A DNA stretch of 64,000 bases from Xenorhabdus nematophila ATCC 19061. Its GTDB lineage: Bacteria; Pseudomonadota; Gammaproteobacteria; Enterobacterales; Enterobacteriaceae. The position numbers and the translations under genes are program-made. Position 1 is the first letter of the stretch, and each line of letters starts with the position of its first letter. Positions 1 to 64,000 of this stretch are shown piece by piece. The DNA is taken from positions 1,936,005 through 2,000,004 of the forward strand of contig NC_014228.1 in the NCBI RefSeq assembly GCF_000252955.1. Reading direction: 5' to 3'. The notes beneath the pieces were generated by a model. The model saw nothing but the letters and a program-made list of their open reading frames with translations. It did no database searches and was not told the origin of the DNA.

Positions 1-508
1 GCCTCTTGTTCAGCGAATTCAGCAACCCGCTGAGTATGCAGCTCCGGGTCAAGCTGACAGAAATCATGGAATGAGAGGGTAAAACCAATGTCAGCGGGAT
101 CAATATGTTGACAGGGCTGTCCTCCAACTAAGACAAAGCGGGTACGCAGGCTTTCATGTCGGGCAACCAGACGATCCAGTGCAACGGTTAAGGCATGATG
201 GTCGAGCGAACCACTCAGGCGCAGCGCTGCGGGAAGATGGTAGGCCTGACTGGCCGCCGGATCGAGTTGCCCCAGGAACCACAGGCGTTGCTGGGCAAAA
301 GACAAAGGCAATGGCTGGCTGCGGTCTGCCACGGGAATAATCGCGTGTGTTGTTGTCGCGCTGTCCGTCAATGTGTGAGCCAGTTGCATCAGAACAGGCT
401 GGGCAAAAAGTTGCTGTAACGACAATTCTCGCGCCAGTGTCTGACGAATACGGACAACAAGCCGGACAGCCAGTAGCGAATGACCGCCCAGTTCAAAGAA
501 ATGATCAT
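1..508. repeat. Duplicated T-C block, copy 1 (partial at window edge)
   Basis: Nearly identical, with only a few substitutions, to 9811-10318, same orientation. It covers the T11 active-site region and the N-terminal part of C12, and may continue past the left edge. Identity stops abruptly at about 508, just outside the T-domain GGHSL region. Confidence 0.9.
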
Positions 509-3500
509 GACGCCCGACGCGCTCCAGTCCCAGTAATGTCTGCCAGATCTGCGCCAGCACGATTTCTGTTTCGCCGACGGGAGCAGCATAACAACGCATT
601 GCTACAGAAGAGGCGTCAGGCACGGGGAGTGATTGCCTGTCAAGTTTGCCATTCGGTGTGAGCGGGAAAGTCTCAAGTGTGACAAAAGCACCGGGCAACA
701 TCGCGTCCGCCAGATGTCGGCTGAGTTGCTCACGCAGTTCCGCAGGCACTAATTCAGCCCCATCCAGCGGTCGCAGGTAAGCCACCAACCGCTTCTGTCC
801 CGGCTCATCTTCACGGGCGATAACAACGGCTTCTCGTACCCCCCGGCAATCCATCAATTTAGCTTCAATTTCACCCAACTCAATCCGGAAGCCACGGATT
901 TTGACCTGAAAGTCATTGCGGCCGAGATATTCGATATTGCCATCCGGCAGCCAGCGGCCGAGATCGCCGGTTTTGTACATGCGGGCAAGTGGATTTGCCG
1001 AGAACGGATCGGGACGGAAACGTTCTGCGGTAAGCGCCGGGCGGTTCAGGTAACCCCGTGCTACCCCTGTGCCAGCGATATAGATTTCCCCTGCTACACC
1101 AAGTGGCGCGGGTTGGCCGTATCCGTCAAGAATATAAATTCTGGCGTTGGCAATCGGACGACCGATAGGGGGAAACAGGGGCCATTGCTCACGTTGTTTA
1201 TCCAGAATATAAGCCGTGGCAACGTGGCTTTCCGACGGGCCATAATGGTTATGTAACCGGCAGTTGCCAGCCCGTTGCAGAAGGTGCTGAATCGCGGGCG
1301 TGATACGTAATTGTTCACCGGCAGTCACAATATGGGCCAGACAAGCAATATCTTCCTGACCATCGCTGGCGGCTTCGGCAAGTTGCTGAAGGGCAATGTA
1401 AGGCAGGAAAAGGCGGTCAATCTGTTCTTGCTCAATCAGTCGGAGAAGTTGATGCGGCTCGCGCCGCACGGTTTCATTAATCAGGACTAAACAGCCGCCT
1501 TCACACAGCGTTGTAAATGTTTCCTGAAAAGCAACATCAAATCCCAGTGCGGCAAATTGCAGGGTTTTACCTGCTCCGGAGGGTTGTGAAGTGGCATGGC
1601 GATGCCACAGCAGTAAGTTTGACAGCACCGCCAGTGGCATTTCCACACCTTTTGGCAAGCCGGTCGAGCCTGAAGTATAAATCACATAAGCCAGATGGTG
1701 TGAAGCCAGCCCCAGCGCATATGGATCTGGGTTGAAAGCCGGTTGCTTCATCAGGATCTGGGCCTGTTCTTCGGTATCGAGTACCACCGTGATGTGTCCG
1801 GCTGAGGGGATGGCACTGTTCAGCCTGTCAGCAAGGGCATTTTGGGTGAGCAAAGCCACCGGTTTTGCATCCCTGAGCATATAGGCCAGCCGTTCAGCCG
1901 GATAAGCCGGATCAAGCGGTACATAAGCGCCACCCGCTTTAAGAATGGCAAGCAATCCCACCACCATATCGAAGCTGCGTTCAACACAAATCGCCACACG
2001 CTCATCGGGGCGTACACCCAATGCGATCAGATAATGAGCCAGACGGTTGGCGCGGTGGTTCAGTTCAGCATAACTCAATGACTGATCACCCAATACCACA
2101 GCCGGAGCATTGGGATTTTGGGCAGCCTGAATCTCAAACAGAGGAGGAATGAAGGTATCTTCCGGATAATTTGCCTCAGTGGCATTGAAATTTATCAGCA
2201 GCTTTTGCCGTTCCGAGTCCGGCAATATCGGCAGAGTGGCAACAGATTGTGTTTCATCTGTACTCATCGCGGTCAGGATATTTTTCAGATAGCCGATCAG
2301 TCGTTCAATCGTGTCAGAATCGAATAAGTCCGCAGCATAGGAGAGTGTCCCCACCAACGCGGATTCAGTTTCAGCCAGTGATAAAGTTAAGTCAAAAAGC
2401 GCCCCATAATGCACTTGTTCAATGGAGGAAAGCTGCAAATCGGGCAGGGTCAATTGCTGAGCCGGGGTATTGTTCAACGTCATCATCACCTGAAAGATCG
2501 GGCTGTAGCTCAGGCTGCGTTCAGGTTGCAAGGCTTCGACGACCTGCTCGAAAGGCAGCTCCTGATGCGCATAGGCAGCCAGCGTCCGCTCCCTGATCTG
2601 CGCGAGCAACTCAGCAACACTGGGGTTATCACTGAATCTGACCCGCAACGCCAATGTGTTGACAAAAAAGCCGATTAACCCCTCCAGTTCCTGATGCGGC
2701 CGGTTAGCGACCGGTGTGCCGATAACGATATCATCCTGGCCACTGAAACGGGCGAGGACGATGCTCCAGGCGCTCAGCACCGTCATAAATAAGGTTGTAT
2801 TATGGCGCTGTCCGAGTTTTTTAAGTGATGCCAGTAACGGGGCATCGAAGCAGAAAGGAACCTGACCACCGATATAAGTTTGTACCGAAGGGCGGGGTCT
2901 GTCCGTAGGCAACGTCAATAAGGCAGGTATATCCTCAAGCAGAGTACACCAGAAGTCGCGTTGTGATTTCAACGTCGCTTCCTGTCTTTGGTCGCGCTGC
3001 CAGACAGCATAGTCAGCATATTGAATAGGCAGAGAGGGTAACGGTTCATTCTCTCCGTTAAGCGCTGCACGATAGAATACGCCCAGTTCGCGCACCAGCA
3101 CACCAATCGACCAGCCGTCAGTGATAATGTGGTGCATGGTAAGCAATAGCACATGTTCCTCATCTGCCAGTTGCAGTAACTGACCACGAATAAGCGGTCC
3201 CTGAGCAAAATCAAAACGTGTCCGTGCCTCAAGGGCAGCAAGTTCAGCGACCCGTTGGTTGTGCAACTCCGGGGAAAGTTGGCGTAAGTCCTGACATGAC
3301 AGCGAAAACTTGCAATCCGCTGGATCGATATGCTGGAAGGGTTGCCCTTCAATGGAGACAAAGCGGGTGCGCAGACTCTCATGCCGGGCAACCAGACTGT
3401 CCAGCGCAAAAGTCAAAGCGTGGTGATTGAGCGAACCCGTCAGACGCAGTGCGGCAGGAAGATGATAGGCCTGACTGGCGGAGGGATCGAGTTGTCCCAA

Positions 3501-6500
3501 AAACCACAGGCGTTGCTGGGCAAAAGACAAAGGCAGCGGCTGACTGCGATCGGTTGTCGGGATCACCGTTTGGGTTGTTTTGGCTATTTCACCCAGAGTA
3601 TGAGCCAGCATCATCAGAACAGGTTGGGTAAAGATCTTGTGTAATGGCAGTTCTCGCGCCAGCGACTGACGTATGCGCGCGACGAGCTGAACCGCAAGCA
3701 AAGAATGACCACCGAGTTCAAAAAAATGGTCATGACGTCCGATGCGTTCCAGCCCCAATAACGTTTGCCAGATCTGCGCCAGAGCGGTTTCTGTTTCACC
3801 AACCGGGGCTTCATAGCGTTGAGCGATCACCGATGATGAATCCGGCGCAGGAAATGCCTGACGGTTAAGTTTGCCACTGGGGGTCAGCGGGAAAGCATCA
3901 AGCGTGACAAAGGCGCTGGGCAGCATGTAATCCGCCAGATGTTGGGCGAGTTCCTGCCGTAATTCAGCCGGTTTCAGCTCAAAGCCCTCTTGCGGTCGCA
4001 GATAGGCAACCAGCCGTTTTTGTCCGGGTTCATCTTCGCGGGCGAGCACAACCGCTTCATGCACACCGTGGTATCCCGCCAATCTGGCCTCAATCTCACC
4101 TAGTTCAATGCGGAAACCACGTAACTTGACCTGAAAATCATTGCGGCCGAGATATTCGATATTGCCATCCGGCAACCAACGACCAAGATCGCCGGTTTTA
4201 TACATGCGGGCATCCGGATGTGCAGAGAACGGATCGGCAAGGAAACGTTCCGCGGTTAGTTCAGGACGGTTCAGATAACCACGGGCAACACCGTTGCCTG
4301 CGATATAGATTTCTCCTGTTACGCCGAGGGGAACGGGGCGGCCGTGAGAGTCGAGAATATAGCTCTGGATATTGGCGATGGGGCGGCCGATGACAGCCGC
4401 TTCGGGTACGCCGTGTTCAGCGGAGTATTCGTACCAAGTGGCATCGCCGGTGACTTCAGAGGAACCATAGAAGTTAAGTAACCGCAGCCAGGGACAATGT
4501 GTGACAACCTCACGTGCCAGCTCAGGCGCAAGTTTCTCCCCGCTGCAAATCAATGTCCTGATTGATTTCAGACTCTCACCGTGATTTTGTATCAACAACT
4601 TCAACAGTGAAGGGACAACCACCAAGTAGTTAACATCAAAACGCTGCAACCCTTCACTGAAACGTACGAGATCTTTGACCTCATGATCGTTGAAAACCAC
4701 CAGTTTGCCACCGGACAGCAATGTCCCCAGTGTTTCAGTCACTGAGTCGACAAAGCTGATACTGGTTTTCAGCGCGGCGACCAAAGGATGTGTCAGGATA
4801 TCACGCACAAACCACAACAGTCGGTTGCACAGGGCCTGGTGACTGTTCATGACCCCCTTGGGCAGACCGGTTGAGCCGGAAGTATAAACAACATAGGCCA
4901 GATGGTGTGCGGTGAGTGCTGACACTTCCGGATTATGGTCGGGCTGAGTTTCCATCAATGATGTTTGGGCATCAAGTATGACAGTCGGTATTGACAGAGG
5001 GTCAGTGTGAGTGAAGATATTGTCTGATGCGGTTTGGGTCAGCAGCACGACCGGGGCTGAATCCTCAAGCATATAGAACAGCCGTTCAGCGGGATAAGCC
5101 GGATCAAGAGGCACATAAGCACCGCCCGCCTTGAGAATGGCGAGCAGCCCGATGACCATTTCCAGACTGCGTTCGACGCACATTGCCACCCGATCATCCG
5201 GGCGTACACCCAATGTGATTAAATAATGTGCCAGACGGTTGGCACGGCGATTCAATTCATCGTAACTGAGCGACTGGTTTTCATGCACTGTATCGCTATA
5301 AACAGTATCCCTACAAACAGTACTTCTACAAACAATAGCGATATCAGCAGGATGGCGTGCGGCTTCGGTTTCAAATAGCTGGTGGATCAGCGCATTTTGC
5401 GGGAAATCTACCTGTGTGGTGTTGAAATCCACCAGTAATTGTTGCTGTTCCGCAGCCGGCAGAACAGGCACTTGCAGAATGGGTTGTTGCGGGTGATGGA
5501 TCAGAGTCTCAATAAGTCCACGGATAGCGGTGACCAGATAGTTGATGATGCGGGCAGGATCGAGGCTATCAACGGTCTGGGCCATCAGGTGGAAATCAGT
5601 GCCTGAATCATCCACTGACAGACTAATGGGGTAATTGGTTCGTTCTTCAGCGGCTAAGACGCGCATACCTGCCCAAGCCGCGTTAACTGCATCAGATTCG
5701 TTGACGTGATTATGGCGATAGTTTAGCAATACACTGAACAACGGCGTCGGTTGCGCCACACCACTGCATTGTTGAGCCAGTGATAACGGCGCTTGTTCAT
5801 GTTCCAGCAACTCGGTCAGATTCCGGTAGGTGGCTTTGACCACCTCCAGCGCGCTATGTTCGTTCAGGGAAATACGCATAGGCAAAGTATTGATGAACAT
5901 GCCCAGTATTCTGCCGGCACCTGAAATCCCCTGGAGACGACCCAATAATACAGAACCAAAAACCACATCATCGTGACCGCTGGTGTGTGCCAGTACTTGT
6001 GCCAGAGCAACATGGAACAGGACGCTGGGGCTGATGCCCAGACGACGAGCCTGAGAGCGAATGGCTTTCGCCAGCTCTGGTTCGATCGGGCGGCGGGCTT
6101 CATTGATGGCACTGTGGTCACTTTGTACTTTGAGTATCCCGAAGGGCGCCGTTGGCTCATCTATGTCCGCAAATCGGGCACGGAAATAATCCTCATGCGC
6201 CGTCATCGGCATACTTAATGTTTGGGCAATAAAGTTACGGTAGGGCAATGCGGGTGGCAGTATCTCAGCCTGTTCCTGCAACGGATCATGTTTTAACTTA
6301 TTCCTCTGTAGCACAAGGGCAATTTCAGCGAAAATCAGCTCCAGTGTCATATGGTCGCTGACCAGATGATGGAAACGTAAAGACAGCAACCATTCATTCT
6401 GTATCGGGTCATGGGCAAAATCAGTCGCAAACAGGGGGGCGTGACCCAAGTTGAGACGATGCCGGCGCGGATCAGTATGAGCACGCAACTGAGAAGTCAC

Positions 6501-9500
6501 ATCATCCGTGGTTGCTGGCGTGAATAGGTTGGCAGACAACGTTGCCTGACGCCAGACCACTTGCACCGGTTCAGCCAGATCCTGCCAATAGGCGGAAGTG
6601 CGCAGAATATCATGGCGATTGATGACTGTTTGCAGGGCATTGAGAAAAGCATCAAGGCGCTCACGGGTATCGAAAGCGAGCATACTTTGCAGCAGATAAT
6701 CATCTCCCTGAGTCTGCAACAAATGCTGGAACAGGATGCCTTTCTGCAACGGTGCCAGCGGATAGATATCCTGGACATTGCTTACCCCGCCGGGGATTGT
6801 ATCGGTAATGGCGTTGATTTCGTCCTGGGACAGCGAAACCAGCGGCAACATTTCCGGTGTTATCTCAGTGCAGTCCGCAGGGATGAGATTGGGCGGCACA
6901 ACAAAATCACGGGTGTCATTTTGAGAGGCCAGAATGGATTGAGCCAGTTCGTTAAGAACCGGTGTGGCAAATACACTGCGGACGTCAAGCCGCCAGCCGA
7001 AATTGTGCAGTTGTTCTATCAGGTTGACGATCATCAGTGAGTGCCCACCAAGCTCAAAGAAATGGTCATAACGCCCGACTTGCTCTAATTTCAGCAAATC
7101 CTGCCAGATTTGCACTAAAGCCGTTTCTACTTCCCCGATGGGGGCTTCATATCCGCGGGCGACTACGGCGGATGAATCCGGGGCCGGCAGTGCCTGACGG
7201 TCGAGTTTGCCATTGGGGGTGAGCGGGAACGCATTGAGCATCACAAAAGCACTGGGGAGCATATATTCAGCAAGATGCTGAGCCAGTTTCCGGCGCAGTT
7301 CCGCCGGGATTAATTCAACCCCATCCTGAGGCCGCAGGTAAGCAACCAGCCGTTTCTGTCCCGCTATATTTTGATAAGCCAGGTCTTCACGTACGATAAC
7401 CACCGCTTCACGCACACCTTCACATTTCATGAGCTGGATTTCGATCTCGCCCAATTCAATCCGGAAGCCGCGCAACTTGACCTGAAAATCGTTGCGGCCG
7501 AGGTATTCGATATTGCCATCGGGCAACCAACGCCCCAGATCGCCGGTTTTGTACATACGTGCGTTCAGATCAGAGCAGAACGGATCGATAAGAAAACGCT
7601 CAGCCGTCAGTTCGGGACGATTGAGATAACCACGGGCAACGCCACTCCCTGCGATATAGATTTCGCCGGCGACACCGATTGGTACAGGTTGTTGCTGTGC
7701 ATCAAGGATATAAATTCGGGTATTGGCGATGGGGCGACCGATATGACTGACAAAACCAGTCTCCCGATCCATGCGTGTCCAGGTTGAATAGGTTGTGGTC
7801 TCTGAAGGGCCATAGAGATTACACACATTCTGGACTGTGGAACGGGAAAACAAATGTTCCACAATATGGGGTTTCAGGGCTTCCCCGGCTAAATTGACCG
7901 TGTGAATTTTTGCGGGAATGGCGTTGGCTTCAATTAAATGCGCAATGGCCGATGGCACGGTATTAAGCAGGGTGGCGACTTGTTTTGTAGAAACATATTT
8001 TGTCGCTGAGTGTTCCGTTGTGATGAGCGATAACGCATCGGGAATAATATGAACCGTGCCGCCGGAAATCAGCGGGGCAAAACATTCATATACCGCCAGA
8101 TCAAAATTCAACGAAGTCGAGAAAAGGGTTTGGTTCAGTTCTTCAGGGCTGAAAGTGCGTTTTGCCCAAGTGAGGAAATTCACGGTATTACGATGGGCGA
8201 TGGCAACGCCTTTTGGCAATCCGGTAGAACCCGACGTGTAGATCACATAAGCCAGATGAGATGAAGTCAAACCCAGTACCTGCGCATCGGGATTATCAGA
8301 GGATTGCGTTCCTGTGAATGATAGTGTACCTGTGCATGATCGTGTTCTTGTGAATTTCGGGTCGTTCAGGATGTCTTCAATAAATACCGCCGGCACGGAA
8401 CCCGATAATTTATCAGCCAGTGTTTTTTGCGTCACAATGGCTACCGGTGCCGCGTCCTCAAGGATATAGGCCAGCCGTTCTGACGGGTAAGCGGGATCGA
8501 GAGAGACATAGGCACCACCGGCCTTGAGAATGCCAAGCAGCCCTGCGATCGTTTCCAGATTACGTTCGACGCAAATTGCCACACGATCATCCGGACGTAC
8601 ACCCTGTGCCATCAAATGATGTGCCAGACGATTGGCGCGTTGGTTCAGTTCAGCATAGCTGAGTGATTGTTCACCATAAACGATGGCTGTAGCGTCGGGA
8701 GTTTTGGCTGCCTGTGCTTCGAAGAGTTGATGGATCAGCGCATCTTGCGGGAAATCTGACGCAGTAGCGTTGAATTCTACCAGCAGTTGTTGGCGCTCTG
8801 TTTCCGTCAGCATAGGCAGGGCTGCGATGGTTTGTGTTTCATCATCGGTCATGGCGGTCAATATATTGGTTAAATAGCCGACCATGCGCTCAATCGTTGT
8901 TGTGTCGAACAAATCTGCGGCATAGGCCAAGGCACCCGCCAGGCCTGTTTCAGTTTCAGTCAGTGATAACGTGAGATCAAAATGCGTTTTATGCTGCGAT
9001 TGTTCACAGGGTTTCAACTGTAGTCCGGGTAATGTCAGCGCTTGGGCGGGTGTATTGTTTAACGCCAGCATTACCTGAAAGACCGGGCTATAACTCAGAT
9101 TACGTTCAGGCTGGAGGGCTTCCACCACTTGCTCAAAAGGTAAATCCTGATGGTCATAGGCGGCAAGTGCCCGTTCCCGGACTTGGGCAATCAGTTCAGC
9201 GACGCTGAGATCGTGATTAAATGTGACCCGCAGCGCCAGCGTATTGACAAAGAAACCAATCAGTTCTTCAAGTTCATGGTGCGGACGGTTGGCAACCGGT
9301 GTACCGATGACAATATCATCCTGACCACTGAGTCTGGAAAGTACAATACTCCATGCCGTCAGCACAGTCATAAATAATGTACTGTTATGGCGCTGTCCAA
9401 GTGTCTTAAGCGATGCTAATAACGGGGCATCAAGATGGAAAGGAACGTGATCACCGACATAAGATTGCAGTGCCGGACGGGGCCGATCCGTAGGCAGTGT

Positions 9501-12500
9501 CAACAATGCCGGAATACCGTCAAGCTGGCTACACCAGAAATCACGCTGTTCAGTCAGGCTGGCACTTTGCAACATATCATGTTGCCAGACAGCATAATCC
9601 GCATACTGAATGGATAACGGTGGCAAAGGATCATCATCGTCATTGAGGGCCGCACGGTAGAACGCGCCCAACTCACGTACTAACACACTAAGCGACCAGC
9701 CGTCAGTGATAATGTGGTGCATGGTGAGCAATAGCACATGTTCTTCATCTGCCAGTTGCAGCAGTTGCCCACGGATAAGCGGGCCTTGAGTAAAGTCAAA
9801 AGGTATCTGAGCCTCTTGTTCAGCGAATTCAGCAACCCGCTGAGTATGCAGCTCCGGGTCAAGCTGACAGAAATCATGGAATGAGAGGGTAAAACCAATG
9901 TCAGCGGGATCAATATGTTGACAGGGCTGTCCTCCAACTAAGACAAAGCGGGTACGCAGGCTTTCATGTCGGGCAACCAGACGATCCAGTGCAACGGTTA
10001 AGGCATGATGGTCGAGCGAACCACTCAGGCGCAGCGCTGCGGGAAGATGGTAAGCCTGACTGGCCGCCGGATCGAGTTGCCCCAGGAACCACAGGCGTTG
10101 CTGGGCAAAAGACAAAGGCAATGGCTGGCTGCGGTCTGCCACGGGAATAATCGCGTGCGTTGTTGTGGCGCTGTCCGTCAATGTGTGAGCCAGTTGCATC
10201 AGAACAGGCTGGGCAAACAGTTGCTGTAACGACAATTCTCGCGCCAGTGTCTGACGAATATGGACAACAAGCCGGACAGCCAGTAGCGAATGACCGCCCA
10301 GTTCAAAGAAATGATCATGTCGGCCGACGTGTTCCAGACCCAATAGATTTTGCCAGATTTCAGCCAGTGCAATTTCAGTCTCACCGCTCGGGGCTTCATA
10401 GCGGTGTACAACAAGCGCGGAGGCATCGGGATCAGGCAATGCCTGACGATCGAGTTTGCCATTGGGTGTCAGTGGGAAACTTTCCAATGTCACAAACGCA
10501 CTGGGCAGCATATAGTCAGCAAGATATTGGGTGAGTTGCTGACGTAATTCCGCCGGCTCAAGTTCAACGCCCGCTTGCGGCAGCAGATAAGCAACCAGAC
10601 GTTTTTGTCCCGTCATATCGTTATAAGCAAGTACTTCACGGGCCAGTACCACCGCTTCACGCACACCGTGGCATTGTTTCAGCCGGGCTTCGATTTCACC
10701 GGGTTCGATACGGAAGCCACGTAATTTAACCTGAAAGTCGTTGCGGCCAAGATATTCGATATTACCATCAGACAACCAACGCCCCAGATCGCCGGTTTTA
10801 TACATCCGGGCATCTGGATTTGTTGAGAACGGATCAGTCAGAAAGCGTTCCGCAGTCAGTTCAGGGCGGTTGAGATAACCACGGGCAACGCCCGCGCCGG
10901 CAATATAGATTTCGCCAATGACACCACGCGGGACAGGCTGAGCGTGGGCATCCAGAATATAGATTTGAGTATTGGCGATAGGGCGACCAATCGGCGGCGG
11001 ATTATCTTCTGTACGATCATCGGAATAGGGCGCACAGGAATAGATTGTGGCGCAGACGGTGATTTCCGTCGGGCCATACGCATTGAGCATCCGGCGGCCC
11101 TGTGACCAGCGTTTGACGAGTGTTGCCGGACAGGCTTCACCGCCCACCAACAGGGTATGCAGGGTGTCGGGCAGAGAATCCATCGCGGCCAGAGCTGTCG
11201 GTGATAGGAGAACATGGCTGATGAGGTTATCTCTCAAATAGCCGGACAGCACCGCACCGGGCAGAATATCAGCACGTTTGGCCAGATAGAGGCTGCCGCC
11301 TGACTGAAAAGCCATGCAGCACTCCCAAATACAGGCATCGAAGCTGTTTGAGGCGAACTGCAAGACGCGGCTGTCCGCCGTGAGTGCCAGCGTGTTTTGC
11401 TGGGTCGTCATCAAATTGCACAAACTCTGGTGTTCGATCATCACGCCTTTCGGCTGACCGGTTGAGCCTGACGTGTAGATAACATAGGCCAAATGATGCG
11501 GTGTAAGTCCCAGCCTCTGAGGATTGGGGTTATCCGTTGGCTGCGCGGCCAAAAGCAGTTCATCGTTATCCAGAAAGATAGTAGGTAGTGCACTGGAAAG
11601 TTTATCTACCCAGTCGGTTTGGGTCAGTAATGTCACAGGGGCGGCATCGTCAAGCATGTAAGCCAGTCGTTCGGCCGGATAAGCGGGATCAAGCGGCACA
11701 TAAGCACCGCCTGCTTTGAGGATGGCAAGTAAACCAATCACCATCCGGGGGTTACGTTCAGTACAGACGGCGACCCGGGCGTCAGGACGGACGCCCTGTG
11801 CGATCAGATAATGTGCCAGACGATTTGCCCGACGGTTCAGCTCACCATAACTGAGTGATTGTTCACCATAAACGATGGCTGTAGCGTCGGGAGTTTTGGC
11901 TGCCTGGGCTTCGAAGAGTTGATGGATCAGCGCATCTTGCGGGAAATCTGACGCAGTGGCGTTGAATTCCACCAGCAGTTGTTGGCGTTCGGCATCCGGC
12001 AACATCGTCAGATTGGCGATAAGCTGTGTTTCATCTTTGATCATCTCAATCAGAACTTGTTTCAGGTAGCTGACTGTGCGTTTTATGGTTGCTGAGTCGA
12101 ACAAATCAACCGCATATTCCAGTTCACCGAACAGCCCCGCATCCGTTTCGGTCAGTGATAATGTCATATCAAAGTGAGTACTGTGGCGCATTTGTTCTGC
12201 GGGGGCGAGTTGCAGACCGGGCAATGTCAGGGTTTTGGCTGGTGTGTTATTAAAGGCCAGCATCACTTGGAAAATCGGGCTGTAACTGAGGCTGCGTTCA
12301 GGTTGCAGGGCTTCCACGACCTGTTCAAAAGGCAGATCCTGATGGGCATAGGCAGAAAGTGCCCGTTCACGGATGTGGGTCAGCAGGTCGGCAACGCGGG
12401 GGGTATTATCCAGCGTCACACGCAAGGCGAGTGTATTGACAAAAAACCCAATTAAACCTTCAAGCTCACGGTGTGGTCGGTTAGCTACCGGCGCGCCGAT

Positions 12501-13427
12501 AACAATATCATCCTGACCACTGAGCCGGGCAAGTACGATACTCCAGGCTGCCAGTACGGTCATAAACAAGGTTGTGTTATGACGCTGTCCAAGTGATTTC
12601 AGTGCGTTCAGTAAAGTGGTATCAAATTCAACAGGGATTTGACTGCCGGCGTAAGTCTGCACCGATGGGCGTGGTCGATCTGTCGGCAGATCCAGCAAAG
12701 CGGGTGCCCCTTCAAGTTGTGTACACCAGAAGTCACGTTGTTGAGTCAGGGCATTGCCCTGTAACCATTCACGTTGCCAGACAGCATAGTCAGCGTACTG
12801 AATGGGCATGGGAGGCAGCGGGTTATCATGGCCGTGGAATGCTGCCTGATAGAGAGCACCCAGCTCATGCACCAGTACACCAATCGACCAGCCATCAGAG
12901 ATAATGTGATGCTGGCTGAGCAGCAGCACATGCTCTTCGTCTGTCAATTGCAATAATTGACCCCGGATCAACGGACCTTGAGTCAAATTAAACGGGGTCT
13001 TGGCTTCAAGAGCGGTGAGTTCAGTCATGCGCTGAATACGTGCTTCTGCATCTAATTGCCGCAGGTCTTCATTGGACAGTGTAAAACCGATGTCAGCAGG
13101 ATCAATGTATTGGCAAGGCTGATCCTCGGTTAGCCTGAAACGGGTGCGCAGGCTTTCATGACGGGCGACCAGATGATTCAGCGTCTGAGTCAGGGCTTGG
13201 TGATTCAGCTGGCCGATCAGGCGCAATGCCACGGGAAGGTGATAGGCCAGACTGGCAGCAGGATCGAGCTGGTTCAGAAACCACAGGCGTTGCTGGGCGA
13301 AAGACAAGGGTAAAGGACGATCACGCGCTACCGGCTTAATGGGGGGGCGCTTTTGATGTTTCCGGGCTTGGAGTTGTTCCTTGATTTTCTTTTTCAGAAC
13401 CGCCCGTTTCAGATTATCGAGATCCAT
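1..13427 (-). CDS. Non-ribosomal peptide synthetase, third gene of the cluster (partial, runs off left edge)
   Basis: Large NRPS; at least 4475 codons are in the window and the frame is still open at base 1, where it reads as C-domain sequence. Order: N-terminal docking helix (MDLDNLKRAVLKKK), C8-A8-T8, C9-A9-T9, dual C/E10-A10-T10, C11-A11-T11, start of C12. C active-site motifs (HHIxxDG) lie near residues 173, 1237 and 3432; the C/E10 motif HHLVSDH near 2353. A-domain SGSTG loops lie near 650, 1729, 2848 and 3917, and T-domain GGHSL serines near 1044, 2127, 3240 and 4313. Specificity codes suggest X, Ala, beta-Ala, Pro. The start at 13427 is supported by AAGGAA just upstream and by alignment with the start of the preceding gene. 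It begins 11 bases after that gene's stop, so the genes are very probably co-transcribed and translationally coupled. The chain terminator (TE or other) must lie off-window. Family certain; product inferred. Confidence 0.95.
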   Translation of the reverse strand, partial: MDLDNLKRAVLKKKIKEQLQARKHQKRPPIKPVARDRPLPLSFAQQRLWFLNQLDPAASLAYHLPVALRLIGQLNHQALTQTLNHLVARHESLRTRFRLTEDQPCQYIDPADIGFTLSNEDLRQLDAEARIQRMTELTALEAKTPFNLTQGPLIRGQLLQLTDEEHVLLLSQHHIISDGWSIGVLVHELGALYQAAFHGHDNPLPPMPIQYADYAVWQREWLQGNALTQQRDFWCTQLEGAPALLDLPTDRPRPSVQTYAGSQIPVEFDTTLLNALKSLGQRHNTTLFMTVLAAWSIVLARLSGQDDIVIGAPVANRPHRELEGLIGFFVNTLALRVTLDNTPRVADLLTHIRERALSAYAHQDLPFEQVVEALQPERSLSYSPIFQVMLAFNNTPAKTLTLPGLQLAPAEQMRHSTHFDMTLSLTETDAGLFGELEYAVDLFDSATIKRTVSYLKQVLIEMIKDETQLIANLTMLPDAERQQLLVEFNATASDFPQDALIHQLFEAQAAKTPDATAIVYGEQSLSYGELNRRANRLAHYLIAQGVRPDARVAVCTERNPRMVIGLLAILKAGGAYVPLDPAYPAERLAYMLDDAAPVTLLTQTDWVDKLSSALPTIFLDNDELLLAAQPTDNPNPQRLGLTPHHLAYVIYTSGSTGQPKGVMIEHQSLCNLMTTQQNTLALTADSRVLQFASNSFDACIWECCMAFQSGGSLYLAKRADILPGAVLSGYLRDNLISHVLLSPTALAAMDSLPDTLHTLLVGGEACPATLVKRWSQGRRMLNAYGPTEITVCATIYSCAPYSDDRTEDNPPPIGRPIANTQIYILDAHAQPVPRGVIGEIYIAGAGVARGYLNRPELTAERFLTDPFSTNPDARMYKTGDLGRWLSDGNIEYLGRNDFQVKLRGFRIEPGEIEARLKQCHGVREAVVLAREVLAYNDMTGQKRLVAYLLPQAGVELEPAELRQQLTQYLADYMLPSAFVTLESFPLTPNGKLDRQALPDPDASALVVHRYEAPSGETEIALAEIWQNLLGLEHVGRHDHFFELGGHSLLAVRLVVHIRQTLARELSLQQLFAQPVLMQLAHTLTDSATTTHAIIPVADRSQPLPLSFAQQRLWFLGQLDPAASQAYHLPAALRLSGSLDHHALTVALDRLVARHESLRTRFVLVGGQPCQHIDPADIGFTLSFHDFCQLDPELHTQRVAEFAEQEAQIPFDFTQGPLIRGQLLQLADEEHVLLLTMHHIITDGWSLSVLVRELGAFYRAALNDDDDPLPPLSIQYADYAVWQHDMLQSASLTEQRDFWCSQLDGIPALLTLPTDRPRPALQSYVGDHVPFHLDAPLLASLKTLGQRHNSTLFMTVLTAWSIVLSRLSGQDDIVIGTPVANRPHHELEELIGFFVNTLALRVTFNHDLSVAELIAQVRERALAAYDHQDLPFEQVVEALQPERNLSYSPVFQVMLALNNTPAQALTLPGLQLKPCEQSQHKTHFDLTLSLTETETGLAGALAYAADLFDTTTIERMVGYLTNILTAMTDDETQTIAALPMLTETERQQLLVEFNATASDFPQDALIHQLFEAQAAKTPDATAIVYGEQSLSYAELNQRANRLAHHLMAQGVRPDDRVAICVERNLETIAGLLGILKAGGAYVSLDPAYPSERLAYILEDAAPVAIVTQKTLADKLSGSVPAVFIEDILNDPKFTRTRSCTGTLSFTGTQSSDNPDAQVLGLTSSHLAYVIYTSGSTGLPKGVAIAHRNTVNFLTWAKRTFSPEELNQTLFSTSLNFDLAVYECFAPLISGGTVHIIPDALSLITTEHSATKYVSTKQVATLLNTVPSAIAHLIEANAIPAKIHTVNLAGEALKPHIVEHLFSRSTVQNVCNLYGPSETTTYSTWTRMDRETGFVSHIGRPIANTRIYILDAQQQPVPIGVAGEIYIAGSGVARGYLNRPELTAERFLIDPFCSDLNARMYKTGDLGRWLPDGNIEYLGRNDFQVKLRGFRIELGEIEIQLMKCEGVREAVVIVREDLAYQNIAGQKRLVAYLRPQDGVELIPAELRRKLAQHLAEYMLPSAFVMLNAFPLTPNGKLDRQALPAPDSSAVVARGYEAPIGEVETALVQIWQDLLKLEQVGRYDHFFELGGHSLMIVNLIEQLHNFGWRLDVRSVFATPVLNELAQSILASQNDTRDFVVPPNLIPADCTEITPEMLPLVSLSQDEINAITDTIPGGVSNVQDIYPLAPLQKGILFQHLLQTQGDDYLLQSMLAFDTRERLDAFLNALQTVINRHDILRTSAYWQDLAEPVQVVWRQATLSANLFTPATTDDVTSQLRAHTDPRRHRLNLGHAPLFATDFAHDPIQNEWLLSLRFHHLVSDHMTLELIFAEIALVLQRNKLKHDPLQEQAEILPPALPYRNFIAQTLSMPMTAHEDYFRARFADIDEPTAPFGILKVQSDHSAINEARRPIEPELAKAIRSQARRLGISPSVLFHVALAQVLAHTSGHDDVVFGSVLLGRLQGISGAGRILGMFINTLPMRISLNEHSALEVVKATYRNLTELLEHEQAPLSLAQQCSGVAQPTPLFSVLLNYRHNHVNESDAVNAAWAGMRVLAAEERTNYPISLSVDDSGTDFHLMAQTVDSLDPARIINYLVTAIRGLIETLIHHPQQPILQVPVLPAAEQQQLLVDFNTTQVDFPQNALIHQLFETEAARHPADIAIVCRSTVCRDTVYSDTVHENQSLSYDELNRRANRLAHYLITLGVRPDDRVAMCVERSLEMVIGLLAILKAGGAYVPLDPAYPAERLFYMLEDSAPVVLLTQTASDNIFTHTDPLSIPTVILDAQTSLMETQPDHNPEVSALTAHHLAYVVYTSGSTGLPKGVMNSHQALCNRLLWFVRDILTHPLVAALKTSISFVDSVTETLGTLLSGGKLVVFNDHEVKDLVRFSEGLQRFDVNYLVVVPSLLKLLIQNHGESLKSIRTLICSGEKLAPELAREVVTHCPWLRLLNFYGSSEVTGDATWYEYSAEHGVPEAAVIGRPIANIQSYILDSHGRPVPLGVTGEIYIAGNGVARGYLNRPELTAERFLADPFSAHPDARMYKTGDLGRWLPDGNIEYLGRNDFQVKLRGFRIELGEIEARLAGYHGVHEAVVLAREDEPGQKRLVAYLRPQEGFELKPAELRQELAQHLADYMLPSAFVTLDAFPLTPSGKLNRQAFPAPDSSSVIAQRYEAPVGETETALAQIWQTLLGLERIGRHDHFFELGGHSLLAVQLVARIRQSLARELPLHKIFTQPVLMMLAHTLGEIAKTTQTVIPTTDRSQPLPLSFAQQRLWFLGQLDPSASQAYHLPAALRLTGSLNHHALTFALDSLVARHESLRTRFVSIEGQPFQHIDPADCKFSLSCQDLRQLSPELHNQRVAELAALEARTRFDFAQGPLIRGQLLQLADEEHVLLLTMHHIITDGWSIGVLVRELGVFYRAALNGENEPLPSLPIQYADYAVWQRDQRQEATLKSQRDFWCTLLEDIPALLTLPTDRPRPSVQTYIGGQVPFCFDAPLLASLKKLGQRHNTTLFMTVLSAWSIVLARFSGQDDIVIGTPVANRPHQELEGLIGFFVNTLALRVRFSDNPSVAELLAQIRERTLAAYAHQELPFEQVVEALQPERSLSYSPIFQVMMTLNNTPAQQLTLPDLQLSSIEQVHYGALFDLTLSLAETESALVGTLSYAADLFDSDTIERLIGYLKNILTAMSTDETQSVATLPILPDSERQKLLINFNATEANYPEDTFIPPLFEIQAAQNPNAPAVVLGDQSLSYAELNHRANRLAHYLIALGVRPDERVAICVERSFDMVVGLLAILKAGGAYVPLDPAYPAERLAYMLRDAKPVALLTQNALADRLNSAIPSAGHITVVLDTEEQAQILMKQPAFNPDPYALGLASHHLAYVIYTSGSTGLPKGVEMPLAVLSNLLLWHRHATSQPSGAGKTLQFAALGFDVAFQETFTTLCEGGCLVLINETVRREPHQLLRLIEQEQIDRLFLPYIALQQLAEAASDGQEDIACLAHIVTAGEQLRITPAIQHLLQRAGNCRLHNHYGPSESHVATAYILDKQREQWPLFPPIGRPIANARIYILDGYGQPAPLGVAGEIYIAGTGVARGYLNRPALTAERFRPDPFSANPLARMYKTGDLGRWLPDGNIEYLGRNDFQVKIRGFRIELGEIEAKLMDCRGVREAVVIAREDEPGQKRLVAYLRPLDGAELVPAELREQLSRHLADAMLPGAFVTLETFPLTPNGKLDRQSLPVPDASSVAMRCYAAPVGETEIVLAQIWQTLLGLERVGRHDHFFELGGHSLLAVRLVVRIRQTLARELSLQQLFAQPVLMQLAHTLTDSATTTHAIIPVADRSQPLPLSFAQQRLWFLGQLDPAASQAYHLPAALRLSGSLDHHALTVALDRLVARHESLRTRFVLVGGQPCQHIDPADIGFTLSFHDFCQLDPELHTQRVAEFAEQE
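390..3609 (-). other. NRPS module 11: LCL-type C, A (proline), T
   Basis: Approximate limits. Code DVQFVAHVAK, matching the proline pattern DVQxxAHVxK. The T domain and the start of the following C domain (1-508) duplicate those of modules 8/9 (9811-10318). Confidence 0.8.
3610..6949 (-). other. NRPS module 10: dual C/E, A (beta-alanine-like), T
   Basis: Approximate limits. The usual FDxxxWE is replaced by FVDSVTE, so the conserved Asp235 is absent and Asp sits at 236; the code reads VDTVISFGDK. Loss of Asp235 with Asp236 is typical of beta-amino-acid domains and close to published beta-Ala codes (VDWVISLADK type). The N-terminal His motif is QHLLQTQGD. Three 15-bp repeats lie at 5294-5338. 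Confidence 0.65.
5294..5338. repeat. In-frame tandem repeat, 3 x 15 bp
   Basis: Units at 5294-5308, 5309-5323 and 5324-5338 share the core tAtAAACAGTA / tACAAACAGTA. They encode five-residue repeats of the CRDTV type just before the A1 motif of module 10. Confidence 0.8.
8306..8359. repeat. In-frame tandem repeat, 3 x 18 bp
   Basis: Units at 8306-8323, 8324-8341 and 8342-8359 share CCTGTGAATGAT-like cores. They encode degenerate six-residue repeats in a variable loop of the module 9 A domain. Confidence 0.8.
8661..8795. repeat. Duplicated C-A linker, module 9 copy
   Basis: Counterpart of 11853-11987 at an offset of 3192, with only a few differences seen by eye. Confidence 0.85.
9811..10318. 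repeat. Duplicated T-C block, copy 2
   Basis: Matches 1-508 at an offset of 9810. Covers T8 and the start of C9. Since copy 1 is cut by the window edge, the true length of the duplication is unknown. Confidence 0.9.
10788..11855. repeat. Duplicated A-domain core, copy in module 8
   Basis: Almost identical to 30781-31866 (module 2), with scattered single-base differences and an 18-bp indel. Spans the A-domain core from the A1 motif (LSYxELN) to near the A7/A8 region, including every pocket residue except the Lys517 position. Confidence 0.92.
11853..11987. repeat. Duplicated C-A linker, module 8 copy
   Basis: About 135 bp nearly identical to 8661-8795 (module 9 linker and A-domain start). It abuts the end of the A-core duplication shared with module 2, marking a recombination junction within the A1 motif. 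Confidence 0.85.
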
Positions 13428-13438
13428 GTCATTCCTTA

Positions 13439-16400
13439 TCATTTGTTATTGTCTCCGCCTAAAATTACCATTAATTCTTCTGTTGACATTGAATCCAATG
13501 CGTTCTGGAGCGATTCCATGTCGTTTTCCCCTATTGCATCCATTTGCGCCGTCAAAATGATGTCAGCCTGTGCTGCCAATTGTGGGAAAAGGAATAATGA
13601 AGAGATGGGAATATCAACCAAAAATTGATCTTGTATACGTGTTGCCAATTGCACGAGCATCAGGGAGTGACCGCCAAGCTCAAAGAAATGATCGTGCCGC
13701 CCGACCCGCGCTAATCCCAGTAAATCCTGCCAAATCTGAGCCAGCATGATTTCTTCGTCACTGTTCGGTGCTTCATAACTGTGAACGACCACGGAGGACA
13801 CATCCGGGGCAGGGAGTGCCTGACGATCAAGTTTGCCATTGGGCGTCAGCGGAAAGGCGTCGAGTGTGACAAATGCACTGGGCAGCATATAGTCAGCAAG
13901 ATGCAGGGCGAGTTGCTGACGCAGTTCGGCTGGGATCAGTTCAGCCCCCTCCTGCGGCAACAGATAGGCGACCAGACGTTTCTGGCCTGTGACGTTTTCA
14001 TCAGACATATCTTCACGGACAATCACAATCGCATCATGTATACCGTGGCACTGTTTTAGTCTGGCTTCAATTTCGCCCGGCTCAATGCGGAAACCCCGCA
14101 GTTTGACCTGAAAATCATTGCGGGCAAGGTATTCGATATTGCCGTCTGGCAGCCAGCGGCCGAGATCACCTGTTTTGAACATGCGCATATCCGGCGCAGA
14201 TGAAAAAGGATCAGGCAGGAAACGTTCAACGGTAATATCTGGATGGTTCAGGTAACCACGGCTGACACCTGCACCGGCTATATGGATCTCACCAGTAACA
14301 CCAATAGGGGTAGGCTGACCCCGTGTATCCAGAATATAAATTCGGCTATTAGATATCGGGCGTCCGATAGGAATGGGGCTGTTAACCTTGACGGGGGAGT
14401 TAATAGCATAGGTTGCGGCAGCGACAGTGATTTCTGTTGGGCCGTACGCGTTAATCAGATGAGCGGGTTGGGATTCGGCTAATTGCAGGCGCTGGATTTT
14501 CCGTGGATCGAGCGCATCCCCCCCAATAAGCAGGTAGCGTAATTGCCCAAACAGGGGAATGAGTGTTTCGAGATATTCATTGAACAAGCCCGTGATCAAC
14601 AAGAGGGCGGTGACTTTTCCCTGAAGCAATGAATCCCGGAAACGAATCGGGTCGAGTAATACGGATTGTGAAACAATATGCAGGTGCCCGCCGTTTAATA
14701 AGGCAGACCAGATCTCCCAGGTTGAGGCGTCAAAAGCAATATTGGCACAATGGGCCACACAATCGTCAGCACCAATGGCAACGTAAGAATTACCGATAAC
14801 CAGGTTATTGACATTGCGGTGTTCGACCATAACCCCTTTGGGGCGTCCCGTTGAACCGGAAGTGTAGAGCACATAGGCCAGATGACGTGACGTCAGACCT
14901 AATGCCTGCGCGTCAGGATTATGGTTTGGTTGTTCCGCTAAGCAGGGTTCTTGATTATCAATGACCACAACCGGAAGCGTACAATCACTTGGAAGCAAAC
15001 CTGAAAGTTGGTCGGCATGTACGGCCTGAGTCAGTAAAACAACGGGGGCGGCATCTTCAAGCATGTGGGCCAGTCGCTCGGACGGACACGTCGGATCGAG
15101 CGGTACATAAGCGCCACCGGCTTTCAGAATACCCAGTAAACCGACGACCGTTTCCAGACTGCGTTCAGCACAAATTGCCACGCGATCGTCCGGTCGCACA
15201 CCCAATGCAATCAGATAATGGGCCAGCTGATTGGCACGACGGTTGAGTTCACCGTAGCTCAGTTTTTTATCTTCAAACACCGCCGCGATAGCATCAGGAT
15301 GATTGGCTGTCTGAGTTTCAACGCGCTGGTGGATCAGGGCATGTTGAGGAAAATCGGCTTGAGTGGCGTTGAAATCTATCAGCACCCGTTTTTGCTCAGT
15401 CTCCGGCAACACAGGAATATCCAGGATCGATTGCTGAGGATGGTGAGCCAAAGCATCAACCAAACCCTTCACAGCAGTCATCAGATAGTGAATAACACGA
15501 GTTGGATCGATGCTTGCCACGGTCTGGGCGGTCAGATAAAAATCAGTCCCGAAATCATCGACTGATAAAGTAATGGGGTAGTTAGTTTGCTCTTTTGTGG
15601 TGATAGCACGTATGCCAGACCAAACAGCATCAGCAGAGTTTGTTTCAGCGGGCCGGGAGTGACGGTAATTAAGCAAGCTACTGAACAACGGCATGGACTG
15701 CGCCACGCCGCTGCAACCTTGTGCCAGCGCCAATGACGCCTGTTCATGTTCCAGCAACGTCATCAGATTATGGTAAGTGGATTGCACCACGGCTTGAACA
15801 GGCTGACCTGCCAGTGAAATACGCACAGGCAGGGTATTGATAAACATCCCCAGAATCTGGTCTGCACCTGCCCCTCCCTGCAAACGCCCCAACAATACGG
15901 AACCAAAAACCACATCATCACGACCGCTGGTTTGTGCCAACACTTGTGCCCATGCGACATGAAACAACACGCTTGGACTGATTTTCAGACGCTTAGCATG
16001 GATGCGGATAGCTTCTGCCAAAGCAGGATTGAGGAGAAGACGGTCTTCCGCGATGGGGGCATCATGGTTTGCAATAGAAAGCACACCAAACGGTGCGGTG
16101 GGTTCATCAATATCAGCCAGTTGGGCACGAAAATAAGCTTCGTGTTCTTCCGTTGGTGTGTGCAGCGTCTGGGCGATAAAATTGCGATAGGGTAAGGCAT
16201 TGGGCAGCTTTTCCGCATTGCCCTGCAAGATCAGGGCGATTTCAGCCAGAATCAGCTCCAGTGTCATATGGTCGCTGACCAGATGATGGAAACGCAAAGC
16301 CAGCAGCCATTCGTTCTGCGCTGAATCGTGGGCAATGTCAGCAGCAAACAGCGGTGCCTGATTCAGGTTTATTCGGTGTCGGCGCGGATCGGTGTGGGCC

Positions 16401-16869
16401 TGTAGTTGAGCAAGGATCGGTTGAGATGAAATATCGCTTTCTGTGGCGGGTGCAAAGATATTGATAGCCAGAGGCGCCTGACGCCAAACGACCTGTACCG
16501 GTTGTTTCAGCCCCTGCCAATAAACCGCCGTGCGCAGAATATCATGACGATCAATCACTTGTTGCAAAGCCTCTAAAAAGCGATCAAGACGATGGCGATT
16601 ATCGAAGGCCAGCAGGCTCTGCAACAGATAAGTATCTCCCTGATCCTGCATCAGATAATGGAACAGAATACCTTCCTGTAAAGGTGACAGCGGGTAGATA
16701 TCCTGTACCTGACTTGCCCCGGCGGGAATAAGATCCACAATGTCATCAATTTCTGTTTGGGAGAGGGCAACCAACGGCAGCATATCGGGGGTGATGGCAG
16801 TACAGCCTTCAGGAACAAGGTTAGGAGGAACAATAAATGCGTGAGTATCGCGCCGGAGAGTCTGTGCCA
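13439..16869 (-). other. NRPS module 7: dual C/E, A (hydrophobic, unassigned), T, docking tail
   Basis: Approximate limits. The N-terminal His motif is HYLMQDQGD, with Tyr in place of the second His. The A code reads DAWLLGAVAK, one position away from modules 2 and 8, so a similar hydrophobic substrate is expected. Confidence 0.7.
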
Positions 16870-19800
16870 TATCAGTGAGGACAGGGGTGGCAAACACACT
16901 GCGAACGTCAAGCTGCCAGCCGATGTGGCGGAGCTTTTCCATCAAACTGACAATCATTAATGAATGACCGCCAAGTTCAAAAAAATGGTCATGGCGACTG
17001 ACTTGTTGCAGTTTCAGCAGGTTTTGCCAGATTTCGGCCAGAGCGATTTCTGCTTCACCTTGCGGCACTGCATAATCACGGGATATCACAGCCGATAAAT
17101 CGGGGGCGGGCAGTGCCTGACGGTCAAGTTTGCCATTCGGTGTCAACGGAAAACTTTCCAATATGACAAACGCACCGGGCAGCATATAGTCGGCAAGATG
17201 CTGGGTAAGTTGTTGACGCAGTTCGGACGGGACGAGCTTAACCCCTGTCTGGGGCAATAAATAAGCCACCAGATGTTTTTGCACTGTGCTGCTTTCATCC
17301 AGAAGATCTTCACGTACCAGGACCACAGCCTCTTGTACACCGGGGCATTGTCTGAGCCGGGTTTCTATTTCGCCCAGTTCAATGCGGAAGCCACGGAGCT
17401 TGACCTGAAAATCATTGCGACCCCGGAATTCGATGTTTCCATCAGGCAACCAGCGACCGAGATCACCGGTTTTGTACATACGGGCATTCAGATTTGAAAC
17501 AAATGGAGAAGCAAATGGATCAGTCAGGAAACGTTCTGCTGTCAGTTCGGCATGGTTCAGATAACCCCGAGCAACACCGAAGCCGGCAATATAAATTTCC
17601 CCTGTGACGCCGAGGGGAACGGGCTGACCATACGAATCGAGAATATAGATTTGGGTATTGGATATTGGCCGGCCAATAGGGATAGAGCGCGTCACATCAA
17701 TAGACAACGGAATAGTATAGGTTGCAGCAAATGTTGTGGTTTCTGTCGGGCCATAGCCATTGAGTAAATAGGTTGGTTTTAATACAGCAGATTGCACTTG
17801 CTGAATTTTATTGGGATCAAGCACATCGCCGCCAATGAGCAAGTAGCGCAATTGTCCAAGCAGGGGCTTGAGGGTGTCGAGATATTCATTGAATAACCCC
17901 GCTGTCAACCAGAGCGCGGTAACTTTGCCCTTGATTAATGAATCGCGAAACTGAGCCGGATCAAGTAACACGGATTGTGAAACAATGTGCAAACGCCCAC
18001 CATTAAGCAGGGCAGACCAGATCTCCCACGTCGATGCGTCAAAGGCAATATTGGCGCAATGAGCCACGCAGTCTTCAGCAGTAATATCGGCATAACCATT
18101 ATTGATAATCAGCCGATTGACATTGTGGTGTTCAACCATCACCCCTTTGGGTTGCCCTGTCGAGCCGGAAGTGTAGATCACATAAGCCAAATGACGTGAT
18201 GTCAGCCCTGACGCTTGTGCTGTCGGGTTATGGTCGGATTGTGTTGCCAATAGTTGTGTTGCCGGTGGTGTATTTTGCTCATCAAGCATCACGACAGACA
18301 TCATGGCAGGCAAGGTGCCGGACAGCCTGTCGAACTGGGCTGTCTCGGTCAGTAATACCACGGGCGCGGCGTCTTTGAGCATATAGGCCAGCCGTTCAGT
18401 CGGATAAGCCGGATCGAGGGGAACATAGGCACCGCCTGCTTTAAGGATACCGAGTAAACCCACGATGGTTTCCGGACTGCGTTCTAAACAAATGGCAACC
18501 CGGGAGTCAGGGCGCACACCTTGCGCGATCAAATAATGCGCCAGACGATTGGCCCGACGGTTCAGTTCCCCATAGCTGAGGGTCTGCTCTTCAAATGCAA
18601 TGGCGATCGCGTCGGGATTGCGCTCAGCCTGTGCTTCAAATAATTGATGGATCAGGGCATCTTGCGGAAAATCTGTCTGAGTGGCATTGAACTCCACCAG
18701 CAGTTGTTGCCGCTCTGAATCATACAGCATCGGCAGAGTCGCAACAGGCTGTTTTTCATCAGCCACCATTGCCGTCAATACATGGATTAAATAGCCGATC
18801 ATGCGTTCCACGGTTGCGGAATCGAACAGGTCAGCGGCATATTCCAGATCACCGGCTAAACCCACTTCTGTTTCACTCAGGGATAACGCCAGGTCAAAAT
18901 GGGCGCCACGGCGTTTCTGTTCAACCGGGGTGAGTTGTAAACCCGGTAACGTCAGCGTTTGAGACGGTGTGTTATTGAAGGCCAGCATCACCTGAAAAAT
19001 CGGGCTGTAGCTCAGGCTGCGTTCGGGCTGCAATGCTTCGACGACCTGTTCGAAAGGTAGATCCTGATGGGCATAGGCGGTGAGTGCCTGTTCCCGTACT
19101 TGTGCCAGCAGCTCAGCCACATTGAGATCACGATTGAATCTGATACGCAAGGCCAGCGTATTGACGAAAAAACCTATCAATCCTTCAAGATCATGATGAG
19201 GACGGTTAGCCACAGGTGTACCGATAACCAGATCATCCTGACCACTGAGCCGGGCAAGGACGACACTCCATGCGGTCATCATGGTCATAAACAGCGTGGC
19301 GTTATGGCGCTGGCCGAGCGCCTTGAGTGATGCCAATAATGAAGCGTTGAGCCGGAAAGAAACATGCCCCCCGACATAGCTCTGTACCGCCGGGCGTGGC
19401 CTGTCCGTAGGTAATTCCAGCAAGTTTGGGGCATCTTTAAGCCGGTTACACCAGAAATCACGTTGTTTTGTCAGGCGTGTCCCTTGCTGCGGGTTACCCT
19501 GTAACTGATCTTGTTGCCAGACCGCATAATCTGCATACTGAACAGGCAGCTCCGGCAGGGAAGCATCATCATTATCCAGTACTGCACGGTAATAATCACC
19601 CATCTCACGTACCAGCACACCGACAGACCAGCCGTCGGTGATAATGTGATGCAAAGTGAGTAATAGTACATGCTGCTCATTGGTCAGTTGCAGTAATTGA
19701 CCACGAATAAGGGGTCCCTGAGTTAAATCGAAAGGTGCCTGCGCTTCAAGATCGGCTATTTCGGTCACACGTTCATCGTGCAAAGCCGGGTCAAGCTGCT

Positions 19801-20167
19801 GTAAATCATGGCAGGACAGGGCAAAACCAATATCGGCAGGTTCGATATGCTGACAAGGCTGTTCTTCAATTAAAACAAAGCGGGTGCGCAGGCTTTCATG
19901 CCGGGCTATCAGGTTGTTGAGTGACATCGTCAGCGCCTGACGGTTGAGCTGACCGCTGAGACGCAGTATTACCGGCAGATGATAGGCAAGGCTGGCTGCC
20001 GGATCGAGCTGACAGAGAAACCATAACCGCTGTTGCGCGAAAGATAACGGCAGTGGCCGATGTCGATCGGCCTTTTTGATCAATGATTGTTGCTGAGACC
20101 CACGGGATTTCAACTGCTCTTCAATTCTTTTTTCCAGAACAGCCCGTTTCAATTCCTCAAGATTCAT
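13439..20167 (-). CDS. Non-ribosomal peptide synthetase, second gene (two modules)
   Basis: Two-module NRPS of about 2242 aa: N-terminal docking helix, C6-A6-T6, dual C/E7-A7-T7, then an acidic C-terminal tail (EELMVILGGDNNK) that looks like a docking segment. HHIITDG of C6 is near residue 172, SGSTG of A6 near 664, T6 serine near 1066, the C/E7 motifs HYLMQDQGD near 1169 and HHLVSDH near 1293, A7 SGSTG near 1767 and T7 serine near 2165. An ATG at 20182 overlaps the upstream stop as TAATG, but the ATG at 20167 has a GGAAAG site at proper spacing, and the protein from there (MNLEELKRAVLEKR) aligns with the start of the third gene, so I chose 20167. A6 carries a Val-like code; A7 an unassigned hydrophobic code. 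C/E7 should epimerise residue 6. No thioesterase: the chain passes to the next protein. Confidence 0.96.
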   Translation of the reverse strand: MNLEELKRAVLEKRIEEQLKSRGSQQQSLIKKADRHRPLPLSFAQQRLWFLCQLDPAASLAYHLPVILRLSGQLNRQALTMSLNNLIARHESLRTRFVLIEEQPCQHIEPADIGFALSCHDLQQLDPALHDERVTEIADLEAQAPFDLTQGPLIRGQLLQLTNEQHVLLLTLHHIITDGWSVGVLVREMGDYYRAVLDNDDASLPELPVQYADYAVWQQDQLQGNPQQGTRLTKQRDFWCNRLKDAPNLLELPTDRPRPAVQSYVGGHVSFRLNASLLASLKALGQRHNATLFMTMMTAWSVVLARLSGQDDLVIGTPVANRPHHDLEGLIGFFVNTLALRIRFNRDLNVAELLAQVREQALTAYAHQDLPFEQVVEALQPERSLSYSPIFQVMLAFNNTPSQTLTLPGLQLTPVEQKRRGAHFDLALSLSETEVGLAGDLEYAADLFDSATVERMIGYLIHVLTAMVADEKQPVATLPMLYDSERQQLLVEFNATQTDFPQDALIHQLFEAQAERNPDAIAIAFEEQTLSYGELNRRANRLAHYLIAQGVRPDSRVAICLERSPETIVGLLGILKAGGAYVPLDPAYPTERLAYMLKDAAPVVLLTETAQFDRLSGTLPAMMSVVMLDEQNTPPATQLLATQSDHNPTAQASGLTSRHLAYVIYTSGSTGQPKGVMVEHHNVNRLIINNGYADITAEDCVAHCANIAFDASTWEIWSALLNGGRLHIVSQSVLLDPAQFRDSLIKGKVTALWLTAGLFNEYLDTLKPLLGQLRYLLIGGDVLDPNKIQQVQSAVLKPTYLLNGYGPTETTTFAATYTIPLSIDVTRSIPIGRPISNTQIYILDSYGQPVPLGVTGEIYIAGFGVARGYLNHAELTAERFLTDPFASPFVSNLNARMYKTGDLGRWLPDGNIEFRGRNDFQVKLRGFRIELGEIETRLRQCPGVQEAVVLVREDLLDESSTVQKHLVAYLLPQTGVKLVPSELRQQLTQHLADYMLPGAFVILESFPLTPNGKLDRQALPAPDLSAVISRDYAVPQGEAEIALAEIWQNLLKLQQVSRHDHFFELGGHSLMIVSLMEKLRHIGWQLDVRSVFATPVLTDMAQTLRRDTHAFIVPPNLVPEGCTAITPDMLPLVALSQTEIDDIVDLIPAGASQVQDIYPLSPLQEGILFHYLMQDQGDTYLLQSLLAFDNRHRLDRFLEALQQVIDRHDILRTAVYWQGLKQPVQVVWRQAPLAINIFAPATESDISSQPILAQLQAHTDPRRHRINLNQAPLFAADIAHDSAQNEWLLALRFHHLVSDHMTLELILAEIALILQGNAEKLPNALPYRNFIAQTLHTPTEEHEAYFRAQLADIDEPTAPFGVLSIANHDAPIAEDRLLLNPALAEAIRIHAKRLKISPSVLFHVAWAQVLAQTSGRDDVVFGSVLLGRLQGGAGADQILGMFINTLPVRISLAGQPVQAVVQSTYHNLMTLLEHEQASLALAQGCSGVAQSMPLFSSLLNYRHSRPAETNSADAVWSGIRAITTKEQTNYPITLSVDDFGTDFYLTAQTVASIDPTRVIHYLMTAVKGLVDALAHHPQQSILDIPVLPETEQKRVLIDFNATQADFPQHALIHQRVETQTANHPDAIAAVFEDKKLSYGELNRRANQLAHYLIALGVRPDDRVAICAERSLETVVGLLGILKAGGAYVPLDPTCPSERLAHMLEDAAPVVLLTQAVHADQLSGLLPSDCTLPVVVIDNQEPCLAEQPNHNPDAQALGLTSRHLAYVLYTSGSTGRPKGVMVEHRNVNNLVIGNSYVAIGADDCVAHCANIAFDASTWEIWSALLNGGHLHIVSQSVLLDPIRFRDSLLQGKVTALLLITGLFNEYLETLIPLFGQLRYLLIGGDALDPRKIQRLQLAESQPAHLINAYGPTEITVAAATYAINSPVKVNSPIPIGRPISNSRIYILDTRGQPTPIGVTGEIHIAGAGVSRGYLNHPDITVERFLPDPFSSAPDMRMFKTGDLGRWLPDGNIEYLARNDFQVKLRGFRIEPGEIEARLKQCHGIHDAIVIVREDMSDENVTGQKRLVAYLLPQEGAELIPAELRQQLALHLADYMLPSAFVTLDAFPLTPNGKLDRQALPAPDVSSVVVHSYEAPNSDEEIMLAQIWQDLLGLARVGRHDHFFELGGHSLMLVQLATRIQDQFLVDIPISSLFLFPQLAAQADIILTAQMDAIGENDMESLQNALDSMSTEELMVILGGDNNK
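16870..20167 (-). other. NRPS module 6: docking helix, LCL-type C, A (Val-like), T
   Basis: Approximate limits. Code DAWWLGGTFK. The T domain is of the GGHSLMIVSL type, which in this cluster always precedes a dual C/E domain, so the residue should be epimerised to D. A two-unit 15-bp repeat lies at 18239-18268 in the N-terminal part of the A domain. Confidence 0.75.
18239..18268. repeat. In-frame tandem repeat, 2 x 15 bp
   Basis: Two units beginning TTGTGTTGCC, at 18239-18253 and 18254-18268, in the same variable A-domain loop of module 6. Confidence 0.65.
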
Positions 20168-20181
20168 GTGCTTTCTTTCCA

Positions 20182-23100
20182 TTATCTACCGTCTCCGTGG
20201 GTATTTTCATCGCCTAAAAGAGCCATCAATTCCTCTGCTGACATTGAATCAAGGTCGTCTTGCATGGATTCAATCTCGTTATCCCCTATCGCCTCCATTT
20301 GTGCTGACAGAATGATGTCAGCCTGCTCCTTCAATGTGGGTGCTGCGAACAGTGAGGTGAGAGGAATGTTGACTAATAATTTGTTTTGAATGCGTGTTAT
20401 CAGCCGTACGACCATCAGCGAATGACCGCCGATTTCAAAGAAATTGTCGTGGCGGCTGATACGGGAGAGATCTAATAATTCCTGCCAGATTTGAGCCAAC
20501 ACGGTTTCTATTCTGCCTTTTGGTGGCTCATATTCACGGGTGGCTGCCGCAGACGCATCCGGCGCCGGGAGTGCCTGACGATCGAGCTTGCCATTGGGGG
20601 TCAATGGGAATGAGTCAAGTATTACGAAGGCACTGGGCAGCATATAATCAGCAAGCTGTCGGGCAAGTTGCTGGCGTAATTCAGCAGGCATCAACTCAAC
20701 GCCGTCCAGAGGGCGCAGATAAGCCACCAGCCGTTTCTGTCCCGTGGGGTTTTCATAAGCAGTCTCTTCACGGGCAAGCACCACGGCTTCATCTACACCG
20801 TGGCACTGTCTGAGCTTGGTCTCAATTTCACCCGGTTCGATACGGAAACCCCGCAACTTGATCTGAAAATCATAACGGCCGAGGTATTCAATATTGCCCT
20901 CTGGCAGCCAGCGCCCGAGGTCGCCGGTCTTGTACATGCGCGCATGAGTGCCTTGGGAGAACGGATCAAGCAGGAAACGTTCAGTGGTCAGTTCAGGGCG
21001 ATTCAGATAACCACGGGCAACACCCGCGCCGGCAATATGAATTTCACCGACAATGCCGAGCGGTACAGGCTGCCCTCGTGAATCAAGGATATAAATCCGG
21101 GTATTGCCAATCGGCCGGCCGATGGGAATAGAACGCGTTACATCAACCGGAGAGGCAATATCATAGGTTGTGGCAAATGTTGTCGTTTCGGTTGGGCCAT
21201 AGCCATTAATGAGGTGAGCCGGTTGTGACTCAGCCAGCTTCACTTGCTGGATTTTTCCCGGATCGAGGATATCGCCGCCGACCAGCAAATAGCGTAATTG
21301 CCCATACAGGGGCTTGAGCGTGTCGAGATATTCATGGAACAGACCTGCGGTTAACCAGAGCGCAGTGACTTGCCCTTGCATCAAGGAATCACAGAAACGC
21401 ACCGGATCAAGCAGTACGGAGGGGGATACCACATGCAGGCGTGCCCCATTGAGCAGGGCAGACCAGATTTCCCACGTTGAGGCATCAAAAGCCATATTGG
21501 CGCAATGGGCAATACAATCATCCGGGCCAATATCTGCAAACCCACTGTTGATGATGAGACGCAGGACATTGCGGTGTTCTGTCATCACCCCTTTGGGCTG
21601 TCCGGTCGAACCGGAGGTATAGAGGACATATGCCAGATGATGTGACGTCAGCCCCAGTGCCTGAATGTCTGGATTGTCAATTGGCTGTGTTGCCAGAAGT
21701 GTTTCATCGTTGTCCAGTAAGACCGTTGGCAATGTAGCGGAAAGTTTATTGAGATGGGCTTCCTGAGTCAGCAAGGCCACCGGTGCTGAATCGTCAAGAA
21801 TATAAGTCAGCCGTTCGGCCGGGTAATTGGGATCAAGCGGAACATAGGCGCCGCCCGCTTTGAGGATCGCAAGCAGACCAATAATCAACGCCGGACTGCG
21901 TTCAACACAGATTGCAACCCGAGAGTCAGGACGCACACCCAACGCAATCAGATGATGTGCCAGACGATTGGCGCGGCGGTTGACTTCACCATAGCTGAGA
22001 GTCTGTCCTGCAAATTCAATGGCAATCGTGTCGGGATTGCGTGCAGCCTGAGCTTCAAACAGTGGGTGAATCAGCCCATTTTGTGGGAAGTGTGACTCGG
22101 TGGCGTTGAAATCCACCAGCAGTTGTTGCCGCTCTGTGGCTGGCAGGATGGCGATATCCCGCATCAACCTTTGTGGTTCACGAACCAGAGCATTGACCAA
22201 TCCGCTGATGGCCGTGACCAGATAGCGGATGACGCGTGCGGGTTCAATACCCGCAATTGCTTGCGCTGTCAGGCGGAAATCATCACCCAGATCGTCCACT
22301 GACAGGGTAATCGGATAGTTAGTGCGTTCTTCTGCGGCCAGAATACGCATACCTGACCAAAAGGTATCCGTTGCCGCAACATTTCCGGGCTGACTGTGAC
22401 GGTAATTCAGCAAGGTGCTGAACAGCGGCATGGATTGCGGCATGCCACTGCACTGTTGTGCCAGTACCAATGGGGCTTGTTCATGCTCCAGCAGCATCAT
22501 CAGATTGTGGTAAGTAGCCTGTACCACATCCTTAACCGTGCGTTGAGCCAGAGAAACCCGCATTGGCAGGGTATTGATAAACATTCCCAGCACTTGATCA
22601 GCACCTGCACCGCCCTGAAGCCGGCCCAATAACACCGAACCAAATACCACATCATCACGGTCACAGGTTTGAGCCAGTACCAACGCCCATGCAGCATGGA
22701 ACAATACGCTTGGGCTGACACCCAGACGGCGGGCCTGAGCGCGGATGGATTCTGCCAAATCAGGTGTGACAAACAGGCGATCTTCGGTAACGCGTTCACT
22801 CTCTGTCTGAACGTTGAGAATACCGAATGGGGCGGTTGGCTCGTGAATATCTGCCAGTTGAGCACGGAAATAGGCTTCGTGATCGGCAGTCGGCATGTTT
22901 AATGTCTGGGCAACAAAGTTGCGATAAGGCAGGGCAACCGGCAATTTCTCAGTGTTACCCTGTAACTTATTATTTTTCAGCTTATTCTTTTTCGGCTCAT
23001 TTTTTTTCAACAACAGCGCCATTTCGGCAAAAATCAGTTCCAGGGTCATATGGTCACTGACCAGATGATGGAAACGCAGCACCAGCAGCCATTCGGTTTG

Positions 23101-23629
23101 TGCCGGATCATAAGCTATATTTGCGGCAAACAACGGCGCACGATCCAGAGCGAGACGGTGCGTGCGGGGGTCAGTTTGTGCCCTGAGCTGATCAGCCACG
23201 TTATCGGCAGTCACCGGATTGAACACATTGACAGTCAGCACTGCCTGACGCCAGACCACCTGAACCGGCTGCTCCAGATCTTGCCAGTACGCCGCAGTGC
23301 GCAGAATATCGTGGCGGTCGATAACGTGTTGCAACGTCGTGAGGAAAGTATCAAGGCGCTCACGGCTGTCGAAAGCCAACAGACTTTGCAGCAGGTAGTT
23401 ATCCCCCTGTGCCTGCAATAAGTGATGGAACAGGATACCTTCCTGCAACGGGGCGAGCGGATAAATATCCTGTACATTGTTTGCCCCGCCGGGAACCGTT
23501 GCAACGATGGCGTCAATCTCCGCCTGAGACAAACAAACCAGCGGCAGCATGTCCGGTGTGATGGCAGTACAATTTTCCGGGATAAGATTGTCCGGTACGA
23601 CAAAGGCATGGGTATCACGGTGAATAGTC
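20182..23629 (-). other. NRPS module 5: dual C/E, A (Val-like), T, C-terminal docking tail
   Basis: Approximate limits. Code DAWWLGGTFK, identical to modules 1 and 6. The C/E domain has HHLLQAQGD and HHLVSDH and carries a Lys/Asn-rich insertion encoded by three 15-bp repeats at 22961-23005. The tail after the T domain resembles that of the second gene. Confidence 0.75.
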
Positions 23630-26600
23630 TGAGCCATTTCAGCCAGAACCGGCGCGATGAACACACTGCGAACATCAAGTTGCCACCCCAGACGGCGCAG
23701 TTCTTCGATCAGACTGACAATCATCAGAGAATGCCCGCCCAGTTCGAAGAAGTGATCGTGACGACCGACCCGCTCCAGTTTCAGGAGATGTTGCCAAATC
23801 CGGGCGAGAACGATTTCCATCTCCCCGGCCGGGGCCTCATAACGGTGTACGACAACAGCGGATGAATCAGGCGCAGGCAGAGCCTGACGGTCAAGTTTAC
23901 CGTTGGTTGTCAGCGGGAAACTTTCCAGCGTGACAAACGCACTGGGCAGCATGTAGTCCGCAAGATGCTGGCTGAGTTGCTGGCGCAACTCGGCCGGAAC
24001 CAGCTCAGCATTGTCCTGCGGCAGCAGATAAGCGATCAGGCGTTTTTGACCGTTGTCATCTGCACGAGCCAGAACAACGGCTTCACGTACACCGTGACAT
24101 TGTTCCAGCCTTGCTTCAATTTCCCCCAGTTCGATACGGAACCCGCGGATCTTGACCTGAAAATCATTACGACCGAGATATTCGAGATTGCCATCTGCGA
24201 GCCAGCGTCCCAGATCGCCGGTTTTATACATACGTGCCTGTGAGTCCGGTGAGAATGGATCAGCAAGGAATCGTTCTGCGGTCAGTTCAGGGCGGTTCAG
24301 ATAACCACGTGCAACACCGTCACCGACGATATAAAGCTCACCGGTGACACCGGGGGGAACAGGCTGACCACAGGTGTCGAGAATATAAATGCGCAGATCG
24401 GCCAGTGGCTGCCCAATCAGACTGCCGCGCCCGGCATGAATATCCGCTTCCGTCAGTTCCCGATAGGTGGCATGTACCGTAATTTCGGTGATGCCGTACA
24501 TATTCACCAGCCGCGTCTGCTGAGTCGGATTACGCGCCACCCACGGGGCGAGTGTATGCAGTTCCAACGCTTCTCCGCCGAAAATGATATAGCGCAGAGA
24601 GTGCGGAGTGGCATCCTGGGCTGAAATCAACTGACGGAAAGCACTTGGGGTTTGGTTCAGTACCGTTACCTGTTCACGACATAACAGTGAATAGAACCTA
24701 TGTGGTGAACGTGCGCAGTCTGCCGGAATAACCACAAGCCGGCCACCGTAAACCAAGGCTCCCCACAGTTCCCAGACTGAGAAATCGAACGCGAAAGAGT
24801 GGAACAGCGTCCAGACATCATGGTTATCAAATTGGAAACGTGCCTGCGTGGCGGCAAACAGGCGAATGATATTGGCGTGTTCGACCATCACCCCTTTTGG
24901 CTGACCCGTTGAGCCTGATGTATAAATGATATAGGCCAGATGGCGTGAAGTCAGACCCAATGCCTGAGTATCCGGATTATTGCTTGGCTGTGTTGCCAGA
25001 AAAGATTCTTGGTTATCAGGAAGAGGGTCGAGCAAGGTTGTCGGCAATGTTACGGCAGAAAGCACGTTGGCGAATTTATCTAACCACTCAGTTTGAGTTA
25101 ACAGTGCAACAGGTGCGGCGTCCTCAAACATGTAGGCCAGCCGGTCGGCAGGATAGGCCGGATCAAGCGGAACATAAGCGCCGCCGGCTTTGAGAATCGC
25201 CAGCAAACCAACCACCATTTCCAGACTGCGTTCAACACAAATCGCCACGCGGGTGTCAGGACGCACGCCTTGTGCAATCAGATGATGTGCCAGACGATTG
25301 GCGCAGCGGTTCAGTTCACCATAACTGAGGGTTTGTTCTTCCAATACCACAGCAACAGCATCGGGTTGAGCGGCTGCCTGAGCTTCAAACAGTTGGTGGA
25401 TCAGCCGGTCTTGCGGGAAATTCATCCGGACGGTATTGAAACCGGTCAGCAGTTGTTGCCGCTCTGACTCCGGCAACATAGGCAGTGTTGCCACTGCTTG
25501 GGTTTCATTTGTCACCATCGCTGTCAGCACATTGGTCAGATAACCGATCATGCGCTCAATGGTCGCGGTATCGAATAAATCAACGGCATAAGCCAGCTCG
25601 CCGACCAGACCCTCCTCGGTTTCGGTCAGTGACAGGGTTAAATCGAAGTGAGCACTGTGGTGATCCTGCTCCATCGGTATAAGCTGTAGATCAGGCAGCG
25701 TCAGCGTTTGGGTTGGCATATGGTTTAATGACAGCATCACCTGGAAGACAGGGCTGTAACTCAGGCTGCGTTCAGGTTGCAGCGCTTCTACGACCTGTTC
25801 AAAAGGCAGATCCTGATGGGCATAAGCGGCAAATGCCTGCTCTTTAACCTGTGCCAGAAGATCCACCACACTGAGTTCATCGCTGAATCTGATGCGTAAG
25901 GCCAGTGTGTTGACGAAGAAACCGATCATCCCCTCAAGTTCATGGTGCGGTCGGTTAGCGATCGGGGTACCGATCACAATATCGTCCTGACCACTGAGTC
26001 TGGCGAGGACGATACTCCATGCGCTCAGCACGCTCATAAACAGGGTCGTATTATGGCGCTGTCCAAGCCCTTTAAGTGAAGTCAGTAAATCAGCACTGAA
26101 ACAGACCGGGACTCGGTTACCCGCATAGCTGTGAACGGTCGGACGTGGCCGGTCTGTCGGCAACGTTAATAATGTTGGCGCACCTGACAGTTTTTCGCAC
26201 CAGAAATCGCGCTGGGTAGTCAGAGTGGCGTCTTGCAGCCAATGACGTTGCCAGACAGCATAGTCGGCATATTGAATGGGCAGTGGCGGCAAGGGTGAAG
26301 CTTGTCCGTTGAGAACGTGGCTGTAGAGCGTGCTCAGTTCATTCATCAATACGCCGATAGACCAGCCGTCAGAAATAATGTGATGCTGAGTGAGCAGTAA
26401 TACATGCTCTTCATCTGCCAGTTGCAGCAAGTGACCCCGAATTAATGGGCCTTGCGTAAAGTCAAACGGTGTTTGTGCTTCGCGGGCCGTCATCTCTGCA
26501 ATGCGATGAGATTGTTTTTCCGGCGTTAACGGGCGTAGATCCTGATAAGACAGGGTAAAGCCCCTGTCAGCGGGATCAATGTGCTGGCAGGGTTGACCGT

Positions 26601-29600
26601 CGACCAGCACAAAGCGGGTGCGCAGAATTTCCTGTCGGGCGACCAAACGATCGAGTGCCCCGGATAACGCAGGAGGGTTGAGCAAACCACTCAGGCGCAA
26701 TGCGGCAGGAATATGGTAAGCCAGGCTGGCTGCCGGATCGAGTTGACCCAAGAACCATAACCGTTGCTGGGCAAAAGAAAGGGGCAGCGGTTGGTTACGG
26801 TCAGCCACGGGAATTGTCGCCTGAGCAGTGACGGAAGCGCCGGTTAATGCCTGAGCCAGATCCGCCAGCAGCGGTTGGTCAAACAGTTGCTGCAATGACA
26901 ACTCTTTTGCCAATACCTGACGGATGCGTGAAGCCAACTGGACGGCAAGCAATGAATGACCGCCCAGTTCAAAGAAATGATCGTGGCGACCCACACGCTC
27001 CAGCCCCAGCAAATCTTGCCAGATCTGAGCCAGTGCGATTTCTGTTTCACCGACAGGGGCTTCATAACCGCGTGACACGACAGAGGATGCGTCAGGGGCG
27101 GGAAGTGCCTGTCGGTCGAGCTTACCGTTAGGTGTCAGCGGGAAACTTTCCAGCATCACAAACGCACTGGGCAGCATATAGTCAGCAAGGTGTTGGGCAA
27201 GTTGCTGACGCAGTTCCGCCGGAACCAGTTTAATCCCCGTTTGTGGCCGCAGATAAGCCACCAGACGTTTTTGTTCTTCCGTACTCGTACTTTCGTGCGC
27301 CGCGTCTGCACGGAGCAGAACCACGGCCTCGCGTACGCCGTGGCATTGTCTGAGGCAGGTTTCTATTTCACCCAACTCAATGCGAAAGCCACGCAATTTC
27401 ACCTGAGTATCGTTGCGGCTGAGGTATTCGATATTGCCATCCGGCAGCCAACGACCGAGATCGCCGGTTTTGTACATACGTGCTTCTGGCCCGGAGGAGA
27501 ACGGATCGGCAAGGAAGCGTTCCGCGGTCAGTTCAGGGCGATTCAGGTAACCCCGTGCGACACCTGCACCGGCAATATAAATTTCACCGGCGACGCCGAC
27601 AGGAACAGGCCGGCCTGTTCCATCCAAAATATAGGCCTGAGTATTGGCGATAGGCTGACCGATGGGGATAGTGATTTCAGTGTCATTATCTTCCATCAAG
27701 GGGATTTCATAGGCGGTGGCGAAGGTGGCTGTCTCCGTCGGGCCATACACATGCAGTAAATGGTCAGGTGAATGTTCGGCTCTGAGGCGGATCGCGGCAC
27801 GGGTATCGGTTTTTTCACCCCCGAAAAGCACGTAACGTAAACCCGATAAAGCCGGGGCGATTAAATTCGCATATTGGTTAAATAGCGCCGTTGTCAGGAA
27901 TAACGCACTGACACCTTCGTCTGACAGATGCTGGCCGAAATCAGCGGGCTGCAACAGGGTTTTTTCGGGGATCAGCAGGATACGGGCACCCTGAATTAAT
28001 CCTCCCCACACTTCCCACGTGGTGGCATCGAATGAAACATTGGCACAATGGGCAATACAGTCATCCGGCCCAATATCGGCAAAACGGTTATTGATGACCA
28101 ACCGCAGCACATTGCGGTGCTCGACCATCACGCCTTTCGGCTGGCCGGTGGAGCCGGAGGTGTAAATGACATAGGCCAGATGGCGTGAAGTCAGCCCCAA
28201 TGCCTGAATATCCGGATTTTCGTTCGATTCAGCCGGTAAGAACGCATCCTGATGGTGCAGGGCATTATCCAGTAAGACGGTTGGCAAGGTTGCGGGCAGA
28301 ATACTGGCGAGCTTGTTAACCCATGCTGTTTGGGTAAGTAAAGCTATCGGGGCGACATCGTCAAGCATATAGGTCAGCCGCTCAGCCGGATAAGTCGGAT
28401 CAAGCGGGACATAAGCACCGCCGGCCTTGAGGATTGCCAACAGGCCGATCACCATTTCCGGGCTGCGCTCGAGACAGATGGCAACTCGATCATCCGGCTG
28501 TACACCCAGCGCAATCAGGTGATGGGCCAGACGATTGGCGCGTTGGTTCAGTTCGCTATAGCTCAGCCTGTGCCCCTTGCCGATCACGGCAGTGGCATCG
28601 GGGCGAAGTGCCGCCTGAGCCTCAACCAGTGAGTGAATCAGTCTATCCTGCGGGAAATCTGTCTGGGTGGCATTGAAATCCACCAGCAGTTTTTGCCGTT
28701 CAGCTTCCGGTAAGATCGGCACATCCAGAATTGATTTTTTCGGCGCGTGAGCTAAGGCATTGACCAGGCCTTTGATCGCGGTAGCCATATAGGTGGTGAT
28801 GTGTTCCGGCACAATTTCAGTGATGGTCAGGGCGGTCAGTTGGAAATCATGGCCTAAATCATCCACGGACAGGGTAATCGGGTAATTGGTTCTCTCTTCC
28901 GCAGAGAGCAAACGCATCTCTGCCCACATGGCGTTAACCGCCTCGCCGGTATGGCCTTTGGCGGTCTGGCTATGGCGATAATTCAGTAAGGTACTGAATA
29001 TCGGCATGGGCTGTGCCACCTCACTGCATCGTTGGGCCAGCGCCAGCGGTGCCTGCTCGTGTTCCAACAGGGTGGTCAGATTACGGTAAGTCTCTTGCAC
29101 AATGTCTTGTACATTGCATCCGTTCAGGGAAATACGGAACGGCAGGGTATTGATGAACATACCCAGTATCCGATCAGCACCTGCACCACCCTGAAGGCGT
29201 CCCGACAATACTGAACCGAACACGACATCGTTGTGTCCGCTGGTTTGTGCCAGCACCTGAGCCCATGCGACATGGAACAAGACACTGGGACTGACGCCTA
29301 AACGACGCGCCTGAATGCGGATATCATCAGACAGACCAGAAGGCAGCAAGATCCGGTTTTTTGCCACTGATCTGCGGGCATTGGCGGGTTCACTCTGTTT
29401 TTGTGTCTCTTTGGGTAGGGTGAACACACCAAAAGGGGCCGTTGGTTCATCAATACCGGCGAGTTGCTCCCGGAAATAGGCCTCATGTATTGCAGGCGAT
29501 ACATTCAGGATCTGGGCAATAAAGTTACGATAGGGCAGTGTTTGTACATTTTCTCGTAATATATTTCCCTGCAATATCAGGGCCATTTCAGCGAAAATCA

Positions 29601-32600
29601 GATCCAGTGTCATATGGTCACTGACCAGATGATGGAAACGCAGTGCCAGCAGCCATTCACCCTGTACGGGATCGTGAGCAATATCTGCGGTGAACAACGG
29701 TGCCTGATTCAGATTGATGCGATGCAGGCGTGGATCAGTGTGAGCCTGTAATTGAGACAAAACATCGTTTTCTGAATCAGGCATAAAAACGTTGATGCTT
29801 AATGCTGCCTGACGCCAGACCACCTGAACCGGCTGCGCCAGATCCTGCCAGTAAGCTGAGGTTCGCAGGATGTCATGGCGGTCAATCACTTGCTGCAAGG
29901 CATTCAGGAAAGCATCAAGTTGCGCACGTGTGTTGAAGGCGAGTAAAACCTGTAACACATAGTCATCACCTTGTGTCTGCAACAGGTGATGGAACAGGAT
30001 ACCTTCCTGCAAGGGGGCGAGCGGATAGATATCCTGCACATTGGATGCCCCGCCGGAAACAGTCACAACAATGGCGTCAATCTCAGCCTGAGACAGTGAA
30101 ACCAGCGGCAGCATATCCGGCGTAATGGCTGCGCAATTTTCCGGAATAAGATTGGCAGGCACAACAAAGGCATTGGCTTCACGTCGGATGACCTGTGCCA
30201 TATCAGCGAGAATCGGTGCGGCGAAAACACTGCGTACATCGAGTTGCCAACCGAGATTGCGCAGTTCTTCAATCAGGCTGACAATCATCAGTGAATACCC
30301 GCCCAGTTCAAAGAAATGGTCGTGACGGCTGACCTGTTTCACACCCAAGAGTTTTTGCCAGATCTGAGCCAGAGACGTCTCTGCTTCGCCCATCGGGGAT
30401 TCATGATGGCGTGTCACAATTGCAGATGACTCCGGCTCAGGAAGCGCCTGTCGGTCGAGTTTTCCGTTCGGGGTGAGCGGGAAAGCCTCAAGGGTGACAA
30501 ACGCACTGGGCAGCATATGCTCAGCAAGGTGTTGGGCAAGTTGTTGACGCAGTTTTGCTGGCTCCAGCTCAGCACCTGACTGGGGCAGCAGATAGGCGAC
30601 CAGCCGTTTTTGTGTTGTTTCACTGTTTTCACGCGCCAGAACCACCGCTTCACGCACCCCGTGGCACTGTCTGAGGCGAGTTTCGATTTCCCCCGGTTCA
30701 ATGCGGAAACCCCGCAATTTGATCTGAAAATCATTGCGGCCGAGGTACTCAATATTGCCATCCGGCAGCCAATGCCCCAGATCGCCGGTTTTATACATCC
30801 GGGCATCTGAATTGGTTGAGAACGGATCAGTCAGAAAGCGTTCCGCAGTCAGTTCAGGGCGGTTGAGATAACCACGGGCAACGCCCGCGCCGGCAATATA
30901 GATTTCGCCAATGACACCACGCGGGACAGGCTGAGCGTGGGCATCCAGAATATAGATTTGAGTATTGGCGATAGGGCGACCAATCGGCGGCGGATTATCT
31001 TCTGCACGATCATCGGAATAGTGCGCACAGGAATAGATTGTGGCGCAGACGGTGATTTCCGTCGGGCCATACGCATTGAGCATCCGGCGGCCCTGTGACC
31101 AGCGTTTGACGAGTGTTGATGTACATGCTTCACCGCCCACCAACAGGGTATGCAGGGTGTCGGGCAGAGAATCCATCGCGGCCAGAGCCGTCGGTGATAG
31201 GAGAACATGGCTGATGAGGTTGTCTCTCAAATAGCCGGACAGCACCGCACCGGGCAGAATATCGGCACGTTTGGCCAGATAGAGGCTGCCGCCTGACTGG
31301 AAAGCCATGCAGCATTCCCAAATACAGGCATCGAAGCTGTTTGAGGCGAACTGTAAGACGCGGCTGTCCGCCGTGAGTGCCAGCGTGTTTTGCTGGGTCG
31401 TCATCAAATTGCACAGACTCTGGTGTTCGATCATCACGCCTTTTGGCTGACTGGTTGAGCCTGACGTGTAGATAACATAGGCCAAATGATGCGGTGTCAG
31501 CCCCAGCCTCTGAGGATTGGGGTTATCCGTTGGCTGCGCGGCCAAAAGCAGTTCATCGTTATCCAGTAAGATCGTCGTTAGTACACTGGAAATCGGTAGT
31601 GCACTGGAAAGTTTATCTACCCAGTCGGTTTGGGTCAGCAATGTCACAGGAGCGGCATCGTCAAGCATGTAAGCCAGTCGTTCGGCCGGATAAGCGGGAT
31701 CAAGCGGCACATAAGCACCGCCCGCTTTGAGGATGGCAAGTAAACTTATCACCATCCGGGGGTTACGTTCAGAACAGACGGCGACTCGATCGTCCGGACG
31801 GACGCCCTGTGCAATCAGATAATGTGCCAGACGATTTGCCCGACGGTTCAGCTCACCATAACTGAGTTGCTGCCCTTCAAAGACCACGGCGGTTGCCTCA
31901 GGGCGATGTGCCGCCTGAGCCTCAAAAAGTTGGTGGGACAGCGAGTCGTGGGGGAAGTCCGCTTGGGTGGCATTGAAATCCACCAGCAGTTGTTGTTGCT
32001 CCGATTCCGGTAACATCGGCAGAGTTGCAACGGACTGCGTTTCATCAGTCACCATTGCGGTCAGTACATTGGTCAGATAACCGACCATGCGCTCCGCAGT
32101 TGCGGCATCAAAGAGATCGGCGGCATAGGTCAGATCTCCGGTCAGGCCCGATTCAGTTTCAGTCAGTGACAGGGTGATATCGAAATGTGCGCTGCGGTGC
32201 GCCTGTTCAACTGGGGTAAATTGCAAATCAGGTAGCGTCAGTGCTTCTGCCGGTATGTTATTTAAAGCCAGCATCACCTGAAAGATCGGGCTGTAGCTCA
32301 GGTCGCGTTCAGGTTGCAGCGCTTCCACCACCTGTTCAAAAGGCAGCTCCTGATGGGCATAGGCGGTAAGTGCCTGTTGCCGGATGTGGGCGAGCAGGTC
32401 AGTGACGCGATGGACATGATTGAATCTGACGCGCAAGGCCAGCGTATTGACGAAGAAACCGATCAGCCCTTCAAGCGCCTGATGCGGTCGGTTAGCGACC
32501 GGTGTACCGATAACGATATCATCCTGACCACTGAGTCGGGCAAGAACGAGACTCCAGGCACTCAGTACCGTCATAAACAAAGTGGTGTTATGGCGTTGCC

Positions 32601-35600
32601 CAAGTGCCTTAAGTGATGCCAACAAATCAGCATCAATGCGGACAGGGATGAAGCCACCGACAAACGATTGGGTTGCCGGACGGGGGCGGTCAGTCGGCAA
32701 TGTCAGTAGCGCGGGAGCGCCTTTAAGTTGGGAATGCCAGAAATCACGCTGTTCCGTGACGGCTGTGTCCTGTAACTGATTGCGCTGCCAGACGGCATAG
32801 TCGGCATACTGAACCGGTAATGGCGCTAAAGAACTCTCCTGATTGTCGAGAACGGCACGGTACAGGGCGCTCAGTTCATGTATCAGCACCCCGATAGACC
32901 AGCCATCAGAAATAATATGGTGTTGGGTGATCAGCAATACATGCTCTTTATCAGACAGTTGCAGCAGATGCCCGCGGATCAGGGGGCCTTGGGTAAAGTC
33001 AAACGGTGTTTGAGCTTCAAGTACCGTCAGTGCCTCAATACGGTGAGTGTGCGTTTCTGGTGCCCATGGGCGCAGGTCTTGATAAGACAGCGTAAAGCCA
33101 GTATCAGCAGGATCAATATGCTGGTAAGGATGACCCGCGACTAATACGAAGCGGGTACGCAGAATTTCCTGCCGCGCAACCAGACTATCAAGTGCGTCGG
33201 ACAAAGCATGACGATTGAGCTGACCCGTCAGGCGCAGGGCGACAGGGATGTGGTAAGCCAGACTGGCGGCCTGATCAAGTTGACTCAGGAACCACAATCT
33301 TTGCTGGGCAAAAGATAAAGGTAAACGTTGATCCCGGTCAGTCACGGGGATTGATATCTGGTTCGTTGCCGAAATTCCCGTGAGCATTTTTGCTAAATCC
33401 AGCAAAACTGGTCGGTCAAAGAGCTGCTGGAGTGACAACTCCCGTGCCATATCCTGACGTATATGCGCAATGAGCTGAATGGCAAGCAATGAATGCCCGC
33501 CCAGTTCAAAGAAGTGATCATGACGACCCACTTGTTCCAGTCTCAGTAATTTTTGCCAAATTTGAGCCAGTGTAATTTCGATCTCACCCTCAGGGGCTGC
33601 ATAGTGGCGGGTGACGACTGCGGATAGATCCGGTGCTGGCAGTGCCTGACGATCAAGTTTGCCATTCGGCGTCAGCGGGAAACTGTCCAGGATCACAAAA
33701 GCACTGGGCAGCATATAGTCAGCAAGATGCCGGGCGAGATGCTGGCGCAATTCAGCGGGGATCAGTTCAGTATCGGTGTGTGATTGCAGATAAGCGACCA
33801 GATGTTGCTGACCTGATTCATCCGGGCGGGCGAGGACAACGGCTTCACGCACGCCACGATATTCCATCAATTTAGCTTCAATTTCCCCCGGCTCAATGCG
33901 GAAGCCACGTATTTTGACCTGAAAATCATTGCGCCCCAGATAGTCAATATTGCCATCAGGCAACCAGCGACCCAGATCGCCGGTTTTGTAAATACGCGCA
34001 TTGGCATCTTGGGAAAACGGATCAATCAGGAAGCGCTCAGCAGTGAGGTCAGGGCGGTTCAGATATCCGCGGGCAACACCGGCTCCGGCAATATAAATTT
34101 CACCGGCAACGCCGAGTGGTACAGGCTGGCGCTGTGGATCAAGGATATAGATCTGAGTATTACCAATCGGGCGGCCGATAGGAATGGCGTGAGCGATATC
34201 AACAGGAGACGCAATCACACAAATTGTGGCAAATGTTGTCGTTTCCGTCGGGCCATAGCCGTTGAGCAAATGTGCAGGTTGTGATTCAGCCTGTTGTACC
34301 TGCCGGATTTTCCGCGGGTCAAGAACATCACCGCCAACCAGCAGATAACGCAATTGTCCAAACAGGGGCTTGAGCGTGTCAAGATATTCATTGAACAGAC
34401 CTGCGGTTAACCAGAGCGCAGTAACTTGCCCCTGCATCAGTGAATCATGGAAACGTACCGGATCGAGCAGCTCGGATTGTGAAACCAGATGCAGACGCCC
34501 GCCGTTGAGCAGGGCAGACCAGATCTCCCATGTTGAGGCGTCAAAGGCAATATTGGCGCAATGGGCCACACAATCATCCCGGCCGAGCTCAGCAAAACCA
34601 TTGTTGATGATAAGGCGGAGGACATTGCGGTGTTCAACCATCACCCCTTTAGGCTGCCCGGTTGAGCCTGACGTGTAGATGACATACGCCAAATGACGTG
34701 ATGTGAGATCCAACGCCTGTGCGTCCGGATTATGCGATGGCTGTTCTGCCGGGAATAGCGCTTGGGTATCAAGCAAAAGTGTCGGTATGCTTTTTTCAGC
34801 TTTTCTTTCAGATATGGCACTGCCTAGTTTGCCCGCGTGTGCTGTCTGGGTGAGCAAAACGACAGGTTCTGCATCCTGAAAGATATATGCCAGCCGTTCG
34901 GTCGGATAAGCCGGGTCAAGTGGCAAATACGCCCCGCCTGCTTTGAGGATAGCCAGCAGACCGATAATTAAGTCCGGATGACGTTCAAGACAGATTGCGA
35001 CCCGATCATCGGGGCGCACACCCAGTGCAATTAAATGGTGGGCCAGTTGATTGGCGCGTCGGTTCAGTTCACCATAGCTGAATGTCAATTCGCCGAAAGT
35101 GACTGCGGGAGCCTCAGGACAACGTGCCACCTGAGCTTCGACTTGTTGGTGTATCAATGTTTGCTGAGGGAAGTCTGCTTGAGTCGCGTTGAAATTCACC
35201 AACAATTGTTGCTGCTCTGCGTGTGGCACTATCGGCAGATGCCGAATTTGTGTGTCAGGAGATGCAATGGCAGCTTCTATCAGCACGCGTAAGCGGGATT
35301 TAAGTGCCACAATTTCAGCCCGTGTCAGATAATCAGGTGAAAAATTAAACTCAAGGGTGACAGGTTTATGGATATCCTCACTGTCAGCAAAGGCATACTG
35401 GTAGATGGCAATAAGCAGAGGAAACGGTGTGCCACGTTGTATTTGTGTATAGGTGAGCGTGGCGTTGGGTATACTGGCATTCACTTCAACCCATTCATAT
35501 GACAGCATAATGTCAAAGAGCTGAGCATGTCCGGTTTTTTGCTGAACTTGTATATTCTGGTTAATCTCTGTGATTGGCAGGCGCTGACGTTTATAACAAC

Positions 35601-36624
35601 GCCGTAATTCTGCTGCGGCCTTATTCATGATATCGAGGAAAGTGTCATGGGGGGCAAGGGTTACGCCGACCGGAATAACAGATGAAAACATACCCACCGT
35701 GCGTTTTTGTCTGATGTTTTTACGGTTATATACGGGAATGCCGATGACAATCTCTTCTGCATCGTTTGTACGTGAAAAATGAAGGGTACGGAAGAAATAG
35801 CAAGCCAGAACGGCATACATAAAGTGCAGGACAGATAACCCTTGTGCAGCCACAGTCTCTTCTATGCACTGAAACAGCGCTTTATCCAGTTCCCAGAATA
35901 GAGGTTCGGTGGATTCAGGCTGACCGGCTTTAGTGGATATTGAGGGTGAGATTAAGGTGGGAGATACGTTTTTATAGCGTTCTTGCCAGAATTGCCTATC
36001 TTGTCTGTAGCGTTGTGAGTTTAGATAATCATGGTCTTCATGAATAAAGTCGAGATAAGAGGGGGGAATCTCGGTAAATTCTTCTCCCTTGAGAAGACGG
36101 TTATAGGCATCGGCAATAGATTCGGGAATAAGTTTGAAAGTGATAGAATCCCCAATCAGATGATGGCAAAGGAATTGCCAATACCAACGCTGATTATTCA
36201 CCCGTATCAAGTCAAAATGCCATAGCTCGCCATTTAAATCAAACGTGCGCATGAAAGCATTGCGAAGGTGTTTTTTAGCTTGTCCTTCTGCATCCGCATA
36301 GTCTGAAAAATCATGGATTGTCATTTCCACTGGCAACGTTTTTTTGAGTTCTTGCAGTGGTAGTCCTTGCGTTTCTATGAGTCGTAAACGTAATGCGTCA
36401 TGACGATAAACAACGGTTTCAAAAGAGCGCCTTAACAGCGCTTCATCCAATTTTCCCTCAATCAGTACAACTGAACCTATGTTATAGCAAGGACTGTCCG
36501 GTCGAAGGATATGGTCAAGCCAGACAACTTGCTGAGTCGTACTGAGAGAAAATTGGCAGGTAGAAGAATCCTTATTCACTGAGGATTTATCTTCGTTGTT
36601 GATACGATTGCATGACATAGACAT
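20182..36624 (-). CDS. Non-ribosomal peptide synthetase, first gene with starter C domain (five modules)
   Basis: NRPS of 5480 aa that initiates the assembly line: Cstart-A1-T1, C2-A2-T2, dual C/E3-A3-T3, C4-A4-T4, dual C/E5-A5-T5, C-terminal acidic docking tail (EELMALLGDEN). The first domain is divergent from the other C domains and carries HHLIGDS near residue 153 instead of HHxxxDG; a C domain before the first A domain implies acylation of residue 1. SGSTG-type loops lie near 649, 1718, 2820, 3900 and 5000; T serines near 1044, 2111, 3223, 4298 and 5399. The dual C/E domains show HHLLQTQGD or HHLLQAQGD near 2210 and 4399 and HHLVSDH near 2331 and 4519. Codes: Val-like, X, X, Thr (exact match to the Thr code), Val-like. 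Two starts are possible: ATG 36624 with GAGGAA upstream, or ATG 36618 with AAGGA upstream. Xenoamicin-type synthetase is the best guess; family certain. Confidence 0.97.
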   Translation of the reverse strand: MSMSCNRINNEDKSSVNKDSSTCQFSLSTTQQVVWLDHILRPDSPCYNIGSVVLIEGKLDEALLRRSFETVVYRHDALRLRLIETQGLPLQELKKTLPVEMTIHDFSDYADAEGQAKKHLRNAFMRTFDLNGELWHFDLIRVNNQRWYWQFLCHHLIGDSITFKLIPESIADAYNRLLKGEEFTEIPPSYLDFIHEDHDYLNSQRYRQDRQFWQERYKNVSPTLISPSISTKAGQPESTEPLFWELDKALFQCIEETVAAQGLSVLHFMYAVLACYFFRTLHFSRTNDAEEIVIGIPVYNRKNIRQKRTVGMFSSVIPVGVTLAPHDTFLDIMNKAAAELRRCYKRQRLPITEINQNIQVQQKTGHAQLFDIMLSYEWVEVNASIPNATLTYTQIQRGTPFPLLIAIYQYAFADSEDIHKPVTLEFNFSPDYLTRAEIVALKSRLRVLIEAAIASPDTQIRHLPIVPHAEQQQLLVNFNATQADFPQQTLIHQQVEAQVARCPEAPAVTFGELTFSYGELNRRANQLAHHLIALGVRPDDRVAICLERHPDLIIGLLAILKAGGAYLPLDPAYPTERLAYIFQDAEPVVLLTQTAHAGKLGSAISERKAEKSIPTLLLDTQALFPAEQPSHNPDAQALDLTSRHLAYVIYTSGSTGQPKGVMVEHRNVLRLIINNGFAELGRDDCVAHCANIAFDASTWEIWSALLNGGRLHLVSQSELLDPVRFHDSLMQGQVTALWLTAGLFNEYLDTLKPLFGQLRYLLVGGDVLDPRKIRQVQQAESQPAHLLNGYGPTETTTFATICVIASPVDIAHAIPIGRPIGNTQIYILDPQRQPVPLGVAGEIYIAGAGVARGYLNRPDLTAERFLIDPFSQDANARIYKTGDLGRWLPDGNIDYLGRNDFQVKIRGFRIEPGEIEAKLMEYRGVREAVVLARPDESGQQHLVAYLQSHTDTELIPAELRQHLARHLADYMLPSAFVILDSFPLTPNGKLDRQALPAPDLSAVVTRHYAAPEGEIEITLAQIWQKLLRLEQVGRHDHFFELGGHSLLAIQLIAHIRQDMARELSLQQLFDRPVLLDLAKMLTGISATNQISIPVTDRDQRLPLSFAQQRLWFLSQLDQAASLAYHIPVALRLTGQLNRHALSDALDSLVARQEILRTRFVLVAGHPYQHIDPADTGFTLSYQDLRPWAPETHTHRIEALTVLEAQTPFDFTQGPLIRGHLLQLSDKEHVLLITQHHIISDGWSIGVLIHELSALYRAVLDNQESSLAPLPVQYADYAVWQRNQLQDTAVTEQRDFWHSQLKGAPALLTLPTDRPRPATQSFVGGFIPVRIDADLLASLKALGQRHNTTLFMTVLSAWSLVLARLSGQDDIVIGTPVANRPHQALEGLIGFFVNTLALRVRFNHVHRVTDLLAHIRQQALTAYAHQELPFEQVVEALQPERDLSYSPIFQVMLALNNIPAEALTLPDLQFTPVEQAHRSAHFDITLSLTETESGLTGDLTYAADLFDAATAERMVGYLTNVLTAMVTDETQSVATLPMLPESEQQQLLVDFNATQADFPHDSLSHQLFEAQAAHRPEATAVVFEGQQLSYGELNRRANRLAHYLIAQGVRPDDRVAVCSERNPRMVISLLAILKAGGAYVPLDPAYPAERLAYMLDDAAPVTLLTQTDWVDKLSSALPISSVLTTILLDNDELLLAAQPTDNPNPQRLGLTPHHLAYVIYTSGSTSQPKGVMIEHQSLCNLMTTQQNTLALTADSRVLQFASNSFDACIWECCMAFQSGGSLYLAKRADILPGAVLSGYLRDNLISHVLLSPTALAAMDSLPDTLHTLLVGGEACTSTLVKRWSQGRRMLNAYGPTEITVCATIYSCAHYSDDRAEDNPPPIGRPIANTQIYILDAHAQPVPRGVIGEIYIAGAGVARGYLNRPELTAERFLTDPFSTNSDARMYKTGDLGHWLPDGNIEYLGRNDFQIKLRGFRIEPGEIETRLRQCHGVREAVVLARENSETTQKRLVAYLLPQSGAELEPAKLRQQLAQHLAEHMLPSAFVTLEAFPLTPNGKLDRQALPEPESSAIVTRHHESPMGEAETSLAQIWQKLLGVKQVSRHDHFFELGGYSLMIVSLIEELRNLGWQLDVRSVFAAPILADMAQVIRREANAFVVPANLIPENCAAITPDMLPLVSLSQAEIDAIVVTVSGGASNVQDIYPLAPLQEGILFHHLLQTQGDDYVLQVLLAFNTRAQLDAFLNALQQVIDRHDILRTSAYWQDLAQPVQVVWRQAALSINVFMPDSENDVLSQLQAHTDPRLHRINLNQAPLFTADIAHDPVQGEWLLALRFHHLVSDHMTLDLIFAEMALILQGNILRENVQTLPYRNFIAQILNVSPAIHEAYFREQLAGIDEPTAPFGVFTLPKETQKQSEPANARRSVAKNRILLPSGLSDDIRIQARRLGVSPSVLFHVAWAQVLAQTSGHNDVVFGSVLSGRLQGGAGADRILGMFINTLPFRISLNGCNVQDIVQETYRNLTTLLEHEQAPLALAQRCSEVAQPMPIFSTLLNYRHSQTAKGHTGEAVNAMWAEMRLLSAEERTNYPITLSVDDLGHDFQLTALTITEIVPEHITTYMATAIKGLVNALAHAPKKSILDVPILPEAERQKLLVDFNATQTDFPQDRLIHSLVEAQAALRPDATAVIGKGHRLSYSELNQRANRLAHHLIALGVQPDDRVAICLERSPEMVIGLLAILKAGGAYVPLDPTYPAERLTYMLDDVAPIALLTQTAWVNKLASILPATLPTVLLDNALHHQDAFLPAESNENPDIQALGLTSRHLAYVIYTSGSTGQPKGVMVEHRNVLRLVINNRFADIGPDDCIAHCANVSFDATTWEVWGGLIQGARILLIPEKTLLQPADFGQHLSDEGVSALFLTTALFNQYANLIAPALSGLRYVLFGGEKTDTRAAIRLRAEHSPDHLLHVYGPTETATFATAYEIPLMEDNDTEITIPIGQPIANTQAYILDGTGRPVPVGVAGEIYIAGAGVARGYLNRPELTAERFLADPFSSGPEARMYKTGDLGRWLPDGNIEYLSRNDTQVKLRGFRIELGEIETCLRQCHGVREAVVLLRADAAHESTSTEEQKRLVAYLRPQTGIKLVPAELRQQLAQHLADYMLPSAFVMLESFPLTPNGKLDRQALPAPDASSVVSRGYEAPVGETEIALAQIWQDLLGLERVGRHDHFFELGGHSLLAVQLASRIRQVLAKELSLQQLFDQPLLADLAQALTGASVTAQATIPVADRNQPLPLSFAQQRLWFLGQLDPAASLAYHIPAALRLSGLLNPPALSGALDRLVARQEILRTRFVLVDGQPCQHIDPADRGFTLSYQDLRPLTPEKQSHRIAEMTAREAQTPFDFTQGPLIRGHLLQLADEEHVLLLTQHHIISDGWSIGVLMNELSTLYSHVLNGQASPLPPLPIQYADYAVWQRHWLQDATLTTQRDFWCEKLSGAPTLLTLPTDRPRPTVHSYAGNRVPVCFSADLLTSLKGLGQRHNTTLFMSVLSAWSIVLARLSGQDDIVIGTPIANRPHHELEGMIGFFVNTLALRIRFSDELSVVDLLAQVKEQAFAAYAHQDLPFEQVVEALQPERSLSYSPVFQVMLSLNHMPTQTLTLPDLQLIPMEQDHHSAHFDLTLSLTETEEGLVGELAYAVDLFDTATIERMIGYLTNVLTAMVTNETQAVATLPMLPESERQQLLTGFNTVRMNFPQDRLIHQLFEAQAAAQPDAVAVVLEEQTLSYGELNRCANRLAHHLIAQGVRPDTRVAICVERSLEMVVGLLAILKAGGAYVPLDPAYPADRLAYMFEDAAPVALLTQTEWLDKFANVLSAVTLPTTLLDPLPDNQESFLATQPSNNPDTQALGLTSRHLAYIIYTSGSTGQPKGVMVEHANIIRLFAATQARFQFDNHDVWTLFHSFAFDFSVWELWGALVYGGRLVVIPADCARSPHRFYSLLCREQVTVLNQTPSAFRQLISAQDATPHSLRYIIFGGEALELHTLAPWVARNPTQQTRLVNMYGITEITVHATYRELTEADIHAGRGSLIGQPLADLRIYILDTCGQPVPPGVTGELYIVGDGVARGYLNRPELTAERFLADPFSPDSQARMYKTGDLGRWLADGNLEYLGRNDFQVKIRGFRIELGEIEARLEQCHGVREAVVLARADDNGQKRLIAYLLPQDNAELVPAELRQQLSQHLADYMLPSAFVTLESFPLTTNGKLDRQALPAPDSSAVVVHRYEAPAGEMEIVLARIWQHLLKLERVGRHDHFFELGGHSLMIVSLIEELRRLGWQLDVRSVFIAPVLAEMAQTIHRDTHAFVVPDNLIPENCTAITPDMLPLVCLSQAEIDAIVATVPGGANNVQDIYPLAPLQEGILFHHLLQAQGDNYLLQSLLAFDSRERLDTFLTTLQHVIDRHDILRTAAYWQDLEQPVQVVWRQAVLTVNVFNPVTADNVADQLRAQTDPRTHRLALDRAPLFAANIAYDPAQTEWLLVLRFHHLVSDHMTLELIFAEMALLLKKNEPKKNKLKNNKLQGNTEKLPVALPYRNFVAQTLNMPTADHEAYFRAQLADIHEPTAPFGILNVQTESERVTEDRLFVTPDLAESIRAQARRLGVSPSVLFHAAWALVLAQTCDRDDVVFGSVLLGRLQGGAGADQVLGMFINTLPMRVSLAQRTVKDVVQATYHNLMMLLEHEQAPLVLAQQCSGMPQSMPLFSTLLNYRHSQPGNVAATDTFWSGMRILAAEERTNYPITLSVDDLGDDFRLTAQAIAGIEPARVIRYLVTAISGLVNALVREPQRLMRDIAILPATERQQLLVDFNATESHFPQNGLIHPLFEAQAARNPDTIAIEFAGQTLSYGEVNRRANRLAHHLIALGVRPDSRVAICVERSPALIIGLLAILKAGGAYVPLDPNYPAERLTYILDDSAPVALLTQEAHLNKLSATLPTVLLDNDETLLATQPIDNPDIQALGLTSHHLAYVLYTSGSTGQPKGVMTEHRNVLRLIINSGFADIGPDDCIAHCANMAFDASTWEIWSALLNGARLHVVSPSVLLDPVRFCDSLMQGQVTALWLTAGLFHEYLDTLKPLYGQLRYLLVGGDILDPGKIQQVKLAESQPAHLINGYGPTETTTFATTYDIASPVDVTRSIPIGRPIGNTRIYILDSRGQPVPLGIVGEIHIAGAGVARGYLNRPELTTERFLLDPFSQGTHARMYKTGDLGRWLPEGNIEYLGRYDFQIKLRGFRIEPGEIETKLRQCHGVDEAVVLAREETAYENPTGQKRLVAYLRPLDGVELMPAELRQQLARQLADYMLPSAFVILDSFPLTPNGKLDRQALPAPDASAAATREYEPPKGRIETVLAQIWQELLDLSRISRHDNFFEIGGHSLMVVRLITRIQNKLLVNIPLTSLFAAPTLKEQADIILSAQMEAIGDNEIESMQDDLDSMSAEELMALLGDENTHGDGR
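22961..23005. repeat. In-frame tandem repeat, 3 x 15 bp
   Basis: Units at 22961-22975, 22976-22990 and 22991-23005 encode a Lys/Asn-rich insertion (KKNKLKNNKLQGN) in the C/E5 domain that the homologous domains lack or carry in shorter form. Confidence 0.75.
23630..26849 (-). other. NRPS module 4: LCL-type C, A (threonine), T
   Basis: Approximate limits. Code DFWNIGMVHK is identical to the standard threonine code. The following module begins with a dual C/E domain, so this residue is predicted to be D-Thr or D-allo-Thr. A Thr hydroxyl is a typical site for lactone closure in depsipeptides. Confidence 0.85.
26850..30189 (-). other. NRPS module 3: dual C/E, A (hydrophobic, unassigned), T
   Basis: Approximate limits. 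The C domain starts DIYPLAPLQEGILFHHL and has HHLLQTQGD, the extended N-terminal His motif of dual condensation/epimerisation domains, plus HHLVSDH. The A code reads DAWFLGVTFK, which I cannot assign; a bulky aliphatic is plausible. Confidence 0.7.
30781..31866. repeat. Duplicated A-domain core, copy in module 2
   Basis: Counterpart of 10788-11855. Contains an 18-bp in-frame tandem duplication (31576-31611) absent from the module 8 copy, and the SGSTS substitution in the A3 loop. Confidence 0.92.
31576..31611. repeat. In-frame tandem repeat, 2 x 18 bp
   Basis: Two units ending in the shared string ACTGGAAA, at 31576-31593 and 31594-31611. The near-identical module 8 copy has a single unit, so this is a recent expansion. 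Confidence 0.8.
33390..36624 (-). other. NRPS module 1: starter C, A (Val-like), T
   Basis: Approximate limits. Residues at the ten specificity positions, aligned to GrsA, read DAWWLGGTFK. This differs from the classical Val code DAFWIGGTFK at two conservative positions, so Val or another branched aliphatic is likely. The upstream C domain lacks the LSFAQQRLWFL start shared by the ordinary C domains of this cluster, which supports a lipoinitiation role. Confidence 0.75.
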
Positions 36625-37280
36625 TCCTTAATTCCTCGTCATGAGGCTAATGGACTACGCTAATGAATTAGTTGAATTAAAAGTGACTTATATGGCATTG
36701 CTACTGATTGAAAATGTTTTAAAACTGATTTTTTTCGTAGTGGATACTTTATTTTTATAATTTTCTTTATGAAAGGGTTTTGATTTATTTATTTTGATAT
36801 ATTTTATTAAAAATACTATCAATGATTTTTATGAATATTATCTTGTGCGCAGTAATGTTTTTTGTAATAAAATTATTTAATTGCATGGTTTTTTGATATT
36901 AAGGATAATATATTGCAATGCTTTATTATCAATATCTTTTATATTTTATAAATGTGATTGTAAATATTGATTTAGATATTCAATCAATAATAAATTTGGT
37001 TTTGTGGTTATCTTATTTTTAGCTATGTTATTTCATTCTTTTGTTATTAGTATTGTTTATTTAAGTAAGCATGAGATTAATAAATGCTATGAGGGTTAAA
37101 TAAAGATGGGGTTTATTAAATGAAATACTTTCATTTCTTAAGTTCAGTCTATTTAAAATTAAATGAAACGTTTTTTAAACCTATGGCTCAATATAAGAGT
37201 CACTCAATATATTGACATGTAATTTATTCTCCTTATTCTGAAGTCTAATTATTATCTGAAATATAAGGAGAATATCTGTC
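36625..37280. other. AT-rich divergent intergenic region upstream of the NRPS operon
   Basis: About 650 bp, very AT-rich, with no convincing ORF. It must contain the promoter of the minus-strand NRPS operon and that of the plus-strand gene at 37281. GAGGAATTAAGGA lies directly before the NRPS start. I could not single out a minus-strand promoter. Confidence 0.6.
37212..37239 (+). promoter_or_regulatory. Candidate sigma70 promoter
   Basis: A perfect -35 TTGACA (37212-37217) is followed after 16 bases by TATTCT (37234-37239). A transcript would start near 37246, about 35 bases before the ATG at 37281, which is preceded by AAGGAG. Confidence 0.45.
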
Positions 37281-37907
37281 ATGTCCAAGAATACACTTGC
37301 TAATGGTGCTATTTTCTATACTCAAAAGAATTACGCGGGTAGTTCTTATCAATATCCAGAAAATAGTACGGAAGTAAATTTAATTGGTACTCCGTTGAAT
37401 GATAAGTTTCTTTCTGTCGAAATTGGTTTAGAGTCAATCGTTTTTGCCTGGCGGCATGGCAGTGATAGCCAGGCCGGGCAAATTTATCGTGAATGGGATA
37501 CAAGCCAGACTGATATCAGTGATATTCAAGGACTATCAAAATTTATTGTATCACCGTCAAACCGTGACTTATTAGCTGTGAAACTGATCAATGAATCCGG
37601 AGATGAGCAAATATTCAGAGCTAATATTCAAACTTATACGATCCCCGATCCAGTGGATTGTTATTCAAATGACGATTATGAAGTCGTTGGCCTGATACCA
37701 AAAGATGGGCAAGACTATGTGACTTCTGTCGTGATATTTAATGAGCAGAATATCCCGGTAACCCAAGGTGCTGTTTATTTTAGATATAATGGCACTGATC
37801 TTGATATTATCACTTATGATCAGACAAAACCGGCCTATATGCGGTTTGAAAAAGTCAGTAGTTATCATTTTAATTTCTATTTGGAAGCGTTTCCTCATAA
37901 TCAGTAA
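37281..37907 (+). CDS. Possible beta/gamma-crystallin-like protein
   Basis: 208 aa, no signal peptide or membrane segment. The N-terminal half has a pattern like a Greek-key crystallin unit: AIFYTQKNYAGSSYQYPEN followed by LNDKFLSVEIG, where the second stretch resembles a degenerate calcium-binding motif (N/D-N/D-x-x-S/T-S). The C-terminal half (from about residue 105) looks beta-rich but I do not recognise it. The start has AAGGAG ten bases upstream and a plausible promoter. It is divergent from the NRPS operon and followed by a strong hairpin, so it is probably a single-gene unit. The fold assignment is by eye and tentative; the biological role is unknown. Confidence 0.7.
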   Translation: MSKNTLANGAIFYTQKNYAGSSYQYPENSTEVNLIGTPLNDKFLSVEIGLESIVFAWRHGSDSQAGQIYREWDTSQTDISDIQGLSKFIVSPSNRDLLAVKLINESGDEQIFRANIQTYTIPDPVDCYSNDDYEVVGLIPKDGQDYVTSVVIFNEQNIPVTQGAVYFRYNGTDLDIITYDQTKPAYMRFEKVSSYHFNFYLEAFPHNQ

Positions 37908-37953
37908 AATAGAAATAAATTTATATAAATAACATTCCAAAATTGTCGTTCAT

Positions 37954-37986
37954 TTCCTTACTCCTCGCTGTGCGAGGAGTAAGGAA
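37954..37986. terminator. Strong hairpin after the crystallin-like gene
   Basis: Perfect inverted repeat TTCCTTACTCCTCGC / GCGAGGAGTAAGGAA, 15-bp stem with a 3-base loop. No clear T-run follows on either strand, so it may act as a terminator or an mRNA-protecting structure. Confidence 0.6.
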
Positions 37987-38661
37987 TCTTCATAATTTGA
38001 GGGTATCATTATGATGAAAACCTATTTATTTTATCTTCCGTATACCTTTGCTTTTAACTTTTATTTTTCAAATTGGATGATTTTAAATGAAAGTTATGAC
38101 AAATATTCATGAGCTGATATGTGCATACTTTTATGGATACAGTAGTTATCTAAAATCACGGTCAGCGTTTCTGCATCATGATATTGTCGTTTCAATTTAT
38201 CTAACATATTGATAAATAAATCAGAGTCTTTCTTCGTGTAATCCGTATATTTACATTTTGATAAATCATATAGCATTAGCTATTCCGATTTTTTATTTAT
38301 TCTTACATGTCGTGGTGCGTATTTATTTCTGGGAATTTCCTTATCTTTCGGTGCGATATTTTACCTTAGATATTACCTATAAATTAATTATGATTTTCCA
38401 GTTGATACAGCAATGGGATATGGGATGAAAGGACTGGCTATAATTATAGCGATAGCCTTCTCAATAGATAAAATCATCTCTATGAAAACGAGTGGAAAGT
38501 CACAATTAAAATAAATGACAAATATTGATAATTATTGATATTGTTCTTAATGATAATCTGCTAATATTGCTTTATTAAGTACTTTCATAACCACCATTTC
38601 AGTCATGTTAAGATCCACTTTGTCTAATAGCCCCATGTGAACACGGTTCAAAAATTCACAC
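37987..38661. other. Degraded intergenic region
   Basis: AT-rich. It contains an IS630-type transposase scrap at 38094-38276 (listed separately). A 33-codon ORF from about 38011 is hydrophobic but has no recognisable identity. Nothing else stands out. Confidence 0.5.
38094..38276 (-). pseudogene. IS630-type transposase fragment
   Basis: 60-codon remnant containing TLTVILDNYCIHKS, which resembles the second catalytic Asp region of IS630-family DDE transposases (ILDNxxIHxS). The rest of the enzyme is missing on both sides. It is too divergent from the neighbouring IS630-type element to be a piece of it, so it is an independent, older insertion. Confidence 0.6.
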
Positions 38662-38664
38662 ATA

Positions 38665-39761
38665 TACCCGTCGTCATTGAAGATGCTTGATTTTTCATTC
38701 GTATAAGATCATGATTGCGCCCATGAAAATTAATCTGACCGAGACTCAAAAAGAAGCCCTCGAATTGATGCATGATACGACCCGTGACGGACGGGTGTGT
38801 GATCGCATCAAGGCTGTCCTTTTGGCTTCTGAGGGCTGGACTGCCCAGATGATTGCCCAGGCTTTGCGTATTCACGAAACCACGGTCAGCCGCCATCTGA
38901 AAGATGATTTCTCTGAGGAAAATCTCACCCCGAAAAATGGCGGTTCCGAAAGCCATTTATCCGCCAGACAAACCGCAGAACTTATCGAATACCTGACGGA
39001 AAATTTGTTACACACGACGGCGCAAATTGTGGATTATATCCGGACACGCTGGCAGGCCATGTTTACGGTTCCCGGCATCACTAAATGGCTTCATCGACAA
39101 GGATTCAGCTACAAGAAACCCAAAGGGGTTCCCCATAAATTGGATGCGGACAAGCAGCAAAAATTTAGGGATGATTATCAGGCGCTGAAGGATAAAGTGG
39201 GGCAGGATGAACCCATTCTGTTTATTGATGCCGTTCATCCTACGCAGGCGACGAAACTGAGCCACGGTTGGATACGTAAAGGGCAGGTCAAAACGCTAGA
39301 AACCACCGGCAGCCGTACCCGCCTGAATATTCTTGGCGCGCTTAATTTACAGCGTATTGAAGAGACCATTATTCGTGAATACGCGACGATTAACGCGAAA
39401 AATGTCGTCCTTTTTTTCGGTGCCATCCGGGAAACGTATCCACTTTCGCAAAAAGTCCCTATTATTCTGGATGGTGCGGGTTACCATCGTTCGGAATTAG
39501 TTCAATTTTTTGCCGAAGTTCTGAATATTGAGTTGCATTATTGACCGCCATACAGTCCTAACCTGAACCCCATAGAACGATTATGGAAGTTGATGAACGA
39601 AGAAGTGCGAAACAATGTGTACTTTCCGACCCCGACGGCGTTCCGGACGGCTATTCACCACTTTTTTGCGGAGATACTGCCGCAAAAAGCCAGCCAAATT
39701 ATCAGTCGACTGGCTGATAAGTTTCAGATCCTGAAACCTGCATCTTCAAGTTAATTGGGTA
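38665..39761 (+). mobile_element. IS630-type insertion sequence with flanking TA dinucleotides
   Basis: About 1.1 kb. Imperfect 25-bp inverted repeats at 38662-38686 and 39740-39764 share ATATACCC and TTGAAGATGC arms. TA dinucleotides at 38663-38664 and 39762-39763 fit the TA target duplication of the family. The single transposase gene carries an internal stop. Its right end is exactly the boundary of the inverted duplication copy at 39762. Confidence 0.85.
38723..39754 (+). pseudogene. IS630-type transposase, interrupted by an in-frame TGA
   Basis: Reads from MKINLTETQKEALELM through an N-terminal helix-turn-helix (MIAQALRIHETTVSRHL), the first DDE aspartate (PILFIDAVHPTQ) and the second (VPIILDGAGYHRS), then a TGA stop at 39541-39543. 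The same frame continues with PPYSPNLNPIERLWK, which holds the catalytic Glu, and ends at TAA 39752-39754, 344 codons in all. The stop occupies the place of the Leu normally found before PPYSPNLNPIE, so one base change could explain it. The product would lack the last catalytic residue and be inactive unless the stop is read through. An upstream ATG at 38687 is also in frame; 38723 is the conventional start. Confidence 0.88.
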
Positions 39762-39808
39762 TATATCTATTCATCATCTTACTAAACATAATTAATAGGT
39801 TTTATAAT

Positions 39809-40126
39809 ATGAGCTATAGAGACGTCATTAATTGTGTAGGAGATCGCATAACCGTCATCTTGGTTGCTGCTAGTGGCACAAGTGCAACAGCAACAATAAA
39901 TGACAGGTCGGGAGTGAGGATATTTTTTGGTTCCGGAAATCATGATCGATTACATAAAGTAACTCTTCGTTATCCACACTCATGGAGCGGAGAAGAAACT
40001 GAAATCACATACGAAGTAAGAACTACTGGACAAGGAATTGATAGAGTATTTAACGATAACCCAAATTTGTATTTTGAACAGTTCGGTAAATCTCCATTTA
40101 CGGTTAAAGTCATTGGACGTAAGTAA
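39809..40126 (+). CDS. Conserved small protein of unknown function (copy 1)
   Basis: 105 aa starting MSYRDVINCVGDR; the protein is identical to the one encoded at 47005-47322. No signal peptide, no membrane segment, rich in beta-forming residues, ending in FTVKVIGRK. I do not recognise the family. The start follows AGG about nine bases upstream and excludes an AT-rich in-frame extension that begins inside the IS630 end. In this copy the natural upstream neighbour (the protein at 47376-47690) has been lost and the IS630-type element sits 47 bases before the start. Confidence 0.7.
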   Translation: MSYRDVINCVGDRITVILVAASGTSATATINDRSGVRIFFGSGNHDRLHKVTLRYPHSWSGEETEITYEVRTTGQGIDRVFNDNPNLYFEQFGKSPFTVKVIGRK

Positions 40127-40159
40127 ATTGTATTAGTTCAGACTAAATGGATTTTCAAA

Positions 40160-40246
40160 ATGGCAGGAATTTCAGAGAAACTCAGTCCTATTTTTGAGAA
40201 ATTTTTGTTCCCAAACGAAAAAATCACAAAAGGAAAGACTGAGTTA
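40160..40246 (+). pseudogene. Small ORF truncated by IS1 insertion (copy 1)
   Basis: ATG at 40160 opens 29 codons beginning MAGISEKLSPIFEKFLF, then runs into the IS1-type left end. The inverted copy shows what followed before insertion. Unknown function; it is not certain that the uninterrupted ORF was a real gene. Confidence 0.4.
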
Positions 40247-40987
40247 GGTCATGTATTAAATAGTTAGTTGGTATGATAATCTTCCGGTATTTCGTGGTGG
40301 AACGTGGCTAAAGTAGAAGTTGATTGTCGTTATTGTCACAAATCAGAAGATGTCAAAGGACATGGAAAAGGTCATAGAGGTTATCCCCGCTACCGCTGCT
40401 ATGCCTGCAGTAAAGTCTTTCAGTTGGCATACACCTATCAAGCTTGCAAACCGGGAGTCAAAGAGCAGATTATTGATATGGCGATGAATAACAGCGGCAT
40501 ACGTGACACGGCCCGCGTATTGAAGGTGGCAACAGCTGCTGTGATGAAAACACTTAAAAACTTAACCCCCGGAACGGGACGACGCTTCCTCTTGACGGGG
40601 ATGACATTCATCTTATCTGTGAAGTGGATGAGCAGTGGTCGTTTGTGGGGAGTAAGAAAAATCAGCGCGGACTCTGGTATGCCTGGGAGCCGCGTATGAA
40701 ACGGATAGTGGCACCTACTTTTGGGGAGCGCAGCAGAAAAACATTGGAAAAACTACTGGCACTCTTGTCACCCTTTAATATCCGGTTTTACTGCACGGAT
40801 GATTATGCCGTTTATGATTGTCTTCCTGAAGAAGTCCATCTTACTGGAAAGATATTTACCCAACGTATAGAGAGAACCAACCTTACCCATCGTACCCGAA
40901 TAAAAAGGCGGAATAGAAAAACAATCGGTTATTCCAAATCTGAAGACATACACGATAAAGTGATAGGCACTTTCATTGAGCGTGAAA
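40247..40987 (+). mobile_element. IS1-type element, right end missing
   Basis: The left inverted repeat GGTCATGTATTAAATAGTTA starts at 40247. insA and insB follow, but sequence identity with the intact copy ends at 40987 and no right inverted repeat is found. The flank CTGAGTTA before the left end is the same as in the inverted copy, so both descend from one insertion that was later duplicated. Confidence 0.85.
40304..40699 (+). CDS. insA: IS1-type transposase InsA-like protein
   Basis: Start GTG. The N-terminal zinc-finger-like segment (CRYCHKSEDV, RYRCYACSKVF) and helix-turn-helix region (IIDMAMNNSGIRDTARVL) match the InsA layout of IS1. The frame overruns the normal InsA end to 131 codons. 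The sequence TTAAAAAC at 40554-40561 is a likely -1 slippage site: from there the -1 frame stays open into insB, giving an InsAB' fusion as in IS1. Compared with the other copy it lacks one CGC codon in the RYRC motif, which makes it look like the more canonical version. Confidence 0.85.
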   Translation: MAKVEVDCRYCHKSEDVKGHGKGHRGYPRYRCYACSKVFQLAYTYQACKPGVKEQIIDMAMNNSGIRDTARVLKVATAAVMKTLKNLTPGTGRRFLLTGMTFILSVKWMSSGRLWGVRKISADSGMPGSRV

Positions 40988-41013
40988 GACTATTTTTCAA
41001 TCAACCCTTATAA
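40624..41013 (+). CDS. insB: IS1-type transposase InsB-like protein (altered C-terminus)
   Basis: Catalytic part of an IS1-type DDE transposase (DEQWSFVGSKKNQRGLWYAW, FYCTDDYAVYDCLP, RIERTNLTHRTRIKRRNRKT). Probably made only as the -1 frameshift fusion with InsA. The last residues read ERERLFFNQPL, whereas the intact copy ends ERENYI; the change falls where the element loses its right end, so the tail is encoded by flanking DNA. The enzyme might still be active in trans, but this copy of the element should not move by itself. Confidence 0.82.
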   Translation: MDEQWSFVGSKKNQRGLWYAWEPRMKRIVAPTFGERSRKTLEKLLALLSPFNIRFYCTDDYAVYDCLPEEVHLTGKIFTQRIERTNLTHRTRIKRRNRKTIGYSKSEDIHDKVIGTFIERERLFFNQPL

Positions 41014-41358
41014 ATAAAACACTAATTGATACTTTAATAAAATAGTGTTAATCAATTTCTACCTAAAATCAGCTTTCATTGCATACAAATAAAGCTCAAA
41101 AAACGTTCATGCAGCTAGCCCTGGCATATAGGTGGGATAGTCAGCGCTGATTATGTCGGCGATGCTAATAGCGCAGCTCCAGATTTCATGAGAATAATTA
41201 ACAATTATAATCAATTACTTAAAAAATAATCAAGACGATAAAAATCCTGCCAAATGGAGATTAATGATAAGGTGTGTTGACGTTTTGCGAAGGATTATTA
41301 GGCAGCATGATGATTTGGTATAATTACTTTCGCCAAAAAACAACCAGACCTCACCATC
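41014..41358. other. Intergenic scar with a protein remnant
   Basis: No intact gene. At about 41117-41229 (plus) a stop-to-stop frame reads HIGGIVSADYVGDANSAAPD and ends NQLLKK before TAA. It looks like the C-terminal end of a once longer protein that I cannot identify. The rest is AT-rich. Confidence 0.4.
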
Positions 41359-41439
41359 ATGCCGCGAGCTATGTTAACAGATCTCCATTGGAATAAGCTC
41401 TCTGCATTGATGCAACTGTACTACTACAACATTTCTTGA
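41359..41439 (+). pseudogene. IS5-type transposase N-terminal scrap
   Basis: 26 codons, MPRAMLTDLHWNKLSALMQL, resemble the start of IS5-family transposases (MPRxMLTDxxWxxL), then run into unrelated sequence and a stop. Only the first bases of the element remain. Confidence 0.55.
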
Positions 41440-41500
41440 TTTTTTAACTTAAGATTTAAGTGTAATATTATAATTATTAAAGATATTTAATATTTAGTCA

Positions 41501-42031
41501 TTATTCTAAATGAAGTAATGCACGCGCATGAATATTTGCGGCCTTTGCGGTGAGGTGGACTAATCCTCTCTTTAGCAAACGTAAATCTAGATGGCTGTTA
41601 TCCCACATAAGCGGGTCAACAAGATTTTCAGTCAGAAGATCAGGAACATAATAGGTTGTACCTTTGATAAGTGGTTTTCTTTCAGGCAGCGGAACATCCC
41701 AATCACCAATACGAACGATTCCGGGATTAGGTGTGGGGCTGCATTCTCGCTCAGGACCAAAGGCCGAGAGTTTGATACAGTCCTGCCAGCCTGTAACGAG
41801 ATTTTGACGGTATTGTAACCAACGCCACGGTTCATCGTTTTCGCTGGCAAATTTGGCATATGCTGCAATTAAATTTGCGTACGGATGAGGATATGCAGCG
41901 ACTACGGTATCGGAGTGGACAAAGACACCATTAATCAGGAACTTACCTTCATCTTGCTCCGTGAGTTCATAAATGTTGTTTTTAACTAAATTATGTTGAG
42001 GGACATCTTCCCCGATATATTTGACGTGCAT
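41501..42031 (-). CDS. Hypothetical protein, possibly phage-derived
   Basis: 176 aa from ATG 42031, which has GAGGAA five bases upstream; a longer in-frame start at 42073 lacks such a site. Soluble, no signal peptide. The N-terminal part (MHVKYIGEDVPQHNLVKNNI) and the length remind me of small enterobacterial prophage proteins, but I do not recognise a domain. It stands alone between an IS5-type scrap and an IS200-type element, and G+C is higher than in the surrounding DNA. Function unknown. Confidence 0.65.
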   Translation of the reverse strand: MHVKYIGEDVPQHNLVKNNIYELTEQDEGKFLINGVFVHSDTVVAAYPHPYANLIAAYAKFASENDEPWRWLQYRQNLVTGWQDCIKLSAFGPERECSPTPNPGIVRIGDWDVPLPERKPLIKGTTYYVPDLLTENLVDPLMWDNSHLDLRLLKRGLVHLTAKAANIHARALLHLE

Positions 42032-42184
42032 AGTATTCCTCGGCCTTTGCAATATATGCCCGTCGCCTTTCAAGTTGCCGCTTTGTTGGCGGCATTTTGA
42101 AATTCATCGGGCACAGATAGACGAATTCTACCCAAGGTTTCCGCAAAATTTAATAAACCAACTTTATATTTAATCTCTGAGGGT

Positions 42185-42700
42185 TATATTCCCCGCCGCT
42201 TGCGGCGTAAACTAAATGGATGAGCGAATACATCCATAAAAGCCATAATGTTACGGTGCTAATGTACCCTATTGTCTTGCCAGCAAAATATCGGCGAGCC
42301 GTGTTTGATGCCCGTGTTGATGAGATTCTGAAAACGGTGTGTCTGGAGATAGAACTTCGCTATCAGGTGAAATTTCTAGAAATAGGTACGGGCAAAGATC
42401 ACGTCCATTTTCTCGAGCAATCAGTGCCTACGTACAGTGTGACTAAAATTGTCAGACTAATCAAAAGCCTGACGGCACGTGAAATATTCAAACGCTGGCC
42501 ACAAGTGAAAAAAATTTTGTGGGGAGGTGAGTTTTGGACTGACGGCTATTTTGCCAGTACGGTCGGCAAGCACGGTGATGAACAGATGATTGGACGGTAT
42601 GTCCAAAATCAAGGTAAAAAAATATCACAAACTACATTCAGATCATCAACTGACTCTGTTTTGAGATACCCCGCTGCTTGCGGCGGGGTTGTTCATTGAT
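42185..42700 (+). mobile_element. IS200-type element with subterminal hairpins
   Basis: A tnpA-like gene is bracketed by hairpins: CGCCGCTTGCGGCG at 42194-42207 on the left, and a longer near-perfect one (ACCCCGCTGC / GCGGCGGGGT) at 42668-42689 on the right. No inverted terminal repeats or target duplication, as expected for the family. The right hairpin may double as a terminator between this element and frmB. Exact ends are not determined. Confidence 0.75.
42220..42664 (+). pseudogene. tnpA: IS200-type Y1 transposase TnpA, frameshifted near the C-terminus
   Basis: HUH/Y1 transposase: the HUH motif reads DHVHFL and the catalytic tyrosine is expected in RYVQNQG. After that tyrosine a run of seven A (near 42616-42622) shifts the frame. 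With six A the protein would continue KYHKLHSDHQLTLF and stop at TGA 42662-42664, the usual family ending. As it stands the ORF is diverted through the right hairpin to 42699. The core catalytic residues are intact, so activity is uncertain rather than excluded. A sequencing error in the homopolymer is possible. Confidence 0.8.
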
Positions 42701-42711
42701 GGAAATTTTCG

Positions 42712-43551
42712 CTATTCAGCCCGTTTTTGCATTGCTGCTGCATGATAGACAATGTGATCTTTGATAAAACTGGCAATAAAGTAATAGCTGTGATCATACT
42801 CTTGGCGAAGATTTAGGGTGATTGGATAACCGGTTTCATTGCAAACTGCCTGCAATAAATGAGGGCGTAGCTGGCTATCCAGAAAATCATCATTCAGCCC
42901 CTGATCGATCAGAATGGGGAGTTGTTCTTTTGCATTTTTGATCAACGCGACTGTGTCATATTGCTGCCATTTATCAATATCTTCACCAAGATAAGCAGAA
43001 AAGGCTTTGGTGCCCCACGGAACCTGACTGGGTGCCACAATGGGGGAAAATGCGGATACGCTGCAATAACGTCCCGGATTTTTCAGCGCAATAACCAGTG
43101 AGCCGTGGCCTCCCATTGAATGTCCACTGATTGAACGAATATTGGTTACGGCGAAGTGTGTCTCTATTAACTCAGGCAATTCTGAAACAATATAATCGTA
43201 CATACGGTAATGGGTGGCCCAGGGTTGCTTCGACGCATTGAGGTAGAATCCTGCGCCTTTCCCCAGATCATAAGCGGGATCGTCAGCGACATTATCACCT
43301 CGCGGACTGGTATCCGGAGCAACAATAACGATGCCATGCTCAGCAGCGTAACGTTGAGCGCCCGCTTTTGTGGTGAAATTTTGTTCTGTACAGCTCAATC
43401 CTGAGAGCCAGTACAGTACAGGTAATTTTTTTTCATTGATTTGCGGGGGCAGGAAAATTGAAAAGCGCATTTGGCAGTTCAAAACCGTTGAAACATGCTG
43501 ATAGACATCTTGCCATCCACCGAAACAGGCATGATGTTCAATTCTTTCCAT
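42712..43551 (-). CDS. frmB: S-formylglutathione hydrolase
   Basis: 279 aa, normal length for the esterase-D family. Hydrolyses S-formylglutathione to formate and glutathione, the second step of glutathione-dependent formaldehyde detoxification in the cytoplasm. Visible features: the nucleophile elbow GHSMGGHGS (Ser near residue 146), the N-terminal [10 protein letters not shown], and [12 protein letters not shown] near the C-terminus carrying the catalytic His. It lies 81 bases downstream of frmA on the same strand, so it is probably co-transcribed. No frmR-type regulator is adjacent. An IS200-type element ends about a dozen bases beyond the stop codon. Confidence 0.95.
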
Positions 43552-43632
43552 GATCTTCCTCTCTGAGTTGTTTACTGTGATGGTTTATAAATGACGATAC
43601 CGTGTTGTCAATCAACACGGTTAAAAATGGGT

Positions 43633-44889
<1,257 letters not shown>

Positions 44890-44963
44890 TCAGGGTGAGA
44901 TAGGCGCAACTCTTTTGAAATTTTCGTCAAGCAATAACATTTGATAAATTTAAAATCATTTTT

Positions 44964-44996
44964 ATTAAAAAATACCGCCCATTTTCTGGCGGTATT
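44964..44996 (-). terminator. Rho-independent terminator of the holin/endolysin cassette
   Basis: Stem AATACCGCC / GGCGGTATT (44971-44979 with 44988-44996). On the minus strand the stem is followed by a run of six T. It lies just after the stop of the gene at 45014-45409. Confidence 0.85.
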
Positions 44997-45013
44997 CATA
45001 TTTACACTGAATT

Positions 45014-45409
45014 TTATAATAGCTCCCATGCCCGAGTGATAATTTCATCAGAATAGGGCTGTTGACCATTTTCCATTTTAATGATGGCCTTAACCAGAAG
45101 GCTCATTGTGGTGATATTTTCTACATTTACGGCGGTACTGCTGGCGATTCCGACTGATTTACAAACATAAGCAATGTAACCTTGAGTATCATTTTCATTG
45201 GGGGGTGCCCAACGGGAAATAAACTGACGAATCGTGTTATCACCGTATTTGCGTTCATAATTGCGCAGAATTTTCAGCATCGCCCGTATACCGTATTCCG
45301 GTGTGACAAACTGACAAAATGATTTATCTGTTTGTGTATCGCGTAAGCCCTGCCATTTGTCTCCGTGGCGGATATTGCCTGGATTGTGATTGCGGATCCC
45401 TCTTGTCAT
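45014..45409 (-). CDS. Phage-type muramidase / endolysin-like protein
   Basis: 131 aa. The start MTRGIRNHNPGNIRHGDKWQ and the pattern YGIRAMLKILRNYERKYG plus ISRWAPPNENDTQGYI are typical of a small phage virion/lysozyme-like family often annotated as structural protein P5 or lytic enzyme. The start ATG overlaps the holin stop as TAATG, so the two are translationally coupled, and the gene ends at a clear terminator. No other phage genes surround it. I infer peptidoglycan cleavage from the family and from the holin partner; the catalytic residues cannot be confirmed by eye. Confidence 0.78.
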   Translation of the reverse strand: MTRGIRNHNPGNIRHGDKWQGLRDTQTDKSFCQFVTPEYGIRAMLKILRNYERKYGDNTIRQFISRWAPPNENDTQGYIAYVCKSVGIASSTAVNVENITTMSLLVKAIIKMENGQQPYSDEIITRAWELL

Positions 45410-45726
45410 TATTTATCTCCTAAACGTTTATTAATTGCACGTATCGCAAATTCCCGGATTTTTTCCACACCGATAAAACCAACGGCGCCACCGAGTGCAG
45501 GTGAAACACTGCCTGGAATACCAAACAGTTCCAATGCACTGGAAAAACCCCATGATAGCGCGCCACACAGCAACGGTTCAACCCAGCGATTTTTCCGCTC
45601 AACCCCGTCATAAATCAGCCGGCCATAACAAATCATGATCGCCAGAATAGAGCCGGATATCTGCGGCCATGAGTTTCTTAGACCGCTAAATACATCAGCC
45701 CATAAATCAGGATGTTCTTTCATCAT
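45409..45726 (-). CDS. Phage-type holin (lambda S-like)
   Basis: About 105 aa from MMKEHPDLWADVFSGL, which lines up with the start of lambda S-type holins; the frame is open up to an ATG at 45780, giving 123 aa, without a better ribosome site. Hydrophobic segments: about ISGSILAIMICYGRLIY, LLCGALSWGFSSALELFGI and a third around PALGGAVGFIGVEKI, followed by a basic C-terminus (RAINKRLGDK). Three membrane helices with a charged tail fit class I holins, which open the inner membrane for the endolysin encoded next. The pair forms an orphan lysis cassette. No spanin gene is evident downstream. Confidence 0.8.
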   Translation of the reverse strand: MMKEHPDLWADVFSGLRNSWPQISGSILAIMICYGRLIYDGVERKNRWVEPLLCGALSWGFSSALELFGIPGSVSPALGGAVGFIGVEKIREFAIRAINKRLGDK

Positions 45727-46129
45727 TAATTCCATAATTGAATGATGGGTGTCACGGAATGACGCCCCGTACTTTTCCATAGTAACGTGAGTAAATGAAA
45801 TTCACATTGTAATGCCGTTGTACTCCGGCTCTTACTAATTTACTGAAAAATAACTTCGATATTCAATATAGCAATGTGTATTTGACGGTATTGGCGGGGG
45901 GATTTTTTCCAAATAGTAAAGTCACCATTTTGCATGGTAATGAATAAATGTGTGGCAACATCCCAATTCATCACTTTTTTAACATTGAGTAATTCATTGA
46001 TTAAAAATATAAAAAGTACAAGACTCCACCGAGAACCAAGATAACCAAGTTATTAGGAAGAATGAGATAATTGTTTGATTATATAATGAGCATAACTCAG
46101 GGTCGTGTATTAAATAGTTAGAAGGCTCA

Positions 46130-54833: not shown

Positions 54834-55922
54834 ATGGCAAATAGAGCCAAACAAATATTGCAGCTTATCCGCCGGGACCCTTTTATTCAGCAGCAGGAAA
54901 TTGCCGATATTCTTGGTATTAGCCGTTCATGTGTTGCAGGACATATTATGAATCTGAATAAGAAGGGATATATAAAAGGCAAAGGCTATATTCTCTCAGA
55001 AAATAAATATGCTGTTACGGTAGGTGCTGCCAATATAGATATTACCAGTTATGTATTTTCTCAATTAATTTATGAGGATTCGAATCCAGGAAAAAATAAA
55101 TCCACAGCGGGTGGAGTGGGAAGAAATATTGCACACAATATCGCTTTGTTAGGGAATGAAAGCTATTTAATTTCGGTTGTTGGTGATGATTTTTATGGAA
55201 GAACGTTATTGGAACAAACGAAATTAGCAGGGGTTTATACTGATTATTTTCATAAAATTTCATCTGAAAATACATCGACGTACAATTCATTGATTGATGA
55301 AAGAGGTGAAATGCGGGTCGCTGTTAATGATATGGGTATATTGGAAAAACTCACGCCTGCTTTATTATCTCAATCTAAAATACTTATTCAGAATGCAGGT
55401 GTATTGATTGTTGACTGTAATTTAACGGAAGACGCATTAGAGTGGTTATTCAGCAATGCAGGAAATATTCCGGTCTTTGTAGATACAGTATCAACATTTA
55501 AAGCAACTAAAATTCGCCATTGGCTATCGCATATCCATACTCTGAAACCTAATCGTCTTGAAGCTGAAATGCTCAGTGGAATAAAAATCACAACATTATC
55601 AGATGCCTCCGACACAGCGTCCTGGTTTCATCAACAAGGTGTACAAAGGCTGGCCTTAAGTATGGGCACAGAGGGGGTGTATTACAGTGAAATGGAGGGT
55701 TATGGGGGGTGTTCGCCAGCTATTCCTGTCAATATCATTAATGCTAATGGCGCCGGTGACGCGATGATGGCAGGTCTTGCTCATTGCTGGCTGGAAGGCA
55801 TGACATGGGCAGAGAGTATTCGTTTTGCACAAGGCTGCTCTGCACTCACTTTATCCTCAGAATTGACTAATTATCCGAATTTATCCTGTAGCAGAGTGAA
55901 ACAACTGTTGGAATTGAAATGA
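54834..55922 (+). CDS. psuK: Pseudouridine kinase with N-terminal helix-turn-helix
   Basis: 362 aa. Residues 1-55 are a winged helix-turn-helix (QQEIADILGISRSCVAGHIM), followed by a PfkB/ribokinase-type domain (TAGGVGRNIAHNIALLG near the substrate site; NANGAGDAMMAGLAHCWLEG with the catalytic Asp of the GAGD anion hole). Phosphorylates pseudouridine to pseudouridine 5'-phosphate, the substrate of PsuG encoded next. The ATG at 54834 has AAGGA upstream. The stop overlaps the psuG start as ATGA. E. coli PsuK lacks the HTH, whereas its paralogue YeiI has it and is the same length, so the name rests on the psuG-psuT context. The HTH could let the kinase also act as the operon's regulator; this is inference. 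Confidence 0.86.
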   Translation: MANRAKQILQLIRRDPFIQQQEIADILGISRSCVAGHIMNLNKKGYIKGKGYILSENKYAVTVGAANIDITSYVFSQLIYEDSNPGKNKSTAGGVGRNIAHNIALLGNESYLISVVGDDFYGRTLLEQTKLAGVYTDYFHKISSENTSTYNSLIDERGEMRVAVNDMGILEKLTPALLSQSKILIQNAGVLIVDCNLTEDALEWLFSNAGNIPVFVDTVSTFKATKIRHWLSHIHTLKPNRLEAEMLSGIKITTLSDASDTASWFHQQGVQRLALSMGTEGVYYSEMEGYGGCSPAIPVNIINANGAGDAMMAGLAHCWLEGMTWAESIRFAQGCSALTLSSELTNYPNLSCSRVKQLLELK

Positions 55923-56866
55923 TGAATAAAAATAGCGCGTTAAATGAGTATTTGGATATTTCGCCAGAAGTAATACATGCACTGGCAGATGATCGTCCTG
56001 TTGTTGCGTTGGAATCGACGATTATTTCCCATGGGATGCCTTATCCGCAAAATAGGGAAATGGCTTTAGAGGTTGAACAATGTATTCGGGATAATGGCGC
56101 GGTACCAGCGACTATTGCCATCATTGAAGGGCGAATGAAAGTGGGGTTATCTCATGATGAAATTGAGCTATTGGCGCAAGAAAGGCATCGGGTGACAAAG
56201 GTGAGTCGCCGTGATTTGCCTTTTGTTGTTGCGGCAGGAAAACAGGGTGCAACAACCGTTGCTTCAACCATGATTATTGCAGAAATGGCGGGTATATCTG
56301 TCTTTGCGACGGGAGGTATTGGTGGTGTTCATCGTGGTGCGGAACATACTTTTGATATCTCAGCCGATTTACAAGAACTCGCCATGACCAACGTAGCAGT
56401 TGTGTGTGCCGGGGCTAAATCTATTCTTGATTTGGGATTGACGATAGAATATCTGGAAACGCATGGTGTACCTCTAGTGGGTTATCAGACAGAAAAACTC
56501 CCCGCATTTTTCTGTCGTTCCAGCCAATTTCCGATAAGTATAAGGCTTGATGAACCCCGACAAATAGCCCAGGCCATGAAAGTAAAATGGCATTCCGGGT
56601 TAAAAGGGGGTCTTGTCATCTCCAATCCCATTCCTGAATCATTTGCCATGCCGGAAGATCAAATCAATGATGCCATTGAACAGGCAGTTGGAGAGGCTGA
56701 GGAGCAGGGGATTTATGGTAAAGAAAGTACGCCATTTCTGTTGGCAAGGGTTGCAGAATTGACGGGAGGTGAAAGTTTACAGGCGAATATTGAACTGGTT
56801 TTCAATAATGCAAAATTGGCGGCACAAATTGCCATTGCTTATCAAGAAATAAAGAGAAATAAATAA
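55919..56866 (+). CDS. psuG: Pseudouridine-5'-phosphate glycosidase
   Basis: 315 aa, normal length. Cleaves the C-C bond of pseudouridine 5'-phosphate to uracil and ribose 5-phosphate. Strong family signatures: ALESTIISHGMPYPQN, the GATTVASTM stretch, FATGGIGGVHRGAEHTFDIS, VVCAGAKSILD and the LETHGVPLVGYQT segment. Overlaps the psuK stop by four bases (ATGA); a second ATG follows immediately, so the exact start may be one codon later. Middle gene of psuK-psuG-psuT. Confidence 0.95.
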   Translation: MMNKNSALNEYLDISPEVIHALADDRPVVALESTIISHGMPYPQNREMALEVEQCIRDNGAVPATIAIIEGRMKVGLSHDEIELLAQERHRVTKVSRRDLPFVVAAGKQGATTVASTMIIAEMAGISVFATGGIGGVHRGAEHTFDISADLQELAMTNVAVVCAGAKSILDLGLTIEYLETHGVPLVGYQTEKLPAFFCRSSQFPISIRLDEPRQIAQAMKVKWHSGLKGGLVISNPIPESFAMPEDQINDAIEQAVGEAEEQGIYGKESTPFLLARVAELTGGESLQANIELVFNNAKLAAQIAIAYQEIKRNK

Positions 56867-56989
56867 GTTTTATCCAATCTATTTTTATCCGAAATGATAA
56901 AACACCCAATGAATTCCAAATTGTAGCGTGGTGATAATATAACTTATCCAACCAGGCAACATCGTTGAAATAAACGGGTATAAAATAAA

Positions 56990-57038
56990 AGCCAGCTAAA
57001 AATTTAAGGTGTGAACCTTGATATATTTTTTGCTGGCT
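56990..57038 (+). terminator. Structured psuG-psuT intergenic element
   Basis: Arms AGCCAGC (about 56990-56996) and GCTGGCT (57032-57038) enclose an inner hairpin AAGGTGTGAACCTT (57006-57019). No T-run follows on the plus strand, so it is more likely an mRNA processing or stability element than a terminator. psuT starts 23 bases later behind AGGAA. Confidence 0.4.
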
Positions 57039-57060
57039 AAAAAATAACAGGAACATAGTC

Positions 57061-58311
57061 ATGGATATTTTGCGCAGCTTACTCGGTGTGGTAATACTGC
57101 TTCTCATTGGGTATCTATTCTCTGTCAACAAAAAAAGGATCAGTTTACATACTGTAGGTGCGGCGTTATTGCTTCAGGTAAGCCTTGGCGCAATAATGCT
57201 GTATATCCCTGCGGGAAAATGGCTAATTAATAATATCGCCAGTGGGATTAATAGTATAATTTCTTATAGCTCAGCAGGAAGCTCATTTATTTTTGGTAGC
57301 TTGGTTAGTGCAAAAATGAATGAGTTATTTGAGGGAGCCGGGTTTATTTTTGCATTTCAAGTATTACCCGCCATTATTTTCATTACCTCATTAATATCGA
57401 TCCTTTATTACCTTGGCGTGATGAAATGGATCATTAATATTCTGGGATATTTGTTTCAGAAATCAATGAGAATTAGCAAAGTCGAGTCATTTGCAGCAGT
57501 AACAACCATATTTTTAGGGCAGAATGAGCTTCCTGCGGTTTTAAAACCTTTTATCAATCAAATGAATCGTAATGAGCTTTTTACCGTCATGTGCAGCGGG
57601 ATGGCCTCTATTGCGGGGTCTATGCTGGTTGGGTATGCAGGTTTAGGCGTGCCGATAGAATATCTTTTGGCAGCATCATTGATGGCAATCCCGGGGGGCA
57701 TTCTATTTGCCCGTTTGCTTAGCCCTGCGACGGAGGCTTCACAAGTCAGTTTCAATCAAATCTCATTTAGCGAAAAACGCCCTGCCAGTATTATTGAAGC
57801 AGCCGCGGGCGGTGCCATGTTAGGGTTGAAAATTGCTGTTGGTGTAGCAACCGTAGTCATGACTTTTGTCGCTTTGATTGCGCTAATTAACGGCCTGATT
57901 GGGGGCGTTGGCAGTCTGTTTGGTCTTAAAGGGATGAGCCTGGAAAGCCTGTTCGGTCATCTTTTTTCACCTTTGGCTTATATCATGGGGGTGGAGTGGG
58001 AGCACGCTGATTTGGCCGGAAGTTTGATTGGGCAAAAACTGGCAATTAATGAATTTGTCGCTTATGTGAATTTTTCTCCCTATTTAAATGATTCTGCTGT
58101 GGTTTTGGATAGCAAAACCATTGCTGTAATCTCATTTGCCCTTTGTGGTTTTGCTAATTTTGGTTCCATCGCGGTTGTGGTAGGGGCATTCATTGCTGTT
58201 GTTCCTGAAAGAACGTTAGACATTGCACGGCTCGGCTTCAGAGCATTATTGGCGGCAACGTTATCCAACCTTATGAGTGCAACAATAGCAGGGCTATTTA
58301 TGAGTTTATAA
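57061..58311 (+). CDS. psuT: Pseudouridine/nucleoside transporter (CNT family)
   Basis: 416 aa, the length of E. coli PsuT (YeiM). Concentrative nucleoside transporter with about 10 membrane helices. Seen: the family motifs FLGQNELPAVLKPFI and MCSGMASIAGSMLVGYAG, the conserved IGQKLAINEFVAYVNF, and the C-terminal ALCGFANFGSIAVVVGA. By context it should bring in pseudouridine for PsuK and PsuG. It lies 194 bases after psuG with its own ribosome site; probably the last gene of the operon, although an internal promoter is possible. Confidence 0.9.
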   Translation: MDILRSLLGVVILLLIGYLFSVNKKRISLHTVGAALLLQVSLGAIMLYIPAGKWLINNIASGINSIISYSSAGSSFIFGSLVSAKMNELFEGAGFIFAFQVLPAIIFITSLISILYYLGVMKWIINILGYLFQKSMRISKVESFAAVTTIFLGQNELPAVLKPFINQMNRNELFTVMCSGMASIAGSMLVGYAGLGVPIEYLLAASLMAIPGGILFARLLSPATEASQVSFNQISFSEKRPASIIEAAAGGAMLGLKIAVGVATVVMTFVALIALINGLIGGVGSLFGLKGMSLESLFGHLFSPLAYIMGVEWEHADLAGSLIGQKLAINEFVAYVNFSPYLNDSAVVLDSKTIAVISFALCGFANFGSIAVVVGAFIAVVPERTLDIARLGFRALLAATLSNLMSATIAGLFMSL

Positions 58312-58528
58312 AATGAGCCCTTTGCGATGAAGCTGGATAGACCTATTGGTTGCAAGGTTGTGACAAGGGCATTGATTTAAGCCCGTGGTCAATAAATCGG
58401 TAACTTGAAAGACGACGGGTATAGAAGCTAACATGTTCAGGTGTTAGATAACTCACAGTAAGTTACCTGAATTTCAATATACTGAGGAAGGCAGGATAAC
58501 GCGGTATCTCAGCAATAGGAGCGTGCAT

Positions 58529-58957
58529 ATGTACAAAACTATTTTAGTACCAGTAGATATTTTAGAAGAAGATCTGACTAACAAGGCCATTGACAGCGCG
58601 CTTAAAATCGCCAGAGAAACAGGGGCTAAATTACATTTTCTGCATGTATTGCCTATTTCATCAGCGATTATTAATGCTTACGCATTGGGTTATATGGAGA
58701 TTAAAGATAAAGCGACTATCAAGGCGGAACATAACTTGAAAGTGCTGGTTGATTCCATTGATTTACCGATCGATCACATTTCTTACTCGATTGCGTTTGG
58801 TTCACCAAGAGACGAAATCACGGCGACGGCGAATGAAATTGATGCTGATTTGATCGTCATTGGCTCAAGGCGGCCTAACATCACTACACATCTATTGGGC
58901 TCCAACTCCTCTGGTGTTGTCAGATATGCAAAAACCTCCGTATTAGTCGTTCGGTAA
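58529..58957 (+). CDS. Universal stress protein (UspF/UspG type), first of a tandem pair
   Basis: 142 aa UspA-fold protein. ATG 58529 has AGGAG seven bases upstream; a GTG six bases earlier is less likely. The N-terminal MYKTILVPVDI and the C-terminal IVIGSRRPNITTHLLGSNSS match the UspF/UspG class, with a G-x2-R-x9-GS-type nucleotide-binding loop. Such proteins bind ATP and help survival and adhesion under stress in the cytoplasm; the exact role here is unknown. Followed after about 100 bases by a paralogue. Confidence 0.9.
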   Translation: MYKTILVPVDILEEDLTNKAIDSALKIARETGAKLHFLHVLPISSAIINAYALGYMEIKDKATIKAEHNLKVLVDSIDLPIDHISYSIAFGSPRDEITATANEIDADLIVIGSRRPNITTHLLGSNSSGVVRYAKTSVLVVR

Positions 58958-59060
58958 TCTTGTCATCAGGAAGAGTGGATTAATGATTGTATAGATTTTT
59001 GTGGCAGCTTTACATTTTGGCTCAATAGCTACAGTTATATCTGATTACAGGGGAATGTGT

Positions 59061-59498
59061 ATGTATAACACGATCTTAGTTCCAATTGATATTTCAGAAA
59101 GTCAGCTAACTGATAACGCAATTAAACATGCAACGTACTTGGCAAGAATATCTAATGCAAAGGTTCATCTGTTTCACTCAGTGCCAGATATATCAAGATT
59201 TTCTGTGAGTTATAGTTATCACTATGATTTACTGAGTGCTTTTGCGAAAAAAGCAATTGCAAACTCTGAAGAGGGACTTAAAACAGTCGTAGAAACCATC
59301 GATCTGCCTAAAGATAGATTATCGTTCTCAGTTGCTTTTGGTTCACCGCGGGATAAGGTGTTGTCTACTGCCCGGGAAATTGGTGCTGATTTAATCATTG
59401 TTGGTTCTCGTCGGCCGGATATTTCAACCCACTTATTGGGTTCAAATGCGTCAGGTATCGTAGGGTACGCTGATATCTCGGTTTTAGTTGTGCGATAA
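59061..59498 (+). CDS. Universal stress protein (UspF/UspG type), second of a tandem pair
   Basis: 145 aa. The frame is open further upstream but ATG 59061 (MYNTILVPIDISESQLTDNA) lies eight bases after AGGGG and matches the family start. It shares the nucleotide-loop signature VGSRRPDISTHLLGSNAS with the preceding gene and is clearly a tandem duplicate that has diverged, mainly in residues 35-75. A large GC-rich hairpin follows the stop. Confidence 0.9.
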   Translation: MYNTILVPIDISESQLTDNAIKHATYLARISNAKVHLFHSVPDISRFSVSYSYHYDLLSAFAKKAIANSEEGLKTVVETIDLPKDRLSFSVAFGSPRDKVLSTAREIGADLIIVGSRRPDISTHLLGSNASGIVGYADISVLVVR

Positions 59499-59534
59499 TT
59501 AATTTCGGGTGTTCAGGTGGTAACAAGGGAATGT

Positions 59535-59571
59535 ATCCCCGGCCGCAAAGTAAAACTGTGCGACCGGGGAT
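59535..59571 (+). terminator. GC-rich hairpin after the usp pair
   Basis: ATCCCCGG (59535-59542) pairs with CCGGGGAT (59564-59571), extended inward by CGCA / TGCG after one mismatch. No T-run follows, so termination is plausible but not certain. Confidence 0.55.
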
Positions 59572-59788
59572 TGAGAGCAGTTAATATTTCATTGTGGTCA
59601 GTGTTCATTCAGTTATTTAATTTTATATCTTTAACAGCTGAATAAATTAATTAAAATATTTTAATGTTCACGTGTGTTGATGTGAAACAAAAATTGAAAG
59701 TTATCGGATTTATTTTGACATGAAAACCATTATCCATGATTGGATAATGGCTAATTTTGTTTATGTTGTAAGAACAGAAGAATTTTAC

Positions 59789-59971
59789 TTAATCAGAAAA
59801 TGAATTCAGAGTAATATCTAACTGATTTTTCCCAGCGATAATAACCTGAATCTGTAAGTTATTTTCTGAACTGTTAGTGGTCATGACGGTCACTTCTTCA
59901 TTCCCTGAATATTTTTTTACAACTGCCAGCAACTCTTGCTCCAGTTGTGCAATTTTAGTGCTAATGGTCAT
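59789..59971 (-). CDS. Small hypothetical protein
   Basis: 60 aa, MTISTKIAQLEQELLAVVKK then a beta-prone half (VTVMTTNSSENNLQIQVIIA). The first 25 residues could form an amphipathic helix or short coiled coil. GGA lies five bases before the start. Not recognised; it is the only reasonable coding candidate between the usp genes and endA, and stands alone on the minus strand. Confidence 0.5.
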   Translation of the reverse strand: MTISTKIAQLEQELLAVVKKYSGNEEVTVMTTNSSENNLQIQVIIAGKNQLDITLNSFSD

Positions 59972-60247
59972 TTATTCCAACAAATTCAAGTGAATATTAA
60001 AAACAGTTTTCATGTTACCCAAATAGCCATGGTTCAATAGTTTAATAAGCGTGCTATTTTGTTGCTTAACAATCCAATAAAAGTCACGATGGCGTACATT
60101 AAGTCATATTAATATTAATTAATTCAAATAATGAATGGGTTTCATCACCATTATTGATAAAAAAGAAGAATAATATTTGTCATTGTGAGGTGTTGTCAGG
60201 CAGGATAATAGGCGAATGTTATGCACAATAAGTAAATAGGTATTATT
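59972..60247. other. AT-rich intergenic region
   Basis: About 276 bp between a minus-strand small ORF and the plus-strand nuclease. No ORF and no clear hairpin; presumably holds both promoters. Confidence 0.5.
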
Positions 60248-61240
60248 TTGAAAAATAAAATTGGCCTGTGGGCACGTTATCTTTTGGTTTTAGGATTGGC
60301 TTTATCTTTCAATTCATGGAGTGCGCCAACCAACTTTGAACAAGCCAAAGTTGAGTCAAGAAAGAATGTTTATGAAGGTCAAATAAAATCAGGTATGGGT
60401 ACATTGTACTGTGGTTGTGATTGGCAGTGGGTTGGTAAAAGTGGCGGACGTGTTGATCTGGCGTCTTGTGGCTATCATGTAAGGTCACAGCAAACAAGGG
60501 CTGAGCGTATTGAATGGGAACATATTGTCCCGGCTTGGGTATTCGGGCATCAGCGTCAATGTTGGCAAAACGGTGGAAGAAAAAACTGTGTTGATACAGA
60601 TCCGTTTTTTCGCATGATCGAGTCGGATATGCACAATTTAGCGCCTGCTATCGGGGAAGTGAATGGCGATCGCAGTAATTTTGCTTATGGCATGGTCGAT
60701 AGAAATACGCCTAAGATGTATGGGGCATGTAACAGTAAGGTCGATTTTAAATCACGCCTGTTTGAACCACGCGACAGGGTGAAAGGCATGGTAGCCAGAG
60801 TCTACTTTTATATACATGACAGATATAACCTGACGATGTCGCGTCAACAGCAACAATTGATGATGGCTTGGGATCGTCAGTATCCTGTGGATACCTGGGA
60901 ACGCGAAAGGGATAACCGGATTGCCCGGCTTATGGGGCATCATAATCCCTTTGTGACGGGGAGTAAGAAGTGGGAATTAGGACACAGAAATTCCGGTCAG
61001 GGGTTGGCAGGTCAAAATAGTGCACTAAAACCGAACAATCTGCCTGCTGAGAGTCATTTGGCATCCGGCAAAAAACCGGCACATAATGAACGGATAAAAG
61101 GCAATAAAAATAGTCAGATTTATCATCTTGAGCATTGTTCCGGCTATAAAACAGTGGCGGATAAGAACGCTGTTTATTTCCGTTCTGAAACTGAAGCCAG
61201 GAAAGCAGGATATCATCTGGCGGGTAATTGTAAAAATTAA
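60248..61240 (+). CDS. endA: Exported endonuclease I-family DNase with C-terminal extension
   Basis: 330 aa, clearly longer than E. coli endonuclease I (235 aa). A signal peptide (LLVLGLALSFNSWSA, cleavage after about residue 26) directs it to the periplasm or outside. The catalytic core shows RIEWEHIVPAW with the active-site His, CVDTDPFFRMIESDMHNLAP, IGEVNGDRSNFAYG and paired cysteines. After a Gly/Asn-rich linker (about 245-285) comes a second small domain, IYHLEHCSGYKTVADKN to YHLAGNC, resembling the Ada-like metal-binding segment seen at the end of some secreted nucleases. The start is TTG, with no in-frame ATG before the core and AGG about seven bases upstream. Single-gene unit. The symbol is by family; the extension makes it an endA-like variant. 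Confidence 0.88.
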   Translation: MKNKIGLWARYLLVLGLALSFNSWSAPTNFEQAKVESRKNVYEGQIKSGMGTLYCGCDWQWVGKSGGRVDLASCGYHVRSQQTRAERIEWEHIVPAWVFGHQRQCWQNGGRKNCVDTDPFFRMIESDMHNLAPAIGEVNGDRSNFAYGMVDRNTPKMYGACNSKVDFKSRLFEPRDRVKGMVARVYFYIHDRYNLTMSRQQQQLMMAWDRQYPVDTWERERDNRIARLMGHHNPFVTGSKKWELGHRNSGQGLAGQNSALKPNNLPAESHLASGKKPAHNERIKGNKNSQIYHLEHCSGYKTVADKNAVYFRSETEARKAGYHLAGNCKN

Positions 61241-61356
61241 GAAAAATTTAGTGAAATTTAACCGTCTGCCTTGTCATAAATAAAAAACTGTCATTATACT
61301 GACATCATAGTCCGTTAGATTACCCTAAAGAAAACGGAAAGATATGAGGAATGCTA

Positions 61357-61461
61357 ATGACAGATATTGAAATTGCATTCTCGGTTAGAAACCGGCGATT
61401 AAGATCAATGCGACTCATAAAAAGCAGTGATCTTTGCGCCGGTTTTTTCATGAGCCTTTAA
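61357..61461 (+). CDS. Candidate leader peptide ORF upstream of phoH
   Basis: 34 codons, start MTDIEIAFSVRNRRLRSMRL, preceded by GAGGA at seven bases. Arg-rich in the middle (six Arg within residues 11-19). The second half is encoded within the terminator-like hairpin, so translation would disrupt the stem. It could be a regulatory leader peptide, or the hairpin may simply end a small RNA. Confidence 0.35.
   Translation: MTDIEIAFSVRNRRLRSMRLIKSSDLCAGFFMSL
61390..61448 (+). terminator. Long hairpin with T-run in the phoH leader
   Basis: Outer stem AACCGGCG / CGCCGGTT (61390-61397 with 61437-61444), inner stem AAGATCA / TGATCTT, then TTTT. A strong intrinsic terminator by shape, placed about 170 bases before phoH. 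Confidence 0.8.
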
Positions 61462-61619
61462 TGAGCTTAGAAGGGAGCTCCTGTCTGTTCGGGAAATACC
61501 CAATAGACTTCAAATCATAGTGATTAACGCGATAACTTGAAAAAGCTAAAGCGATAACGCAGTTATTCTATCGAAGATAGAACACCACAAGTGTGAAACT
61601 AAGGATAAGGTGTGCGACG

Positions 61620-62408
61620 ATGGGTAGACAGAAAGCAGTGACTAAATCTCGCCGTGAAGTTCGTAGGATGTTAAGGAAAGATATGAAGCAGTTACGTTAT
61701 CGGAATAATGATAATGTCACTTCACTGGTACAGATTGACGGCATAGAGGCCATTGGAATGTCGCGTGATAACAGGGATACCTCAGCAATATTACCACGCA
61801 CTGAGACTCAGTACCGCTATATGCGGGCAATCAATCATAAACAATTAATTATTGCTAATGGTGCAGCCGGATGTGGCAAAACATATATCAGTATCGTGAT
61901 GGCAGTGGATGCGTTAATTAATAAAGAGGTCAATAAAATTATTGTGACCCGCCCGGTATTACAGGCAGAAGAGGATCTCGGTTTTCTCCCGGGAGATATG
62001 GCCGATAAATTTGCGCCTTATTTTAGACCGGTTTATGACATATTATTAAAACGCATGGGTGCTTCATTTCTGCAATATTGTTTACGCCCTGAGATTGGCA
62101 AAGCAGAAATTGCCCCCTTTGCTGATATGAGGGGAAGAACATTCGAAAATGCGTTTGTAATTTTAGATGAAGCGCAAAATGTGACGACCAATCAAATGAA
62201 AATGTTCCTGACCCGTTTTGGAGAAGAGGTAACAGTCATTGTGAATGGCGATATTAGCCAGTGTGAGCTGCCGGAGAATATCACATCTGGATTGGCAGAT
62301 GTATTGGAACGGTTTTACGATGATGAAGCCATTGGTGTTATTCGTTTTTCTCCGCAGGATTGTGTACGTTCTAAGCTGTGTCAGAAAGCCTTGCTGGCTT
62401 ATAATTGA
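61620..62408 (+). CDS. phoH: PhoH family ATPase
   Basis: 262 aa from ATG 61620 (MGRQKAVTKSRREVRRML), which matches E. coli PhoH; an in-frame start at 61593 gives an unrelated extension. The Walker A motif is GAAGCGKTYIS, the Walker B region AFVILDEAQNV, with the conserved RPVLQAEEDLGFLPGD between them. Cytoplasmic P-loop ATPase of the phosphate-starvation-induced family, with a suspected RNA-related role; precise function unknown. It sits behind a structured leader and ends at a bidirectional hairpin opposite the cytochrome operon. Confidence 0.94.
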   Translation: MGRQKAVTKSRREVRRMLRKDMKQLRYRNNDNVTSLVQIDGIEAIGMSRDNRDTSAILPRTETQYRYMRAINHKQLIIANGAAGCGKTYISIVMAVDALINKEVNKIIVTRPVLQAEEDLGFLPGDMADKFAPYFRPVYDILLKRMGASFLQYCLRPEIGKAEIAPFADMRGRTFENAFVILDEAQNVTTNQMKMFLTRFGEEVTVIVNGDISQCELPENITSGLADVLERFYDDEAIGVIRFSPQDCVRSKLCQKALLAYN

Positions 62409-62442
62409 TGCTCAATCAATATCAATTTCCCGTACTGTTATG

Positions 62443-62481
62443 GATAAATCCCCCGTTGGTTATATCACTGGGGGATTTATC
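62443..62481. terminator. Convergent bidirectional terminator
   Basis: Perfect 12-bp stem GATAAATCCCCC / GGGGGATTTATC (62443-62454 with 62470-62481), between phoH (plus) and the oxidase operon (minus). GGATTTT follows on the plus strand. Confidence 0.75.
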
Positions 62482-62499
62482 GGATTTTAAGGTTAATTA

Positions 62500-62658
62500 C
62501 TATCCGACTTTCATCCCTGCCGTTGTCATTAAGACACGAAACAGCGTGGAAACAGCATATAAAGAGAGCACACTGCACAGCCAGATTGTGACCATCCAGG
62601 CTAAGCGTTTCCATAGTGGAGAGCGTTGTACCGTTGTTTCAGTGATAACCTTGTTCAT
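62500..62658 (-). CDS. DUF2474-like small membrane protein of the cytochrome bd operon
   Basis: 52 aa from ATG 62658, overlapping the end of cydB by 20 bases; an in-frame ATG at 62682 lies deeper inside cydB. One membrane helix, RLAWMVTIWLCSVLSLYAVS, preceded by basic residues. Position, size and the RLAWM start are those of DUF2474 proteins found after cioAB-type bd oxidase genes, probably a small accessory subunit like CydX. Last gene of the operon. Confidence 0.78.
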   Translation of the reverse strand: MNKVITETTVQRSPLWKRLAWMVTIWLCSVLSLYAVSTLFRVLMTTAGMKVG

Positions 62659-63646
62659 GATTAATTTTTCCCCGGAAAACATAATAACTCCAAAAGGTAT
62701 AAGTCAGAATAATCGGAATGATGAATAGGGCACCAACCAGCATAAAGCCGAGAGATTGAGGTGGAGAAGCTGCCTCTTCATAGGAAATAAACGGCGGAAT
62801 GATATTCGGCCAAATACTCATGCCCAATCCACTGAACCCCATGAAAATGAATAATAGTGCTGCCAAAAATGGGACGTAATGGCTTGAGTTTGAGTCAGCT
62901 TTTAACAGTTTCCAGCTCGCCCACACTATCAACAAGGGTACGGGCATGAAAAAAAACAGATTTGGCAGGCTGAACCAGCGCTCAGCGATGGTTGAGTGAG
63001 CGAGTGGTGTCCAAATACTGATAATGGCAATGATGATAAGCATCAATAACGTCAGAGGACGCAGAACGCGGTACATCTGTTGTTGCAAATGCCCTTCCGT
63101 TTTCATCACCAACCAACCACAGCCCAATAAGGCGTAGGCAATGATGAGGCCCAATCCACAAAAGAGAGGGAAAGGAGCCAACCAGCCAAAATAGCTGCCG
63201 GTATAGAGACGATTTTCGACCGGAAACCCTTCAATAAAGGCGCCAACAACAACACCCTGCATAAAAGTGGCAATGATTGAACCAATAATAAAGGCCTTAT
63301 CCCAGAGGGGTTGATGTTCTGGTATCGCTTTGAAACGAAACTCAAAAGCGACTCCACGGAATATCAGGCCCAAGAGCATAATGGTGAGCGGAATTGCCAG
63401 TGCATCCAGAATAATGGCATAAGCTAACGGAAAGGCACCAAATAAAGCCGCACCTCCCAATACTAGCCAGGTTTCATTACCATCCCAGACGGGCGCCACA
63501 GAATTCATCATCAAATCCCTGTCTGACGGCCCCTTAACCGCCGGATATAAAATGCCGATACCGAGATCAAAACCATCCATTACGATATACATCAGGGTAC
63601 TGAATATGATGATCAGGAACCAGATAAGAGGAAGATCAATACCCAT
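62639..63646 (-). CDS. cydB: Cytochrome bd-type quinol oxidase subunit II
   Basis: 335 aa, the length of CioB-type subunits and shorter than E. coli CydB (379). Integral membrane protein with about eight helices. The signature MDGFDLGIGILYP near the N-terminus and APVWDGNETWLVLGGAALFGAFP are characteristic; RGVAFEFRF follows. Partner of the heme-bearing subunit I, with which it reduces oxygen using quinol. The start overlaps the end of cydA by 11 bases, so they are co-translated. Whether it is the cyanide-insensitive (Cio) type is inferred from length and the DUF2474 neighbour. Confidence 0.93.
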   Translation of the reverse strand: MGIDLPLIWFLIIIFSTLMYIVMDGFDLGIGILYPAVKGPSDRDLMMNSVAPVWDGNETWLVLGGAALFGAFPLAYAIILDALAIPLTIMLLGLIFRGVAFEFRFKAIPEHQPLWDKAFIIGSIIATFMQGVVVGAFIEGFPVENRLYTGSYFGWLAPFPLFCGLGLIIAYALLGCGWLVMKTEGHLQQQMYRVLRPLTLLMLIIIAIISIWTPLAHSTIAERWFSLPNLFFFMPVPLLIVWASWKLLKADSNSSHYVPFLAALLFIFMGFSGLGMSIWPNIIPPFISYEEAASPPQSLGFMLVGALFIIPIILTYTFWSYYVFRGKINHEQGYH

Positions 63647-64000
63647 TTACGGTCTCCTTATTGGGGGTTTGAGAGAGACCTTTACGGATAAGTTTCATCA
63701 TATAGGCATAACCGATACCAAAAACGGCACCATAAACGATAAAGAAAATAAGCAGACTAATGCTCATGTGGATCTCTCCATGCGCTGATACAGCATCTTT
63801 GGTGCGCATCAGGCCATAAACAACCCAGGGCTGACGGCCAATTTCCGTCGTGAACCAGCCCGCCAGAATTGCGATAAGACCGGATGGTGCCATCAGGAGC
63901 ATAAAGCGAAGAAAGAACCGGTTTTCATAAAGACGTTTTTTATGGCGCAGCCACAATCCCCATAATCCGGCAAAAATCATCAGCATTCCTAGTCCCACCA
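63636..64000 (-). CDS. cydA: Cytochrome bd-type quinol oxidase subunit I (C-terminal part only)
   Basis: Only the last about 121 codons are in the window; the gene continues past the right edge. Visible: GLGMLMIFAGLWGLWLRHKK, the invariant GWFTTEIGRQPWVVYGLMRT segment close to the end of all CydA/CioA proteins, and a final membrane helix (LLIFFIVYGAVFGIGYAYMM). The heme ligands lie in the missing part. First known gene of the cydA-cydB-DUF2474 unit. Confidence 0.93.
   Translation of the reverse strand, partial: VGLGMLMIFAGLWGLWLRHKKRLYENRFFLRFMLLMAPSGLIAILAGWFTTEIGRQPWVVYGLMRTKDAVSAHGEIHMSISLLIFFIVYGAVFGIGYAYMMKLIRKGLSQTPNKETVNGY

What the first reader, a model, noticed from the sequence alone, without database searches (positions are those of the whole stretch)
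1..36624. Assembly line for an acylated hydrophobic peptide of 12 or more residues, xenoamicin-like
Seen: three collinear NRPS genes, eleven complete modules, a starter C domain, and pocket residues reading Val-like, X, X, Thr, Val-like, Val-like, X, X, Ala-like, beta-Ala-like, Pro. Known: xenoamicins are acylated tridecadepsipeptides of mostly hydrophobic residues made by XabABCD in Xenorhabdus. Inference: this is a xab-type cluster or a relative with a different sequence. D residues are predicted at 2, 4, 6 and 9.
Basis: partly seen in the sequence, partly recalled or inferred. Interest (0 to 1): 0.8.

Follow-up and report, generated by a model that had tools for sequence, protein, structure and literature searches.

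The report
Rearranged twelve-module xenoamicin synthetase
This is the Xenorhabdus nematophila version of the known enzyme assembly line that makes xenoamicin peptides; it appears to have lost two units at its start and gained one patchwork unit in the middle, so it should make a shorter-tailed, larger-ringed relative of the known compounds.

Summary
Three collinear NRPS genes carry 11 complete modules in the window; with the DNA left of base 1 there are 12 modules, tandem thioesterases and an aspartate decarboxylase (PanP) that would supply beta-alanine. The genome is Xenorhabdus nematophila. The cluster is homologous to the xab (xenoamicin) synthetase of other Xenorhabdus, and a 2021 paper already labels this locus 'Xenoamicine'. 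What I did not find in print is its architecture. Of ten other complete xab-like clusters read here, eight have 13 modules, one 14 and one 18; none has 12. Two differences explain it. The starter C domain is fused to the A domain of the third module, so the first two modules (Pro-Ala) are gone. An extra module stands at the start of the third gene; its DNA is a recent mosaic (97-99.6% identity) of places in the same cluster, with switches at the A-domain hinge and the FFELGG motif of the T domain. Predicted product: acyl-Val-D-Val-Ile-D-Thr-Val-D-Val-(Val/Leu)-Val-D-Ala-betaAla-Pro-Val, closed through Thr, [M+H]+ near 1217.8 or 1231.8. The product and the activity of module 2 are untested.

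The parts
20182..36624 (-). NRPS gene A (XabA-like), 5480 aa: starter C + 5 modules, codes Val / DAWLLGAVC / DAWFLGVTF / Thr / Val
13439..20182 (-). NRPS gene B (XabB-like), 2247 aa: 2 modules, Val / DAWLLGAVA
1..13442 (-). NRPS gene C (XabC-like), 5999 aa in full, running to L018:15443 left of base 1: 5 modules DAWLLGAVC / Ala / beta-Ala / Pro / Val, then TE-TE. 15 bases further (L018:13661-15427 -, outside the window) lies the PanP aspartate 1-decarboxylase
35128..36456 (-). Starter C domain (HHLIGDS), orthologous to the starter C of xab (85% to X. szentirmaii)
35017..35076 (-). Approximate fusion zone (about residues 517-536, after SYGEL): before it the protein follows module 1 of X. szentirmaii, after it module 4 (third module of the 13-module clusters); scar of the lost Pro and Ala modules
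30502..31911 (-). A domain of module 2 (DAWLLGAVC), donor of the core of A8; carries TSGSTS instead of TSGSTG in the P-loop
23938..25374 (-). A domain of module 4, Thr code DFWNIGMVH; presumed ring-closing hydroxyl
28612..29931 (-). C domain of module 3, dual C/E type motif HHLVSDHMTL (D residue 2)
22045..23367 (-). C domain of module 5, dual C/E type motif (D residue 4)
15311..16600 (-). C domain of module 7, dual C/E type motif (D residue 6)
5361..6668 (-). C domain of module 10, dual C/E type motif (D residue 9)
8779..11987 (-). Inserted A8-T8-C9 unit (about 3.2 kb) between the C domain and the Ala A domain of the ancestral first XabC module
11851..11987 (-). Mosaic tract 1: C-A linker copy, 134 of 137 bases as in the C9/A9 junction
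10781..11856 (-). Mosaic tract 2: A-domain core, about 97% identical to A2 of the same cluster (33 substitutions and one gap in 1076 bases)
10291..10715 (-). Mosaic tract 3: A C-terminal subdomain, linker and start of T, 417 of 425 bases as in A12-T12
8779..10319 (-). Mosaic tract 4: end of T through C9, 1535 of 1541 bases as in T11-C12; the switch from tract 3 falls in HDHFFELGGH

Best explanation
This is the X. nematophila form of the xenoamicin synthetase. Shown by sequence: a starter C domain, 12 modules on three proteins, dual C/E domains following modules 2, 4, 6 and 9, tandem TEs and a PanP decarboxylase beside them. Shown by sequence: compared with the 13-module xab line, modules 1-2 are missing (starter C fused into the A domain of the third module) and one mosaic A-T-C unit, copied from elsewhere in the same cluster, sits at the start of the third gene. 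Inferred: the starter C loads a short acyl group (C4 or C5) on Val1; the chain grows as Val-D-Val-Ile-D-Thr-Val-D-Val-Val/Leu-Val-D-Ala-betaAla-Pro-Val; PanP makes beta-alanine from aspartate; a TE closes the ring from the Thr4 hydroxyl to Val12. The product would be a xenoamicin with a 3-residue acylated tail and a 9-residue ring (5 and 8 by the same reading of xab). Two L residues in a row (7, 8) would break the strict D/L alternation of the xenoamicin backbone.
For: Domain map and codes. Orthology to six xab-like clusters, strictly in order against X. szentirmaii. Ten other complete xab-like clusters with 13, 14 or 18 modules, none with 12. PanP at 767.9 bits against a cut-off of 606.1. Mosaic tracts and switch points. 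Calibration: the 13-module code string with C4 acyl, DAWLLGAVC read as Val and a lactone gives [M+H]+ 1300.8239; the theoretical value for xenoamicin A in PMC8042232 is 1300.8238. The codes of G004 can be read as the class III string TAVLLTTLLAAPA, whose C5-acyl lactone has the published formula C63H109N13O17. D-Ala before beta-Ala matches D-Ala10 of xenoamicin (PMC12668312). The locus is labelled 'Xenoamicine' in PMC8159955.
Against: No structure from X. nematophila was seen in any source here. Specificity rests on pocket codes; Val, Ile and Leu positions can be swapped without changing total mass, so the calibration fixes composition, not order. The pairing of A1 with the third module is clear in 3 of 6 clusters (X. 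szentirmaii, G026, G018); in the other three the Val-type A7 is the best match. A2 has Ser for the P-loop glycine (90 of 91 A domains examined have Gly) and three more private changes at positions invariant in the orthologs. PanP is not peculiar to xab: 21 of 29 other genomes of the genus have it, and G009 and G013 have no NRPS in the roughly 50 kb fetched on the side where xab would lie. Ring closure at Thr4 is by analogy; PMC12668312 prints 'threonine-8' for xenoamicin, whereas the only Thr code in the five 13-module clusters is at module 6.
Confidence: 0.8

Rival explanations
1. The line is a xab homologue, but module 2 (P-loop change) or the mosaic module 8 is inactive or skipped, so it makes an 11-residue peptide, a stalled intermediate or very little.
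For: A2 alone of 91 A domains has TSGSTS. A2 has four changes at positions invariant in its orthologs that A8 does not share; A8 has four others of its own. Module skipping is reported for class III xenoamicins (PMC8163882).
Against: Changes at otherwise invariant positions are no more frequent here than in five relatives: A2 8 of 288, relatives 4-33 of 284-313; this cluster is the highest in 0 of the 21 domain rows counted. The frames are open and the 12 T serines and both TE motifs are present. Its genes are 2.11-2.68 times higher in wild type than in an lrp mutant (PMC5313471).
Confidence: 0.15
2. The 12-module form is ancestral; the relatives gained Pro-Ala and lost module 8.
For: Only one X. 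nematophila genome was available and no outgroup to the genus was aligned.
Against: The starter C is followed by the start of an A domain that still matches module 1 of X. szentirmaii up to about residue 535 and then switches, as a deletion scar would. Module 8 is 97-99.6% identical in DNA to donors in its own cluster, while orthologous domains differ by 11-26% in protein from the nearest relative. Nine of ten other complete clusters start with Pro.
Confidence: 0.05
3. The extra module is an assembly artefact of near-identical repeats.
For: T8-C9 and T11-C12 share 1541 bases with 6 differences, a hard case for assembly. No second assembly of the species could be examined.
Against: The inserted unit joins several donors, carries private differences in each tract (3, 33, 8 and 6 substitutions) and keeps an open frame; a collapse or swap between repeats would not make a new combination.
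Confidence: 0.04

Closest known systems
Xenoamicin synthetase XabABC and decarboxylase XabD (also named XabABCD + XabE) of X. doucetiae, MIBiG BGC0000464
   Same: Three NRPS genes in the same order, starter C, dual C/E domains, Thr code, Ala-betaAla-Pro-Val end, TE-TE, adjacent aspartate decarboxylase; domain-level orthology
   Different: 12 modules instead of 13: first two modules missing, one mosaic module added at the start of XabC; ring and tail sizes predicted to differ; D/L alternation broken once
Class III xenoamicins (XAM) of Xenorhabdus sp. KJ12.1 (PMC8163882)
   Same: Same family; acylated 13-mer with alternating D/L configuration; a cluster whose codes fit that string is in G004
   Different: 13 modules and different codes; no module loss or gain of this kind
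X. szentirmaii DSM 16338 xab-like cluster (G001 / L039)
   Same: Nearest relative among those read, 74-89% protein identity per orthologous domain
   Different: 14 modules, with an extra Gly module after Pro and no extra module in XabC
NRPS diversification by exchange of A cores, A-T-C-A stretches and modules (PMC8097286; microcystin, iturinic peptides)
   Same: Intragenomic recombination with joints at conserved A motifs and the native C-A linker kept
   Different: Here a whole extra module stands in the line, and the A C-terminal subdomain and the T domain also come from different donors

Membership tests
xab / xenoamicin synthetase | Three collinear NRPS genes, orthologous domain by domain to xab | tested here: met
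   strictly in order against X. szentirmaii, with cross-matches among Val-type A domains in the 13-module clusters
xab / xenoamicin synthetase | Starter C domain for an acyl group | tested here: met
   Ortholog of the xab starter C: 68-85% in the five clusters where it was compared, 63-84% for the ten complete clusters; acyl transfer itself not tested
xab / xenoamicin synthetase | Thirteen modules | tested here: not met
   12 modules
xab / xenoamicin synthetase | Ala-betaAla-Pro-Val at the C-terminal end, tandem TE | tested here: met
xab / xenoamicin synthetase | Aspartate decarboxylase next to the last NRPS gene | tested here: met
   TIGR03799; PanP also occurs without xab in some genomes
xab / xenoamicin synthetase | Strictly alternating dual C/E domains up to beta-Ala | tested here: not met
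   C/E motif at 3, 5, 7, 10 here; 3, 5, 7, 9, 11 in five 13-module clusters
xab / xenoamicin synthetase | Product is an acylated hydrophobic depsipeptide closed through Thr | not testable with these tools
   Needs LC-MS/MS and NMR; PMC8159955 only labels the locus 'Xenoamicine' in a table

The most novel reading that the evidence does not exclude
X. nematophila makes an undescribed 12-residue xenoamicin class with a 3-residue tail and a 9-residue lactone. It arose by a module deletion and by natural insertion of a mosaic module whose joint in the T domain lies at the same FFxxGG site that engineers use for exchange units, so nature used that site to add a working module, and the beta-helical D/L register of the product is broken at residues 7-8.
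Probability: 0.45. Interest if true: 0.6.

Novelty: new variant of a known kind. Interest (0 to 1): 0.42.

Why it matters
The family and even the label of this locus are known, so the finding as given is close to ordinary. The added value is a clear, recent, single-cluster example of how an assembly line loses and gains modules: the donors of the new module are all present in the same cluster, and the joints fall at the A1 motif, the A-domain hinge, the T-domain GG motif and the C-A linker. It makes the question 'can a naturally inserted chimeric module work?' directly testable in a well-studied strain, with a defined expected mass, and it predicts that the X. nematophila compound differs from the described xenoamicins in tail, ring and D/L pattern.

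Tried and rejected
Strict identity with xab was rejected because the module count differs. General decay of the cluster was tested by counting changes at positions invariant in relatives and was not supported; the A2 P-loop change remains unexplained. A scan of viral contigs with a transporter of the window (nine loci, not used) and a plasmid search with flanking DNA (no match) gave nothing for the finding. Promoter-like sites upstream of gene A were at chance level, 5 found against a mean of 6.6 in shuffles. Zhou et al. 2013, the primary xenoamicin paper, is not held; what I say of it comes from later papers and recall. Searches for this locus or architecture in print. Of the 42 papers that hold 'xenoamicin' (40 listed) I read passages of 12, so absence from print is not proven. 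Searches for the genome sizes returned no papers. Rows left out of the count of ten complete clusters: fragmentary xab-type clusters (G005, G012, G022, G027), fragmentary larger lines (G011, G019), a broken remnant (G020), and the related but different line without a Pro start (G017 with 11 modules, the second cluster of G016, and pieces in G014, G015, G029). G028 was counted although it has no PanP match and does not end in Pro-Val; without it the count is nine. Of the 30 loci given I examined 25; of the 30 given. Of the 80 loci I annotated five and used others only for their names.

Full report
Where it is. The genome has contigs of 4,432,590 and 155,327 bases. A stretch of 8001 bases of the smaller one is 100% identical to the plasmid of Xenorhabdus nematophila AN6/1, NZ_LN681228. 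The sizes are those I recall for X. nematophila ATCC 19061. The NRPS genes of the window then correspond to XNC1_2038-2040 and the decarboxylase to XNC1_2037. That match rests on gene order and on PMC4079199, which lists XNC1_2037-2040 beside XDD1_2281-2289 of X. doucetiae as 'unknown metabolite synthesis' and Mcf2 as XNC1_2028 (passage); a protein with a TcdA/TcdB pore domain indeed lies left of the cluster.

The observation. Three minus-strand genes hold 12 C-A-T modules and two TE domains; 11 modules are complete in the window. Left of base 1, 15 bases beyond gene C, lies a PanP aspartate 1-decarboxylase (NCBIfam TIGR03799, 767.9 bits, cut-off 606.1). In xab such a decarboxylase supplies beta-alanine (PMC12668312 passages; PMC6305712 passage).

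Relatives. The searches covered 29 other genomes of the genus. I could read ten xab-like clusters from starter C to TE-TE: G026 (X. khoisanae MCB), G018 (X. vietnamensis), G003 (X. mauleonii), G016 (contig size that I recall for X. doucetiae), G029, G010, G006, G004, G001 (X. szentirmaii DSM 16338) and G028. Names come from equal contig lengths. Eight have 13 modules, G001 has 14, G028 has 18. The usual code string is Pro-Ala-Val-[DAWLLGAVC]-[DAWFLGVTF]-Thr-Val | 2 modules | Ala-betaAla-Pro-Val-TE-TE. Nine of ten start with Pro (G004 with Thr), and nine of ten have an Ala code first in the third gene (G004 a beta-Ala code). G028 is a more distant member: it has no PanP match and does not end in Pro-Val. 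In fragmentary clusters the best match to the start of the third gene was followed by an Ala-type code in G005, G011, G012, G019, G022 and G027, and by other codes in G014, G015, G017, G020 and G021. The pieces in G014, G015, G017 and G020 look like a related but different line without a Pro start; the one in G021 I did not assign. PanP itself is found in 21 of the 29 genomes, also where the fetched neighbourhood holds no NRPS (G009, G013), so it supports the xab reading only together with the rest.

What changed here. Domain-by-domain BLASTP against six of these clusters pairs the starter C with the starter C (85% to X. szentirmaii) but A1 with the fourth module of X. szentirmaii (83%) and the third of G026 and G018; in G029, G010 and G016 the Val-type A7 scores slightly better than A3. 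A2 pairs with the fourth module of all five 13-module clusters, which fixes the register. Along the protein the switch from module 1 to module 4 of X. szentirmaii falls at about residues 517-536, just after the A1 motif SYGEL. So two A-T-C units are missing compared with the 13-module line, three compared with X. szentirmaii. At the start of gene C, C8 pairs with the first C of XabC (88% to X. szentirmaii) and A9 with its Ala A domain (83%); A8-T8-C9 lie between them as an insert.

The insert is a mosaic. In coordinates of the reverse-complemented cluster (window = 36625 minus the number): 24638-24774 matches the C9/A9 junction at 134 of 137 bases; 24769-25844 matches A2 with 33 substitutions and one gap in 1076; 25910-26334 matches A12-T12 with 8 differences in 425; 26306-27846 matches T11-C12 with 6 differences in 1541. 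The switches encode LSYGEL, the stretch around GRNDFQVK (hinge between the two parts of the A domain; 25845-25909 fits no donor well), HDHFFELGGH, and RQQLLVEFNAT at the C-A linker. Elsewhere the paralogous stretches compared are mostly 40-85% alike in DNA. One route, not tested, is unequal crossing-over between T11 and T12, which would create the A12-T12/T11-C12 joint in one step, followed by conversion of the A core from A2 and transfer to the front of gene C. PMC8097286 reports A-core exchange as the rule, with the C-A linker and the A C-terminal part kept, and an A-T-C-A exchange as an exception (passages). PMC12668312 uses the two conserved glycines of the T-domain motif FFxxGGxS as an engineering fusion site (passages).

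Product. For calibration, the 13-module code string with C4 acyl, Val for DAWLLGAVC and a lactone gives 1300.8239, against 1300.8238 given for xenoamicin A in PMC8042232. The G004 codes can be read as the class III peptide TAVLLTTLLAAPA (its mass prefix taken as the acyl group), and the C5-acyl lactone has the formula published in PMC8163882; the m/z printed there, 1320.793, is 0.021 below what that formula gives. These checks fix composition, not the order of Val and Ile/Leu. For this cluster they predict C60H104N12O14, [M+H]+ 1217.787 (C4 acyl, Val7), or 1231.802 with one CH2 more. Dual C/E domains at 3, 5, 7 and 10 give D at 2, 4, 6 and 9; in five 13-module clusters they stand at 3, 5, 7, 9 and 11, so the insert adds one L residue and breaks the alternation that gives class III xenoamicins a beta-helix (PMC8163882).

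Results against. A2 has TSGSTS where 90 of 91 A domains in seven clusters have TSGSTG. Four of its changes at positions invariant in the orthologs are not shared by A8, and A8 has four others. Counts of such changes are not raised against five relatives: this cluster is highest in 0 of 21 domain rows, so general decay is not supported, but module 2 may be weak. No structure from X. nematophila was found. PMC12668312 gives the ring threonine as number 8, while the only Thr code in the five 13-module clusters is at module 6; I follow the codes.

What is known. PMC5313471 lists XNC1_2038-2040 as NRPS of unknown product, 2.11-2.68 times higher in wild type than in an lrp mutant (passages). PMC8159955 lists a promoter-exchange strain for XNC1-2040 with product class 'Xenoamicine' (passages). 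[quoted passage not shown] So family and label are known; the 12-module mosaic architecture was not met in the passages read.

Noticed in passing
L018:1772-8947 (+): 2391-aa protein with a TcdA/TcdB pore domain and a HopA1 domain, an insect toxin of Mcf type, about 5 kb beyond the PanP gene.
   Followed up: no
window 37281-37907 (+): 208-aa protein with beta/gamma-crystallin and Membrane_bind domains, divergent from the first NRPS gene.
   Followed up: no
G016:C2:2384546-2428063 (L027-L029): Behind xab and its PanP gene lies a second, related synthetase of 7+2+4 modules with TE-TE, a beta-Ala code at module 5 and its own PanP gene; NRPS genes with a starter-like C domain also follow PanP in G029, G022, G005 and G014.
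   Followed up: partly
G028:C1:1898200-1958083 (L195-L197, L225): An 18-module xab-like line (9+2+7 modules, TE-TE); gene sizes in G019 suggest the same pattern there.
   Followed up: partly
G020:C226:1-3486 (L216): A broken remnant of a xab-like starter and Val module on a short contig.
   Followed up: no
window 30502-31911 (-): P-loop glycine replaced by serine in the A domain of module 2; the copy in module 8 keeps glycine.
   Followed up: partly
window 38687-39544, 42220-42699, 45409-45780: Transposase genes (DDE_3 type and IS200-like) and a phage holin gene to the right of the NRPS genes.
   Followed up: no
window 54834-58311 (+): Probable pseudouridine catabolism operon: PfkB-type kinase (below the cut-off of NCBIfam's pseudouridine kinase model), Indigoidine_A-like protein, nucleoside transporter.
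   Followed up: no
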